From: Clostridia bacterium
GTDB lineage: Bacteria; Bacillota; Clostridia; Christensenellales; CAG-138
Direction: 5' to 3'
Assembly (NCBI GenBank): GCA_017514685.1
Contig: JAFWJN010000036.1
Span: 1 to 50,954, forward strand
DNA: 50,954 bases
Numbering within the stretch: the first letter of the stretch is position 1; the number at the start of each line of letters is the position of its first letter. The notes beneath the pieces were generated by a model, which worked only from the letters and a program-made list of their open reading frames with translations, had not been told where the DNA came from and did not search any database. Below are positions 1 to 50,954 of this stretch, one piece after another. The translations under genes and the position numbers were made by a program.

Positions 1-83
1 CGGTCTGCAAAGAGATGCATGACCGGGACATCAATGCTGCGAAGAACATATTAAACGAAGGACTGAAAAAGATCAGTTCCTGA
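1..83 (+). CDS. tnpB: TnpB (IS200/IS605 OrfB) C-terminal end, partial
   Basis: Reading frame 3 is open from the window edge to a TGA at 81-83. It ends with about 26 residues containing the HDRDINAAKNIL signature, the conserved C-terminal tail of TnpB proteins, which supplies the last RuvC aspartate (the D of RDINAA). TnpB is an RNA-guided DNA nuclease carried by IS200/IS605 and IS607 elements and an ancestor of Cas12. Only the tail is visible, so whether the full gene is intact, or has a TnpA partner upstream, cannot be seen. Confidence 0.85.
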   Translation, partial: VCKEMHDRDINAAKNILNEGLKKISS

Positions 84-216
84 GAGACCATAGGAAACGT
101 AGGGCCGGGCGAGCCCGAACGGAAACGCCTGTGGAGACCGTATAAGACTTCCCTATGGAAGCAGTGATCGATGAAGCAGGAATCCCCCATCTTCTAAAGT
201 GGTGGGAGAACGTCAA
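1..216 (+). mobile_element. right end of an IS200/IS605-type element
   Basis: The TnpB tail is followed by about 130 bases without a gene. These contain GAAGCAGGAATCCCCC near 173-188 and a GGTGGGAG segment near 201-208, closing in GTCAA at 212-216. This layout is typical of the right end of IS605-group elements downstream of tnpB, which end in a subterminal hairpin and make no target duplication. The exact boundary at 216 is inferred. The left end lies outside the window. The element sits about 48 bases beyond the stop codon of the neighbouring leftward hydrolase gene and does not interrupt it. Confidence 0.65.
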
Positions 217-236
217 AGTCCGTGTTTTCAGGTGAT
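84..236 (+). ncRNA. predicted TnpB omega-RNA (reRNA) 3' part with guide
   Basis: In IS605-type elements the tnpB 3' end and the element's right end are transcribed as the omega-RNA, and the first 15-20 bases outside the right end act as guide. Here the scaffold would run to about 216 and the guide would start AGTCCGTGTTTTCAGG at 217-232. The hairpin-forming CCCCCATC and GGTGGGAG segments fit the scaffold. The assignment rests on position and family knowledge; transcription is not shown. Confidence 0.5.
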
Positions 237-264
237 GGGATTGGAGATTCGAAAAAGCGGTTTC

Positions 265-1164
265 TCAGGAACACTTCTGTTCCAGAAACTGTTCGAAAGC
301 AGGAAGCCACCAGAGAAGATAGCCTGCTTTCCGTGGATGCACGGGATCGCGCATCAGATAGGCATAATCGGTCTCGGATACGAGGGCGTTGAAGGCTTCG
401 TCATGATAGAGATCGAGAACGGAAACATCGTAGCCTTCTATTTTGTTCCACTTTTCCGAGGCATCGAGCGCGAGAGCAACCAGTCGGGCGTAATCGGATC
501 CGGCGGGGTCGTTGTTGGAGCGCTCGCCTTCGTCTCCGAAATAGGACCCGGAGTAAAAGATGATCGGGCAATGCCAGGCATCATGGACATAGCGGATGAT
601 GAACTCGATCGCTCCCGCGGTTGTGGAAAGATCGAACGCTTCGGGATCGGTTACGTCTGGACCCGTCAGCGCACCGGTCTGCGACAGATTGGAGGCCTTT
701 GCATCATTGGTTGAGATCTGGCAGATGAAGGCGTCGATTCCGGCATTTTTGTCGAATTTCTCGCTTGATAAAAGCCGGTTCACATAAGAAGTTTCCGGCT
801 TCGTTTCACCGGTCATCAGAGTCGTTCCGGACATCGCCTCAACGACCGACGTCACACCGTCTTTCACTGCCATGAAATGCGCCATGGACTGGCCGTTCGA
901 ACCCGCGCCGTAAGTAACGGAGGAACCGAGCCAGTAGACCGTTTTGCCGGACAGCGGGGAAGACGGATCCGGCGTGACATGGGATTTGTCATAGATCATA
1001 TCGTTTCCGTCCTTGCCGATCAGTTCAAAAGCAATCTTTCCAGTGGACGGCTCTCCGTGCGGCTGCTCCGTCGGAGCGGGATCTGACGCGGCCTGGGGTG
1101 ACGCGCATGCGCAGAAGAGCAGCACAGCGCCCAGCAGTGCGGCACAATACCGCTTCAAACTCAT
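265..1164 (-). CDS. SGNH/GDSL-family hydrolase, lipoprotein
   Basis: A 299-residue predicted lipoprotein with a hydrophobic signal ending FCAC (lipid-modified Cys about 20). The rest is one SGNH hydrolase domain: block I WLGSS (nucleophile Ser about 82), a STND block near the middle, and DPVH at about 273-276 supplying the catalytic Asp and His. Such enzymes usually remove acyl groups from glycans or other esters, so an extracellular deacetylase role is plausible but unproven. The start chosen is the ATG at 1164, which overlaps the upstream stop as ATGA and has GGAGG seven bases before it, rather than the longer frame from 1203. It is the last gene of the leftward GH3 operon and a paralogue of the gene before it. 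Confidence 0.85.
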   Translation of the reverse strand: MSLKRYCAALLGAVLLFCACASPQAASDPAPTEQPHGEPSTGKIAFELIGKDGNDMIYDKSHVTPDPSSPLSGKTVYWLGSSVTYGAGSNGQSMAHFMAVKDGVTSVVEAMSGTTLMTGETKPETSYVNRLLSSEKFDKNAGIDAFICQISTNDAKASNLSQTGALTGPDVTDPEAFDLSTTAGAIEFIIRYVHDAWHCPIIFYSGSYFGDEGERSNNDPAGSDYARLVALALDASEKWNKIEGYDVSVLDLYHDEAFNALVSETDYAYLMRDPVHPRKAGYLLWWLPAFEQFLEQKCS

Positions 1165-2168
1165 TTCAGGCCTCCCAGTACTTCCTCGAATTTCGGTGTC
1201 CACCAGTCACGGTAGCCCGCGCGGGTCGGATGGACGTTGTCACCCATATACAGATTCTTCTGTTCGGCGGTGATATTGTTGAATGCTTCGTCCCGGTAAA
1301 GGTCGATCACTCCGATGTCCCACTTGGCGATTACTTTATCCATCAGCGCGATTTCCTTTTCGTAGGTCTCGTTCTGAAAATTGCTGTTGGTATAGAACAG
1401 GACCGGGCAGTTCCACTTCTGCTGCGCTTTGCAGACGATATATTCCATCGCGCCGGCAGTGGTAGTGACATCGAAATCTTTGGGATCCCGTACGTCGTCC
1501 GCGGTTACATCCCCGAACTGATCCGCGAATTTCAGATCGTTCGTGGACAGCTGGCAGATAAACGCGTCAAGTTGCTCGGGACAGTCTTCCCTCTGAAGGA
1601 ATGCGTCGAAGCGCTTCACATAGCTTTTGTCGCTGTTGTCCAGGAGCGGTGTTCCGGAGACCGCTTCCTTGATGCAGGTGCAGTTGTTTCTTTTTGCGAG
1701 GAAGTCAGCCATAGACTGACCATCGGAATGCTCTCCGCGCGTGACGGATGAGCCGAGCCAGAAATAGGTTTTTCCTGCAAGAGGAGAAGAAGCAAGAGGC
1801 TCAGTGTTCTCAAGATCATATTCGGGACGGTTGCCCGCGCGGATGATGTCGAGGTTCAGAACAACGGTCTGCCCGCCGTAAGAGAACTTGACTTTGTAGC
1901 CCTTTGCGGTAAGAGGGGTGGTCGCTTCGTATTCGTAAGCGACACCTTCCTGAATACTGCCGTCAGCGAGGTTTGCATCGATCCGCGTTCCGGCCGGATC
2001 AAAGGTATCACCCTCATAGTAAGTGGTGACATCCGGTTTCACTCCGATCGCAAGACTTTTGACTGCCTTGGGATCTTCCTTCGTGGAGCCTGTGCCGCAT
2101 GCGAGGGCGGAACAGATGAAAAGCATCGCGAAGGCAAGTACGGTAAAGTGCAGAAGTTTCTTTTTCAT
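1161..2168 (-). CDS. SGNH-family hydrolase with Ig-like domain, lipoprotein
   Basis: 335 residues starting at the ATG at 2168, which has AAGGAGG upstream; the longer frame from 2237 lacks a ribosome site. Signal peptide with lipobox ALAC (Cys 24). Residues about 35-105 look like a bacterial Ig-like (Big_3-type) module with a YYEGDTFDPAGTRI pattern. Residues about 125-335 are an SGNH hydrolase with WLGSSVT, LSTND and DNVHPTRAGY motifs carrying the Ser, Asp and His of the active site. The Ig-like module probably serves as spacer or binding domain on the cell surface. It overlaps the next gene by four bases, so the two hydrolases are translationally coupled. Confidence 0.85.
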   Translation of the reverse strand: MKKKLLHFTVLAFAMLFICSALACGTGSTKEDPKAVKSLAIGVKPDVTTYYEGDTFDPAGTRIDANLADGSIQEGVAYEYEATTPLTAKGYKVKFSYGGQTVVLNLDIIRAGNRPEYDLENTEPLASSPLAGKTYFWLGSSVTRGEHSDGQSMADFLAKRNNCTCIKEAVSGTPLLDNSDKSYVKRFDAFLQREDCPEQLDAFICQLSTNDLKFADQFGDVTADDVRDPKDFDVTTTAGAMEYIVCKAQQKWNCPVLFYTNSNFQNETYEKEIALMDKVIAKWDIGVIDLYRDEAFNNITAEQKNLYMGDNVHPTRAGYRDWWTPKFEEVLGGLK

Positions 2169-2196
2169 AGAGATTTCCTCCTTACGTATAAGACAA

Positions 2197-2223
2197 GCGA
2201 CCGCCAGGATTTTTGGCGGTCGC
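2197..2223 (-). other. strong intercistronic hairpin
   Basis: A perfect 9-base inverted repeat (GCGACCGCC / GGCGGTCGC) with a 9-base loop lies between the lipoprotein gene ending at 2239 and the hydrolase gene starting at 2168. On the minus strand it is not followed by a T run, so it is more likely an mRNA stability, processing or partial-attenuation element than a full terminator. Confidence 0.6.
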
Positions 2224-2238
2224 CTGCGGTTGGACAAA

Positions 2239-2904
2239 TTAACCGATCGTGAATGTGCTGTTCGCGGAATCGACGGTCAGCGTCATCGGGGAAACTGCCG
2301 CGTTCTCTACGAAATACAGCGTGTTGAAGTAGTAGAAGAACTTGCCCGGATAGGTTTCCGCGTCGGCTGCGTCTGCGCTGACATCGGTGAACGTGCCGCC
2401 GAAGCGGGTGTAAGCATCGGCCATGCCGGCGACCGGAGTGACCTGCGCATCGACCTTGGTCGGTACTTCAAGCGTGACTTTGCCGCTGTCTACCGTGTAC
2501 TTGCCCGTGAATTTGAGCTCCAGCATCGGGAGATCGGTGCTCATCATGCCCTTGACAGCGTCATTGACATGGTCGATGTCAACATTGATCTTCTTGGTCA
2601 GGGTATAATTGCCGCCGTTCAGCACGAGCGTTGCGGTATAGTACTCCGGGACGCCGGAACCGTCCGCTACGCGGCCGTCCAGCATGCCGAACAGACGGGA
2701 GAACGGGACCTGCGCATCACTGCCGTCCGGACGTTTGTCAGTGCTTTCGATATCGTTTTTAACTTCCTGAGCTGCAAAGTATGTTGCAGAGTCGAGTTTG
2801 ACAGTATAGGTGCCGTCCACTTTTGCACCGCCGCCGCAGGCGACGAGCAGAGCACATGCGGTCAGAACCGCCATCACGAGAGCTACCAGTTTGTTGAATT
2901 TCAT
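2239..2904 (-). CDS. hypothetical lipoprotein with beta-rich domain
   Basis: 221 residues from the ATG at 2904, with GGAGG ahead of it; a frame opening 15 bases earlier is less well placed. The signal peptide ends LVAC (Cys 23). The remainder is beta-strand rich, with phrases such as DGTYTVKLDS and KFTGKYTVDSGKVTLEV resembling the calycin or lipocalin-like repeats of clostridial lipoproteins and, loosely, the duplicated domain in the protein at 13974-15782. It lies 41 bases downstream of the GH3 gene in the same operon. No catalytic motif is visible; a surface ligand-binding role is only a guess. Confidence 0.7.
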   Translation of the reverse strand: MKFNKLVALVMAVLTACALLVACGGGAKVDGTYTVKLDSATYFAAQEVKNDIESTDKRPDGSDAQVPFSRLFGMLDGRVADGSGVPEYYTATLVLNGGNYTLTKKINVDIDHVNDAVKGMMSTDLPMLELKFTGKYTVDSGKVTLEVPTKVDAQVTPVAGMADAYTRFGGTFTDVSADAADAETYPGKFFYYFNTLYFVENAAVSPMTLTVDSANSTFTIG

Positions 2905-2945
2905 GATAATTTCCTCCATTTGTAATTTGTTTTATCAAAAAGTGC

Positions 2946-5900
2946 TTACGCAGCTTTTTTCTTTTTCAGAGACAGGATGACCACCCATGCGAGAGCCGCA
3001 GCAGTCAGAACGCCGAAGCCGATCTGAAGGCCGGTAACAAGTTTCTGCCACCACGGAGTGACCTGAATGATCTTTGTGCCTGCGGAGATGCCGTTCATCG
3101 CGTTGGAATGAACGACCGTGTAGAGAATGCGGTGCATCGCTTCCCGCATGCCCCACGCAACATCCGCGTGTCCGGTGCCCGGACGCGAAGCGTCGAGATC
3201 CTCAGCCTTCATCATACCGTCAACGAGGTTGCCGCCGGAGGTGAGAAGTTTCGGAAGATTCATGTACGGGGACGCGGTGCCGTACCACATGTCAGTGACG
3301 ACGATACCGGTCATTCCGCACTCGTTGCGCAGGAATTCGGTGACCATATCGCGCTGCATGCCGCTCCAGTGCAGTCCCATGCGGTTGAATGCCAGCATGA
3401 CGCCGGACGCGCCCTTCAGAGTCAGGGTTTCACCATTCCGCTCGTAAGTTTTGCCCGCGATCGTGATCGGAAGTTCAAACGCCCGCATGTAGATCTCGCG
3501 GATGGACTGCTCGTTGGCCCATGTGCAGATACCGCGTCTGAGGTCTTCCTGATCGTTGAGACCGATATGCTTGTTGTACACGTACAGACCGTGGCTTTCC
3601 ATGGCGGCGCATTCATAGGCGCAGATCATGCCGGACAGATAGCCGTCCTCGGAATAATACTCAAAGTTGCGTCCGGAGTAAGGGGTGCGCTGAATGTTGG
3701 ATCCCGGTCCGTAAAGACCGTTGTAACCTGCCCAGAGCGCGTCTTCCCCGATCAGATCGCCGACATCGTACATCAGGTCGGTGTTGAATGTGGCTGCCAG
3801 AATGCCGCCCGCGGGATAGCACATTGCCTTTGAGTTCTTGTCCGGATCGCTGTTCTGCGAAGCGAGACCGCGTGCGGAGGTGCTGTATGGCTGCGTCAGA
3901 CCGGAAGGCCCGTTATGATCAAGACATTCCATCTTGTTGATCTTTTCAATGCTTCCGTTACGGCGCATACCGGACGGAATGACGGAGGTGTAATCTTCCC
4001 AGGAAAGCTGATCTAAAAGCTGATCCCATTTTGCGTCGTCGTACGGGATCTCATTGCCGTTTTCGTCAACACGCAGGTCGATCAGGCTCAGAATGTCACC
4101 GTCAACGAACGTATCGTATTTCGGATATTCCAGATCAACGGGTTCAAGCTTCGTTTCGCTCTGGCGGCCGTACTTGTCCTGATCGGCGGTGATGTGATCG
4201 TTCCAGTGCAGAACAGTCGTATCCGCCCAGGACTTCGGAGTCGTGCCTTCCCAGTCGGAACGGCTCATATAGGTTACCGTATCGTCACCGCGATGTTCGT
4301 ATTTGTTCCAGTCTGCGTATTCGAACCGGTTTGTAATGGGGTATCCGGTCGCTGCGGAGGTAGAGTAGGTGTCTTTGTCAAACGCCAGCGCGATCGCGTC
4401 GCAGACGAGCGCTTCGCTGCCTGCCGCGTCCATGCGGCCTTCGGTGTTTTCAGGCGTATAGCCTTTCTTCGCAAGGAAGTTGTTGACGGCGTCATGCGCG
4501 TCTTTTGCAGCTGTCAGATAGTAATCGCCGTCCACGATGACATAGGTGTTGGCGCTGTTCGCGTCATATGCCGCGAACTGACGCTCATAAACCGGGATCG
4601 CCAGCGTTTCGCTCTCGCCGGGGTTCAGAAGCTTTGTCTTGGCAAAGCCGACGAGTTCGGCGGATGCGGCTTCCACGCCATTGGCTTTGTTGTATTCACC
4701 ATAGGGCTTCTGGAGATAGATCTGGACGGTCTCCTTACCCGCGGCGCTGCCGCTGTTGGTGACGGTGACGGAAACGGTATAGACCGTGTCCGCGCCTTCG
4801 CCGCTCTTTTCGACCTGATAGCCGGAATAGTCAAATGAGGAGTAGGATTTGCCGAAGCCGAACGGGAACGAAACGGTCTTGGCATAATCGAACGCGCCGG
4901 CGTTCGGTGTGTTCATGACGTAATCTTCATAACGGCTCTCGGTATAGCGGTAACCGACGTAGATGCCTTCCTGATAGACGACGTAATAGCGGTCCTGCTG
5001 GGGGGAACCGTCCGCGTTGACCGTGTCTGGCGCGCCGGCATACGGTGTGACACCGAAATTGGCGAGCGCCGGGTTCTGATCGTGGGTCCGCCAGAAGGTG
5101 GCGGAAAGTCTGCCAGAAGGATTGACGTTGCCCGCGAGAACATCCGCGACAGCGTACATACCGACCTGGCCGGGGGTACCGATCCAAAGCGCGGCATCGA
5201 TGCCGTACGCTTCGTTATCGACAAAGTCCGCTTCGACCTGGTTTGCAAAGTTCAGAAGGACAACGATCTTTTTGATCGTACCCGCGTCCTTTTCGGCTTT
5301 CAGCCCTGCAAGCAGAGCCTGCTCTTTCGGGGATAGCTTCAGATAATCGCCGTTTACGGTATCGCCCTGCGAGCCGTCCACGTCATCCAGCTTACTCAGA
5401 GCCAGATCGCCGCGCGGCATGTCGCTGCCTTCACCGCCGAGACGGGAGATCACAACGATCGCTGCGTCGCCGTACTTGGAGAAACTTGCGCCGTTCGCGC
5501 TTTTGACCGCGTCCCAGGGCGCTTCGCCGATGCTCTTCGCTCCGGTAACGCCGGGACCGGTCTGCCCGGTCGTGCGCTTATACGCTTCCTGTTCCGGCGC
5601 GGAATACCAGTTCCACAGGTCCTCGTTGACCGTGAACAGGCTGTTGCGTTCGAACGCGGTCTTCCAGGACGGAGCGCTGGAGGTATCCACGTTGCCGCTT
5701 CCGGTGCCGCCGTAAACCGGATCGATCGAAGACATGCCGAAGAATCCGATCTTGCGTTCGCCTTCTGTGAGCGGAAGCGCGTTGTTCTCGTTGCGGAGGA
5801 GCACGATGCCTTCCGCCATAGCTTCCTCGGCCTTTTCGCGGCCGGCGGCCATCAGGGAGGCAAGGCTTGTATAATTCGATTTAAAATACTGCGTGTCCTC

Positions 5901-6431
5901 ATTCGGATCCCCAGTGTGAACCTCAACGGAAGTCGGGGTCTTTAAGAACCCGGAGATCTGAGGAGCGTTTTCGTTCGCGATCACGCCGCCGACGAGCAGC
6001 ACAGCCAGAAGACTTGCGCATACCGAAAGAGCGATCTTCGGGGCAGCACCCTTGAATGGCAGGCTCTTCATCGCGGCGACTGCGTTTACGATCACTGCTG
6101 CCAGGAGAAGAACGATCACGAGGAAGAAAGGAACTTCCCAGGTCGAATCGATGCCGACAAATGCAGCGGAGATATAGGGGTAAAACGCGTAGATTGACAA
6201 TACAAACGCGATCAGACTGCAGACCGCCAGCAGATACGAACCGAAGCGCGGTTTCTTGAACAGCGCCATGGCAGCTGCCAGTACACCGGCGCCGATCAGC
6301 AGCCAGAAAGCAGGCCAGGACATGCTGTTCATGCTTCCGTTCGGCTTGCCATAGAAAACGGCGTACAGAACAGCAGCCAGAATCGCAAGACCGATGCCGA
6401 TCCATGCGAGAAGGGATTTCTTTTCTTTCAT
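2946..6431 (-). CDS. membrane-anchored GH3 glycoside hydrolase, reversed domain order
   Basis: 1161 residues. Five hydrophobic segments occupy about 8-28, 38-58, 66-88, 98-120 and 130-152, followed by a GH3 enzyme in permuted order. The alpha/beta sandwich domain comes first (about 200-560, with GIVLLRNENNALPL). A fibronectin III-like module follows (about 560-640, with GKETVQIYLQKPYGEY). The TIM-barrel domain is last (about 840-1115), with YGPGSNIQRTPYSGRNFEYYSED and IVVTDMW carrying the presumed nucleophile Asp 1047. A final helix at 1131-1155 ends LKKKKAA, so the catalytic part is probably tethered at both ends outside the cell. GH3 enzymes cleave beta-glucosides, beta-xylosides or N-acetylglucosaminides; specificity is not deducible here. 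It heads the leftward operon. Start ATG at 6431 with GGGAGG. Confidence 0.9.
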   Translation of the reverse strand: MKEKKSLLAWIGIGLAILAAVLYAVFYGKPNGSMNSMSWPAFWLLIGAGVLAAAMALFKKPRFGSYLLAVCSLIAFVLSIYAFYPYISAAFVGIDSTWEVPFFLVIVLLLAAVIVNAVAAMKSLPFKGAAPKIALSVCASLLAVLLVGGVIANENAPQISGFLKTPTSVEVHTGDPNEDTQYFKSNYTSLASLMAAGREKAEEAMAEGIVLLRNENNALPLTEGERKIGFFGMSSIDPVYGGTGSGNVDTSSAPSWKTAFERNSLFTVNEDLWNWYSAPEQEAYKRTTGQTGPGVTGAKSIGEAPWDAVKSANGASFSKYGDAAIVVISRLGGEGSDMPRGDLALSKLDDVDGSQGDTVNGDYLKLSPKEQALLAGLKAEKDAGTIKKIVVLLNFANQVEADFVDNEAYGIDAALWIGTPGQVGMYAVADVLAGNVNPSGRLSATFWRTHDQNPALANFGVTPYAGAPDTVNADGSPQQDRYYVVYQEGIYVGYRYTESRYEDYVMNTPNAGAFDYAKTVSFPFGFGKSYSSFDYSGYQVEKSGEGADTVYTVSVTVTNSGSAAGKETVQIYLQKPYGEYNKANGVEAASAELVGFAKTKLLNPGESETLAIPVYERQFAAYDANSANTYVIVDGDYYLTAAKDAHDAVNNFLAKKGYTPENTEGRMDAAGSEALVCDAIALAFDKDTYSTSAATGYPITNRFEYADWNKYEHRGDDTVTYMSRSDWEGTTPKSWADTTVLHWNDHITADQDKYGRQSETKLEPVDLEYPKYDTFVDGDILSLIDLRVDENGNEIPYDDAKWDQLLDQLSWEDYTSVIPSGMRRNGSIEKINKMECLDHNGPSGLTQPYSTSARGLASQNSDPDKNSKAMCYPAGGILAATFNTDLMYDVGDLIGEDALWAGYNGLYGPGSNIQRTPYSGRNFEYYSEDGYLSGMICAYECAAMESHGLYVYNKHIGLNDQEDLRRGICTWANEQSIREIYMRAFELPITIAGKTYERNGETLTLKGASGVMLAFNRMGLHWSGMQRDMVTEFLRNECGMTGIVVTDMWYGTASPYMNLPKLLTSGGNLVDGMMKAEDLDASRPGTGHADVAWGMREAMHRILYTVVHSNAMNGISAGTKIIQVTPWWQKLVTGLQIGFGVLTAAALAWVVILSLKKKKAA

Positions 6432-6481
6432 TCCGGTTACCTCCCGATTGATTTGGAAAAACTCTTTTTCCGTTCGGGCTC

Positions 6482-6537
6482 ATCATAAAGTACATACCCC
6501 GTTTTTACAAACGGTATTACCTATCCTAAAGAACTAT
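6482..6537 (-). promoter_or_regulatory. GH3 operon promoter with candidate LytTR operator
   Basis: On the minus strand TTGTAA (6505-6510) and TATGAT (6482-6487) are separated by 17 bases, a good sigma-A promoter about 50 bases upstream of the GH3 start. Overlapping and just upstream of the -35 box are ACCGTTTGT (6507-6515) and ATAGTTCTT (6529-6537). These are 9-base elements with a 22-base period, like the paired direct repeats bound by LytTR regulators. The first matches the family consensus fully, the second at 7 of 9 positions. Binding is inferred. Confidence 0.6.
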
Positions 6538-6571
6538 TTCCTAAATTAAAACTTCCTTAAGGGAAACCAGA

Positions 6572-6600
6572 TTGAATCGGAATTGCTGAAAAGGTATAAT
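6572..6600 (+). promoter_or_regulatory. promoter for first two-component operon
   Basis: TTGAAT at 6572-6577 and a perfect TATAAT at 6595-6600 with a 17-base spacer, 22 bases upstream of the histidine kinase start. It is divergent from the GH3 promoter in the same intergenic region. Confidence 0.75.
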
Positions 6601-6622
6601 GGAATTGGAAAAGGAGCATATC

Positions 6623-7939
6623 ATGGCGGAAAAAGTTCTGTATCAGATTATTATCAATTTGAATATTACCTGTCAGCTTCTGCTGTCGGCGCTGATTTTT
6701 TATCTGCCTTTGCAGCGCAAGCGGTATTTCGCATTGTGGCTGCTGTTGTCTCTGGTGTGTGACGCGGGACTGCTGGGCATCGCCGTGCTGATTCGCGTAC
6801 AGTGGAATGTTCTGGCGACCCGGTTTATCATGCGGGCACTGCAGTTTTCGGTCCCCTTGGTAATTGTTCTGCTGTGTTACGATGACAGTATCTATGTAAA
6901 ACTGAAAACATGGTGTGCAAGCGTCGCGGCGATGGAGGCGGCTGCGGCATTGTTTGCGTTTATTCTTGCGTTGTGCAGAGTGGATGAACGGGTAACAATT
7001 TCATTCCGGAACACGACCGATCTGAAGTGGTTCGACTGGGGTATCTATTATCTGATTCATCTGATTATTTATATAGGGATTTATCTGATCTGCGGCCGCA
7101 AAAAACCGGAGGAACTTGACCGTTCGGGAAAAAGCAGCACTTTGCTGCTGGCGTTCGGCTGCCTGCTGTTTTTGACGATCCCTGACTGCATTTCCAATGA
7201 ATACCGGTTTGCAAGCTATCCGCTGTTTCTGGTGAACCGCGTGTACCTTCTGGCTCTTGCCGCGTTTATCCTTGCAATCTGTACAAGCATTGAATTTCAG
7301 AGCCGGTACCGTACGGACATGGAAATCCTCGATCAGGTTCTGGTCGAGGAGCGGAAGCAGTACCAGCAGATGAAAGAGAATATGGATATGATCAATGTGC
7401 GCTGCCATGACCTGAAACATCAGCTGGATGACTTTTCAGGGAAGCTGACCGACCGGGAGATCGAATCCCTGCAGGATGCGATGGACTTTTACGACAGCAA
7501 CATCAAGACAGGCAGCGAAGTTCTGGATGTGGTTCTGCATATGCATCAGCTGGTTTGTAAACCTGAAGGAATCGAGCTGACCTGCCTTGCCGATGGAGCA
7601 TGCCTGTCATTTGTACGGACGCGTCATCTTTATTCGCTTCTCAATAATGCAATCGGCAACGCGATCGAAGCCGTCCGGAAACTGGAGGAGCCGGGTATGA
7701 AAACGATCTCGGTTACAGTCGCGCGGGAAAGAAAGAATGCGGTGATTGAGGTGACCAATTTCTTTGACGGCAAACCGATCCGCCCGGGAGGCACTTCAAA
7801 AGCCGATCACAGCCGGCACGGCTTCGGGACCATGTCGATGCGTTATATCGCGGAATCTTATGGCGGAAGCATCTGTTCGACCATTGACGGAAGGCTGTAC
7901 TCTCTGCGCATCACTTTGCCGATCCCGGAAAAATTGTAA
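6623..7939 (+). CDS. GHKL-family sensor histidine kinase (AgrC-like)
   Basis: 438 residues from the ATG at 6623, which has AAGGAG upstream; an ATG eight codons earlier sits almost on the promoter and is rejected. The N-terminal half has about six membrane helices without a large outside domain. A short coiled-coil follows, then a dimerisation/phosphoacceptor motif RCHDLKHQ (His 262) and a GHKL ATPase domain with an N-box (NNAIGNAIEAV) and a glycine-rich box (HGFGTMSM). This is the architecture of peptide-sensing AgrC/ComD-type kinases. It lies 92 bases upstream of its LytTR partner and is divergent from the membrane GH3 gene, its likely target. Confidence 0.88.
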   Translation: MAEKVLYQIIINLNITCQLLLSALIFYLPLQRKRYFALWLLLSLVCDAGLLGIAVLIRVQWNVLATRFIMRALQFSVPLVIVLLCYDDSIYVKLKTWCASVAAMEAAAALFAFILALCRVDERVTISFRNTTDLKWFDWGIYYLIHLIIYIGIYLICGRKKPEELDRSGKSSTLLLAFGCLLFLTIPDCISNEYRFASYPLFLVNRVYLLALAAFILAICTSIEFQSRYRTDMEILDQVLVEERKQYQQMKENMDMINVRCHDLKHQLDDFSGKLTDREIESLQDAMDFYDSNIKTGSEVLDVVLHMHQLVCKPEGIELTCLADGACLSFVRTRHLYSLLNNAIGNAIEAVRKLEEPGMKTISVTVARERKNAVIEVTNFFDGKPIRPGGTSKADHSRHGFGTMSMRYIAESYGGSICSTIDGRLYSLRITLPIPEKL

Positions 7940-8031
7940 GTTACGCGATCTGGTTTTAGGTTATGCAAATTCGGTTTTCAATCGGACCGTGATTTGTTAA
8001 GATGCAGGCAGATGGAAAGGGGGGAACGCAC

Positions 8032-8742
8032 ATGACAGTTCATATTGCGATTGTTGAAGACGAAGTGATTCCGCGGGACACGCTGCTCGCCTATCTGAAA
8101 CGATTCGAGGGTGAAAATGATGTGACGTTTTCCATTGATACTTTTCATTCACCGGTCATGCTTCTGGAAAACTATAAGCCGAAGTACGATATTATCTTCA
8201 TGGATATTCAGATGCCGGATATGAACGGTATGGAAGCAGCACGCCGGCTCCGGACGGTCGATCAGCAGGTTATCCTGATCTTTGTCACAAATCTGACACA
8301 GTACGCGATTGCAGGCTATGAAGTCTCGGCTATGGATTATATTCTGAAACCGGTGCAGTATTACAGCTTTGCGATGAAACTGACAAAGGCAATCTGGCGG
8401 CTCGGTGGACAGAACGATGATTCAATCAACGTCACGACTGATACCGGTTCGGCGCGCATCAAACTCAAGGATATATTCTATGTCGAAGTGCGCGGTCATA
8501 TGCTGACCTATCATACTCATGAAGGAAGCTACTATGGATTCGGTTCGCTCATAAGCCAGGAAGACAAACTCCGGGAAAAAGGGTTTGTCCGCTGCAACAG
8601 CTGTTATCTGGTCAATCTCGAATATGTCGGCAGCGTCAAGGGCTATACCCTCACACTGAAAAACGGTGAGGAGTTGAAAATCAGCCAGCCGAAAAAGAAG
8701 TCATTTATGCTTGCTGTAAAAGAATATCACGGTGAAGAATAA
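8032..8742 (+). CDS. LytTR-family response regulator
   Basis: 236 residues from the ATG at 8032, with GGAAAGGGGGG before it; an ATG at 8002 is rejected for lack of a ribosome site. Residues 1-120 form a receiver domain with acidic pocket residues (VEDE), phosphoacceptor Asp 58 in FMDIQMPD, and the conserved Thr and Lys (FVTN, ILKP). Residues about 135-235 are a LytTR DNA-binding domain (DIFYVEVRGHMLTYHT, RCNSCYLVNLEYV). LytTR proteins bind paired direct repeats about two helical turns apart, as proposed at 6507-6537. It is followed by an intrinsic terminator. Confidence 0.92.
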   Translation: MTVHIAIVEDEVIPRDTLLAYLKRFEGENDVTFSIDTFHSPVMLLENYKPKYDIIFMDIQMPDMNGMEAARRLRTVDQQVILIFVTNLTQYAIAGYEVSAMDYILKPVQYYSFAMKLTKAIWRLGGQNDDSINVTTDTGSARIKLKDIFYVEVRGHMLTYHTHEGSYYGFGSLISQEDKLREKGFVRCNSCYLVNLEYVGSVKGYTLTLKNGEELKISQPKKKSFMLAVKEYHGEE

Positions 8743-8773
8743 GCCGTTTTCTTCATTTTCATTTTTCTAGAAT

Positions 8774-8805
8774 TGCACTCCTAAAAAATAGGAGCGCATT
8801 TTTTT
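8774..8805 (+). terminator. intrinsic terminator after response regulator
   Basis: A stem of TGC-A-CTCCTA with TAGGAG-C-GCA (one internal mismatch) and an A-rich loop is followed by seven T, 32 bases beyond the regulator's stop codon. Confidence 0.8.
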
Positions 8806-8867
8806 GCTCTTGTTTTGCCTGAGAGGCCGGCAAGGTATGGGGTCTTCCTTCTTTGATCCGTTTCCAG

Positions 8868-8900
8868 AAAAAAAACGCCCCTCTAAAAAGAGGAGACGTT
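8868..8900 (-). terminator. intrinsic terminator of second two-component operon
   Basis: Read on the minus strand, AACGTCTCCTCT and AGAGGGGCGTT form a stem around a T-rich loop. A run of eight T follows, about 50 bases downstream of the second histidine kinase. Confidence 0.75.
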
Positions 8901-8950
8901 GTCAGTGAAAAAATAAACGGAAAGAGAAATCTGATTTAAAATTTTAAATG

Positions 8951-10228
8951 TCAGGATACGGCTGCAGGAAGAACAACGCAGACAGTAAACACTTCGTCTT
9001 CAGCGGCAAAGACAGCAGATCCACCGTATTTTTCAGCAATCGCACGGATGGACTGTGTGCCGAATCCATGGGAGAAGGAATCGGCATTTGTCGTGACAGG
9101 AGTTCCGCTCTCAGACATAATCACTTTGGTCAGAAGACGGTTTTCAAACCGAAGCCGTATAAAACCCTCACTCTGGGAACAGGAGATCCAGAAAAGCCGG
9201 TCCGGAACGGGGAGAGTTAAAAGGTAACGGATCGCATTATCGATTGCGTTTCCGAACAGAGCGTTCAGATCGGCGGTGCTGATAAACCCGAGACAGGAAC
9301 CGTCCGCGTGGAAGTCGGCATCGATTCCTGCGCGTTCACAGCGCAGCGCAGCGTCTGTCAGCAGGACATCAACCGTGTCGTTTCCGGTATGAATGTAATG
9401 CTCATAATTGGTAACGGCCCCGGTCAGTTCTGAAATTACCTGCTCGGTTACAACGGAACCGGTTTGAAGCGCGCGGATCTGGTGCCTCAGATCGTGCGCC
9501 TTGATGTTCATGGTCTGAATCACGTCACCAAGATCGGCATAGTGCTGGAGCTTTTCTTCATCCATGCGCTTCTCAAGCGCGTTCTGCGCCAGTGTGCGTG
9601 CCTGTCGCCAGGCAAGATAAAACAACATCAGCATGAGAAGGCAGAATCCGCCGCGAACACCGTAGAACAGGGGCAGGGGAATCGAGTTCTGTGTCGCGCC
9701 GAGATAAGCCAGAACTGAGGTCACAAGCAGAAGCATGACGATCATCTGCGTCGGGCTAGGTGCGAATTCCTTGTTTCTCCGCACATCACGGATCATCGTG
9801 CGCTCCAGCAAAAGAAGCAGAAGGACACCGCCCAGAAGATGAGCCAGAGGCATAATGATCCAGTTGGCTCCATATCCCATATCCCAGTCCGGAATCAGAA
9901 GCAGCGGGAAATTGACGAACGAGCTGGCGGCAAGACGCAGAAGAATGCCTGAAAAAATGTTGTATACAGCGCGAAGAGGCCGGTCTTTACAGCAGAACAG
10001 ATAGGATACGATCGTCAGAAGAAACATGCCTGTGGAAAGCCATGTCTGATGCGGGCCGCCCCACTCACGGCGCACCGCAAAGGAGAATGCGGCAAAAGCC
10101 AGCAGTTCCGCAGCGTACCGCAGTTTGAAATGCGGACGGCGGCTCTCCGGGTTCGCGAAAGCCGCCATTGCCGTTCCCTGTACGGCCATCATCACAAAAT
10201 ACATCAGAAAATTGCCGATTACAGCCAT
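8951..10228 (-). CDS. GHKL-family sensor histidine kinase
   Basis: 425 residues. About six membrane helices span 1-205, a helical linker follows, then the phosphoacceptor motif KAHDLRHQ (His 245) and a GHKL ATPase domain with FGNAIDNAI and HGFGTQSIRAIAEKYGGS. It has the same design as the kinase at 6623-7939, and the two operons converge. Start ATG at 10228 with CGGAG nine bases upstream, 14 bases after the stop of the regulator gene that precedes it. The poorly conserved membrane region suggests a different signal from that of its counterpart. Confidence 0.87.
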   Translation of the reverse strand: MAVIGNFLMYFVMMAVQGTAMAAFANPESRRPHFKLRYAAELLAFAAFSFAVRREWGGPHQTWLSTGMFLLTIVSYLFCCKDRPLRAVYNIFSGILLRLAASSFVNFPLLLIPDWDMGYGANWIIMPLAHLLGGVLLLLLLERTMIRDVRRNKEFAPSPTQMIVMLLLVTSVLAYLGATQNSIPLPLFYGVRGGFCLLMLMLFYLAWRQARTLAQNALEKRMDEEKLQHYADLGDVIQTMNIKAHDLRHQIRALQTGSVVTEQVISELTGAVTNYEHYIHTGNDTVDVLLTDAALRCERAGIDADFHADGSCLGFISTADLNALFGNAIDNAIRYLLTLPVPDRLFWISCSQSEGFIRLRFENRLLTKVIMSESGTPVTTNADSFSHGFGTQSIRAIAEKYGGSAVFAAEDEVFTVCVVLPAAVS

Positions 10229-10242
10229 ATTCTCTATCTCCG

Positions 10243-10953
10243 TTACAGATGATTGTTTGCAACATACGCGGTGAAGGCTTCCATCAGTTCTTTCCGCTTG
10301 GAACGCGAGATTGTAAGACTGTCGTTCCCAACCTGCACTGTGTCGCCCGAAATACTTCTGATATGTCCGAGATAGACGAGATAGCAGCTGTTTGCCTTGA
10401 CAAACGGATAGCTTTTAAGCCGTTCCTCTTCCTTTTTCAGACTTGACCATACTTCAATCACTCCGTCTTTGGTATGGTAAAAACAGCGGTTCCGGCTGAC
10501 TTCCACATACAGAATATCATCCACTGCTACGCGGAAGACGTCGCCTCCTGACTGCAGAAAGATTTCGCTCTTCGGCCGTGACATTCGCTTTACGGCGCGC
10601 TTCATTACAACGGAAAACCGGAGATAATTCATAGGTTTGACGATAAAATCCATTGCTTCGACGGTATAACCGTCTGCAATGCGGTTTTTGAGATCGGTGA
10701 CAAACACGAGTGAAACCGAAGGATCGGTTTTCCGGAGCCGCCTTGCCGCTTCGACACCGTTCAGAACCGGCATCTGAATATCCATAAAGATCAGATCGAA
10801 CATTCCGGCACGGAATGCATCCAGAAACTGTACCGCATCCGAAAAAATGCTGACGGCACACGCAACGCCGTTCTCCTCCTCAAAACGCCCGATATGCGAA
10901 CGGCAAAGAGCTGCGGCAGCGGGATCATCTTCACAGACAGCAATTTTCAGCAT
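10243..10953 (-). CDS. LytTR-family response regulator
   Basis: 236 residues. Receiver domain with CEDD acidic pocket, phosphoacceptor Asp 58 in FMDIQMPV, and FVTD and IVKP switch residues. The LytTR DNA-binding domain covers about 135-232 (DILYVEVSRNRCFYHT, KANSCYLVYLGHI). It precedes its kinase in the operon, the opposite gene order to the other pair. GAGGAGG lies upstream of the ATG at 10953. It is divergent from the second GH3 gene, with both promoters inside a 165-base region. Confidence 0.92.
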   Translation of the reverse strand: MLKIAVCEDDPAAAALCRSHIGRFEEENGVACAVSIFSDAVQFLDAFRAGMFDLIFMDIQMPVLNGVEAARRLRKTDPSVSLVFVTDLKNRIADGYTVEAMDFIVKPMNYLRFSVVMKRAVKRMSRPKSEIFLQSGGDVFRVAVDDILYVEVSRNRCFYHTKDGVIEVWSSLKKEEERLKSYPFVKANSCYLVYLGHIRSISGDTVQVGNDSLTISRSKRKELMEAFTAYVANNHL

Positions 10954-10980
10954 ATCCGATCCTCCTCATTCTGTACGTGC

Positions 10981-11036
10981 ATTGTAACATTTTTCGGGAA
11001 ACTTTACAACTGCCGTATACGGATTATCCCGAAAAA
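10981..11036 (-). promoter_or_regulatory. regulator promoter overlapping a nested palindrome
   Basis: On the minus strand TTGTAA (11004-11009) and TACAAT (10981-10986) lie 17 bases apart. The promoter overlaps a perfect 10-base inverted repeat, TTTTTCGGGA at 10990-10999 and TCCCGAAAAA at 11027-11036. Inside it is a second palindrome CCGTATACGG at 11013-11022. The dyads look like operator sites shared by the divergent regulator and GH3 operons. Confidence 0.65.
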
Positions 11037-11058
11037 CCGACCGAAAATCAAATCGATG

Positions 11059-11087
11059 TTGCGGGTTAAAGAAAGGGCTTTTACGAT
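11059..11087 (+). promoter_or_regulatory. candidate promoter of second GH3 operon
   Basis: TTGCGG at 11059-11064 and TACGAT at 11082-11087 with a 17-base spacer, 30 bases upstream of the GH3 start. Both boxes deviate from consensus, as expected for an activated promoter. Confidence 0.5.
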
Positions 11088-11117
11088 GAAATTACAAAAT
11101 AGAAAGGATGGAACAGA

Positions 11118-13970
11118 ATGAGAAAGAATCTTTGGAAAGCGCTTTCCCTGGTCACGATCTTTTTCCTTGTGGTCGCATTGGTCGGGCAGAATCTGGCCGG
11201 GCAGTTTGCTGCAAGAATCAACGATTTTCTCGGTATCGCAACGAGCCGGGTCGTCGGCGGCGACAGCGGGGCGGTATATTACACGTCCGATTATGCGAAT
11301 CTGCAGGAGATGTACAACGCCAAAGCGCAGCTTATGCGCGAGATTGCCGACGAAGGTGCTGTGCTGCTGAAAAACGACGGAGTTCTGCCGCTGACTTCGG
11401 GAAGCATCGGCGTATTCGGCGAAAACAATTTTGTATATACGACAAGCAACGGCGGCGCAGCGATGACGGCTTCCATGTTTGCCGGAAGCACCCGCCTCTC
11501 CGCGGCACTTGAGGCAGACGGACTGACTGTAAAAGACAGCGACTGTGATCTTGCGCTCGCAGTGCTCGGCAGAGTTTACGGGGAAGGCAACGACGCCCCT
11601 GCGGGTTCACTTGCGCTCTCCGACGCTGACCGGGCAACGATTGAAGCAGCCAAGGCAAGCGGAGGAAAGGTCATTGTGCTTCTCTCAGGAGATCATCTGA
11701 TCGAAGCAGGCGAGATCGCGAATGACCCGGAGATTCACGCCGTCCTGAAGCTGGGGAACGCAGGTTTCCGCGGAGCCTTCGGCGTGGCGGATGTCATTAC
11801 CGGCAGGGTTGCTCCGTCCGGCAAACTTGTCAACACTTATGTCACAAGCATTGATAATATCCCATCTTCACAGAACTTCGGCAACTTTGCCTATACGAAC
11901 GGCTCGAAGATCAAGGCTTCACAGGCGAAGAACTATGTCGTCTATGCGGAAGGCATCTATATCGATTACCGCTATTATGAGACTCGCTACGAAGATACCG
12001 TTTTAGGACAGGGAAATTCCGGTTCGTGGAACTATGAAGATGAAGTCGTATGGCCGTTTGGCTTCGGTCTCAGCTATACCTCGTTTGAAAAAGAAATTAC
12101 CGGCGTCTCCTTTGATAACTCGGCACATACCGCAACGGTGTCCGTAAAGGTCACCAATACAGGATCTGTTGCCGGAAAAGAAGTCGTTCAGGTCTATGCC
12201 CAGTCGCCCTATACCGATTATGACAGGCAGAATCTTGTTGAGAAAGCATCCGTGCAACTGATGGGCTTTGAAAAGACCGGCGTGCTTGAGCCCGGCGCCA
12301 GCGAAACGGTCGATGTGACTGTATACCTCCAGTGGCTGGCATCTTTCGATTATATAAATGCCAAGGCCTATATTATGGATGCGGGCGATTACTACTTTTC
12401 CGTCGGAAACGGTGCGCATGAAGCGATTGACAATATCCTGGCCGCCAAGGGCAAAGGAACCGGGGATTCCAAACTGACTTATACCTGGAAGCAGGACAAA
12501 CTCGATACTGAAACTTTTAAGAATAGCGTATATACAGGTGCTCCGGTCACAACAGCTTTTGCTGAAGCGGATATCAACACCTGGATTCCGGGGACGGTCA
12601 CTTATATGACCCGCTCCGACTGGCAGGGAACCTATCCGAAACCTGTGGAACTGACCGCGTCAGAAAACATGATCTCCGTTCTGAATGATACCAAGCGTTA
12701 TGATACCGGAAACGGAAACGATACAAGAGCCCGTGCCGACGCAAGCGAAGTGAAATATGCGGACCTTGCGACGCAGAACGAAGTCAGCGAAGCGCTGTCC
12801 ACCCTCGGTGCGGAGAATGTCGTATCGCTTCGCAACCTCCCGTATGATGACCCCGCGTGGGAAAAGATGCTGGACCGTCTGTCCATCTTTGAACTCAGCC
12901 ATATGGTCGCCAACGGCAACTATTCCATCAAAGCAGCGCCGTCCCTGACATTCCCCGAAAGCGCATCCAATGACGGCCCGATCGGTATGCGCGGCGCATA
13001 TCAATATAAGGAAATCGATTCTGCAACCGGAGAGAAGATACCCGTGCAGGAGGGCGATACGCTGCACGATCCGCTGACGGATGAGACGATAGCAATCACC
13101 GCGGATCTGACCGGTGTTATGTATCCCTCGGAACCGGTTCTCGGTGCGACGTTCAACAGGGAACTGGCAGCAAGAGAAGGCAGGATGTGGGGGGAGGAAG
13201 CACTCTATATCAATATGCCGTGCATCTACGGACCTGGTGCAAACATGCATCGTTCCCCATACCTCGGACGTGTTAACGAATACATCGGCGCTGATCCTGT
13301 GCTGAGTTCCGAGCTGCTGATTCCGTTTGTTATGGAATGCAAAGAAAAAGGGCTGGTCGTTACAGTCAAGCACTTTGTCATCAACGATCAGGAACAGAAC
13401 CGTATCGGTATCGGTACCTGGACAAACGAGCAGGCTCTCCGCGAAATTTATCTGCGTGCGTTTGAAGGCGCAATGACTTACGGCAATGCGAACGGCCTGA
13501 TGACGTCCTATAACCGCATCGGTCTGATCTCGACCGCGACGGAGTACGACCTCGTTCACGGTGTTCTGTTTACCGAGTGGGGCAGCAAGGGGTTTGTGAT
13601 TACCGACCTCGGCTCTCCGACAGCGGGTCTGTATGACGGCAACGCGTCAATCTCCGCAGGCGTGTCGGTCATGATGAACAACGGCGTGTATGACGATTCT
13701 TCCAAGGCATATGTCAACCGGACGCTGACTGTGGAAAGCCTGAAGAGCGACCCGGTGCTTCTGACCGCTTCCCGTGAGGCATGCCATCGGATCCTGTATA
13801 ACTTCATTCACTCGAACGCCGTCAACGGAATCGCCGAAGATGCGCGCATCGAACTGATCACACCCTGGTGGCAGACCGCACTGACAGCAGCCGAGATCGG
13901 CTTTGGTGCTCTTGCCGCAGTTACAACAATACTTTATCTCATTGCAGCCAATCGAAAAAAGGAGGATTGA
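11118..13970 (+). CDS. membrane-anchored GH3 glycoside hydrolase, reversed domain order
   Basis: 950 residues with one N-terminal membrane helix (about 7-30). The GH3 alpha/beta sandwich domain comes first (about 75-330, with GAVLLKNDGVLPL). A fibronectin III-like module follows (about 345-440, with VTNTGSVAGKEVVQVYAQSP). The TIM-barrel domain is at about 640-890, with VKHFVINDQEQNR, YGPGANMHRSPYLGR and FVITDLG carrying presumed nucleophile Asp 830. A C-terminal helix at about 918-944 is followed by NRKKED. It is a paralogue of the enzyme at 2946-6431, including the PWWQ segment before the last helix, but lacks the five-helix N-terminal part. The catalytic body is probably extracellular and double-anchored. 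Next gene starts three bases after its stop. Confidence 0.9.
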   Translation: MRKNLWKALSLVTIFFLVVALVGQNLAGQFAARINDFLGIATSRVVGGDSGAVYYTSDYANLQEMYNAKAQLMREIADEGAVLLKNDGVLPLTSGSIGVFGENNFVYTTSNGGAAMTASMFAGSTRLSAALEADGLTVKDSDCDLALAVLGRVYGEGNDAPAGSLALSDADRATIEAAKASGGKVIVLLSGDHLIEAGEIANDPEIHAVLKLGNAGFRGAFGVADVITGRVAPSGKLVNTYVTSIDNIPSSQNFGNFAYTNGSKIKASQAKNYVVYAEGIYIDYRYYETRYEDTVLGQGNSGSWNYEDEVVWPFGFGLSYTSFEKEITGVSFDNSAHTATVSVKVTNTGSVAGKEVVQVYAQSPYTDYDRQNLVEKASVQLMGFEKTGVLEPGASETVDVTVYLQWLASFDYINAKAYIMDAGDYYFSVGNGAHEAIDNILAAKGKGTGDSKLTYTWKQDKLDTETFKNSVYTGAPVTTAFAEADINTWIPGTVTYMTRSDWQGTYPKPVELTASENMISVLNDTKRYDTGNGNDTRARADASEVKYADLATQNEVSEALSTLGAENVVSLRNLPYDDPAWEKMLDRLSIFELSHMVANGNYSIKAAPSLTFPESASNDGPIGMRGAYQYKEIDSATGEKIPVQEGDTLHDPLTDETIAITADLTGVMYPSEPVLGATFNRELAAREGRMWGEEALYINMPCIYGPGANMHRSPYLGRVNEYIGADPVLSSELLIPFVMECKEKGLVVTVKHFVINDQEQNRIGIGTWTNEQALREIYLRAFEGAMTYGNANGLMTSYNRIGLISTATEYDLVHGVLFTEWGSKGFVITDLGSPTAGLYDGNASISAGVSVMMNNGVYDDSSKAYVNRTLTVESLKSDPVLLTASREACHRILYNFIHSNAVNGIAEDARIELITPWWQTALTAAEIGFGALAAVTTILYLIAANRKKED

Positions 13971-13973
13971 ACT

Positions 13974-15782
13974 ATGAAACAGTTTTTAGAAAAGAAAGAA
14001 AAAGGCTTTTTCTGTTCCGCAGCATCCATCGTGCTGTTTGCAATCGGTCTGGTATTCTACCGGATGCTGACTGCGGTCTCGTTTGAAACTACTGAGCGCC
14101 CGATCGTTGTGATCCTTGCGGCATTTGCTGCGATTCTGTTCTCTCTGATCGCATCCTATAAGGACTTCGGAAAACTTCCGTCGATTCTCGCTTATGCCGC
14201 CGCAACGGTAGCCTTCTTCACACTGATCGAAGGACGAGCCAGCTATCTTGCATTCTACTTTGCAGGGGATGTCATGAACACCGGTCTTTCCCCTTACATG
14301 ATCGTTGCGTTTATCTGCTTCCTGCTCGGTATGGCTGCCGCCCTGCTTGCAGTCATCTTTGAAGAGGACAAGGAGGGCCGTCCGGCATTTGAAAAAGGCG
14401 ACTGGAAGGTCGTGCTGCCGATGATCTGTGTTGTCGCGATCTTAGCGGTTGTTGTGGGACTGAATACAAATGCAAACAAAGCGGAATCTTCTGCTGTTGC
14501 CGCATCCGCGCCTGCAGCTCAGACACAGCAGAGCGAAACCGCTGACAAGAGTGATGCTTCCGCAGCAGCTGCTGAGGCGGCGTCCAATTATAAAACTCCG
14601 ACGGAACCGGAAGAAAAATGGCAGGGTTATACCGGAGAACAGTATTATCAGGAAGATAACGACTCCAAGGCAATCGCTTATCAGCTGATCGGCCATGGCG
14701 ATGTCGATGCAGGCGGTCCGGTCCCCTTTGACACGTTGATCAATCTCTATGAAGACGGCGAAATGGTCATGTCCGTATTCGGACGCGGCAACGCCTATCA
14801 GTACTTCGGCTACTGGACAAACGTCAATGATGAAAACCTCTGGTTCTGTGTGATGGATTATATGGTCGTCGGCATGGACCAGATCTGCACGATCGACTAT
14901 GGCTATGACCTGACAGGCCACTTCGATGAATTTACAGTCAATGTAGCGCTGGGCTTGGCAGACGGCGGCGTGTTTGTCCGGAACATTCCGGCAGGAGGAG
15001 ACGGCAAGGTACAGTATCCGTCGATTAAAGACTGGTTTGCTTCTTTCGGGTATGACATGCCGGCAAAAGCTGTAAGCGACGCTTCGGCACAGGAACCGGA
15101 GATTCTGTTCTCCTTCACATCCGATTCTGAAAACTATCTGCTGGATATCTACAACGACTGCACTTATGTCTTCACGTTCAAAACCGCCGGTCTGACAGAA
15201 ACCGGAACCTGGGATTATCATGGATGGAAGATGACATTGACCGATAAGAACGGAAAAGTGACAGAGATCGATAAAGACAATCCGGAACATGAAATGAGAC
15301 TGCATTTCGTTGCCGCGGTGGATGAACGCGTGAACCGCGACTTTATCGCTCCGTCGAGTGCATGGGGCGTCGCGTTCAAAGGCCAGGGCGATTACGATCC
15401 GCCGGAAGGCCTCGCAAAGCCCGCTGCTGCTGAAACTGCCTCTCCTGCGGCAGAAACCGCTCCGGCAGAGAAGGAAGTTCTGTTCTCCTTCACGAGCGAT
15501 TCGGAAAATTATCTGCTTGACATCAATACGGATAAAACCTATACCTTCACGTTCAAGACCGCAGGTCTGGTCGAAGAAGGAACATGGGAATACACCGGCT
15601 GGAAAATGACACTGACCGATAAGAACGGCAAAGTCATGGAAGTCGACAAAGACAACCCTGATCATGAGATGCGTCTGCACTTTGTTGCAGCCGTGGATGA
15701 ACGCGTAAACCGCGATTTTACCGCCGCTTCCAGCGTCTGGGGCGTTGCGTTCAAAGGACAGGGCGAATACCCGGCAAATTAA
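13974..15782 (+). CDS. multi-pass membrane protein with duplicated beta-rich domain
   Basis: 602 residues starting three bases after the GH3 gene, with AAGGAGG before the ATG. Five membrane helices lie at about 10-33, 42-63, 68-87, 103-128 and 142-162. An Ala/Ser-rich linker (about 165-200) and a unique region (about 200-365) follow, then two near-identical repeats of about 100 residues (about 380-475 and 500-600). Each repeat holds LFSFTSDSENYLLDI, GWKMTLTDKNGKV and HEMRLHFVAAVDERVNRDF. The repeats are separated by an Ala/Pro/Glu linker. I recognise no named family. The five-helix anchor resembles that of the first GH3 enzyme, and the repeat style resembles the lipoprotein at 2239-2904. A surface binding role in glycan capture is a guess. 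Confidence 0.8.
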   Translation: MKQFLEKKEKGFFCSAASIVLFAIGLVFYRMLTAVSFETTERPIVVILAAFAAILFSLIASYKDFGKLPSILAYAAATVAFFTLIEGRASYLAFYFAGDVMNTGLSPYMIVAFICFLLGMAAALLAVIFEEDKEGRPAFEKGDWKVVLPMICVVAILAVVVGLNTNANKAESSAVAASAPAAQTQQSETADKSDASAAAAEAASNYKTPTEPEEKWQGYTGEQYYQEDNDSKAIAYQLIGHGDVDAGGPVPFDTLINLYEDGEMVMSVFGRGNAYQYFGYWTNVNDENLWFCVMDYMVVGMDQICTIDYGYDLTGHFDEFTVNVALGLADGGVFVRNIPAGGDGKVQYPSIKDWFASFGYDMPAKAVSDASAQEPEILFSFTSDSENYLLDIYNDCTYVFTFKTAGLTETGTWDYHGWKMTLTDKNGKVTEIDKDNPEHEMRLHFVAAVDERVNRDFIAPSSAWGVAFKGQGDYDPPEGLAKPAAAETASPAAETAPAEKEVLFSFTSDSENYLLDINTDKTYTFTFKTAGLVEEGTWEYTGWKMTLTDKNGKVMEVDKDNPDHEMRLHFVAAVDERVNRDFTAASSVWGVAFKGQGEYPAN

Positions 15783-15808
15783 AAAAATACGATCTTCTTC
15801 TCCTCTAT

Positions 15809-15843
15809 AGAAACAGTTCCGCTTTTTTTGCGGGACTGTTTCT
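15809..15843 (+). terminator. hairpin at end of GH3 operon, probable terminator
   Basis: AGAAACAGTTCCGC and GCGGGACTGTTTCT form a 14-base stem with one wobble around a loop of seven T, 27 bases after the stop codon. There is no T run after the stem on the plus strand, so termination efficiency is uncertain. Confidence 0.55.
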
Positions 15844-15970
15844 GCATTGGGACAGATAAATTGCAAAGCTTACCGGGATTCTGGCAGATTGGATTGCACG
15901 ATGCCTCAGGAAAAGATATACTGTTATCTGAAAGCTGCGCTATTCTGAAAAGCAAACTGGAAGGACCAAA

Positions 15971-16852
15971 ATGTATAAAACTTATCTTCAGAAAATCGAA
16001 TTACTGCCTTTAGCGGCGGACGTCGGCTTTGTCACATCCGTAAAGCAGACATTCCATACAAGCTTTTATCCGTTCGGACTGTTCCCCGATAAAGGCCTGG
16101 AGGAGATCGCTTTTGCACCGGTCACTTTTCTGTATGGCGGCAACGGCTCGGGAAAAACTACGATACTGAATATCGTTGCGGAAAAACTCGGGTTGCAGAG
16201 AAGGTCTCCATTCAATCAGAGCTCCTGCTTTTCGGAGTATGTGGAGCAGTGCCGGATCCGGACCAAATCGATTCCGGAAGGAAGCAAGATCCTGACAAGT
16301 GACGATGTGTTTGATTTTCTGATCGACGCGCGAAGCATCAACAGTGAGATCGACAGCAGAAGGGAAGAGCTGGTCAGAGAATACGGGGAACGGAGATACG
16401 CGCATCATCAGCTGAAGTCCATCGACGAATTCGAAGACTTCCGCAAGAGCAACGAGGCGAAGAGAAAAACGCAGTCCCGGTTTGTGAAAGACCAGCTTAT
16501 GATGAACATCCGGATGCATTCCAACGGAGAGAGCGCGATGGGCTTTTTCACTTCTCAGATCGATGAGAACGCACTCTATCTTCTGGATGAGCCGGAGAAC
16601 AGCCTTTCCATCGAGCGTCAGCTGGAACTGCAGAAACTGATCCTGGATTCCGCAAGGTATCTTGGCTGTCAGTTTGTAATCGCAACGCATTCCCCGGTTC
16701 TTCTGTCGATTCCCGATGCTTTGATCTATGACCTGGATGAGGATCCGGTCCGGACAAAAAGCTGGACGGAGCTGAAAAACGTCCGGACCTACTATGAGTT
16801 TTTCAAAAGCCATGCGAAGGAATTTGAGACAGACAAGGTCCCGGAAGAATAG
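15971..16852 (+). CDS. AAA/ABC-type ATPase (AAA_23-like)
   Basis: 293 residues. Walker A is GGNGSGKTTI near 56-65, an ABC-like signature region lies near NGESAMGFF, Walker B with catalytic Glu is LYLLDEPENSLS, and the switch His is in IATHSP. This is the compact ABC-ATPase fold of stand-alone predicted ATPases related to the OLD and RecF groups. There is no attached nuclease (TOPRIM) domain and no transporter partner next to it. GGAAGGA precedes the ATG. Its role is unknown; such proteins occur both in housekeeping and in defence settings, and nothing adjacent argues for defence. Confidence 0.8.
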   Translation: MYKTYLQKIELLPLAADVGFVTSVKQTFHTSFYPFGLFPDKGLEEIAFAPVTFLYGGNGSGKTTILNIVAEKLGLQRRSPFNQSSCFSEYVEQCRIRTKSIPEGSKILTSDDVFDFLIDARSINSEIDSRREELVREYGERRYAHHQLKSIDEFEDFRKSNEAKRKTQSRFVKDQLMMNIRMHSNGESAMGFFTSQIDENALYLLDEPENSLSIERQLELQKLILDSARYLGCQFVIATHSPVLLSIPDALIYDLDEDPVRTKSWTELKNVRTYYEFFKSHAKEFETDKVPEE

Positions 16853-16900
16853 CGGCTGCGGCCGAGCCCTGTATGCGCCGGGCCTTTCCGGACAGAGTGC

Positions 16901-16930
16901 TTGACATTTCACATTTTCCTGTGCCATACT
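16901..16930 (+). promoter_or_regulatory. promoter of lipoprotein gene
   Basis: Perfect TTGACA at 16901-16906 and CATACT at 16925-16930 with an 18-base spacer, 67 bases upstream of the lipoprotein start. Confidence 0.65.
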
Positions 16931-16996
16931 AACCCCATAAGTTATGGAACAGACTGGTCTGTATCACTTTTCATCCCAGCAACAAGGAGAAATGAC

Positions 16997-18097
16997 ATGA
17001 AAAAAATCATTGCTTTGCTATTATCTGCGCTCCTGCTGTTTGCCGTTGCAGCATGCGCTAAATCCGGGGACAAAGGCCGGGAGAACACGTCGACAGCCTC
17101 TGCTGCAGTGAATGAGCCCAAGGATACACAGGTGAAAACGAATGCTCCGACCGAAGAACCAACTACGGAGCCGACATCGGAACCGACTGCAAAGCCAACA
17201 CCGGAGCCGACACCGGAACCGACTGAGGAACCGACACCGGAGCCTACTGAGGAGCCAACTCCGGAACCCACTGCCATACCCGAGCCGACTGAGACGCAGG
17301 CGGAAGCGGAAGTGAGGGAAGCTTTTGCCAGAATGAAGGATCTTAAGAGCGTTCGTATAGACATGAATGCGCAAGTAGAGATCAGTGTTGAGATTTCCAT
17401 GGACGGCATGAGTATTAAAATGCCGATTCATATGAAAGTCAGATATCTTTCCGACAATCAGAAAGATCCTGCCATGAGCAGGGGAAATCTGGAATTGAAC
17501 GTGGATATGAGTGCCTTAGGAGAGGAAAGCATGAGCACTCTTCTCTATACGGATGCTTCAGGAGAATCGGTCGTCACTTACACTTCTGTCGATAATGGGG
17601 AGACCTGGACAGTCAATACAGAGGAGGCTTCGCTGGATGAACCTTTTCAGAATCTTGATGTTCTGCAGTATGCTGAGAACATTGAGAAGGTCGGCCCCAA
17701 AGAGATCGATGGAAGACCTGTTACCGTGTATACCGGCAGGCTAACAGGGGAATATATGCAGGCCGCCTTCAGCGCCGCCGGCATGGAAGAACTGATGTCC
17801 TTATTCTCGGATTCTGATCAGGAACAGGAAAACGGACTCGATCCTGGAAAAGATATTTTGCTGACCATTTATGTTGATGACGAATCCGGATACCTCGTAT
17901 TTTACAACATGGACATGACGGAGACATTTAAAGATGTGCTGATCGCAGAGCTGCTGGATACAATGGATTTTCCGATGGAAGAAGGCTTTGAGATCAATAT
18001 AGATGTTTCGGCTGTCAAAGCGGAAGCTTCCCTTTCACAGTTTGACAGCATCGAGCCGATTATTATCCCTGAAAATGCCCTGCTTGCAGAGCTGTGA
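16997..18097 (+). CDS. lipoprotein with Pro-Thr-Glu linker, DUF6612/LolA-like
   Basis: 366 residues from the ATG at 16997, with AAGGAG upstream; the longer frame from 16901 starts inside the promoter and is rejected. Lipobox VAAC (Cys 20). Residues about 50-95 are a low-complexity linker of EPT and PEPT repeats that probably spans the cell wall. The remaining 270 residues have the alternating beta-strand pattern of the LolA/LppX-like fold found in DUF6612 lipoproteins (AFARMKDLKSVRIDMNAQ, then repeated amphipathic strands). Such proteins bind hydrophobic ligands; the specific function is unknown. Monocistronic, with its own promoter and terminator. Confidence 0.8.
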   Translation: MKKIIALLLSALLLFAVAACAKSGDKGRENTSTASAAVNEPKDTQVKTNAPTEEPTTEPTSEPTAKPTPEPTPEPTEEPTPEPTEEPTPEPTAIPEPTETQAEAEVREAFARMKDLKSVRIDMNAQVEISVEISMDGMSIKMPIHMKVRYLSDNQKDPAMSRGNLELNVDMSALGEESMSTLLYTDASGESVVTYTSVDNGETWTVNTEEASLDEPFQNLDVLQYAENIEKVGPKEIDGRPVTVYTGRLTGEYMQAAFSAAGMEELMSLFSDSDQEQENGLDPGKDILLTIYVDDESGYLVFYNMDMTETFKDVLIAELLDTMDFPMEEGFEINIDVSAVKAEASLSQFDSIEPIIIPENALLAEL

Positions 18098-18120
18098 TCA
18101 TTTTGAAAAAGTGCAGACGA

Positions 18121-18146
18121 AAGACCGCTTCGGCGGTCTTTTTCTT
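18121..18146 (+). terminator. intrinsic terminator
   Basis: AAGACCGC-TTCG-GCGGTCTT, a perfect 8-base stem with a UUCG tetraloop, followed by TTTCTT, 23 bases after the lipoprotein stop codon. Confidence 0.9.
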
Positions 18147-18242
18147 ACAGAAGGCAGAGACCGTTCTGACGAACGCAGGAGCGAAACAGACGCTGACTAT
18201 GTAAATGGTGAATAAAATCATCATCAACAAACAACTTCTATG

Positions 18243-18271
18243 TTGCTATCATAAACGGTTTTCTGTATAAT
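18243..18271 (+). promoter_or_regulatory. promoter of WYL regulator operon
   Basis: TTGCTA at 18243-18248 and TATAAT at 18266-18271 with a 17-base spacer, about 33 bases upstream of the WYL gene start. Confidence 0.75.
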
Positions 18272-18303
18272 ATAATCAGAATCCTATAAAGGGGGATACC
18301 GCC

Positions 18304-19284
18304 TTGAAGAACGAAGATATCTTTCGCCCTCTGTATTTATGTAAGATCCTGTATGAACGGACCGACGAGGAACATTCACTTTCCACGGTGGACCTGATAC
18401 GGATCCTTTCAGAAGAATATGGTATATCCACGCACAGGCAGACGATTAAGAACGATCTGAACGTCATGCGCGAGTTCGGGATGGACATTGAGGAAGTCCG
18501 TTCCTCCCAGAACCAGTACAAACTGCTCAGCAGAACGTTTGAAACAGCGGAACTGAAGCTTATGATCAGTGCCGTGTTTTCAGCAAAGTTCATTCCCCCG
18601 AGAAAGAGGGTCGAGCTTGCCGATAAGATTGCATCCCTCACAAGCGGATACCGGAGTGAAGCGCTGAAGGAACGGATCGAGACGGAAAAGCAGACTAGAC
18701 AGGGGAACGATCAGATTTTCTATATCATTGACCAGATCAACGAGGCAATCAACCAGAAGAAAAAGATTTCGTTCCAGTACCTGAAATACAATTCGAAAAA
18801 GCAGCAGGGGCTGAGGCACAACGGGGAACGATATACCATGAGCCCGTACGGACTTACCTGGAACGGCGATAATTACTATGTGGTCGGCTATTCCGATAAG
18901 CATAAGGAAATCGGCAGTTTCCGGGTGGACCGGATTGCAAAAGTACCGACGATACTGAAGGCGGCAGCAAAGAACCAGCCGGTCGGGTTTTCCATTGACG
19001 CGTATGTGAACTCCATGATGAGAATGTACGACAGCAAGCGCGAAACAGTTTTCCTTCGCTGCAGCAACGAGGTGATCGATTCCATAATCGATAAGTTCGG
19101 GGAAGAGATCGATATCGTGGAAGCAGCGGATGATACGTTCAGAACAACGATCGAAACGGCTGTCAACCATGTATTTTTCAGCTGGGTTTTCGGATTCGAG
19201 GGAAAAGTGAAGATCGAGGGACCGTCCATGGTGAGAGAACGGTACTGCAGAATGGTGAAAAACGAGGCGGACTCTTTAAACTGA
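18304..19284 (+). CDS. WYL-domain transcriptional regulator
   Basis: 326 residues starting at a TTG at 18304 with AAAGGGGG before it; no ATG is better placed. Residues 1-75 form a winged helix-turn-helix (THRQTIKNDLNVMREFGMDI). Residues about 140-215 are a WYL domain (KKKISFQYLKY, TMSPYGLTWNGDNYYVVGY, FRVDRI), a ligand-sensing module thought to bind nucleotides or nucleic acid. A WCX-like C-terminal region ends the protein (about 235-320). WYL regulators often control stress or defence operons. Here the following genes are two zinc-ribbon proteins and an EF-hand-like protein, possibly one operon. Confidence 0.88.
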   Translation: MKNEDIFRPLYLCKILYERTDEEHSLSTVDLIRILSEEYGISTHRQTIKNDLNVMREFGMDIEEVRSSQNQYKLLSRTFETAELKLMISAVFSAKFIPPRKRVELADKIASLTSGYRSEALKERIETEKQTRQGNDQIFYIIDQINEAINQKKKISFQYLKYNSKKQQGLRHNGERYTMSPYGLTWNGDNYYVVGYSDKHKEIGSFRVDRIAKVPTILKAAAKNQPVGFSIDAYVNSMMRMYDSKRETVFLRCSNEVIDSIIDKFGEEIDIVEAADDTFRTTIETAVNHVFFSWVFGFEGKVKIEGPSMVRERYCRMVKNEADSLN

Positions 19285-19332
19285 ATGCAATAACAGATAT
19301 GTTAAGACGCATTGCGGAAAGGAGCGCAGAAA

Positions 19333-19527
19333 ATGGCATATCATTACTGGACGCAGATCACACATTTTCTGGAAAAGGATGAGTACCAATGCTCGAACTG
19401 CGGAAATATGTTTTATAAACCGTACGCAATCTGTCCGGCATGCGGAGTTAAGATGAAAAAGGTAAAGTATGAGCCTACCTGGGTGGACGAAGCAGACGAA
19501 TACGACATGCTGTTCGAGGATTTCTGA
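19333..19527 (+). CDS. small zinc-ribbon protein
   Basis: 64 residues from the ATG at 19333, with AAAGGAG upstream. Two knuckles, CSNC and CPAC, are 15 residues apart and form a rubredoxin-type zinc ribbon. An aromatic N-terminus (YHYWTQITHFLEKDEYQCSN) and an acidic tail surround it. It resembles the small zinc-ribbon proteins common in clostridial genomes. It lies 48 bases after the WYL regulator and is probably co-transcribed. Function unknown. Confidence 0.75.
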   Translation: MAYHYWTQITHFLEKDEYQCSNCGNMFYKPYAICPACGVKMKKVKYEPTWVDEADEYDMLFEDF

Positions 19528-19577
19528 TCACTCCGACAGGATGAGATTTCGGAAAAGATATGGATGGAGAAAAAGAT

Positions 19578-20069
19578 ATGAGTTTTGAAGATTTTTTTGA
19601 TTTTGACGGTGACGGAAAACTGAATGTGATCGAGCAGGCAACGGCTTATACCGCATTGTTTGGAAATGAGGATTCGGATGACATCGGGTACCATTCTCCT
19701 TATGACGACGATGATGATGAACCTGCCGAATCGTATGACGAGTATGACGAATACGATGATTATTCGGATGACGAATTCGAAGACGAGGACGAAGAAGAGG
19801 AAGGGGATCTGTTCGGCTGGGACAAAGAGAATGCTGAATCCCTCATTAGCTCAGTTAAGAACAAAACAGGCTTGAAGTTGTACAAGGAACGTTTGAGCCG
19901 GATTGTTGAGCTGATTGAAAAAATCACGTCGGATACGGACAGCCTTCTGCTCGATGTGGAACTGAATCCTTCCGATACCGATGAAAAATATGAGATGATC
20001 GAAGCACTGGAAAACGCGAAACTGGACCTGGATCAGCTGACGGCTGATCTTGAGAAAGTGCTGGAGTAA
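19578..20069 (+). CDS. acidic protein with EF-hand-like loop
   Basis: 163 residues from the ATG at 19578, with GGAG eight bases upstream; an ATG at 19560 is an alternative. Near the N-terminus DFDGDGKLNVIE matches the 12-residue EF-hand/dockerin calcium loop (Asp, Asp, Asp, Lys, Asn, Glu at the ligand positions). A very acidic stretch of Asp, Glu and Tyr follows (about 45-85). The C-terminal half is helical (KLYKERLSRIVELIEKI). Calcium binding is likely; the partner is unknown. A single loop suggests it dimerises or uses an atypical hand. Confidence 0.65.
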   Translation: MSFEDFFDFDGDGKLNVIEQATAYTALFGNEDSDDIGYHSPYDDDDDEPAESYDEYDEYDDYSDDEFEDEDEEEEGDLFGWDKENAESLISSVKNKTGLKLYKERLSRIVELIEKITSDTDSLLLDVELNPSDTDEKYEMIEALENAKLDLDQLTADLEKVLE

Positions 20070-20083
20070 AGTAGGAGATAACA

Positions 20084-20650
20084 ATGAAAGTCTGTAACTA
20101 CTGCGGATCCCGCAATGAAGACCGTATCACAGCCTGTGAGCATTGCGGGGCTTCGGATTTTTCAAATGTCTGCGAGAACTGCGGCGAGGTTTTTGATACG
20201 CCGTTCTGTCCGAACTGCGGAGTGAAAGCGGGGAACAAAGGTCTGGTCTGCCCGAGATGCGGAAAACATTTTTTTACGGCCTATTGCCCGTCATGCGGCT
20301 ATTCCTCACTGAAAAAGCAGGAGACCGTAACGCGCCAGGTGTATGTGCCAGTCAACGATTATGTGACGCCGGAACCGGTATCGAGAAGAAAAAGAGCAGG
20401 GGCGGGGGCAGTCGTTCTTGCCATCATGTTCCCTTATGTGATGATCTTCTTCTCAACGTTCGGACGCCTTTTCCAGTCCAAGGCATCCCGTATCGCCCTG
20501 GCAGTCTGGAATGCAGTGATAGCGTTCGGCGTTCTGGGCACAGCGATTGATGAATCCTCCAGTTCTCTGCCGGCGATGATGCTGTTCAGCTTTGCAATGA
20601 TCGGCATGAGCGTTTATTCAACCATAAAGACCATTAAAGAGAAAGAATAA
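20084..20650 (+). CDS. zinc-ribbon membrane protein
   Basis: 188 residues. Four or more CxxC knuckles lie in the first 75 residues (CNYCG, CEHCG, CENCG, CPNCG, CPRCG, CPSCG), enough for about three zinc ribbons. A basic linker (SRRKRAG) and three hydrophobic segments follow at about 107-125, 138-155 and 160-178. The layout resembles double zinc-ribbon membrane proteins, with the ribbons in the cytoplasm. It follows the EF-hand-like gene by 14 bases, with AGGAG before the ATG. Function unknown. Confidence 0.75.
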   Translation: MKVCNYCGSRNEDRITACEHCGASDFSNVCENCGEVFDTPFCPNCGVKAGNKGLVCPRCGKHFFTAYCPSCGYSSLKKQETVTRQVYVPVNDYVTPEPVSRRKRAGAGAVVLAIMFPYVMIFFSTFGRLFQSKASRIALAVWNAVIAFGVLGTAIDESSSSLPAMMLFSFAMIGMSVYSTIKTIKEKE

Positions 20651-20695
20651 AGAAGCCGATGATGCGCATCTGCTTTGGATGATAAAAAAGGAAAC

Positions 20696-21103
20696 ATGAA
20701 AACGATTCGGGTTGTCGCTGCTGTGATTCTGAAAGACGGCAAGATTTTTGCTACACAGCGCGGATATGGCGCATATAAGGACTACTGGGAATTTCCGGGC
20801 GGAAAAATCGAACCGGGAGAGACGCCTGAGCAGGCTCTGATCCGGGAGATTAGAGAAGAACTTGCGACGGAGATCCGGGTGGAAGAATTACTCACGACGG
20901 TCGAATATGACTATCCGGAGTTCCATCTGTCCATGGATTGCTTTATTTGCGCAGTTTTACGGGGAAAATTGGAATTAAAAGAACATGAATCCGCTTCCTG
21001 GCTTCCCATAAGTCGTTTGCGTGATGTAAACTGGCTGCCGGCGGATCTGTTGGTGGTTGATCGGTTGGAGAAACAGCCGAAACAAATAATGAAGGAGATA
21101 TAG
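20696..21103 (+). CDS. mutT: Nudix hydrolase, MutT-type (deoxy)nucleoside triphosphate pyrophosphohydrolase
   Basis: 135 residues from the ATG at 20696 with AAAAAGG before it; a TTG 21 bases earlier is rejected. The Nudix box GGKIEPGETPEQALIREIRE with EEL directly after supplies the metal-binding glutamates, and WEFPGGK is the phrase typical of MutT/NudG sanitising enzymes. These hydrolyse oxidised or modified dNTPs to monophosphates. The stop codon is directly followed by the ATG of the next gene, so the two are translationally coupled. The exact substrate (8-oxo-dGTP or a cytidine analogue) is open. Confidence 0.87.
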   Translation: MKTIRVVAAVILKDGKIFATQRGYGAYKDYWEFPGGKIEPGETPEQALIREIREELATEIRVEELLTTVEYDYPEFHLSMDCFICAVLRGKLELKEHESASWLPISRLRDVNWLPADLLVVDRLEKQPKQIMKEI

Positions 21104-21949
21104 ATGCAGATTATAGAAAACCAGACCTTTGACGAAGAGCGGGCTCTGTATGGGAGTCATGAGATAGAACTGAGAAACTGCCGGTTTGACGGTCCGGCTG
21201 ACGGCGAAAGTGCATTAAAAGAGAGCGGTAAGATCCTTGTTGAGGATTGTTTTTTTAATTTGCGCTATCCCTTCTGGCATGATACGGATCTGACCATCAT
21301 CGGAAGCGAACTGACGTCGCTTTGCCGCGCGGCACTGTGGTATTCGGCGCATGTGAAGATCGAGAACACAAAACTCCATGGAATCAAAGCGCTGAGAGAG
21401 TGCTCGGATATTGTCATGTCCGGCTGTGACATCGTCTCGCCGGAATTCGGATGGTCCGTGCGGGGAATCAACATGACCGGCTGCAGCGCGGAGAGTGAGT
21501 ACTTTATGCTTCGTTCGGAGCGGCTGCACTTTGACAACGTAAGATTGAAAGGCAAATATTCTTTCCAGTACATTACGGATTCCGTGTTTATAAACTGCAA
21601 TTTTGACACCAAGGACGCGTTCTGGCATGCGAAGAATGTGGTGATCAAAGACAGTATCATAAAAGGTGAGTATCTTGCGTGGTACTGTGAGAACGTGACC
21701 TTTGAGAACTGCACGATCATCGGGACACAGCCGCTTTGCTACTGCAAGGGACTGAAGCTGATCGACTGCCGTATGGAAAACTGCGATCTGTCATTTGAAA
21801 AGTCCGATGTGGAAGCCAATATCCTTTCCTCGGTTGACAGCATCAAGAATCCCCATAGCGGAAGGATTATAGTACCGTCGCTCGGAGAGCTGATTATGGA
21901 CGATCCGGAGGCAAAAGGGATGGTATTCGCAGGGGAGTACCTGGGGTAA
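21104..21949 (+). CDS. DUF3737 family protein (parallel beta-helix)
   Basis: 281 residues that match the widespread DUF3737 family closely: IIENQTFDEERALYGS at the start, then CRFDGPADGESALKES and LRYPFWHD. Repeated turns of the form (V/I)xxxNCxxxG give a right-handed beta-helix like pentapeptide or pectate-lyase folds. No enzymatic residues are established for the family. It is coupled directly to the Nudix gene, with AAGGAG inside the Nudix 3' end. Function unknown despite wide conservation. Confidence 0.85.
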   Translation: MQIIENQTFDEERALYGSHEIELRNCRFDGPADGESALKESGKILVEDCFFNLRYPFWHDTDLTIIGSELTSLCRAALWYSAHVKIENTKLHGIKALRECSDIVMSGCDIVSPEFGWSVRGINMTGCSAESEYFMLRSERLHFDNVRLKGKYSFQYITDSVFINCNFDTKDAFWHAKNVVIKDSIIKGEYLAWYCENVTFENCTIIGTQPLCYCKGLKLIDCRMENCDLSFEKSDVEANILSSVDSIKNPHSGRIIVPSLGELIMDDPEAKGMVFAGEYLG

Positions 21950-21985
21950 GAGATTTTCCTGACCATCTGCAGCGTGAGTCCCCTA

Positions 21986-22014
21986 TTGCATTTTTTGACA
22001 ATATCAGTTATAAT
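21986..22014 (+). promoter_or_regulatory. promoter of riboswitch-controlled transcript
   Basis: TTGCAT at 21986-21991 and TATAAT at 22009-22014 with a 17-base spacer. This predicts a transcript start near 22021, exactly at the 5' base of the riboswitch. Confidence 0.8.
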
Positions 22015-22020
22015 GAACGC

Positions 22021-22153
22021 ACCATAAAGAGAAGGCGAGAGACAAGCTCTATGACCCTTCAGCAACCTGCCGATTTCGGCAAGGTGCTCCAGCTTGAATG
22101 ATGGGCCAATTAGTATAAATAAGAAGGCGCATCTGACGATGGGCCTTTTCTTT
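22021..22153 (+). ncRNA. SAM-I/SAM-I-IV-type riboswitch with terminator platform
   Basis: The core has the SAM-I clan pattern: AGAGACAAGCTCTATGA, then CAGCAACC, a P3 hairpin CTGCCGATTTCGGCAAGG, then GGTGCTCCAG. P1 would pair CCAT at 22022-22025 with ATGG at 22101-22104. Downstream, AAGGC-G-CATC / GATG-G-GCCTT (22124-22147) with TTCTTT is a terminator. GATGGGCC occurs twice, at 22100-22107 and 22138-22145, so the first copy can pair with GGCGCATC as an antiterminator. This predicts an OFF switch by S-adenosylmethionine. The aptamer subclass is uncertain. Confidence 0.75.
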
Positions 22154-22182
22154 ATGAGTTTTTCATAAAGGAAAGCCATCAA

Positions 22183-22944
22183 ATGCAAAATGCACTCATT
22201 ATTCACATTCCACATTCTTCCCGGTATATTCCGGCATCTGCCCGGATGGATTTTGTCAAAGAACGGCTGCCCCGTGAGTTTCTGGTCATGACCGACCACT
22301 TCTGTGATGAACTCTTTTCATCTCCGTTTCCTACCCTGAAGTTTCCTTACAGCAGGCTTTACTGCGATGTGGAACGGTTCAAAGAAGATGAAAAAGAAGA
22401 AATGACTTCTGTCGGTATGGGATTTGCCTACACGCACTGCTCGGACGGAACAGTGCTTCGTACACTATCCAAGGAGAGAAAAGAGCAGATTCTCTCTTCC
22501 TGTTATGAACCGCATCATCAGAAACTGATCCGGATGACAGAAAGCGCCTTGAAGAAAACCGGCTCCTGCCTGATCGTTGACGGGCATTCATTCTATCCGG
22601 AAGCGCTTCCGTACGAATTGCATCCAAAGCTGCACCGGCCGGAGATCTGTATCGGAACGGATCCGTTCCATACGCCGGAATGGCTGAGCGTATTCTGTTA
22701 TGATTTCTTTACCGGAAAAGGATATGAGACGGATTTCAACGCTCCCTTTATCGGAACGATCGTGCCGCTCCCATACTTCGGGAAAGAAAAGAAAGTACGT
22801 TCCGTCATGATCGAGATCAACAGGAAACTGTATATGGACAAAACCGGCGAGAAGACTTCTGCGTTCGGGAAAGTCAAAATAGACATCCGGCAGTTTCTGG
22901 AGCAGCTGTCCACGGAAGAGAAAAAACATCGTACGGATGAATAA
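22183..22944 (+). CDS. N-formylglutamate amidohydrolase-family protein
   Basis: 253 residues. Family motifs are IPHSS near the start, YCDVERF, DGHSF and IEINR, which place the metal-binding His, Asp and Glu residues of N-formylglutamate deformylases and related zinc amidohydrolases. The canonical enzyme ends histidine degradation by splitting N-formylglutamate, but no hut genes are nearby. Because a SAM-type riboswitch precedes it, a role in sulfur amino acid or formyl/acyl-amino-acid turnover is more likely than histidine use. AAAGGAAA precedes the ATG. About 30 bases separate the terminator hairpin from the start. Confidence 0.82.
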   Translation: MQNALIIHIPHSSRYIPASARMDFVKERLPREFLVMTDHFCDELFSSPFPTLKFPYSRLYCDVERFKEDEKEEMTSVGMGFAYTHCSDGTVLRTLSKERKEQILSSCYEPHHQKLIRMTESALKKTGSCLIVDGHSFYPEALPYELHPKLHRPEICIGTDPFHTPEWLSVFCYDFFTGKGYETDFNAPFIGTIVPLPYFGKEKKVRSVMIEINRKLYMDKTGEKTSAFGKVKIDIRQFLEQLSTEEKKHRTDE

Positions 22945-23064
22945 CGCCGGAACATGACAGGAACATCAGAAAACGGTTGCAACGGCCAGAAAAAGAAAGA
23001 TATAATCAGACGGAAGAAAACTTCTGAGCGAGGAGTCAGTTTACAGGGAGAGGGAAGGATAGAT

Positions 23065-23430
23065 ATGCAGACAATCGATCAGGCGCTTGACAAACTGGAG
23101 CATTCCACATTCCGTTCAAGCTTTCATCTGACCAAAAAAGAACGGGCATACCTGTCGGAAAAAGGAATGGAATGCATGAAAAGCCATGCGGAAGATTTCG
23201 TCCGGCAAAAGCTTGCCCCGGCTGATCCCGTAAACGACGGGAAACAGACCCCCATGCACGGACATCCGGTCTTTAAAGCAATGCACGCGACTGCGTGCTG
23301 CTGCAGAGGCTGCCTCAATAAGTGGTACCGCGTTCCGAAGGGAAAAGAACTGACCGAAGAAGAGCAGAGAAAAATCGTCAATCTGCTCATGGCCTGGCTG
23401 GAGCGGCAGATGAAAACCGGGGGGTCTTGA
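23065..23430 (+). CDS. DUF4186 family protein
   Basis: 121 residues from the ATG at 23065, with GGAAGGAT upstream; the longer open frame from 22954 has no start signal. The sequence is a close match to DUF4186: STFRSSFHLTKKERAYL, HAEDFVRQKLAPADPVNDGK and CCCRGCLNKWYRVPKGKEL. The conserved His and Cys residues suggest a metal site. Function is unknown. It follows the amidohydrolase gene by 120 bases and may be read from the same riboswitch transcript. Confidence 0.85.
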   Translation: MQTIDQALDKLEHSTFRSSFHLTKKERAYLSEKGMECMKSHAEDFVRQKLAPADPVNDGKQTPMHGHPVFKAMHATACCCRGCLNKWYRVPKGKELTEEEQRKIVNLLMAWLERQMKTGGS

Positions 23431-23454
23431 CAGATTTTCCGCTTTCCGTATAAT
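23427..23454 (+). promoter_or_regulatory. promoter overlapping the DUF4186 stop codon
   Basis: Perfect TTGACA at 23427-23432 and perfect TATAAT at 23449-23454 with a 16-base spacer. The start point would be just before the GCTTCAGG-ATG-CCTGAAGC hairpin at 23462-23480. Confidence 0.65.
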
Positions 23455-23908
23455 AGGTATCGCTTCAGGATGCCTGAAGCCTCCAATTCTGCTCCGGACG
23501 GGCTCAAAACCCCACCTCTTGACAAGATTTTCAATTTGTATTATATAATAAGAAGAAACTCCGATTTTCCCGGGTTTTTTGAACGAGCGGCATCCTCACA
23601 GCCGTGATTCTTTTTCAGGACAGTCGGATCGTTTGCGCATCATCAGCGTGGACAAACCGGACAAACAGCACCTTTCCGATGAAATGTCGCTTTCAGGGCG
23701 ACCTGTTCATTCATTGTTTCTATTATAATAAAAGCATAAGAACAAGATCTTCCTCTTGTAAGGACGTTCTGATTTTTGTCTGCCTTTTTCCGGATTGACG
23801 ATCCATGCCGTGAAGAGAGGGACACGAATCTTCTGTTATGCTTTGAACTTATACTATGGTCCTGCCGGAAGGCAAGACCGCTATCAACAAACGAGGGAGG
23901 TAACACAC
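23431..23908 (+). other. 478-base leader without a convincing gene
   Basis: Besides the two promoters, this stretch holds a perfect 8-base hairpin at 23462-23480. Further short GC-rich segments follow between 23570 and 23710, then an A/T-rich part. Short frames on both strands lack ribosome sites and recognisable sequence. It is either a long 5' leader of the gene at 23909 or encodes a small RNA. I could not match it to a known riboswitch. Confidence 0.4.
23519..23547 (+). promoter_or_regulatory. second tandem promoter
   Basis: Perfect TTGACA at 23519-23524 and TATATA at 23542-23547 with a 17-base spacer (TATAAT at 23544-23549 with 19). It lies 390 bases upstream of the next gene. Confidence 0.6.
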
Positions 23909-25363
23909 ATGAGCACTAACTATTTTACAACACCTCTGAAACCGTACGGGAAAGACGGAGAAAGATGGCCTATCAACGGAATGTTCGAGTCATTCTTCGG
24001 CAGGGAATTTGAGAATGTTCCCAAAGAGAATCTTTCAGAATTTCTGAAGTCGGGACTTGACCGGATGAATCCAAACGGACTGGTTTCCCTGCTCCCGGAC
24101 GACACGGAAGGCTGCGACGGGGATGTACGGATTGATCTGGTCTATACACCGTCCTGCGCAGTCGCCGCGATCGGGATCTATCTTCTGCTGAAGGATCCGT
24201 CTTCCGTAAGCGATACGGAAAAACAGAAACTTCAGATCCTTTTGAATAGAATCTTTTCCAATGGCGTTGCAGGTCATGGATACGGAGCGGATGAATACCG
24301 TAGGAAGATCCTCTGCATGTTTGCCCTGACCGGAGCAAAGTCCTTGATTGACCGGTATCCGGATTTCTGCCCTCAGATGAAACCGGTCCTGACAGAACAG
24401 CTGGAACTGGTCAGAAAAAGGCCGGAGGGCGAACCTTCCTGGACCAATCCCAGGGATCTGACCGGATTAAGCATTCAGACCATCGCGGCGTGGAATGGAA
24501 ACACGGAACCGGTATTTGTCTATGGAACACTCATGCAGGGAGAGAGCGCTCACAGCCGTCTCGCCGATGCCGTATATGCAGGGAAGGCGATCCTTCGCGG
24601 ATATGCCGTCTATTCGGTCAGCTGGTACCCGGGAATCGTTCCGGAAGAAAAGGAAGCGGTGCTCGGTGAACTCTATTATGTCAGTAAGCAGATGATCCCC
24701 GGCATGGACGAGTATGAAGGAGAAGGAACTCTTTATCAGAGAAAGACCGTCACAGTGGAAACGCAGTACGGAAAAAAAGAAGCGTACGCCTATATCTATT
24801 TGCAGAAAGTATCCGGGGATCCGATCAGAGGCGGAAGATGGGCAGGCAAAGAAAATGATCCGGTCTGGTACGCCTGCTACGGTTCCAATCTCAGAGAAGA
24901 GCGTTTCAAAGACTATATTGTTGGAAACGAACATCCGAGATGGGGAAAACCGAAAAAAGGATGCACTGATAAAACGCTTTGGACGGACAGTATGGTCATG
25001 GAATACCCGGGACAGCTGTATTTCGGAAACAGCAGCAGCCAGTGGCAAAATATGGGAGTTGCTTTCTATGATCCGGATGCGGAAGGAAAGACTTATATGC
25101 GCCTTTACAGGATCACATTCGGTCAGCTTCTGGAGGTGTGGAAGCAGGAAGGATCAGGAGAGAACTGGTATGACAGCCTTTATCCGGTGGAGATCACAAA
25201 GGAAGGCATCCCTGTTTATACCATTTCTTCCAAAAAGAGAAAAGCTTTCAATCTGCCGGATGAACAATATCTGGAAGTGATCCGGGACGGACTGGTTCTT
25301 GAATGTGGAATCGGTGAAAAAGCGGCAAAGAACTATCTGAAGCAGGCACAGAAAAGAGAGTAA
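23909..25363 (+). CDS. protein with two gamma-glutamylcyclotransferase-like (AIG2) domains
   Basis: 484 residues from the ATG at 23909, with GGGAGG before it. Residues 1-190 are a helical domain I do not recognise. Residues about 200-305 form an AIG2/GGCT-like fold starting VFVYGTLMQGE and including PGMDEYEGEGTLYQRKTV, whose Glu is the usual catalytic position. Residues about 320-475 are a second GGCT-like domain starting WYACYGSNLREERF. The YGTL and YGSNL loops are the substrate-binding signatures of this superfamily, which cyclises gamma-glutamyl amines. Two such domains in one chain are unusual. An ADP-ribosylglycohydrolase gene follows after 44 bases, probably in one operon. Confidence 0.8.
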   Translation: MSTNYFTTPLKPYGKDGERWPINGMFESFFGREFENVPKENLSEFLKSGLDRMNPNGLVSLLPDDTEGCDGDVRIDLVYTPSCAVAAIGIYLLLKDPSSVSDTEKQKLQILLNRIFSNGVAGHGYGADEYRRKILCMFALTGAKSLIDRYPDFCPQMKPVLTEQLELVRKRPEGEPSWTNPRDLTGLSIQTIAAWNGNTEPVFVYGTLMQGESAHSRLADAVYAGKAILRGYAVYSVSWYPGIVPEEKEAVLGELYYVSKQMIPGMDEYEGEGTLYQRKTVTVETQYGKKEAYAYIYLQKVSGDPIRGGRWAGKENDPVWYACYGSNLREERFKDYIVGNEHPRWGKPKKGCTDKTLWTDSMVMEYPGQLYFGNSSSQWQNMGVAFYDPDAEGKTYMRLYRITFGQLLEVWKQEGSGENWYDSLYPVEITKEGIPVYTISSKKRKAFNLPDEQYLEVIRDGLVLECGIGEKAAKNYLKQAQKRE

Positions 25364-25407
25364 AAAAGAAAATCAATACGAACAAAAAGCAGGCACAGGA
25401 GGTTAAT

Positions 25408-26211
25408 ATGCTCGGAGCGATTATCGGGGATATCGTGGGATCACGGTATGAATTCAACAACATCAAGACAAAACAGTTTCCACTCTTCAGCAGCAGATGT
25501 TTCTTTACGGATGACTCGGTCATGACGCTCGCGATTGCGGAAGCGGTTATGGCATGCGACGGAAATTATCAGGATCTTTCAGAAAAAGCAGTTGAATATA
25601 TGCAAAGAATCGGGAGAAGATACGGTGACTGCGGATATGGCGGAAGGTTTTTTGACTGGATGTTCAGCAAGAACCCAAAGCCGTACGGCAGTTATGGAAA
25701 CGGTGCCGGGATGAGAGTCAGCTCGGTTGCCTGGGCAGCGAGATCATTAGAGGAATGCATCGAAATGAGCCATGCGGTGACGGAAGTGACGCATAACCAT
25801 CCGGAGGGCATCAAAGGCGCGGAAGCGATCGCAGTCTGCACATATCTGGCGCTTCACGGAGCAGGAAAAGAAGAGATCCGCAAATACGTGAACGATCATT
25901 ACTACACGCTGGACTTCACGTTGGATGGGATTCGGGGCACCTACCGGTTCAATGAAACTTGCATGGATACGATTCCGCAGGCGATTGAGGCTTTTTTAGA
26001 AGCGGAAGACTTTGAGGATGCGATCCGGAATGCAATCTCTATCGGCGGAGACAGCGATACGCTTGGAGCGTGTACCGGAGCAATCGCAGAAGCCTTCTTC
26101 GGAATTCCGGAATGGATCCGGGACGAAGCACAGCAGTTTCTTGATCGGCAGCTGTCTGACATTCTGATTGATTTTGAGGACGGGTTTCCTCCGAAGATCA
26201 CAGGGCGATAA
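25408..26211 (+). CDS. ADP-ribosylglycohydrolase family protein
   Basis: 267 residues. Metal-binding motifs of the ARH/DraG family are present: GAIIGDIVGSRYE at the N-terminus, FTDDSVMTLA, and IGGDSDTLGACTGAIAEAFF near the C-terminus, with the Asp residues that hold two magnesium or manganese ions. Such enzymes remove ADP-ribose from arginine, serine, nucleic acids or small molecules. It has a good GGAGG site before the ATG at 25408. Its neighbour with GGCT-like domains suggests a small-molecule or protein-repair operon; the substrate is unknown. Confidence 0.9.
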   Translation: MLGAIIGDIVGSRYEFNNIKTKQFPLFSSRCFFTDDSVMTLAIAEAVMACDGNYQDLSEKAVEYMQRIGRRYGDCGYGGRFFDWMFSKNPKPYGSYGNGAGMRVSSVAWAARSLEECIEMSHAVTEVTHNHPEGIKGAEAIAVCTYLALHGAGKEEIRKYVNDHYYTLDFTLDGIRGTYRFNETCMDTIPQAIEAFLEAEDFEDAIRNAISIGGDSDTLGACTGAIAEAFFGIPEWIRDEAQQFLDRQLSDILIDFEDGFPPKITGR

Positions 26212-26285
26212 CCTTGAACAGCAGAAGAAAAAATCATCAAACCGTTATGACAAGCAGATAATATCAATGGGAGGGAATTAACATT

Positions 26286-26870
26286 ATGACAGCACAAATC
26301 GGCGATATCTATCGGTACAAGGGTGAGGAGTATTCCATCACAGCTCTGACAGATTTTATCCCGTTCAGTCCGCGGCAATACGGTCTGGAACCGCAGTCAT
26401 GCTGCACTGCATGCTGGGAAGGATATTTTTGCGCATTTGATATTCGGGACGACGGAATATATCTGCATAACCTGTTCATTTACAACGGTGAAGGAAAGTA
26501 CCCGGATCTGAACGGAGTTTCTGCCGATCCTCCTGAGAAGGGATTCTGGGGCCACAGACGGTATTCGAACGTTAATCTTCTCATCCCATATACCGGCGGT
26601 ATTCTGGGAGGAAGAGAATTCATTGACGATTATTATATTCATATGGGCTTTCAGATGCCGTTTGCCTATAAGATCCTGAAAGAGTTCGTGTTTGAAAAGG
26701 GCAAACTAATTAACATCATTGACCACAGTGATGAGGCTGCAAAAATGCGGGAAAGAATCAATCCGTATAAAAGAGACTGGGACTTAATGGGAAAATCTGT
26801 CGGAGAATTTGTAAATGATAGTTTCGACCTTACCTATAAAGGTCGATGGTTTGTGCCGGAGGATTATTAA
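26286..26870 (+). CDS. hypothetical protein
   Basis: 194 residues with GGGAGGG before the ATG at 26286. Not recognised as a named family. No signal peptide or membrane helix. It is rich in aromatic residues and glycine, with phrases such as GDIYRYKGEEYSITALTDF and FCAFDIRDDGIYLHNLFIY resembling the short beta-rich folds of immunity or cyclophilin-like proteins. It lies in a run of unrelated small genes (24-28 kb) with similar spacing, as is common for immunity or accessory clusters, but there is no toxin gene beside it. Confidence 0.6.
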   Translation: MTAQIGDIYRYKGEEYSITALTDFIPFSPRQYGLEPQSCCTACWEGYFCAFDIRDDGIYLHNLFIYNGEGKYPDLNGVSADPPEKGFWGHRRYSNVNLLIPYTGGILGGREFIDDYYIHMGFQMPFAYKILKEFVFEKGKLINIIDHSDEAAKMRERINPYKRDWDLMGKSVGEFVNDSFDLTYKGRWFVPEDY

Positions 26871-26905
26871 AGACGGAAGATAATGATTTGAAGGAGATTA
26901 CAAAT

Positions 26906-27028
26906 GTGCCGGAAGTATTGAAAAGAGACTATGAAACAGGTGATTTCAGTGAGTTGTTTCCTTTCCTCACGGACGACTGTGAATTCAATATTCGGACGGG
27001 AGTCTTTTCAGCTGCGGAGAAGCGATGA
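26906..27028 (+). pseudogene. remnant of a SnoaL/NTF2-like gene
   Basis: A ribosome site (AAGGAG) is placed nine bases before a GTG at 26906, opening 40 codons that read VPEVLKRDYETGDFSELFPF then LTDDCEF before TGA. That pattern resembles the N-terminus of small SnoaL/NTF2-like proteins, which normally run to 120 residues or more. The frame then loses similarity after about 30 codons and stops. It is best read as the 5' piece of a gene whose remainder was deleted when the next gene was joined on. Confidence 0.4.
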
Positions 27029-27071
27029 GCGAAAGATGACAGATCGATAAAGAACAAGGAGGAAACCATCA

Positions 27072-27872
27072 TTGGAAAAAGATCACATAACGGCTGTCTG
27101 CATTTCATACGGGGTTCCTGAATACTTAGCTGATGGGCGGAATTCAATCACTCTGGTAAAGCTTCCGATAGGAACAACAGAACTTGATATCCACTGTATG
27201 ATGAGAGGGGGAGATGTTGTCGGAAACTTCCGCGGATGGTTTGTACCCCTTCATAGAGTCATAGGAATCTACAGTGTCATTGATAGAAGTCTGTTCTATG
27301 AGGTTGATTCGGATGGAAATCTAACAGGGTTCAGTGATGAGGATGCAGAAAAATTAGTCAGTATATATGATTCACTGCGACAGAAATATGAGCAGGATCC
27401 TGAATGTGATCCCGACAGAGTTGATTTCCACGCACTGTGGGAACTGAGAAATATGGCAAAACCGTTGCTGCCCATGGATCCTATCATTGAAAAAGAGGAA
27501 AAACACGATGAAGCAGAGGATGGGTTCGCGATTTTCATGAAAAATCCATTCTGGCGGAGAATCTACGAAGGCGCACCGGGCTGGCGGCTGAAAGAGTATT
27601 TCCGCAACCGATTCAATGCATCAAAATCTGTGACACATTCCGGAAATCAATGTGAAGAAGTCCGTAGAAAACTTGAAAAGCTGATCCTGATAAAAAGCGA
27701 TCTTCAATATTTGCAGCTGTTTGCAAAGAATGATGAAATGTGGGATTATTACGAACGAGCGATACAATCATTATCAGGGGAGCATGAAGGTAAGGGGATC
27801 AGAGCGTCTTCCGTCCGGATAGAAGAGTGGAGTCCGTGGCTTGATGCCGATGAGTGCGGAAATAAGGAATAA
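27072..27872 (+). CDS. hypothetical protein
   Basis: 266 residues starting at a TTG at 27072 with AAGGAGG nine bases before it. No recognised domain. The N-terminal 80 residues are beta-rich (LVKLPIGTTELDIHCMMRGG), residues 85-125 are acidic and helical, and the C-terminal part is helical with many charged residues. No signal peptide or membrane segment. It is the last gene before a bidirectional terminator. Confidence 0.6.
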   Translation: MEKDHITAVCISYGVPEYLADGRNSITLVKLPIGTTELDIHCMMRGGDVVGNFRGWFVPLHRVIGIYSVIDRSLFYEVDSDGNLTGFSDEDAEKLVSIYDSLRQKYEQDPECDPDRVDFHALWELRNMAKPLLPMDPIIEKEEKHDEAEDGFAIFMKNPFWRRIYEGAPGWRLKEYFRNRFNASKSVTHSGNQCEEVRRKLEKLILIKSDLQYLQLFAKNDEMWDYYERAIQSLSGEHEGKGIRASSVRIEEWSPWLDADECGNKE

Positions 27873-27890
27873 AACTATTGCATAGAATTG

Positions 27891-27936
27891 AAAAATCGAA
27901 TGGTGATAACAGGATTCGTTTTCACCATTCGATTTT
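27891..27936. terminator. bidirectional terminator
   Basis: AAAATCGAATGGTGA at 27892-27906 and TCACCATTCGATTTT at 27922-27936 form a perfect 15-base stem with A and T ends. It serves both the rightward hypothetical gene and the leftward MFS gene. Confidence 0.9.
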
Positions 27937-27970
27937 GATTTCAGCGGATGAGGATAAACTGGATCAATGA

Positions 27971-29305
27971 TCAGTCATCCATGTTTTCATATGCTTCCAG
28001 ACCGCGCTTGCTTTCCACTTTCGCGTCACCGTGACGGACGAACAGCATCGTCACAAAGCTGAGCGCGACAAACAGGGCGGCATACGGGAAGAGGACTTTA
28101 TAGGAGATCGCGCGCATCAGGGTTCCGGCGACGATCGGGGTCACGACTTGCGCCGCCATGGACGCCGTATAGTAATAACCGGTGAATTTGCCGATATCGG
28201 AACCTTTGCACATTTCAACGACCATCGGGAGAGAGTTGACGTTAATGGACGCCCACGCGATACCGACCAGCGCGAAGAGGACGTACATGATCAGATTGAT
28301 GGAGGTAAAGATACTGGTCAGGATGAAGCCGGCAATGAAGCAGGACGCAAGAAGAATGATGCCGAACATGATGGTCTTTTTCCGCCCGACTTTGGAAGCC
28401 ACGATACCGACAGGGATGTAGGAAACGATCGCGCCTGCGGTGCCGACCAGGAGACAGGTCGACGCTCCGCCGAGCCCCTGCCCCATGACGACGCTGACAT
28501 AAGTCGTAAACCAGGTGGAGACGGCGTTGTAGCCGATAAACCACAGTACAATGGATGCAAGAATGAATCCAAGGGAACGTTTGACTTCGGGAGGAAGCAC
28601 CTCGTTTCCGGAACCGTCATCCTTGGCAAGATCCCATTCGGGATGCTCCGCTTCCAGCGCGCGGGTCTCTTCGACCAGTTTCGGCTCCTTTATGGTCAGG
28701 AACAGAACGCCGACAGCTACGAACATCAGGCTGGCGACCGCGATGAACAGCGGCTGATAGTTGACATGATCCAGTCCCGCCGTTTTAGAGTTCGGATACA
28801 TGACAGCGGCAATGCCGAGGTAGATGATACCGCCGACCGCGCCCATCAGGTTGATGATCGCGTTCGCTTTGGAACGGAGAGGCTTGGGCGTGACATCCGG
28901 CATCAAAGCGACTGCCGGGGAGCGATAGGTTCCCATTGCGATCAACAGCAGCCCCAGAACCACGACAAAGGAGATCATCTTGAAGGGGGATGCAGACGCT
29001 GCGTAACTGTTGTCCAGAATCGGAAGAAGATTCAGGAGAATGATCGCGCAGCCCGTACCGAACAGGATGTACGGCATGCGCTTTCCGATCTTCGTATTCG
29101 TTTTATCGGACAGACCTCCGAAGAACGGGAGCAGGAACAGCGCCAGAATGTTGTCCGCTGCCATGATCACACCGGAGATGGTCTCGTTCATGTGGAACGT
29201 ATTGGTTAAGATCAGAGGGACGATATTGTCATACATCTGCCAGAAAGCGCAGATGGACAAAAATGCAAGTCCGACGAGGAACGTGCGCTTGTTGTTGAGC
29301 TTCAT
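27971..29305 (-). CDS. MFS transporter, SLC45/sugar-type
   Basis: 444 residues with about 12 membrane helices. The MFS loop signature is seen after helix 2 (GGLSDKTNTKIGKRMPYI) and repeated after helix 8 (VASKVGRKKTIM). The SPAVALMPDVTPKPLRSKAN segment after helix 4 is typical of the glycoside/sugar-transporting SLC45-like and GPH-like group. Uptake of a di- or monosaccharide released by the GH3 enzymes is plausible but they are 20 kb away. ATG at 29305 with GGAGG. It has its own promoter and a shared terminator. Confidence 0.85.
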   Translation of the reverse strand: MKLNNKRTFLVGLAFLSICAFWQMYDNIVPLILTNTFHMNETISGVIMAADNILALFLLPFFGGLSDKTNTKIGKRMPYILFGTGCAIILLNLLPILDNSYAASASPFKMISFVVVLGLLLIAMGTYRSPAVALMPDVTPKPLRSKANAIINLMGAVGGIIYLGIAAVMYPNSKTAGLDHVNYQPLFIAVASLMFVAVGVLFLTIKEPKLVEETRALEAEHPEWDLAKDDGSGNEVLPPEVKRSLGFILASIVLWFIGYNAVSTWFTTYVSVVMGQGLGGASTCLLVGTAGAIVSYIPVGIVASKVGRKKTIMFGIILLASCFIAGFILTSIFTSINLIMYVLFALVGIAWASINVNSLPMVVEMCKGSDIGKFTGYYYTASMAAQVVTPIVAGTLMRAISYKVLFPYAALFVALSFVTMLFVRHGDAKVESKRGLEAYENMDD

Positions 29306-29339
29306 GCGGGACCTCCATTTATTATTTTCCTAATTCAAT

Positions 29340-29368
29340 ATTTTACATTATCAAAGAATTCTTTTCAA
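29340..29368 (-). promoter_or_regulatory. promoter of MFS gene
   Basis: On the minus strand TTGAAA (29363-29368) and TAAAAT (29340-29345) with a 17-base spacer, 35 bases upstream of the ATG. Confidence 0.7.
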
Positions 29369-29465
29369 CTGTCCTTTGCGAAATATGGATTTTTACGGAA
29401 AGGTATAATATACTGTTATCAAAGACAAAGGATAGGACATTGATCCGCCGGGAGGGGGAAGGAAC

Positions 29466-31640
29466 ATGGAGCAGACCGGTAAAAAAGAACTGTGGCAGGG
29501 CTGGAGAACCGTCCAGCTGCTCGGCCGCGGTGGCTATGGGGAAGTATATGAAGTGGAACGGGACATGGAAGGTCTTGTTCCTGAGAAGGCTGCGGTCAAG
29601 CGGATCCCGATCCCGCAGGACCAAAGAGAAATCGACCGGCTCCGCGCCCGCGGATATCAGGACGAGGAGATTGCGGAATACTATAAAAAACGTCTTCTGG
29701 AAACTCTGAAGGAGTACCGCGTCACAGCGGAACTGAAAGGACATCCGAACATTGTCGGATGTGACGATATCCGCTATGAACAGCAGGCGGACGGCATCGG
29801 ATGGGATGTTTTTGTGAAGATGGAACTGCTGCTTCCGCTTTCAAGAGCAATCGATTCCTTCACCAGGGAAAAACAGGTCGCAAAACTCGGAAAGGATGTC
29901 TTAAGGGCATTGATCCAGTGCGAAAAGAAGGGGATTGCCTGCAGCGGCGTCAAACCGCAGAATATCTTTCTGTCGAAGAGCGGGGACTGTAAACTCGGAG
30001 ACATCGGCATCGCGAAGATGACGGACAGAAAAGGGAAAGAGATCGATGATCCGGATTTTTCCGCTCCGGAAGTTCTGGAAGGCGCTCCGCACAGCAGAAG
30101 ATCGGACATTTATTCGCTCGGCATGGTGCTGTACTGGATGCTCAATGAACGCAGGGTTCCGTTTGTAGTTCTGCCTCCGGAGGTCCCGAACAGCGCGGAC
30201 AGGGAGGAGGCAATCGGCAGAAGGCTTTCGGGAGAACCATTCCCAGACCCGGTGCATGGCAGCGAGGAACTGATAGGGATCGTGCAGAAAGCATGCGCGT
30301 TCCGCCCGGAAGAACGGTATCAGAGCGCGCAGGAGATGCTGGATGATCTGGAGGAATTCACAAAATCAAATGCCGGAGGATGGATCAACGGAGAGAGAAA
30401 TCCCGTAAGGCCGGTACCGATCAGCATTCCGCTTCCAAAGGAGGAGGAAGAAACGGAAGACCAATCTGTCGAGCTGTTTGACAGGGAAGAGGCTGAAGAG
30501 GAAGAAGAAACACCGGAGGAAGAAGAAACGCCGGAGGAGGAAGAGATTGCAGAAAGCGGGTCAAAGCTGAGCGAAAAGCAGCGTGTGCTGCTTATGGTAG
30601 CCGGGGCGATTCTGTTGCTTCTGCTGACAGTGGTCATTGCAAGTCTTACGATATGGTCCTGTTCCAATAAGAAAGATAATATGCCTGTCGTACAGGCGAC
30701 AGAACAGCCGGCAGTGACCGAAGTGCCGACGGATAAACCGGAAGCACCGACGTTAAAGCCGACAGACAAACCGACGACTGAACCGACCAAAGAACCGACC
30801 GCCGCACCTACGGCAACTCCGACACCCGGACCGACCGCTACTCCGAAGACTCCCAAGTATTTCACGTTCGGCGGTCAGCAGATCGCACCCGGTGCAGACA
30901 CGGTTGATATTGCGGGCAAACGGGATGCGAGGATCAAAATCTCCAAGGAGGAGATGGACCAGCTTGTCTATTTCTGCCCCAAACTGAAAAAGCTTTCTCT
31001 GGATTACTGCGATATCGCGGACTGCAGCAGAATCGGGGAACTGACATCGCTGACGGAACTGCTCATCACAACGACAGGAAACATCAACGGCGTGGGAAAA
31101 ATGTCTGACATCAGCTGGGTCCGTTCGCTGACCAAACTCCGGAGAATCAGTTTTGCGCACAATGCCATTTCGGATATCAGCGCGATCGAAGATCTGACCG
31201 GTCTGGAACGGCTGAATCTGGCGGACAACCGACTTGAGAACAGCGATCTGCAGTATCTGTGCAATCTGCAGAGTCTGCAGAACCTGTATCTGTACTCGAA
31301 TACGGAGCTGTCGGATGTCAGCGATCTTGCGGAACTGGAGAACCTCGTTCTGCTGCATCTCGGCGGATGCAGACTGATCGATGATATCAGCATGCTGACG
31401 GATCTGCCGTTCCTGAGAGAAATGAATCTCGGCTATCTGGATAAGCTTTCCTATAGTTATTTCAAGGATTTCAAGACCTTGGATACGCTCTGGCTCCAGG
31501 GGTGCAATGCAAGCCGGGACTACACGGGTCTTGCCGCCTGCAAGAGACTGAAGAAAGTCTACATCTATTCAAACGATACCAAACTGGAAAGTACACTGAA
31601 GAAAGCAATCCCGAAAGTCACCATTACCAAGCAGGGCTGA
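29466..31640 (+). CDS. transmembrane pseudokinase with extracellular leucine-rich repeats
   Basis: 724 residues. Residues 15-300 are a protein-kinase fold with a glycine loop GRGGYG (20-25), Lys 45 (AAVK) and an APE segment (200-202). The HRD motif reads Cys-Ser-Gly (159-161) before VKPQN, so the catalytic Asp is missing, and DFG reads DIG (179-181). An acidic linker is followed by one membrane helix (374-397), a Thr/Pro-rich stalk (410-463) and LRRs (about 470-724; LERLNLADN, LQNLYLYSN). Topology is kinase inside, LRR outside. Loss of the catalytic Asp predicts a scaffold or allosteric receptor; its closest relative here, starting at 50464, keeps HRD. It sits just upstream of the type VII locus. 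The ATG at 29466 follows GGGAGGGGGAAGG. Confidence 0.88.
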   Translation: MEQTGKKELWQGWRTVQLLGRGGYGEVYEVERDMEGLVPEKAAVKRIPIPQDQREIDRLRARGYQDEEIAEYYKKRLLETLKEYRVTAELKGHPNIVGCDDIRYEQQADGIGWDVFVKMELLLPLSRAIDSFTREKQVAKLGKDVLRALIQCEKKGIACSGVKPQNIFLSKSGDCKLGDIGIAKMTDRKGKEIDDPDFSAPEVLEGAPHSRRSDIYSLGMVLYWMLNERRVPFVVLPPEVPNSADREEAIGRRLSGEPFPDPVHGSEELIGIVQKACAFRPEERYQSAQEMLDDLEEFTKSNAGGWINGERNPVRPVPISIPLPKEEEETEDQSVELFDREEAEEEEETPEEEETPEEEEIAESGSKLSEKQRVLLMVAGAILLLLLTVVIASLTIWSCSNKKDNMPVVQATEQPAVTEVPTDKPEAPTLKPTDKPTTEPTKEPTAAPTATPTPGPTATPKTPKYFTFGGQQIAPGADTVDIAGKRDARIKISKEEMDQLVYFCPKLKKLSLDYCDIADCSRIGELTSLTELLITTTGNINGVGKMSDISWVRSLTKLRRISFAHNAISDISAIEDLTGLERLNLADNRLENSDLQYLCNLQSLQNLYLYSNTELSDVSDLAELENLVLLHLGGCRLIDDISMLTDLPFLREMNLGYLDKLSYSYFKDFKTLDTLWLQGCNASRDYTGLAACKRLKKVYIYSNDTKLESTLKKAIPKVTITKQG

Positions 31641-31695
31641 TATCCAAAAGCCGGTCTTAGAGTGCCGGCAGAGAAAAGCATAACAGGAACATAAA

Positions 31696-31738
31696 GGATG
31701 CTCAAAAACCAAACTTACTTTTGAGCATCCCTCTGCTT
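31696..31738 (+). terminator. intrinsic terminator after pseudokinase gene
   Basis: GGATGCTCAAAA at 31696-31707 and TTTTGAGCATCC at 31719-31730, a perfect 12-base stem, then CTCTGCTTTT. Confidence 0.8.
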
Positions 31739-31883
31739 TTATAGGAACGTATGAAATCCGGGGATAATTGTCCTTCAAATTTGTTTCTATGTGCTTTTTT
31801 GTCTACAAGTGATAGCGGATAGCAATAAAGAAAGAATTAATTACACTTTTTCATGGCTCAATATAATATAACGTTTTATCAAC

Positions 31884-31912
31884 TTGCTTTTACATTGTGT
31901 TTATGATACGAT
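31884..31912 (+). promoter_or_regulatory. promoter of type VII secretion operon
   Basis: TTGCTT at 31884-31889 and TACGAT at 31907-31912 with a 17-base spacer. It would give a leader of about 130 bases before the essC start. Confidence 0.6.
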
Positions 31913-32051
31913 GAATTATCAAAACTTCGACAATAATAATTGAAAGTTACAAGGAATGTATTTATAATATCAGTAGTTTCCTAGTGATTGATATGCATGA
32001 TTGCAATCTGTGAACACGATTATATTCGACCGGTTATATGGAGATATTTGA

Positions 32052-35000
32052 ATGGATGAGCGATTACGGGCAGATTTGGACAGCGCAACAAACGAACCGC
32101 CTCAGATGAACATCAGAAATACAAAGGATTTGTTGGGAATACAGGTTACGGTTATCTCATATCGCGGTAATCTGCGTGAAACATACATCCCGATTGATTC
32201 GGATGGCATTCATTATGTCATGGATCAAGACGGAAAAGAACCCCTTTTATCTTTCCAGAAAAAAGATGATACTTGGAGAGCCTTTTGCGGAAAAAAGGTT
32301 TATTTCGTTATCTCCGGAAAAGCAAGCGGTAGCTTATCTGTTCCTTTGTATAATTGCTCGTTATATCATCTTGCAGGACCGGATGGCGGATATTACCTAT
32401 ATGCGGAAGAAGTTAACAAAGAAGCCGGGATTCGGCATAATTATTCTGTGGAGAAATATTGCCACATAACGATTGGGCGTGCTGACGATTGCGGTATTCT
32501 AATCAAGAATGATTATGTGTCGAGGCATCACGCTGAATTGATGTGGGACGAAAAAGGCTGGAGAATCATAGATACAAACAGTACGAATGGAGTATTTGTA
32601 AACGACAATAAGGCTCAGGATTCGTTGTTAAGGTATGGGGACAGCATATTCATTATGGGACTTCGTATTGTTGTCGGATTTGGTTTTATCTCCATCAATG
32701 ACGGCAACAAACGTGCGATAATCCAGTCACCGTATATTCATTCCTTGGAGAGCGAGAAAGACATCGTATATGCTCGGTTGAGCAAAGAAATCGAGAGACC
32801 TAAGGAGTCATATTTTAACAGACTGCCGAGAGAAAGAGAGATAATCAAAGCAGAACCGATCGTTTTCGATAATCCGCCACCGTCGATGAATGGGAATCAG
32901 ATTCCATTTATGCTGAGAATGGGAAGCCCCGCTCTTATGGGGGGAAGAGCTATTGCTACCGGGAATTATTTCATGGCAGCTACAAGCCTGATTATGCCTT
33001 TTCTCACACAAGGATTCTCTGAAAAAGAAAAAAAGGAATATGAAAAACAGAGAACCGAAAAATATGGAGCATACCTGGATGCGAAGAGAGAACAGATAAA
33101 GAACGAATGTATCGAGGAGAAAAGAATCCTAGATAAAACATATCCTGAAACAAGAACTGTAACCTCTTGGCCTGAGATAAAACGACGTTTATGGGAACGA
33201 AGAAATGTAGATGATGATTTTCTCTCAATCAGGATTGGATCCGGTGATACTCCGATGATGTCACAGTACGAATGTGACGAGGAACGTTTCAACATCGAAG
33301 AAGATGAGCTTGAGAAGGAGATGCGCAGCATTACAGCGCAACCCGCATGGCTGAAAAATGTTCCAGTACTGACATCATTAACGAAAGATTTCATCACGGG
33401 CATTCTGGGAGAACGAAGCCGCATTCATGACTTTGTGCTGAATCTGATGACACAGATTGTCATGACACATAGTCCCGATGAAGTGAAAATCATTCTGCTG
33501 TGTGATTCTGCGGAAGCAAAGAGATATGAGCAGTTCCGTTTTCAAAAGCACATGCGGACCGATGATTTTTCTATGCGGTTTTTGGCAACGAATCTTTCTG
33601 AAGCTTCCCGTATCAGTGGATTTTTAGCGGATCAGATTGAAGATAGTATTAATCAGCAGACCGAGCTTAAACTTAAAAAGATTCTCAAGGACAGACCTTA
33701 TTATGTTGTCTTTGCACTGGATAAAAAACTGTTCGACGCTGTTGAGACACTGAAGCATGTCCTGAAGCAGGATGATTCAATTGGAGTATCGATTATTGCG
33801 GGATTCCCTGAATTACCGAAAGAGTGTACAAAAATCTTCCAGCTCGGACTCTCTAAGAATAAGACATTATATATCAAGGAACCCGATCATTTCGAGGAAC
33901 TGTTTACTATCGATCGTATAAGTGAACCGGAAATAACAAAAGCGTTAATGCAAAGTGCAAGCATAAAGATTCCTACGGCTTCTGCTGCATATCTTCTTCC
34001 GAAGACTGTAACATTTCTGGAAATGTTTGGCGTAGGAAAGGTTGAGCATCTGGCTCCCTTGCGTCGATGGGCTGAAAATAACCCTGTCAAATCGCTTGCT
34101 GTTCCGGTTGGTGTCGGAACTGACGGCGAAGTATTCACGCTGGACCTCCATCAAAAACGGCAAGGACCACACGGTCTGGTTGCAGGTACGACCGGTTCCG
34201 GAAAATCCGAGTTTTTAATTACATACATTCTATCCTTGGCAGTGAATTTCTCACCGAACGAAGTCGCTTTTCTTTTGATTGACTATAAAGGAGGCGGTCT
34301 TGCAGGTGCCTTCTATGATGAGCAGCAGGGGCAGTTTTTGCCTCATGTTGTCGGAACGATCACAAATCTTGATGGGTCAGCGATCCAGCGCTCGCTCATC
34401 TCGATCAACGCTGAGCTGAAACGGCGCCAAAGAGTGCTGAACGAGGCAAAAAGTATTACCAACTCCGGTACAATGGATATCTATGATTACCAGAAATTAT
34501 TCCGTGCCGGAAAACTTACGAAACCGATGCCTCATCTGTTTATCATTTCGGATGAGTTTGCAGAATTGAAAGCGCAGCAACCGGAGTTTCTTGCCGAATT
34601 GATCAGTACTGCGCGTATCGGACGAAGCCTGGGCGTTCATTTGATTTTGGCGACGCAGAAACCTGCAGGTGTTGTCAATGACCAAATCGTTTCCAATACC
34701 AAATTCCGGGTTTGCCTGCGTGTTGCGGACAAGTCGGACAGTATGGATATGCTGAAACGACCTGAAGCCAGTGAGATACGTGATACCGGCCGGTTTTACC
34801 TGCAAGTCGGAAACAACGAATACTTTGCTTTAGGCCAGTCAGCTTGGTGCGGTGCGGCCTATGAACCATCGGATGAGCCACCTAAATCGGTTGATGAGAG
34901 TGTATCTGTTATCGATCCAACGGGGCAAGCAGTTCTTACCGTAAAACCTGAACGAAAAAAGACCAAGACAGAGATCAAGCAACTCGTTGCAGTCGTCAAT

Positions 35001-36770
35001 ATGCTTGCGGAAACAGCCGTCCATGAGGGCATCAAGGCAGAGAAACTTTGGATGGAACCGCTGGAGAACAAGATTTCAATTGAAGAACTGGAACAGAGAA
35101 ACAATGATCTGCCGCCTTTTAGTGTGATCGCCGGTGTGATCGATGATCCTGAGCTTCAGACACGGCATACATTGTTTATCAACTTGCTTAAAAGCAAGAA
35201 CATTTTGATTACGGGTGAAAGTGGTTCCGGCAAGACAACGCTCCTCAAGACTATTCTCTACGGAGTCATTAAGAATTATACACCGAAAGAAGTAGCTTTC
35301 TATATCGTCGACCTTTCCGGACGATCGCTGACCGCATTCCGCAACGCACCGCATTGTGGAGCTGCATTGCATGATGAAAACGAATCTGATTTTAGTCGGC
35401 TGCTTTCCATGATGCACGATATTGTCGAAGAGCGGAAAAAAGTATTTGAGAAACTGGGGGTTGCTGACTATGAGTCTTATCTTGCATCGAAGACCCACGC
35501 AGCACAGGAACTGCCTTTGGTCATAGTCGTTATCGACAACTTTGCCGGATTGACTAATTTCAAAAAAGGCAACGATTATCAGTATAGTTTCAATCAGTAT
35601 CTCAAAGAAGGTTTGAGTTATGGTATTCGTTATATCATAACAGCAACGCACAGCAATGAAGTGAATTCGCGTGCAAGACAAGAATTGTCTACAAGGTTTG
35701 CTTTGCAGTTGAAGGATAAATATGAATATGGAGATGCGCTGAATGTTCGTTGTTCATATACTCCTCCATTGGTACCGGGGCGCGGTCTGTGTATCTATAA
35801 CGAAGCACCTCTGGAGTTCCATGCTGCAATGCTGAGACCTGATGATACTGCAAAAGAAAGCAATGCGTTGATTCAGAGGATCGGCTCAGAACTTGCAAGC
35901 CGGTATACCGCTGAGGAATTCGCAGCAGAGCTCCCGGTCGTACAGGAAGAGCAGGAATTTGAACAATTCTGCAATGGTATTCCACACGGACGCATTCCAC
36001 TTGGCTATTCCATGAAAGATGCGAAGAAGATATCCATTCCCTTAAAGCAGGCAGGATTTTTATCAGTTTACTTTGGAAATGTGGACGGCAAGAAAAAGAT
36101 TTTGCAGAATTTTCTCTATGCTTTCGCAAGAGAACGAGGAAAAGTTCTCTTCTTATCACCGGAAAAAGGAAGTGTTGTTGATTCATCGGAAAGCGGCTTG
36201 AAAGATTATCCATATGTCAATCAGGTGCTTATATGCAAAGAAGGCGAAGGGAAAAACATTATAGCATCATTGGCTAAAGTGATAGAAGAAAGAAAGCCAA
36301 TCCGTAATCGCTTCTGCGAGGAACATGGATTGGAAAAAACTGCGCTTTCATCACTCATAGCAGCGGAAGATATGATTCGGAAAGAAACAGAGCCGTTGTT
36401 CGTGCTGATTGAGAATTTTGTAGCGTTTGCAAATTGCCTGAAGGGACAGGAAAACGTTATGAAAACGATATTTGAAATAGCACGGTATTATAATATTCTA
36501 TTTGTCGCAGGCTTTGATCCGGAGGATACCGGAAAACTTTTCGCGAATGCTTTGCTTAATTCCTTCAATCCGGATCAAAACATCCTTTTGCTCGGCGGAA
36601 AAATGGACAAACAGAACCTTATTTCGCTTGACTTCAAGAGTGTGATTAAAGATGTATTACCGAAATTCGGACGCGGATTGATGGGATATCGGGGAAAAAC
36701 ATATTCGATTACAATGCCCTGCGGACCGGAAAAGAATGATGTTTCGGAAGAAGACGCGTCGATCTTTTGA
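32052..36770 (+). CDS. essC: EssC-type type VII secretion ATPase with FHA domain
   Basis: 1572 residues, the usual EssC length. An FHA-like region (about 25-120) precedes a well-conserved FHA domain (about 138-205) with IGRADD (Gly 142, Arg 143), VSRHHAEL and TNSTNGVFVN, which keeps the residues that bind phosphothreonine. Short hydrophobic segments lie at about 290-320, then three FtsK/SpoIIIE ATPase domains: Walker A GTTGSGKS at 712-719, GESGSGKT at 1055-1062, and a degenerate third site (FGNVDGKKK). EssC is the membrane motor that exports WXG100 and LXG proteins in Bacillota. The first gene of a six-gene run; GGAG lies eight bases before the ATG. EssA, EssB and EsaA are not encoded in the window. 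Confidence 0.95.
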   Translation: MDERLRADLDSATNEPPQMNIRNTKDLLGIQVTVISYRGNLRETYIPIDSDGIHYVMDQDGKEPLLSFQKKDDTWRAFCGKKVYFVISGKASGSLSVPLYNCSLYHLAGPDGGYYLYAEEVNKEAGIRHNYSVEKYCHITIGRADDCGILIKNDYVSRHHAELMWDEKGWRIIDTNSTNGVFVNDNKAQDSLLRYGDSIFIMGLRIVVGFGFISINDGNKRAIIQSPYIHSLESEKDIVYARLSKEIERPKESYFNRLPREREIIKAEPIVFDNPPPSMNGNQIPFMLRMGSPALMGGRAIATGNYFMAATSLIMPFLTQGFSEKEKKEYEKQRTEKYGAYLDAKREQIKNECIEEKRILDKTYPETRTVTSWPEIKRRLWERRNVDDDFLSIRIGSGDTPMMSQYECDEERFNIEEDELEKEMRSITAQPAWLKNVPVLTSLTKDFITGILGERSRIHDFVLNLMTQIVMTHSPDEVKIILLCDSAEAKRYEQFRFQKHMRTDDFSMRFLATNLSEASRISGFLADQIEDSINQQTELKLKKILKDRPYYVVFALDKKLFDAVETLKHVLKQDDSIGVSIIAGFPELPKECTKIFQLGLSKNKTLYIKEPDHFEELFTIDRISEPEITKALMQSASIKIPTASAAYLLPKTVTFLEMFGVGKVEHLAPLRRWAENNPVKSLAVPVGVGTDGEVFTLDLHQKRQGPHGLVAGTTGSGKSEFLITYILSLAVNFSPNEVAFLLIDYKGGGLAGAFYDEQQGQFLPHVVGTITNLDGSAIQRSLISINAELKRRQRVLNEAKSITNSGTMDIYDYQKLFRAGKLTKPMPHLFIISDEFAELKAQQPEFLAELISTARIGRSLGVHLILATQKPAGVVNDQIVSNTKFRVCLRVADKSDSMDMLKRPEASEIRDTGRFYLQVGNNEYFALGQSAWCGAAYEPSDEPPKSVDESVSVIDPTGQAVLTVKPERKKTKTEIKQLVAVVNMLAETAVHEGIKAEKLWMEPLENKISIEELEQRNNDLPPFSVIAGVIDDPELQTRHTLFINLLKSKNILITGESGSGKTTLLKTILYGVIKNYTPKEVAFYIVDLSGRSLTAFRNAPHCGAALHDENESDFSRLLSMMHDIVEERKKVFEKLGVADYESYLASKTHAAQELPLVIVVIDNFAGLTNFKKGNDYQYSFNQYLKEGLSYGIRYIITATHSNEVNSRARQELSTRFALQLKDKYEYGDALNVRCSYTPPLVPGRGLCIYNEAPLEFHAAMLRPDDTAKESNALIQRIGSELASRYTAEEFAAELPVVQEEQEFEQFCNGIPHGRIPLGYSMKDAKKISIPLKQAGFLSVYFGNVDGKKKILQNFLYAFARERGKVLFLSPEKGSVVDSSESGLKDYPYVNQVLICKEGEGKNIIASLAKVIEERKPIRNRFCEEHGLEKTALSSLIAAEDMIRKETEPLFVLIENFVAFANCLKGQENVMKTIFEIARYYNILFVAGFDPEDTGKLFANALLNSFNPDQNILLLGGKMDKQNLISLDFKSVIKDVLPKFGRGLMGYRGKTYSITMPCGPEKNDVSEEDASIF

Positions 36771-36787
36771 GAAAGTGAGAGACAGAT

Positions 36788-37042
36788 ATGAACAATAAAG
36801 TATGCGTCATAGTGGAAACTCCTGCGTTGAGAAGAGAGGATGATATGTTGCTTCCGGACTATGTTCCAATCCAGATACTGCAAAAGCTGATTGCCGATGC
36901 AGTCAAGGATGTTTCCGACGGAGCGTTCGTTCCTACAGGAAAAGAACTTCTTTGCAGACGTGAGGACGGTATTATTCTGCATCCGCAGTATACGCTTGCA
37001 GATTATAAGACTACGGATGGTATGCATCTGATGCTGTTTTAG
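36788..37042 (+). CDS. esaB: YukD/EsaB-like ubiquitin-fold protein
   Basis: 84 residues with a ubiquitin-like beta-grasp pattern: an opening strand VCVIVETP, a central helix IQILQKLIADAV, and a closing LADYKTTDGMHLMLF that matches the family's end. YukD/EsaB is a core cytoplasmic accessory of Bacillota type VII systems, always near EssC. It lies 17 bases after essC with a weak AGTGAGAG site. Similarity is structural and positional rather than strong in sequence. Confidence 0.75.
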   Translation: MNNKVCVIVETPALRREDDMLLPDYVPIQILQKLIADAVKDVSDGAFVPTGKELLCRREDGIILHPQYTLADYKTTDGMHLMLF

Positions 37043-37050
37043 GAGGCAAC

Positions 37051-37275
37051 ATGGAGGACGTTGAACGGTATCTCGGTGCGTTAAAGCACAGTGCAGCAAT
37101 TGCAAAAAAACTCGGAGAGTTGTTAGAAGATGATAAAATGAATATCGGAAAAGGACTGTCAGGTGAGGCTGAAGCAATTTACAAAAGTCATTGCGATGAA
37201 GCCACCGAACAGGTTAATAAAATCCGAAAGACAGCTAATAGATTATATTCGGAATCAAGCACCGGAATAATATAA
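37051..37275 (+). CDS. small helical protein of type VII locus
   Basis: 74 residues, nearly all predicted helix, with a glycine break in the middle (NIGKGLSGEAEAIY), giving two antiparallel helices as in WXG100 proteins. No Trp-X-Gly motif. GGAGG precedes its ATG eight bases after the YukD-like gene. A secreted partner or chaperone of the locus is likely from position; no named family is recognised. Confidence 0.65.
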   Translation: MEDVERYLGALKHSAAIAKKLGELLEDDKMNIGKGLSGEAEAIYKSHCDEATEQVNKIRKTANRLYSESSTGII

Positions 37276-37301
37276 AAAAATAATCGGAGGTAAAGAAAAG
37301 A

Positions 37302-37604
37302 ATGGGACAAACAGTTGATATGGATCTCAATGCTGCAAGAGCATGGAAAGATTCGATTGATTCGCTGAATTCTCAGTTGAAAGGCGAGTTGGTTTCAGTT
37401 GGCGACAGTATCAATGCAATCAGCCAGTCTTCGCAAGGTGGTGTTTTAGATCATCTTGTCAACAATTATCAGCAGATGACTGAAGCAACGGGTAATTTGG
37501 TTAATGCGTTTGCAGGCCTTGTTGACAGCGTCGCAAATGTCATTGAGAAAGCTACCGGCTTGGCTGGTAAAGTCATTGATATACTTGGAATCATTAAGCT
37601 ATAA
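37302..37604 (+). CDS. WXG100-like small protein
   Basis: 100 residues, the typical WXG100 length. Two helices (about 8-40 and 50-100) flank a Ser/Gly-rich turn SQSSQGGVLDHL, with one Trp in the first helix (ARAWKDSID) rather than in the turn. It has a hydrophobic C-terminal helix ending GKVIDILGIIKL. Start with TCGGAGG. A probable secreted substrate of EssC, by position and fold. Confidence 0.7.
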   Translation: MGQTVDMDLNAARAWKDSIDSLNSQLKGELVSVGDSINAISQSSQGGVLDHLVNNYQQMTEATGNLVNAFAGLVDSVANVIEKATGLAGKVIDILGIIKL

Positions 37605-37618
37605 AAGGAGTGACGAAA

Positions 37619-37954
37619 ATGGCAGACGATACCAGAATTTATGTAGATAAACAAACCTTTGCAAATCAGGTCAGCGAACTGGATTCCAGATTAAACGCGC
37701 TAAACAACCTCCTTCGTGAATATGAGGCAAAGAAAGAAGAAGCGAGAAGAGTCTGGGGCGATGAGGACGAGAACCAGAGAAAAGCAATCGCTCTCTGCGA
37801 ATCCGCTATTGCAGTTGTTCAGCAGAAGATTGATGCGACAAAAGTGAACAAGGAACAGCTGCAGAATGTCAGCGATGAAGCCTTTGCGTCACAGGCAGAA
37901 ATGGGTGCAGCATTGGATGAGTCGAAATCGCAGATTGATGCATTGCTTCAATAA
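37619..37954 (+). CDS. WXG100-like small protein (WG motif)
   Basis: 111 residues from the ATG at 37619, eight bases after AAAAGGAG; a GTG nine bases earlier is rejected. A helical hairpin with Trp-Gly at the turn (EARRVWGDEDENQ), the closest match in the locus to the WXG turn. Long heptad-like helices flank it (LDSRLNALNNLLREYEAKKEE). Probably a secreted partner of the EssC system, possibly dimerising with one of its neighbours. Confidence 0.75.
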   Translation: MADDTRIYVDKQTFANQVSELDSRLNALNNLLREYEAKKEEARRVWGDEDENQRKAIALCESAIAVVQQKIDATKVNKEQLQNVSDEAFASQAEMGAALDESKSQIDALLQ

Positions 37955-37956
37955 CA

Positions 37957-38262
37957 ATGGCGTCTGACGAGAGAATTCGATTCGATCGAGTTGCTTTGGA
38001 GAATCATGCAGACGAATACTGCAAAGAAGAACTGCGCCTTTCCCGTGAATTGATGGATACGCTTCGGATTGCAGCAGCCTACGCTCCGCTTGATTCAGTT
38101 TCACGTGTGCGTCGGCTTCTTAATGATGCTGACCGATTGACACGTTATTTTTCCCAAATGAGAGATGCTCTGATAGAATCAGGGCATTTGGTAGAGGAAA
38201 CTTCCAAGGCGGTGCTTGAACGCCTTGAAGATGCGGATGAAAAGATAAAAATACTCATGTGA
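37957..38262 (+). CDS. small helical protein of type VII locus
   Basis: 101 residues starting two bases after the previous stop, so translation is coupled. Helical throughout, with LRLSRELMDTLRIAAAYAPL in the middle as the break and no WXG motif. It resembles in size the small partner proteins that accompany LXG toxins in other type VII loci. No LXG toxin follows; the next gene is on the opposite strand. Confidence 0.65.
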   Translation: MASDERIRFDRVALENHADEYCKEELRLSRELMDTLRIAAAYAPLDSVSRVRRLLNDADRLTRYFSQMRDALIESGHLVEETSKAVLERLEDADEKIKILM

Positions 38263-38465
38263 TAGTAGTAAGGTTGATTTTATCACTACATTGCATTAGA
38301 ATTTTAGAATTCGCAAATGATAAAAAGGGGTATTTCTGAATTGAGATGCGCCCTTTTGTCATATTATCAATTATTCCGAAAAAAAACTTTTCGATGGCTT
38401 GTTGAAAAAACAGGCAGCAGATATTTTGCAAGTATATTTTTCATCTCACTAATTATACCATATAA

Positions 38466-38496
38466 CAATGACTCCCGAGTTTCTCGAGAGTCATTG
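38466..38496. terminator. bidirectional terminator between type VII and TIR operons
   Basis: CAATGACTC at 38466-38474 and GAGTCATTG at 38488-38496 form a perfect 9-base stem with an inner GAG/CTC pair, followed on the plus strand by TCATTTCT. It lies between two converging operons. Confidence 0.75.
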
Positions 38497-38548
38497 TCAT
38501 TTCTATAGATTTTCCGGCAGTTCATTGATGCTGAATCGGGATTAGCAG

Positions 38549-41311
38549 TTATTCAACAACCAGTACAAAAGATTGCCGACCTTCGAGCGACTGGACCGCA
38601 TCCTGCATATCTTCGGAAACAGTGATTTTTTCCAGATTGGGAAGCGACAGGAGCGGCGTCAGATCGGCTCCGTTCCAGTGCTTGATTCTCAGTTCCTTCA
38701 GACGCCGCAGGTTTTCAATGCCTTCCAGCGAGAAATTGCCGTTTGCGGAAAGATCCAGTTCTTCAAGACCCTGCAGCGTAAACACCGCCGATACATCGGA
38801 AAGATTCCGGTTTCCGAAAACATAGAGCCGCTTAAGACCGGTCAGGTACTGGATGCCCTCGAGCGAGGCGGTATCCGTTTCCGTAAGAATGAGCTGTTCC
38901 AGATTTTCCAGATCTTTTAATCTGACCGGATCAAACGATTCCGAAGATGAGATGACTTCGCTTCTTTGCTGTGTTCTGTTATCAACCAGGACTTGTTTCG
39001 GTTCTTCCAGCTCAAAGTCCGTTTCCAGATGTTTCTCGTTCGGGTTAAACACCTGTTCTCCTGCGATACCGACCGCTCTGACCCGTTTCAGGACGGACTT
39101 TGGAAGCAGGTCCAGTTCCTCCAGCGACAGCAGAGACAGTTCACTGTCGTTCGGCTGCCATGACGAATCCGGATATATGATCTCATAGGATTGGAAGATG
39201 CCGAGATCGACCAGTTCTTTTGCCTGCTCTTTCCATTCCGGCCGGATCGACAGATAATCGCCTTTCAAAGTATAGAGTACGCTGATATCGGTGAGACCGT
39301 CCTGGTTGCCGAGTGAGATGCTGTAGGTTCTGCTGCGGTCAAGTGCCTCAAAACAGCTGAGATCGGTCAGATCCGGGATTCCCTCTAAAGTGATATAGTC
39401 TGCGGTAAATTTTGAGAAGTCCGGCAGAGTGTTGACACGGAGCAGGTCAAGCTCCTCAAGCTGCATTCCGTCAAGAGCAGACCAGTCAACAACATGGGGG
39501 CAATCCTCCAGAAGAAGGCCTCCGCCGGTTGTGCCATCCGCTTTCCGGCCGAACGCCCGGTTGGACTGCAGTCCTTCCAGCGACTGCAGCTGCGAGCAAT
39601 CCAGAAAAACCATATAGCGGATATCGGAATCTTCCAATGTTGACAGGTCGGAAACATCACAGGTCTCTAAAACGAGCTCTTCCTTAACGTTCGTCAGTCC
39701 GGACAGATCGACATTGAACGCGTTCCGGATTTGCAGCGTGCCGATGTCGGCATTCTGCAGGTAGCGAAGCGCTTCGGAAGGATCGTTGCTGTTCATGTTC
39801 AGATACAGTAATCCATACGAGTCAATGGCTTCGAACCCGGAAAAGTCCTCCACGGCATGGTTCACAAAGACAAAGTAGATATCCTGCTTGATCTTCATTT
39901 CTTTCAGAAAATTCAGATCCCGGTTCATGACGCCGACATTGCTGATGTAGTACAGATTCGGAAGTTTTCCCAAAGGAGACAGATCTCTGACCGTTGTACG
40001 GTCCGGATATCCCAGAATGCGGAACTGTTCCAGAGCGGTGCATCCTTCGACTGCGGAGATATCCGCAAGGTCATGCGCATCCCGGAGAACAAGCTGTTTT
40101 AAATTCTTCAGATTCGAAATACCATCCAGAGTCGGAACGCTCATGAATCCCAGATACAGTCTTTCAAGCTGATCCATGCCGTCCAGAAACAGCAGATTTT
40201 TCAGCTGGAAGAATTCAAATTCCAGGCACTTCAGATTCGGATAGTTTCCTTTCCAGCTGGAAAGATCCGCCGGCTGCTGATAACTGCCGCCGTTCAGATA
40301 CATATATTCAGCAGAAGGAGGAGCAAAGGAAGAGAGGTCAGGAGCTTTTGTACCGTAGACCGTCAGAACAATCGTGTTCAGATCCTTGCACTCGTTCAGT
40401 TCGGAGAAGGAAGCATCGGGGCCTCCTCGGTATTCAAAATAGGTAATTGAGGAATCACGTAAAAAGGACAGATCCGTAATGCCGGAATCGGCAATGGTAA
40501 CATATCTCAGATGCTCCAGAGCGGACAGATCCGGAAGCGTACCGTTCATCTCGGCAACGGTCAGATATTTCAGATTCTGGAGCAGAATAAGATAGGAGAG
40601 ATCACCGTATTCCGTATACAGGTATTCATGACCGTCCTCCTTGCTGTACCAGTGGGATCCGGTATCCTCATCTGTGCGGTAGGCTTCCTCATAAGTAAGG
40701 CCGTATTCGGGATATTCCGACAGATCGTTTTGCTCGCTGATGCGGTAATAGTATACCTTTTCCCCGACGATCCCGACTTCGCAGATGTCTTCCAGATAAT
40801 CCTTGATGTCGTCCGGAACCTCCGGACTTTTTGTCGGAACAGGAGTGGGTTCGGGCGTATCAGGATCCGGGCGGAAGCCTCTTGTCAAAAGGATGCCCCC
40901 GATACCGATCAGAACAACAAGAGCGGCAGCCAGAAGAATCCAGGGAAGGCGGCTCGGCTTTTTGAGTGCTTCTTTGATCTTCTGCGCCAGTTCTTCCGCA
41001 CCGTATCGCTCCGCCATAATGGAATGGCGCGCGATCAGCGCGTTCTGAAAGACCTCCGGCGGCGTGCATCCGTCCAGATTGACCGGCAGAACTTCCATTC
41101 CTTTGCTGTCGCACCGGAGAAATGTATCGGTGACCTCCGATTCGGAGGTCAGATCGGAAGACAAAAACAGAAGCACGGCATCGGAGTCCTTGGGAGCGGA
41201 ACCGGTCTGGACGGAAAGCCCGCTTTTTTTCAGGGCCGCGAGAATCGGACGCACCGCGTCTGCGTTTTCCTTACAATACAGAGGGTAAACTGTTCTTTGA
41301 AAAAGTCCCAT
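38549..41311 (-). CDS. degenerate TIR-like, transmembrane, LRR protein
   Basis: 920 residues. Residues 7-115 have the TIR/flavodoxin-like pattern (VYPLYCKENADAVRPIL, DAVLLFLSSDL, MEVLPVNLD). The place of the catalytic Glu holds Thr 63 in my alignment to the neighbouring TIR protein. One membrane helix (122-143) is followed by a Pro/Thr stalk and about 750 residues of irregular LRRs (LERLYLGFMSV, LKQLVLRDAH, LEELDLSANG). Topology by analogy with the receptor kinases is TIR inside, LRR outside. It is the last gene of a three-gene operon, 24 bases after the previous one. Confidence 0.8.
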   Translation of the reverse strand: MGLFQRTVYPLYCKENADAVRPILAALKKSGLSVQTGSAPKDSDAVLLFLSSDLTSESEVTDTFLRCDSKGMEVLPVNLDGCTPPEVFQNALIARHSIMAERYGAEELAQKIKEALKKPSRLPWILLAAALVVLIGIGGILLTRGFRPDPDTPEPTPVPTKSPEVPDDIKDYLEDICEVGIVGEKVYYYRISEQNDLSEYPEYGLTYEEAYRTDEDTGSHWYSKEDGHEYLYTEYGDLSYLILLQNLKYLTVAEMNGTLPDLSALEHLRYVTIADSGITDLSFLRDSSITYFEYRGGPDASFSELNECKDLNTIVLTVYGTKAPDLSSFAPPSAEYMYLNGGSYQQPADLSSWKGNYPNLKCLEFEFFQLKNLLFLDGMDQLERLYLGFMSVPTLDGISNLKNLKQLVLRDAHDLADISAVEGCTALEQFRILGYPDRTTVRDLSPLGKLPNLYYISNVGVMNRDLNFLKEMKIKQDIYFVFVNHAVEDFSGFEAIDSYGLLYLNMNSNDPSEALRYLQNADIGTLQIRNAFNVDLSGLTNVKEELVLETCDVSDLSTLEDSDIRYMVFLDCSQLQSLEGLQSNRAFGRKADGTTGGGLLLEDCPHVVDWSALDGMQLEELDLLRVNTLPDFSKFTADYITLEGIPDLTDLSCFEALDRSRTYSISLGNQDGLTDISVLYTLKGDYLSIRPEWKEQAKELVDLGIFQSYEIIYPDSSWQPNDSELSLLSLEELDLLPKSVLKRVRAVGIAGEQVFNPNEKHLETDFELEEPKQVLVDNRTQQRSEVISSSESFDPVRLKDLENLEQLILTETDTASLEGIQYLTGLKRLYVFGNRNLSDVSAVFTLQGLEELDLSANGNFSLEGIENLRRLKELRIKHWNGADLTPLLSLPNLEKITVSEDMQDAVQSLEGRQSFVLVVE

Positions 41312-41335
41312 AGTGATGTCCTTTCGGGAAGATTG

Positions 41336-42490
41336 TCAGGGAACCAGATAAATTACATAACCGCGCTCACTCTGCACGGTAAGGGGAAGCATATCGGCGC
41401 TTACATAAACGGACTGCAGGGAGGGCAGTGATACAAGCGGTCTCAGGTCGGAAACGGAACAGTGTTCCAGATGCAGAACTTTCAGGCTCGGCAGATGGGA
41501 AACCGCTTCCAGGGAAGAGATCTCACAGCCGGAAAGATACAGTTCTTCCAGAAGGACAAGCTTTGTGAGAGGCTGCAGATTGGTCACGGGCTGATCAATC
41601 AGCGCGAGCTTCTGCAAAAAGCCCATGCTTCCGATGACCGAAAGGTCTTTGACTTTACCCTCCACCACGAAACTGGAACCGACTTTGAACCGTCCGTCTT
41701 CATATGAAACGCTACCTGGATCGCTTAAATACATTCCGCCGCAGAAATACAGTTCGGTCACGTAGGAAAGGTCTGTGCGAAGGATGCTACCGTCATACTT
41801 GTTCAGCTGTTCCCGTACAGCGTTTTCCTGTTGCAAGTCGGGAAACGTGACGGGAAAGTTGTTCGGATCGACGGTGGGGGTTGGATGAGGCGAGGCGGTA
41901 GGTTTCGGAGTCCATGCTGGCGTAGGGGAAGGTGTTGCGGGTGGCGCAGGAGAATCGAATACTCCCTTCAGAAGCAGCAGCATAAGGACAACGGCAGCGA
42001 GAAAAATCAGAAGAGCACCGGAAAAACCAAAAATCTTCCAAGAAAAATGGTCCGTCCATTTGTGATAGAAGCGTCGATTGATTAACGGGCTTGATAAAAC
42101 GGCCTGTTCTCTGGATGAGGCATCTTTTGCTGCTTTGAGTTCTGTGCAGGATTTTAAAAGCTCTGCCCAATCACCAGCGGGTTCGCTGTTGTCCAGGCGG
42201 ATATACAGAACAGGGTGGTGGAGCGATACAGCAGTGACAATTTCGCTCAGACAATTCGGGGAAGCAAGAGCTGTCTTTGACAGAAAGAAAAGTACGATTT
42301 CACATTGGACCATATGTGTCTGAATGTTAATTGGCCAGTCACCCCCGGCAGGGATACCCTCATCGTACCAGATCCTAATCTTGTGGTTCAGTCTAGAGAT
42401 TGTTTCCAGAACTTCTTGTGAATTCTTATGGGAATAACTGACGAAAATGTAAGGATGCTTGCCCTCATACGGTTGAAAGAACAGATTCAT
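41336..42490 (-). CDS. TIR domain, transmembrane, LRR protein
   Basis: 384 residues. The TIR domain spans about 13-130 with IFVSYSHKNSQEV (box 1), RIWYDEGIPAGGDW and LASPNCLSEI. Glu 83 in the last motif is in the position of the catalytic Glu of NAD-cleaving TIR domains. A single membrane helix at 153-176, a Pro/Thr stalk (180-208) and a short LRR domain (about 215-384; LVLLEELYLSGCEIS) follow. It overlaps its upstream neighbour by four bases (ATGA). Bacterial TIR proteins act as NADases, often in defence. A membrane LRR-TIR resembles a Toll-like layout, but common descent is not implied. Confidence 0.88.
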   Translation of the reverse strand: MNLFFQPYEGKHPYIFVSYSHKNSQEVLETISRLNHKIRIWYDEGIPAGGDWPINIQTHMVQCEIVLFFLSKTALASPNCLSEIVTAVSLHHPVLYIRLDNSEPAGDWAELLKSCTELKAAKDASSREQAVLSSPLINRRFYHKWTDHFSWKIFGFSGALLIFLAAVVLMLLLLKGVFDSPAPPATPSPTPAWTPKPTASPHPTPTVDPNNFPVTFPDLQQENAVREQLNKYDGSILRTDLSYVTELYFCGGMYLSDPGSVSYEDGRFKVGSSFVVEGKVKDLSVIGSMGFLQKLALIDQPVTNLQPLTKLVLLEELYLSGCEISSLEAVSHLPSLKVLHLEHCSVSDLRPLVSLPSLQSVYVSADMLPLTVQSERGYVIYLVP

Positions 42491-43323
42491 TCGCTACCTC
42501 CGATCAGTACGAGCGTATAGCTGTACAGTTCAGGATGCGAGTGAAGACCCGATGCGGCGGATTGCGTCAGTTCAATTTGCTTAAGCCTGGGAAGCAGTTT
42601 CAGATCTTCGAAATTTGACGGAAGCATATCACCTAAAAAAGTCAGAGTGATTATCGTTTCCAGCCGCTCTTCACTGAGAGCTCCGCCGCCGAGTGAAGCA
42701 CGCACGACTTCCCGGAGAGTTTCGTTCTGAAAAGTGACGGAGTCTTCTTCCACAGGAGGAATATATGCCTTCGAAACGGTAAACCATAGGCAGATGCCGA
42801 TGAGCAGAAGCAGCGCAAGGCCTCCCATAGTCCATGAAGCAATGCGCAGGCCGTCCGCGGGGACCTTTTGCGGATGACCAATCAATGTCTGGGAAAAACC
42901 GTCCGTTCTTAAAATTTCTGCTTCATATTCGGCTGCACGGTCAGAGCTTGAACAGATATATTCAGGTGTGTTAGGATATAATCCTATTGATAATCCGCTG
43001 TCCTTACCATCTGTATTCAGACAAAAAAGAGGATGACCGGATCTTTGACAGATAAGCAGACTATTTTTTGCTTTGTGATCATGACGGAACAAATCAGTCA
43101 GAAAAACTACAGTCAAAGCAGCGTTTCTCATTCTGTTAGTCCGAAAAGCAATTGCTTCGCGATCTGCTTTTTCAGAGCAGTCATACCATACGCGCACGCC
43201 GCGTGAATATAACTTTCTCAGTAATGGGCGTACATGACCTCCGTCTGCCTCTGAAAAGCACAGATGCAGATATGGTTCATTGCCCATATAGGGCGGATAC
43301 TGTTTGTCGGGCCGGTATGCCAT
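42487..43323 (-). CDS. TIR-like transmembrane protein with short LRR-like tail
   Basis: 278 residues from the ATG at 43323, with GAGGACG upstream; earlier starts lack a ribosome site. Residues 15-110 match the TIR pattern (YLHLCFSEADGGHVRPLL, VRVWYDCSEKADREAIAF, LTVVFLTDLF), but the catalytic Glu position is Asn (about 87). One membrane helix at 162-183 and about 95 residues outside with an LRR-like segment (LLPRLKQIELTQS). First gene of the TIR operon. With only the middle gene keeping the catalytic Glu, the operon may encode one active and two regulatory TIR subunits. Confidence 0.78.
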   Translation of the reverse strand: MAYRPDKQYPPYMGNEPYLHLCFSEADGGHVRPLLRKLYSRGVRVWYDCSEKADREAIAFRTNRMRNAALTVVFLTDLFRHDHKAKNSLLICQRSGHPLFCLNTDGKDSGLSIGLYPNTPEYICSSSDRAAEYEAEILRTDGFSQTLIGHPQKVPADGLRIASWTMGGLALLLLIGICLWFTVSKAYIPPVEEDSVTFQNETLREVVRASLGGGALSEERLETIITLTFLGDMLPSNFEDLKLLPRLKQIELTQSAASGLHSHPELYSYTLVLIGGSE

Positions 43324-43365
43324 GGTTCGTCCTCGAAGATGATAAGCTGACATTCTACAAAATAA

Positions 43366-43394
43366 AGAATACTCTAAATCAGGACTTCTTGCAA
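43366..43394 (-). promoter_or_regulatory. promoter of the TIR operon
   Basis: On the minus strand TTGCAA (43389-43394) and TATTCT (43366-43371) with a 17-base spacer, 43 bases upstream of the ATG. Confidence 0.6.
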
Positions 43395-43410
43395 CCATGG
43401 GAGCAAATTT

Positions 43411-43452
43411 AAAAAGAAACTATCAATAATCATGTTTACATTATTGATAGTT
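43411..43452 (-). terminator. terminator of LRR-kinase gene
   Basis: AACTATCAATAAT (43418-43430) and ATTATTGATAGTT (43440-43452) form a perfect 13-base stem. On the minus strand it is followed by TCTTTTT. Confidence 0.85.
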
Positions 43453-43484
43453 CCTTTAGAATTGCATATTATCTCAGTCAACTA

Positions 43485-43929
43485 CTACCAGTAAAAAATT
43501 TGACACCCCGGCAAGTTAGCCTTGAGTTTTTCAATTTGATTCTGAGACAGGTTATTATGACTAATAAAAAGAAGAACGTAATTTTGACAATCCATTCAGT
43601 GCAGTGGTATCACTAATTTGATTGTATTTAAGAACAAGGTCCTGCAAATTAGTCAATCCACGCAATGCGGAAATATTGCTGATTTGATTGTTGCCAAGGG
43701 AAAGCGAGGTCAGATTGGTCAACCCGCTCAATGAAGTAATATTGCTGATTTGATTGTTGTTAAGGTAAAGTGAGGTCAGATTGGTCAACCCGCTCAATGA
43801 AGTAATATTGCTAATTTGATTGTTGTTAAGGTAAAGTGAGGTCAGATTAGTCAATCCGCGCAATGCAGAAATATTGCTGATTTGATTGTTGTCAAGGTAA
43901 AGCCAGGTCAGATCAGTCAACCCGCTCAA
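43485..43929 (-). pseudogene. severed 3' part of the LRR receptor kinase gene
   Basis: Directly beyond the stop of the kinase gene the same frame continues for 122 codons of the same 22-residue LRRs. A second lesion, one extra base in a run of five T (plus-strand A run 43566-43570), shifts the frame. Past it, the native C-terminus reads FISHNNLSQNQIEKL then KANLPGCQIFYW and stops at 43485-43487. Removing one T restores the exact 22-residue spacing between the last LRR asparagines. Repaired, the protein would have about 907 residues. Confidence 0.85.
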
Positions 43930-44500
43930 TTAAGTAATATTGCTGATTTGATTGTTGTCAAGGTTAAGCCAGGTTAGGTTCGTTAACCCGCTCAAAGCCT
44001 GAATGTCATTGATTTGATTGTTGTAAAGGGTAAGCCGGGTTAGGTTCGTCAACCCGCTCAAAGCCTGAATGTCATTGATTTGATTGTTGTCAAGGTCAAG
44101 CCAGGTTAGGTTCGTCAACCCGCGCAATGCAGAAATATTGCTGATTTGATTGTTGTCAAGGTAAAGCCAGGTCAGATCAGTCAACCCGCTCAATGAAGTA
44201 ATATTGCTGATTTGATTGTTGTCAAGGTTAAGCCCTAGCAGGTTTGTCAACCCGCTCAATGAAGTAATATTGCTGATTTGATTGTTGTCAAGGTTAAGCC
44301 AGGTTAGGTTCGTCAACCCGCTCAAAGCCTGAATGTCATTGATTTGATTGTTGCTAAGATAAAGATATTCTAGACTTTTCAACCCGCTCAAGGACTGGAT
44401 GTCACTGATTTGATTGCTGCTAAGATAAAGATATTCTAGACTTTTCAACCCGCTCAAGGACTGGATGTCACTGATTTGATTATTGCCAAGAAAAAGCGTG
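43616..44500 (-). repeat. tandem 66-base LRR-coding repeats
   Basis: About 13-14 units of 66 bases, each encoding a 22-residue LRR of the form LSGLTNLTxLxLxNNQIxNI. Several neighbouring units differ by only a few bases, which points to recent duplication and gene conversion. Units fall into SNIT, SNIS and NDIQ subtypes that alternate in blocks. Confidence 0.9.
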
Positions 44501-46209
44501 GTCAGATTGTGAAACTGTGCGATATCTGAGATATCTGTTAATTCGCACTTTGAAAGATCTAATCTCTGTATATTTAGGATATCCGATTGATATATCGTGC
44601 CGGTGAAACCATACTTGGCTCGGAATGCATTTTCAAATGTTGCATTTTGAAATACTGCGGTAGGCCTCGGCGTTGGAGTTGACTTCGGCGTTGGTGTTGG
44701 TTCAGGTGAGTGTTCGACGGTTTCTGCTACTTCCACTGTCGTGACTTCGGGTGAAATGAATGGCAGGACTTCTGTCGGTACGGATGTCAGCTGGACTTCC
44801 AACTGATTAGCAGACTTGTTCTTTCCTCCAAGCACACCAATCACGATGCCTGCAATAGTAATAACAAGAATCGCAGTCAACGCAATCAAAAATATTTTTT
44901 TCTTTCGATTAGCGTCTGCAACATTCCTGCTTAAAGCTTGCTGTTCAGTTTTTTCATCATGATTCGAACTGCTTTTCGATATTGCCTTTGCTTTATCTTC
45001 TTCTGGTTCAGGCTTTTTGATCTCTTCTTTCTTGGAAAATAAATATAACGTGGACTCTATGTCTTGCTTTGTGTGCGGGTCAGCTTTACGTGAAAGTATT
45101 CCGCTCGGTGGCTCATTGCTAACAGGAGTCTCCTTTTCAGTTTGAACACCTGCTTCGCATATCGTTTGATCGAAATCTTTGGGTGAATTCTCCTGAACGA
45201 AACAGATTTCGTCGGATTGCTTTTTTTCTGCATATGAAAAAGTATGTGATCTGGATGAAAACAGGCTGGAAGGCGTTTCAGCTTTATTTTGATTTGCAGT
45301 TATGCATTCCAGATCATGGCGCATCTCCGAAGGGGACGCATAACGATCCGTCGAATCAAATGCACAAGCTTTTAGAATGATTTGCTTCAGTTTGTCGCTG
45401 CCATTCTTCGGTGCGGGAAGCGGTTCGCCATGCATACGAAGATCCAAAGCATCAGAATTCTGACTTGGTTTCGGCACCGTTGGAGGCAAAGGAACAAATG
45501 GTCCTCTGCGCTCGTTCAGCATCCAGTACATGACCATGCCGAGAGAATAAATGTCCACGGAAGCATTATAAGGCTTTCCCCAATAAACCTCAGGAGCCAT
45601 GTAACCATAGGTTCCGGTTTTGGTTGCTTTTGTGGTATGATCAGCAGTTTTAGCAATACCAAAGTCCCCGAGTTTATAATCTCCTTCTTCATTGACAAAG
45701 ATATTCTGCGGCTTAATATCCCGATGAAGAATGTTATGCCGCATACAGCGTTCCAACGCATTGCAGATATCCAGACCGACCTTTATCACTGCACATTCAT
45801 CAGAACGGATTTCCTCATGCCGTTCCAGATACTTTGGCAGCGATGTCAGCAGTTCCATCCGGATATAGATATCATATCCGGGATCCGATTCGTGCTGTAT
45901 AATTGCATGATCTTCATAACTGACGATATTGCTGTTCCCTTTGAGTTTGCTCATCAGAGCAAATTCGGAAGTAATATCTTCCAACTGACTGCGGAAAAGT
46001 TCTGTCAAGCTCAAGTCGTCATATCCGTCATCACGGTACTGCTCAAGAGCTTCTGCTGATTCCGGAATAGAAATGACTTTTATCGCTGAGTGTGCTACTC
46101 TGCCATATCCGTCATCTTTTTCAACTTCATATACAATGCCAAAACTTCCTTTGCCAATCATGCGGACAATCTTCCATCCGGGAAGCAGATATTTTATATT
46201 ATCGTCCAT
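43930..46209 (-). CDS. Ser/Thr receptor kinase with LRRs, prematurely ended
   Basis: 759 residues as read. The kinase domain (12-300) has GKGSFG, Lys 44, HRD at 162-164, DFG at 182-184 and an APE segment, so it should be active. A Ser/Lys/Glu-rich cytoplasmic linker, a membrane helix (439-460), a Thr/Pro stalk with PEPTPTPKSTPTPRPT and 22-residue LRRs from about 545 follow. The gene ends inside an LRR (NQISNIT) at a TAA where all sister repeats have TCA, so one base change truncates it. The LRR part is presumed outside the cell. Its kinase is very similar to that at 46866-49202. A ribosome site (AGGAG) precedes the ATG at 46209. Confidence 0.88.
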   Translation of the reverse strand: MDDNIKYLLPGWKIVRMIGKGSFGIVYEVEKDDGYGRVAHSAIKVISIPESAEALEQYRDDGYDDLSLTELFRSQLEDITSEFALMSKLKGNSNIVSYEDHAIIQHESDPGYDIYIRMELLTSLPKYLERHEEIRSDECAVIKVGLDICNALERCMRHNILHRDIKPQNIFVNEEGDYKLGDFGIAKTADHTTKATKTGTYGYMAPEVYWGKPYNASVDIYSLGMVMYWMLNERRGPFVPLPPTVPKPSQNSDALDLRMHGEPLPAPKNGSDKLKQIILKACAFDSTDRYASPSEMRHDLECITANQNKAETPSSLFSSRSHTFSYAEKKQSDEICFVQENSPKDFDQTICEAGVQTEKETPVSNEPPSGILSRKADPHTKQDIESTLYLFSKKEEIKKPEPEEDKAKAISKSSSNHDEKTEQQALSRNVADANRKKKIFLIALTAILVITIAGIVIGVLGGKNKSANQLEVQLTSVPTEVLPFISPEVTTVEVAETVEHSPEPTPTPKSTPTPRPTAVFQNATFENAFRAKYGFTGTIYQSDILNIQRLDLSKCELTDISDIAQFHNLTTLFLGNNQISDIQSLSGLKSLEYLYLSSNQISDIQSLSGLKSLEYLYLSNNQINDIQALSGLTNLTWLNLDNNQISNITSLSGLTNLLGLNLDNNQISNITSLSGLTDLTWLYLDNNQISNISALRGLTNLTWLDLDNNQINDIQALSGLTNLTRLTLYNNQINDIQALSGLTNLTWLNLDNNQISNIT

Positions 46210-46865
46210 ACTTTACAGATTTCTCCTCTGTCAATCAGTTTGAATAGATAGCCATTGAGCTATTACGTCAGAACTGTAGTTCCTGTAAAACATCGAATAT
46301 TTTGACTGATACTGATTCGTTTCAGTCTAAATAAATTGAGGCAGACGTTCAAGAAGATATCAGTCAACTCAGCATAGAAAATACATACAATGTCCAAACC
46401 TAATGCTGAGTTTTGCGACAGAACATCAGGGTACATAATTCAGTTCAATTTTCAAGAAGCTCTTTGAGCTGCTTTTTGCAATCATATAAATCAAGAAACT
46501 GGTTTTAAAACCGGTAACCATGATTTAATGGTCGAATGATGAAACCCAGACTGAATACTGATTAATCATAACATGCTATACATAATAGCGTCAACATTTT
46601 CAGCTTTTTCAGAATATAACGACTGGGTCCAAAGCACAGATAAATTTCACAAGATAATAAGACAAAAGTGTTAAAATGAATTCAAACAATACCAATCTTA
46701 TCAATCACTGTCGCTGAATCCATATAATTGATAGTTTTATATGCCATAAACGCAGGAACTCCACTGCCCGGGAGCAGTGGAGTTCAAATCATCTGTCAAC
46801 TAATAGTCTCAATAAATTGCTTAATCTGAACGTATGAAGTTTCCTCATAATGAATGCATAGAAAC
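46210..46865 (-). other. 656-base intergenic region with long leader
   Basis: Contains the LRR-kinase promoter at its centre and a perfect 12-base hairpin, GAACTCCACTGC / GCAGTGGAGTTC at 46756-46785, about 80 bases downstream of the WSxWS kinase (probable terminator). Between promoter and kinase start is a leader of about 350 bases without a clear gene; short minus-strand frames there carry stops in every frame. Confidence 0.5.
46565..46594 (-). promoter_or_regulatory. promoter of LRR-kinase gene
   Basis: On the minus strand TTGACG (46589-46594) and TATGAT (46565-46570) with an 18-base spacer. The -10 region GCATGTTATGAT recurs at the PP2C promoter (GCATGTTATGAT, 50058-50069), so the two operons share a promoter type. 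Confidence 0.7.
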
Positions 46866-49202
46866 TTATTTTTTGTAACGATATAAGGTTTGGGTTTCTA
46901 CCTGTCGGGTGGCGGAAGAACTGACTGCGGTATCACTCCATGCAGACCAGCTGCTCCATTGATAGAAAGTATATACGTATGAAATGGACCTTGAACGCCA
47001 CTGATCCTTGATATAACTGGACGAACTTGGCGTGCCGTCCATATCAGCGGAATTGAAGTACCATAAATTTCCCCCAATGGTTACTTTCCGCTTACCGCCG
47101 GGGCTTGAACTGCTGCCGAGCGAAGAGTAAGGGGTTGTTTGCCAGAGGGTCTTATGAGAACTCTTCGGAGTGCTGTGCTTGCCACAACTGTAGCAGGGAT
47201 GGCCACCGTTTCCTTCATCGTACCAGGGCATATGGTATCCGCACTTTGAGCATGCATAGTAATACAGACGGTATACTCTGCGTTTTTCAACCTGCAGAGT
47301 GCTTGAGGCGGAAATAGAATCATTGCTCCAACTGGACCAGTCACCGTAAACGGTATCAGGACCGCTTTGCAGTGTCCAGCCGCTGAGGGAACTGCTTGAG
47401 GAAGTAGTAGTGGATTTATCCCTGTAGCGGTATTGTGTCTTTGTTTCGGTTGCGATTGCACCTGCAGGAGGAAGGTTGGTGCTCCAGCCTGACCAGGTCG
47501 GTTCCGGCGTCGCAGTTGGTTTGGCAGTTGGTTTGTTGGTTGGTTTGGCGGTTGGTTTGGCGGTTGGCTTCTTGGTTGGAGCCGGCGTCGATGTTGGCTC
47601 GGGGGTTGGAGTATCCGTCGGCAAGGGAGTTTCTTCCGGCGCGGAAACGGGTTCCAAAGTAGGTTCTTCAGTTGGGATCGCTGTAATTTCCGGAGCGGAA
47701 GTTACTTTCGGAGTAGATGTCGAAACGGGAGAAGCAGTAGTGTCAACAACTGTAACAGCCGCCTGCTTGTTCTTACAGCTGCAATTCCTCCAGAAAATCA
47801 GAATCAGGACGACGATAATAACCAAAAGCAAACTTAATCCCAGCAGGATATACCTGAGAAGCGTTGGCTTCGTTTTTTTGCTTGGCTCAGTACCGGAGTC
47901 TGCTTTCTTGGCTACAGTTGAATCAATTGATACAACCTTCGCCTCTTCTTTCGCATGGGAAGCTTTTTTTGCACTCTTTTTTTCAGAATTGTCAATGCTG
48001 ATCGTTCGATTTTCATCATGTGAGTCAGAAGAGACCTTCACAGTGCCTGATGCATCTGCTGATTCAAACTGATGCTTGACGGTTTTATTAATAATGGGTT
48101 CGACATCGGAAGCATCTGTAGCAGAGGCTTCGTTCGCAAACTGATTATCAGTTGGTTGCTCAACAATAGCAGCTGCAGCACTGGCTTCATCGTGGAGCAT
48201 GCTCGGATGAACTGTTGCCTCAAAATCTGGCTCTGAAACCGGAACGACAGGAACAATCGGAATGACTGAGGCAAAGGACGAACCGGACAAAAACGCTTCC
48301 AGAGCATGTTTCAACTCGGTCGGAGTAGCATAGCGCTCCTTTGGATTAAAAGCGCAAGCTTTCAGAATGATTTGTTTCAGTTCGTCGCTGCCGTTCTTCG
48401 GCGCGGGAAGAGGTTCGCCGTGCATACGAAGTTCTAATGCTTCTGAATTCTGGCTGGGCTTCGGGATCGCCGGAGGTAAGGGGACAAACGGACCTCTGCG
48501 CTCGTTCAGCATCCAGTACATGACCATGCCGAGAGAATAAATATCGACAGTAGCATTATACGGTCTGGAAAGATACACTTCAGGAGCCATATAACCATAA
48601 GTCCCGGTTTTGGTGGCTTTTGTGGTGTGGTCTGAAGTTTTTGCGATGCCAAAGTCTCCGAGTTTGAAATCCCCGTTATCATTTACAAAGATATTCTGCG
48701 GCTTGATATCGCGGTGTATGATATGATGCTTTGCACATAGTTCCAGAGCATTGCAGATATCGATACCAAGTTGCGCTACACATTGATCCGAAAGATTGTT
48801 TCCGGGATAATGCTGATTGATATAATCGGGCAAGGGCGTCAGCAGTTCCATCCGGATATAGATATCATACCCGGGATCCGATTCATGCTGAACAATTGCA
48901 TGATCTTCATAACTGACAATATTGCTGTTGCCTTTGAGTTTGCTCATTAAAGCAAATTCAGAGGTAATATCTTCCACCTGACTGCGGAACAGCGCAGTAA
49001 GGCTCATGTCGTCATATCCATCATCTCGATATGCTTTGATTTCTGCGCCTGTTTCAGGTATAGAGAGTACTTTCAGCGCTGAATGTGCCACTGTCCCGAA
49101 GTCGTCTTCTTTTTCAACTTCATATACAGCGCCAAAGCTTCCTCTGCCAATCATTCGGACAATCTTCCATCCGGGAAGCAGAGATTTAACCTTTTCTTCC
49201 AT
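46866..49202 (-). CDS. Ser/Thr receptor kinase with extracellular WSxWS repeats
   Basis: 778 residues. Intact kinase domain (12-300): GRGSFG, Lys 44, HRD at 163-165, DFG at 183-185, TYGYMAPE. A long Ala/Ser/Glu linker, a membrane helix (448-471) and a Thr/Pro/Lys stalk (about 495-568) follow. The outside domain (570-778) holds three WSxWS-type motifs at about 570-573, 622-626 and 749-756, each near a basic (R/K)xxYR strand, and a four-Cys zinc-ribbon-like knot (Cys 651, 654, 670, 673). The WSxWS pattern is like thrombospondin type 1 repeats, which bind glycans or proteins. It follows the PP2C gene by 21 bases in one operon. Confidence 0.9.
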   Translation of the reverse strand: MEEKVKSLLPGWKIVRMIGRGSFGAVYEVEKEDDFGTVAHSALKVLSIPETGAEIKAYRDDGYDDMSLTALFRSQVEDITSEFALMSKLKGNSNIVSYEDHAIVQHESDPGYDIYIRMELLTPLPDYINQHYPGNNLSDQCVAQLGIDICNALELCAKHHIIHRDIKPQNIFVNDNGDFKLGDFGIAKTSDHTTKATKTGTYGYMAPEVYLSRPYNATVDIYSLGMVMYWMLNERRGPFVPLPPAIPKPSQNSEALELRMHGEPLPAPKNGSDELKQIILKACAFNPKERYATPTELKHALEAFLSGSSFASVIPIVPVVPVSEPDFEATVHPSMLHDEASAAAAIVEQPTDNQFANEASATDASDVEPIINKTVKHQFESADASGTVKVSSDSHDENRTISIDNSEKKSAKKASHAKEEAKVVSIDSTVAKKADSGTEPSKKTKPTLLRYILLGLSLLLVIIVVLILIFWRNCSCKNKQAAVTVVDTTASPVSTSTPKVTSAPEITAIPTEEPTLEPVSAPEETPLPTDTPTPEPTSTPAPTKKPTAKPTAKPTNKPTAKPTATPEPTWSGWSTNLPPAGAIATETKTQYRYRDKSTTTSSSSSLSGWTLQSGPDTVYGDWSSWSNDSISASSTLQVEKRRVYRLYYYACSKCGYHMPWYDEGNGGHPCYSCGKHSTPKSSHKTLWQTTPYSSLGSSSSPGGKRKVTIGGNLWYFNSADMDGTPSSSSYIKDQWRSRSISYVYTFYQWSSWSAWSDTAVSSSATRQVETQTLYRYKK

Positions 49203-49223
49203 GTTGCTATTATTTTCCCCCTG

Positions 49224-49985
49224 TTAATCGATTCGAACGGCAATAACTGTTATATTGTCATGCCCGCCATTTTTTAATGCTTCTGAAATCAAATGCTGAA
49301 CACATTGCTTAATGCTGATATGCTGCCGAAGAATCATGCAGATGTCAACGTTCGAAACCATGTCGGTCAACCCATCGCTGCAAATCAAAAAAACATCTCC
49401 ACGCTTGATATCGCACTTTACAATATGCGGTTCAAGAGATAATTCATCTTCCGGAACGCCAAGATACTGCGTTAATCCGGCTTTTCTTTTAAAGTTTTCC
49501 GGGGCATGTTCCGTGTCATCTGTAGATACCTGAGAAAAAGCATCATCGCGAAGACGATAAATGCGACTGTCACCAAGGTTGCATGCGTAGACTTCATCAG
49601 GAACAAACAACAGCATAGCGGCGGTTGTTCCCATCCTGCTGACGAGCAGATCTTTTTGCTGCTCACAGACCGCATGGTTGGCTTCGTTGCAGAACTGATT
49701 TAAGAATGATCTTGGACCGATAGCAAACTGCTTGCTTAGATTTGCTTTTTCTTTTGCTGTTTTCGCAGCGGTATAAGAAGCTTTTTCACCATATTCTTCG
49801 CCACCCATGCCATCGAAAACAGCATACAAAGCATCGCATTCCAAATTGCTTTTTTTTACAATACAGCCATTTAGCCCGGAATTGACCTCAGGAAGAAATC
49901 GTCCGTCAAAATAAAAATTATCCTCGTTATTTCTACGAAGACGTCCAATGCTGCATCCACATGCAGCGGATAGTTGAAAAAGCAT
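49224..49985 (-). CDS. stp: PP2C-family protein phosphatase
   Basis: 253 residues with the full bacterial PP2C motif set: RNNEDNF, FDGMGGEEYGE, GTTAAMLL, NLGDSRIYR, CSDGLTD and GGHDNITVI, whose Asp residues bind the two or three metal ions. PP2C phosphatases remove phosphate from Ser/Thr and are the usual antagonists of bacterial eukaryote-like kinases. It sits first in the operon with the WSxWS kinase and could serve the four kinases and the FHA-EssC protein. Its ribosome site (AAGGAAGAG) is about 14 bases from the ATG, further than usual. Confidence 0.93.
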   Translation of the reverse strand: MLFQLSAACGCSIGRLRRNNEDNFYFDGRFLPEVNSGLNGCIVKKSNLECDALYAVFDGMGGEEYGEKASYTAAKTAKEKANLSKQFAIGPRSFLNQFCNEANHAVCEQQKDLLVSRMGTTAAMLLFVPDEVYACNLGDSRIYRLRDDAFSQVSTDDTEHAPENFKRKAGLTQYLGVPEDELSLEPHIVKCDIKRGDVFLICSDGLTDMVSNVDICMILRQHISIKQCVQHLISEALKNGGHDNITVIAVRID

Positions 49986-50057
49986 AGTGTTATATTACTC
50001 TTCCTTTTATATAGATGCATTTTTATATGGTGATAGATAAAAACCCAATACTAATTT

Positions 50058-50086
50058 ATCATAACATGCAGCAATTATATCGTCAA
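50058..50086 (-). promoter_or_regulatory. promoter of PP2C-kinase operon
   Basis: On the minus strand TTGACG (50081-50086) and TATGAT (50058-50063) with a 17-base spacer, 73 bases upstream of the PP2C start. Confidence 0.75.
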
Positions 50087-50091
50087 TAATT

Positions 50092-50130
50092 TATAAGGTT
50101 GTAAACTTATAAAGTTGTAGAAACCTTATA
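50092..50130. promoter_or_regulatory. inverted repeat upstream of PP2C promoter
   Basis: TATAAGGTT at 50092-50100 and AACCTTATA at 50122-50130 are a perfect 9-base inverted repeat, with two GTTGTA copies between the arms. It lies just upstream of the -35 box, an activator-type position. Confidence 0.5.
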
Positions 50131-50463
50131 TATGTTCGTAACCGTACGTTCAGTAAATACAGGCATATTGTACTTGATGCAAAGAGGCATATACGATATA
50201 CTAAATAGTTAGAATTATATTCATTTTATATTGTGCAATTTAAATTATATGATAGTAGGTATAATAATCTTTGACTATAGATTTATGGTGAATCGGTAAT
50301 CGCGTATTGAGCAATGATAGGCGCGAGCATATATAAGATTTTAGCATGACAACGATAATATGGAAGAGTAGAGATTTTCAGGGATTAATCCCAGAATTGC
50401 TCAGCAAAGTTACAAACTGAGTGGAAAAGATAATATCAAGTTGAGATATAGACAGGTGATAAG

Positions 50464-50954
50464 ATGAGCAAGACAGTTTGGCCGGGATGGAAAACTATAG
50501 GCATGATTGGGCGCGGCGGATTTGGTGAAGTCTATGAGGTGGAAAGAGATGTTGCCGGTCTGGAAAAAGCAGCAGTAAAACGAATTTCCATTCCTCAGGA
50601 TAGCGGAGAGATTGAGGAACTGTATGCCAGCGGTTGTGATGACGTCAGTTTGCAGAAGCATTTCAACGATTATCTCCAGGAGTTTCTGAAGGAATACCGG
50701 CTGATGGCAGATCTGAAAGGAAATACCAATATTGTCAGCTGTGATGACGTCCGGTATGAGCAGCATGACGATGGAATCGGATGGGATATCTATATTCGGA
50801 TGGAACTTCTGATTCCGCTCATGAAAGTCCTGGATCATATCGATACAGAGGAGCAGGTCATAAAAGTAGGGCGCGATATATGCAACGCGCTGGTCCTGTG
50901 CAGAAGCCGGAATATCGTTCATCGCGATATCAAACCGCAGAACATCTTTGTTTC
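50464..50954 (+). CDS. Ser/Thr protein kinase, partial (runs off the window)
   Basis: 163 codons from the ATG at 50464 to the window edge. The kinase N-lobe has GRGGFGEVYEV and the AAVKRI lysine (about 40), and the catalytic loop IVHRDIKPQNIF is intact just before the edge. It is the closest relative of the pseudokinase at 29466-31640 (same GLEKAAVKRI, PQD, EEL, GIGWD and MELL blocks) but retains the HRD Asp. A membrane helix and extracellular domain are expected downstream. A weak AGGTGAT site precedes the ATG. Confidence 0.9.
   Translation, partial: MSKTVWPGWKTIGMIGRGGFGEVYEVERDVAGLEKAAVKRISIPQDSGEIEELYASGCDDVSLQKHFNDYLQEFLKEYRLMADLKGNTNIVSCDDVRYEQHDDGIGWDIYIRMELLIPLMKVLDHIDTEEQVIKVGRDICNALVLCRSRNIVHRDIKPQNIFV

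Follow-up and report, generated by a model that had tools for sequence, protein, structure and literature searches.

Regulation by phosphorylation has already been proposed together with the type VII secretion systems T7SSc-j (Garrett, Higginson, Palmer 2024, PMC11217815), and in the portions of that paper considered here T7SSe, T7SSd and T7SSj share with the locus studied below an EssC-type ATPase with a phosphothreonine-competent FHA domain and a membrane kinase, while T7SSe and T7SSj also share a YukD-like protein and a PPM phosphatase. The T7SSb of S. aureus and B. subtilis resembles it in the EssC motor, YukD and a membrane pseudokinase adjoining EssC (EssB in T7SSb). On the TIR side, the closest systems are Thoeris, composed of a ThsB TIR protein and a ThsA SLOG effector, animal Toll-like receptors, and the phage RyR-domain enzyme RyDEP, which according to the portions considered of a preprint cleaves TIR-made 2'/3'cADPR (PMC13232231).

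The window, meaning the whole stretch of 50,954 nt that was analyzed (contig JAFWJN010000036.1, here C5, of assembly GCA_017514685.1; Clostridia bacterium, CAG-138, Christensenellales), belongs to a draft genome of 61 contigs that is 82.6% complete, and it ends with its contig at position 50954. The initial annotation described 29466-50954 as a signalling island of contiguous kinases, one PP2C, three TIR transmembrane proteins and an EssC locus. These genes are real, although one kinase is a predicted pseudokinase, one is split by a stop and one is cut by the contig end, and the island is most likely two separate things side by side, a T7SS with kinases and a set of TIR receptor-like genes. 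The features are as follows.

29466..31640, + strand: predicted pseudokinase, membrane helix (TM 374-392), Pro/Thr stalk and LRR (Pkinase 2e-26; LRR_4 8.4e-18)
32052..36770, + strand: EssC/TsxC motor ATPase with N-terminal FHA (TIGR03928 924 bits, cut-off 778; FtsK_SpoIIIE in two stretches; one Pfam FHA 5.9e-16)
32466..32648, + strand: FHA domain of EssC (Pfam FHA aa 139-199; residues RSHN)
36788..37042, + strand: YukD/EsaB-like ubiquitin-fold protein (PF08817 7.7e-8)
37302..37604, + strand: small helical protein, possibly WXG100-like (weak phmmer matches to small ORFs of other EssC loci, best 2e-4)
37610..37954, + strand: small helical protein, kept beside EssC (a profile seeded with its own sequence, L151 and L175 finds L153, L154, L156 and L206)
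37957..38262, + strand: second small helical protein, kept beside EssC (a profile seeded with its own sequence, L151 and L175 finds L167 at 2e-9)
38549..41311, - strand: cassette gene C, Glu-less TIR-like domain, membrane helix (TM 125-143) and long LRR (hhalign to B family 94.3%, E 9.7e-8)
41336..42490, - strand: cassette gene B, TIR with Glu, membrane helix (TM 156-174), Pro/Thr stalk and LRR (TIR_2 4.7e-14; LRR_4 1.8e-10)
42487..43398, - strand: cassette gene A, Glu-less TIR-like domain and membrane helix (TM 190-208; hhalign to B family 98.6%, E 5.7e-16)
43561..46209, - strand: Ser/Thr kinase, divided in two by a stop, with membrane helix and 66-bp repeats forming an LRR array (Pkinase 1.2e-37; HRD/DFG intact)
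46565..46594, - strand: promoter-like site upstream of the LRR kinase 43930, similar to the site before PP2C
46866..49202, - strand: Ser/Thr kinase, membrane helix and WSxWS-type ectodomain (Pkinase 1.4e-37; HRD/DFG intact)
49224..49985, - strand: PP2C phosphatase (PF00481 1.1e-17)
50058..50086, - strand: promoter-like site that precedes PP2C and resembles the site before the LRR kinase 43930
50464..50952, + strand: start of a further kinase, truncated by the contig end (Pkinase 1.1e-13; HRD intact)

An EssC/EccC FtsK-type ATPase over the TIGR03928 cut-off is thus present, and of the T7SSe features we found the ATPase FHA domain with a phosphothreonine site, in which all four scored residues (R, S, H, N) are kept, a kinase (TseD) and a PPM phosphatase (TseF). 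The Pfam WXG100 model gave no match at the EssC locus, and the NCBIfam ESAT6_2 model gave 0.042, far under its cut-off. The kinase 29466, directly upstream of EssC, retains K, the alphaC Glu, N and D(IG) and carries CSG in place of HRD, and it is therefore predicted to be catalytically dead. In the LRR kinase 43930, an in-frame stop within the 66-bp repeat array separates the pieces 43930-46209 and 43561-43929, the reading frame past the stop continuing to 43561. The ectodomain of kinase 46866 has 35% identity over 128 aa with an ectodomain in a related genome (G039), and the PP2C scored 156 bits against the Stp1/IreP model, under that model's 230-bit cut-off. The partial kinase end of C5 overlaps one end of contig C50 exactly over 18 bp, and C50 is probably the continuation of the kinase array, with ectodomains that we take to be DUF6273-like and peptidoglycan-binding-like.

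EssB was ruled out in the studied genome (G000) by the absence of a match to EssB/YukC (PF10140), a model whose cut-off two of the 33 genomes searched, G442 and G318, did exceed. The locus thereby differs from T7SSb, as it does in having a pseudokinase of the ordinary kinase family with LRR and an EssC FHA domain that keeps its phosphothreonine site, which T7SSb EssC lacks according to the portions of PMC11217815 considered. Compared with T7SSe, T7SSd and T7SSj as described there, it differs in its tandem array of kinases with different ectodomains and in the pseudokinase beside EssC; it also shows no separate FHA protein like TseJ, a T7SSe component, in the C5 ORFs or in 18 kb of C50. Neither was a separate FHA protein found in the stretches searched of two relatives (G008 and G039), so that the EssC FHA domain is the only reader found in these four places. 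The earlier statement that no such system had been described was too strong for the kinase half, since the paper contains T7SS with a kinase, a phosphatase and a phosphothreonine-competent FHA domain; what is new against the T7SSc-j in the portions considered is the kinase array with exchanged ectodomains together with the pseudokinase beside EssC.

Receptor kinases, PP2C and FHA-bearing EssC form one conserved neighbourhood, as had been proposed from the window. The EssC loci of G008 and G039 each contain one PP2C and four or five kinases, and kinase and/or PP2C genes occur in 20 of 50 EssC loci for which DNA was fetched (relatives, class and phylum; EssC-profile matches of G035 and G059 left out as not EssC, second pieces of split EssC in G376, G666 and G299 merged or skipped) and in 39 of 79 named loci, the most similar to the studied EssC (best 80 of 529 candidates, 79 distinct). 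Scoring the FHA site as intact when at least three of four residues were present, we found it intact in 14/20 loci with kinase/PP2C vs 5/30 without in the 50-locus set (Fisher p 2.5e-4), and in 38/39 vs 10/40 of the named loci (p 5e-12). These counts use the full locus sets. The tree pairs use assessable subsets (39/50, 58/79 and 97/129 loci), in which all kinase/PP2C loci were kept and which lean towards association because only kinase-free loci with short flanks were dropped; they gave three pairs the same way, none opposite and five undecided in the 50-locus set (p 0.25), and three to four, none and eight to nine in the combined 129 loci (p 0.125). The independent pairs are thus too few for significance, and they do not establish the association independently of phylogeny. 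In six of the 20 kinase/PP2C loci of the 50-locus set the EssC FHA domain scored 0 or 1 (G124, G732, G633, G389a, G389b and G424); a separate FHA protein lies nearby in all six, and also in kinase-free G762, G259, G105 and G458.

The kinase array could instead be a general surface-sensing cluster that merely adjoins EssC and has other proteins as clients. An island in G031 (L150) speaks for this: its five kinases have WSxWS, RCC1-like and LRR ectodomains (by eye), PP2C is encoded twice and FHA proteins at least once, and no EssC over cut-off was found in the genome. However, its kinases are of another subfamily with a zinc-ribbon N-terminus (by eye), the EssC FHA domain is the sole reader found in the stretches searched here, and FHA integrity tracks the kinase/PP2C genes, and we therefore regard such a cluster as unlikely.

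The three TIR transmembrane proteins of the initial annotation stood in part. Only B (41336) passes Pfam TIR (4.7e-14); A (42487) stays under cut-off (0.0051) and C has no Pfam TIR match. A TIR profile built without the studied sequences found B (5e-15), gave A at E 1.6 and did not find C, and adding 41336 brought A to 0.042. The TIR-type domains of A and C, which have no Glu at the catalytic position, were supported solely by profile-profile comparison, in which the homologues of each were set against the B family. Glu83 of B, the TIR glutamate, is kept in 19 of 19 aligned copies, and we take it to be the NADase Glu; B probably feeds an NAD-derived signal. The LRR of B probably lies outside the cell beyond its one membrane helix, across which there is little charge bias (TIR side +1, LRR side 0). 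AlphaFold2 on single sequences, B among them, gave low confidence (mean pLDDT 49 and 45). A TIR array on contig C15 was ruled out as a relative of A-B-C, consisting of zinc-ribbon/TPR/TIR proteins near an integrase (by eye). Viral contigs gave ten weak matches to B (best 24% identity), and PADLOC returned generic kinase matches, a weak ThsB match (2.3e-5) and chance-level matches of a small protein.

A-B-C makes up the receptor portion of a cassette of five genes conserved in relatives without EssC, in the order A-B-C followed usually by D, an HD-type domain joined to a C-terminal RyR domain, and a SLOG-SLATT-like gene, E; no report of this cassette was found in the literature searched. Of 103 family genomes, 21 have full-length B, one copy being cut by a contig end; only full-length or near-full-length copies were counted, since at E up to 1e-5 B is matched in 68/103, many by LRR or TIR alone. 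Class-wide, 39 of 391 genomes match the B profile, and beyond the studied copy no single match spans it, the matches being confined either to its TIR or to its LRR portion. Genes A and B overlap by 4 bp, and an A homologue is present in 19/19 fetched loci with true B. Gene E occurs in 27/103 and D in 26/103 family genomes; B occurs with E at p 1.7e-14 across the family, ignoring relatedness, and at p 6e-4 within the genus (23 genomes), where the effect of relatedness is reduced and not removed. B-C-D-E is contiguous in 11 of 20 loci fetched for B. In the studied genome neither D nor E lies beside A-B-C; E stands alone on contig C41, with 46% identity, and a search for D at 1e-20 found none in this 82.6% complete assembly. 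D, E and A-B-C are apart in some relatives too, partly through contig ends.

The cassette resembles Thoeris in that a Glu-bearing TIR and a SLOG-type partner go together in genomes, but it has a membrane TIR with LRR, two Glu-less TIR partners and the extra HD-RyR gene, the ThsB match is weak, and E is SLOG-SLATT-like rather than SIR2 or macro; no ThsA effector (SIR2-SLOG or macro) was found beside the TIR gene, E having SLOG-type and DUF4231 matches only. With animal Toll-like receptors, B shares the LRR, one membrane helix and a TIR probably on the opposite side, whereas its N-to-C order is reversed, its TIR Glu is kept and its partners are bacterial, so that the likeness is one of architecture only and no descent is claimed. 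D resembles RyDEP, as described in the portions of the preprint considered (PMC13232231), in its RyR domain; in contrast to the phage enzyme, it is encoded by bacteria, has an HD-type domain attached and is found together with the TIR genes instead of acting against them.

That the kinases and TIR proteins act in parallel on one secretion motor, as the initial annotation had it, is suggested by their adjacency in the contig, with A-B-C between EssC and the kinase operon, by similar stalks, and by the LRRs (Pfam, in 29466, 38549, 41336 and 43930), those of B being about 30-35% identical to those of kinases 43930 and 29466. These LRRs are, however, of the common internalin type, and the related promoters hold for PP2C and kinase 43930 (47 bp, 79% identity, E 1.6e-5; TTGACG and TATGAT in both) but none was found upstream of the TIR genes. 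The search of relatives' neighbourhoods, set beforehand as the test, placed kinase/PP2C genes near FHA-EssC but not TIR genes: A-B-C occurs with D and E, EssC over cut-off is absent from 13 of the 14 genomes, out of the 21 with full-length B, that were searched for it, no TIR_2 match lies near EssC in 32/33 EssC genomes (18 of the 32 have one elsewhere, and some contigs are short), no TIR was found by profile near EssC in 79/79 named loci (flanks up to 10 kb), and B and EssC are not associated (p = 1; 49 family genomes searched for both). The TIR genes were accordingly ruled out as part of the secretion system, and a single integrated island is highly improbable. It is also very unlikely that the trio was placed here through chimeric or mis-binned assembly; the genome is a draft in 61 contigs and no other of the 33 EssC genomes has a TIR_2 match near EssC, but the trio is flanked by EssC and kinase genes within a single unbroken contig, and the nearest relative of B is from the same genus (64%). 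We therefore consider it likely that two independent membrane-sensing systems, with mechanisms that we infer, lie side by side, namely a T7SS variant with kinases and PP2C and a separate A-B-C operon. A physical or regulatory link between A-B-C and the kinase island is possible in the studied genome.

The T7SS variant would consist of EssC, YukD, the small helical partners, PP2C and tandem single-pass Ser/Thr kinases with differing outer domains. Outer ligands may switch the kinases, and phosphothreonine on a kinase tail or a partner would dock on the EssC FHA domain to control motor assembly or activity, with PP2C resetting the phosphorylation and the pseudokinase possibly serving for docking or as a scaffold, not as an enzyme. 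In the A-B-C operon, the outer LRRs may detect damage or a ligand at the surface, B would use its inner TIR to produce an NAD-derived nucleotide, A and C being its inactive partners, E could respond by permeabilizing the membrane, and D may break down or buffer the signal. A more far-reaching reading, somewhat doubtful as a whole, is that Clostridia of this family carry such Toll-like-receptor-like signalling (outside sensing by A-B-C, an NAD messenger, a SLOG-SLATT pore and an HD-RyR off-switch), with the receptor operon placed inside a T7SS kinase-array island.

The FHA comparison provides a quantitative test (129 loci) of the published idea of a phospho-gated T7SS that is phylogenetically not yet decisive, and the loci in which a phosphatase and an FHA reader accompany a kinase array offer a compact experimental set. 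If the cassette works as proposed, bacteria would use a Toll-like-receptor architecture with an enzymatic TIR, and the origin of LRR-TIR receptors and the outside-in triggering of NAD-based defence would become directly testable. Should the Toll-like-receptor-like reading be true, one locus would hold two LRR pathways that signal from outside to inside and differ in their inner outputs.

The gene content recorded in the initial annotation was largely right, EssC, YukD and a PP2C being firm identifications in the window, but its interpretation as a single circuit, in which receptor kinases, the PP2C and the FHA domain of EssC act together with the TIR proteins as a parallel arm, did not hold. 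The TIR gene B showed no association with EssC (p = 1), and 13 of the 14 B genomes searched (out of 21) lacked EssC above the cut-off. The TIR half, treated as a side arm in that annotation, is more novel than the kinase-EssC half. Its genes in the window are:

38549-41311, gene C, TIR-type membrane protein
41336-42490, gene B, TIR domain, membrane helix and LRR
42487-43398, gene A, TIR-type membrane protein

EssC is rare around this genome, being above the model cut-off in 3 of 81 relatives, the window genome included, and recovered at E <= 1e-100 from 31 of the 391 class-level and 19 of the 398 phylum-level genomes. Both other relatives (G008 and G039) carry a PP2C and four or five tandem receptor-like kinases with differing outer domains at the locus, and in a Lachnospiraceae UBA3692 locus (L167) a kinase lies immediately 5' of EssC, an arrangement like that of the window, with three additional kinases. 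Of the three small proteins following YukD, two are matched by proteins at other EssC loci. EssB was above the cut-off in two of 33 EssC genomes (G442 and G318), and neither kinase nor PP2C was found at their EssC loci. Adjoining the G039 EssC locus, L046 13115-15664 reads by eye as a membrane protein whose C-terminus is DUF6273-like and which also has a P-loop NTPase-like part. In one ORF of G059 (L050, contig C33, 8783-10543) an FtsK-like domain comes after a TIR domain.

Garrett and co-workers (PMC11217815) describe T7SSc-j as systems that include kinases and phosphatases, some also having conserved phosphothreonine motifs, and they already suggest phospho-regulation. The window fits T7SSe only in part, since no FHA protein besides EssC turned up in the DNA searched, and the kinase-EssC half hence counts as a novel form of systems already described. 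Counting against a tight EssC-kinase link, G031 has arrays of a different kinase subfamily that come with PP2C and FHA and lack EssC. Locus L150 of that genome (its contig C5, 1-20000), from the same family as the window, is without EssC, holds five kinases, two PP2C and at least one FHA protein, and is a kinase-phosphatase-FHA island parallel to that of the window; by eye, its kinases start with a zinc ribbon and have outer domains of WSxWS, RCC1-like and LRR types.

The FHA domain of EssC was scored on four residues (R, S/T, H, N). At least three were present in 14 of the 20 first-set loci (50 in all) whose fetched DNA included a kinase or PP2C gene and in five of the 30 whose DNA did not; for three of these five, the contig stops within 2 kb on the 3' side of EssC. 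In the second set (79 named loci) the counts were 38 of 39 versus 10 of 40; relatedness of loci inflates all these counts. Independent pairs on EssC trees gave three for, none against and five undecided in one analysis, and 3-4, 0 and 8-9, respectively, in another, significance being reached in neither. Six first-set loci go against the trend, having a kinase or PP2C and a poor EssC FHA (G124, G732, G633, G389a, G389b, G424); each has a separate FHA protein close by, but so do the kinase-free G762, G259, G105 and G458.

The kinase-like gene directly upstream of EssC (29466-31640), a predicted pseudokinase, has CSG in place of HRD and its remaining key residues intact. Of 50 kinase rows aligned, just one other, that of the divergent G127 29095, lacked the HRD Asp (one fragment was not judgeable at HRD). 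An LRR array at 43648-44497 contains one in-frame stop and about 12 copies of a 66-bp unit; the copies are some 84-85% alike, and the array looks like a recent expansion. The window comprises contig C5 in full (50,954 bp; the draft genome has 61 contigs and is 82.6% complete), and a further kinase gene begins in its last bases. The window end shares an exact 18-bp overlap with one end of contig C50, which beyond it holds the in-frame remainder of a kinase and, after that, a second PP2C and a further three kinases. The join is only probable, as the overlapping sequence belongs to the catalytic loop and may be common to paralogues. We take the outer parts of the continued kinase to be peptidoglycan-binding-like and DUF6273-like, and those of two of the three further kinases to be DUF6273-like, the third being unassigned. 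Together C5 and C50 carry eight of the nine kinase-domain matches in the genome, including two that possibly belong to a single split gene.

Searches with B showed that, of the 103 family genomes, 20 besides that of the window have a full-length relative at 38-64% identity, making 21 in all (the G002 copy is cut by a contig end); three more have a looser homologue. Twenty loci were fetched, 19 with true B and one (G895) with a looser homologue. A was present at all 19 and C at 18, the exception (G014) sitting at a contig end. In the window the genes A and B share 4 bp, and by layout A-B-C is therefore an operon. Two further genes, D (HD-RyR) and then E (SLOG-SLATT-like), follow 3' of C in constant order in 11 of the 20 fetched loci, and in G026 D precedes A. 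B and E co-occur across the 103 family genomes (both 20, B only 1, E only 7, neither 75; p 1.7e-14) and within the genus (11, 1, 2 and 9; p 6e-4). Neither D nor E adjoins A-B-C in the window: E is solitary on contig C41, and D was not found in the genome at 1e-20. The cassette may be incomplete here, or D may fall in a portion of the genome absent from the assembly. Nothing matching the cassette or a bacterial TIR-LRR receptor appeared in the literature searched, subscription papers being mostly outside its coverage.

All 19 aligned copies of B have Glu83, which presumably corresponds to the TIR NADase glutamate, and profile alignments place no Glu there in A and C. The TIR of B matches the solved Cat1 TIR (5e-6) and its LRR matches internalins. 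A, B and C each have one predicted membrane helix, and charge bias favours an inner TIR for C and A, but only weakly for B. An HD-type motif is present in all 19 aligned copies of D, which were collected by that same motif; the Pfam RyR domain passes in all four short forms scanned and, among five long forms, is below cut-off in three and not reported in two. For E, five copies were scanned: three have sub-threshold SLOG (PF10686) matches and all five match DUF4231, which we take to be SLATT-type (a name reportedly given in a 2015 study), above cut-off solely in G034 (28.6 vs 24.7); the E of the window genome has 23.5 bits for DUF4231 and no SLOG match. Also observed were an ADP-ribosylglycohydrolase (PF03747, 7.1e-36) at 25408-26211, upstream of the island; three zinc-ribbon/TPR/TIR proteins close to an integrase on contig C15 of the same genome (L129, 6389-16342), one with a DUF6273-like outer domain resembling, by eye, those of kinases on C50; and, on contig C26 of G313 (L147-L148), a cluster resembling conflict islands, in which several TIR proteins accompany a large, divergent protein with a kinase domain and a gene that by eye is PP2C-like.

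SLATT has been described as a membrane effector that is predicted to respond to nucleotides and occurs together with TIR (PMC9503650, PMC7159879), and phage RyR-domain enzymes are reported to cleave TIR-made cyclic ADP-ribose (preprint PMC13232231). From these reports and the cassette features, the cassette would run from receptor through messenger to pore, with an off-switch, and defence against phage is a plausible role for it.
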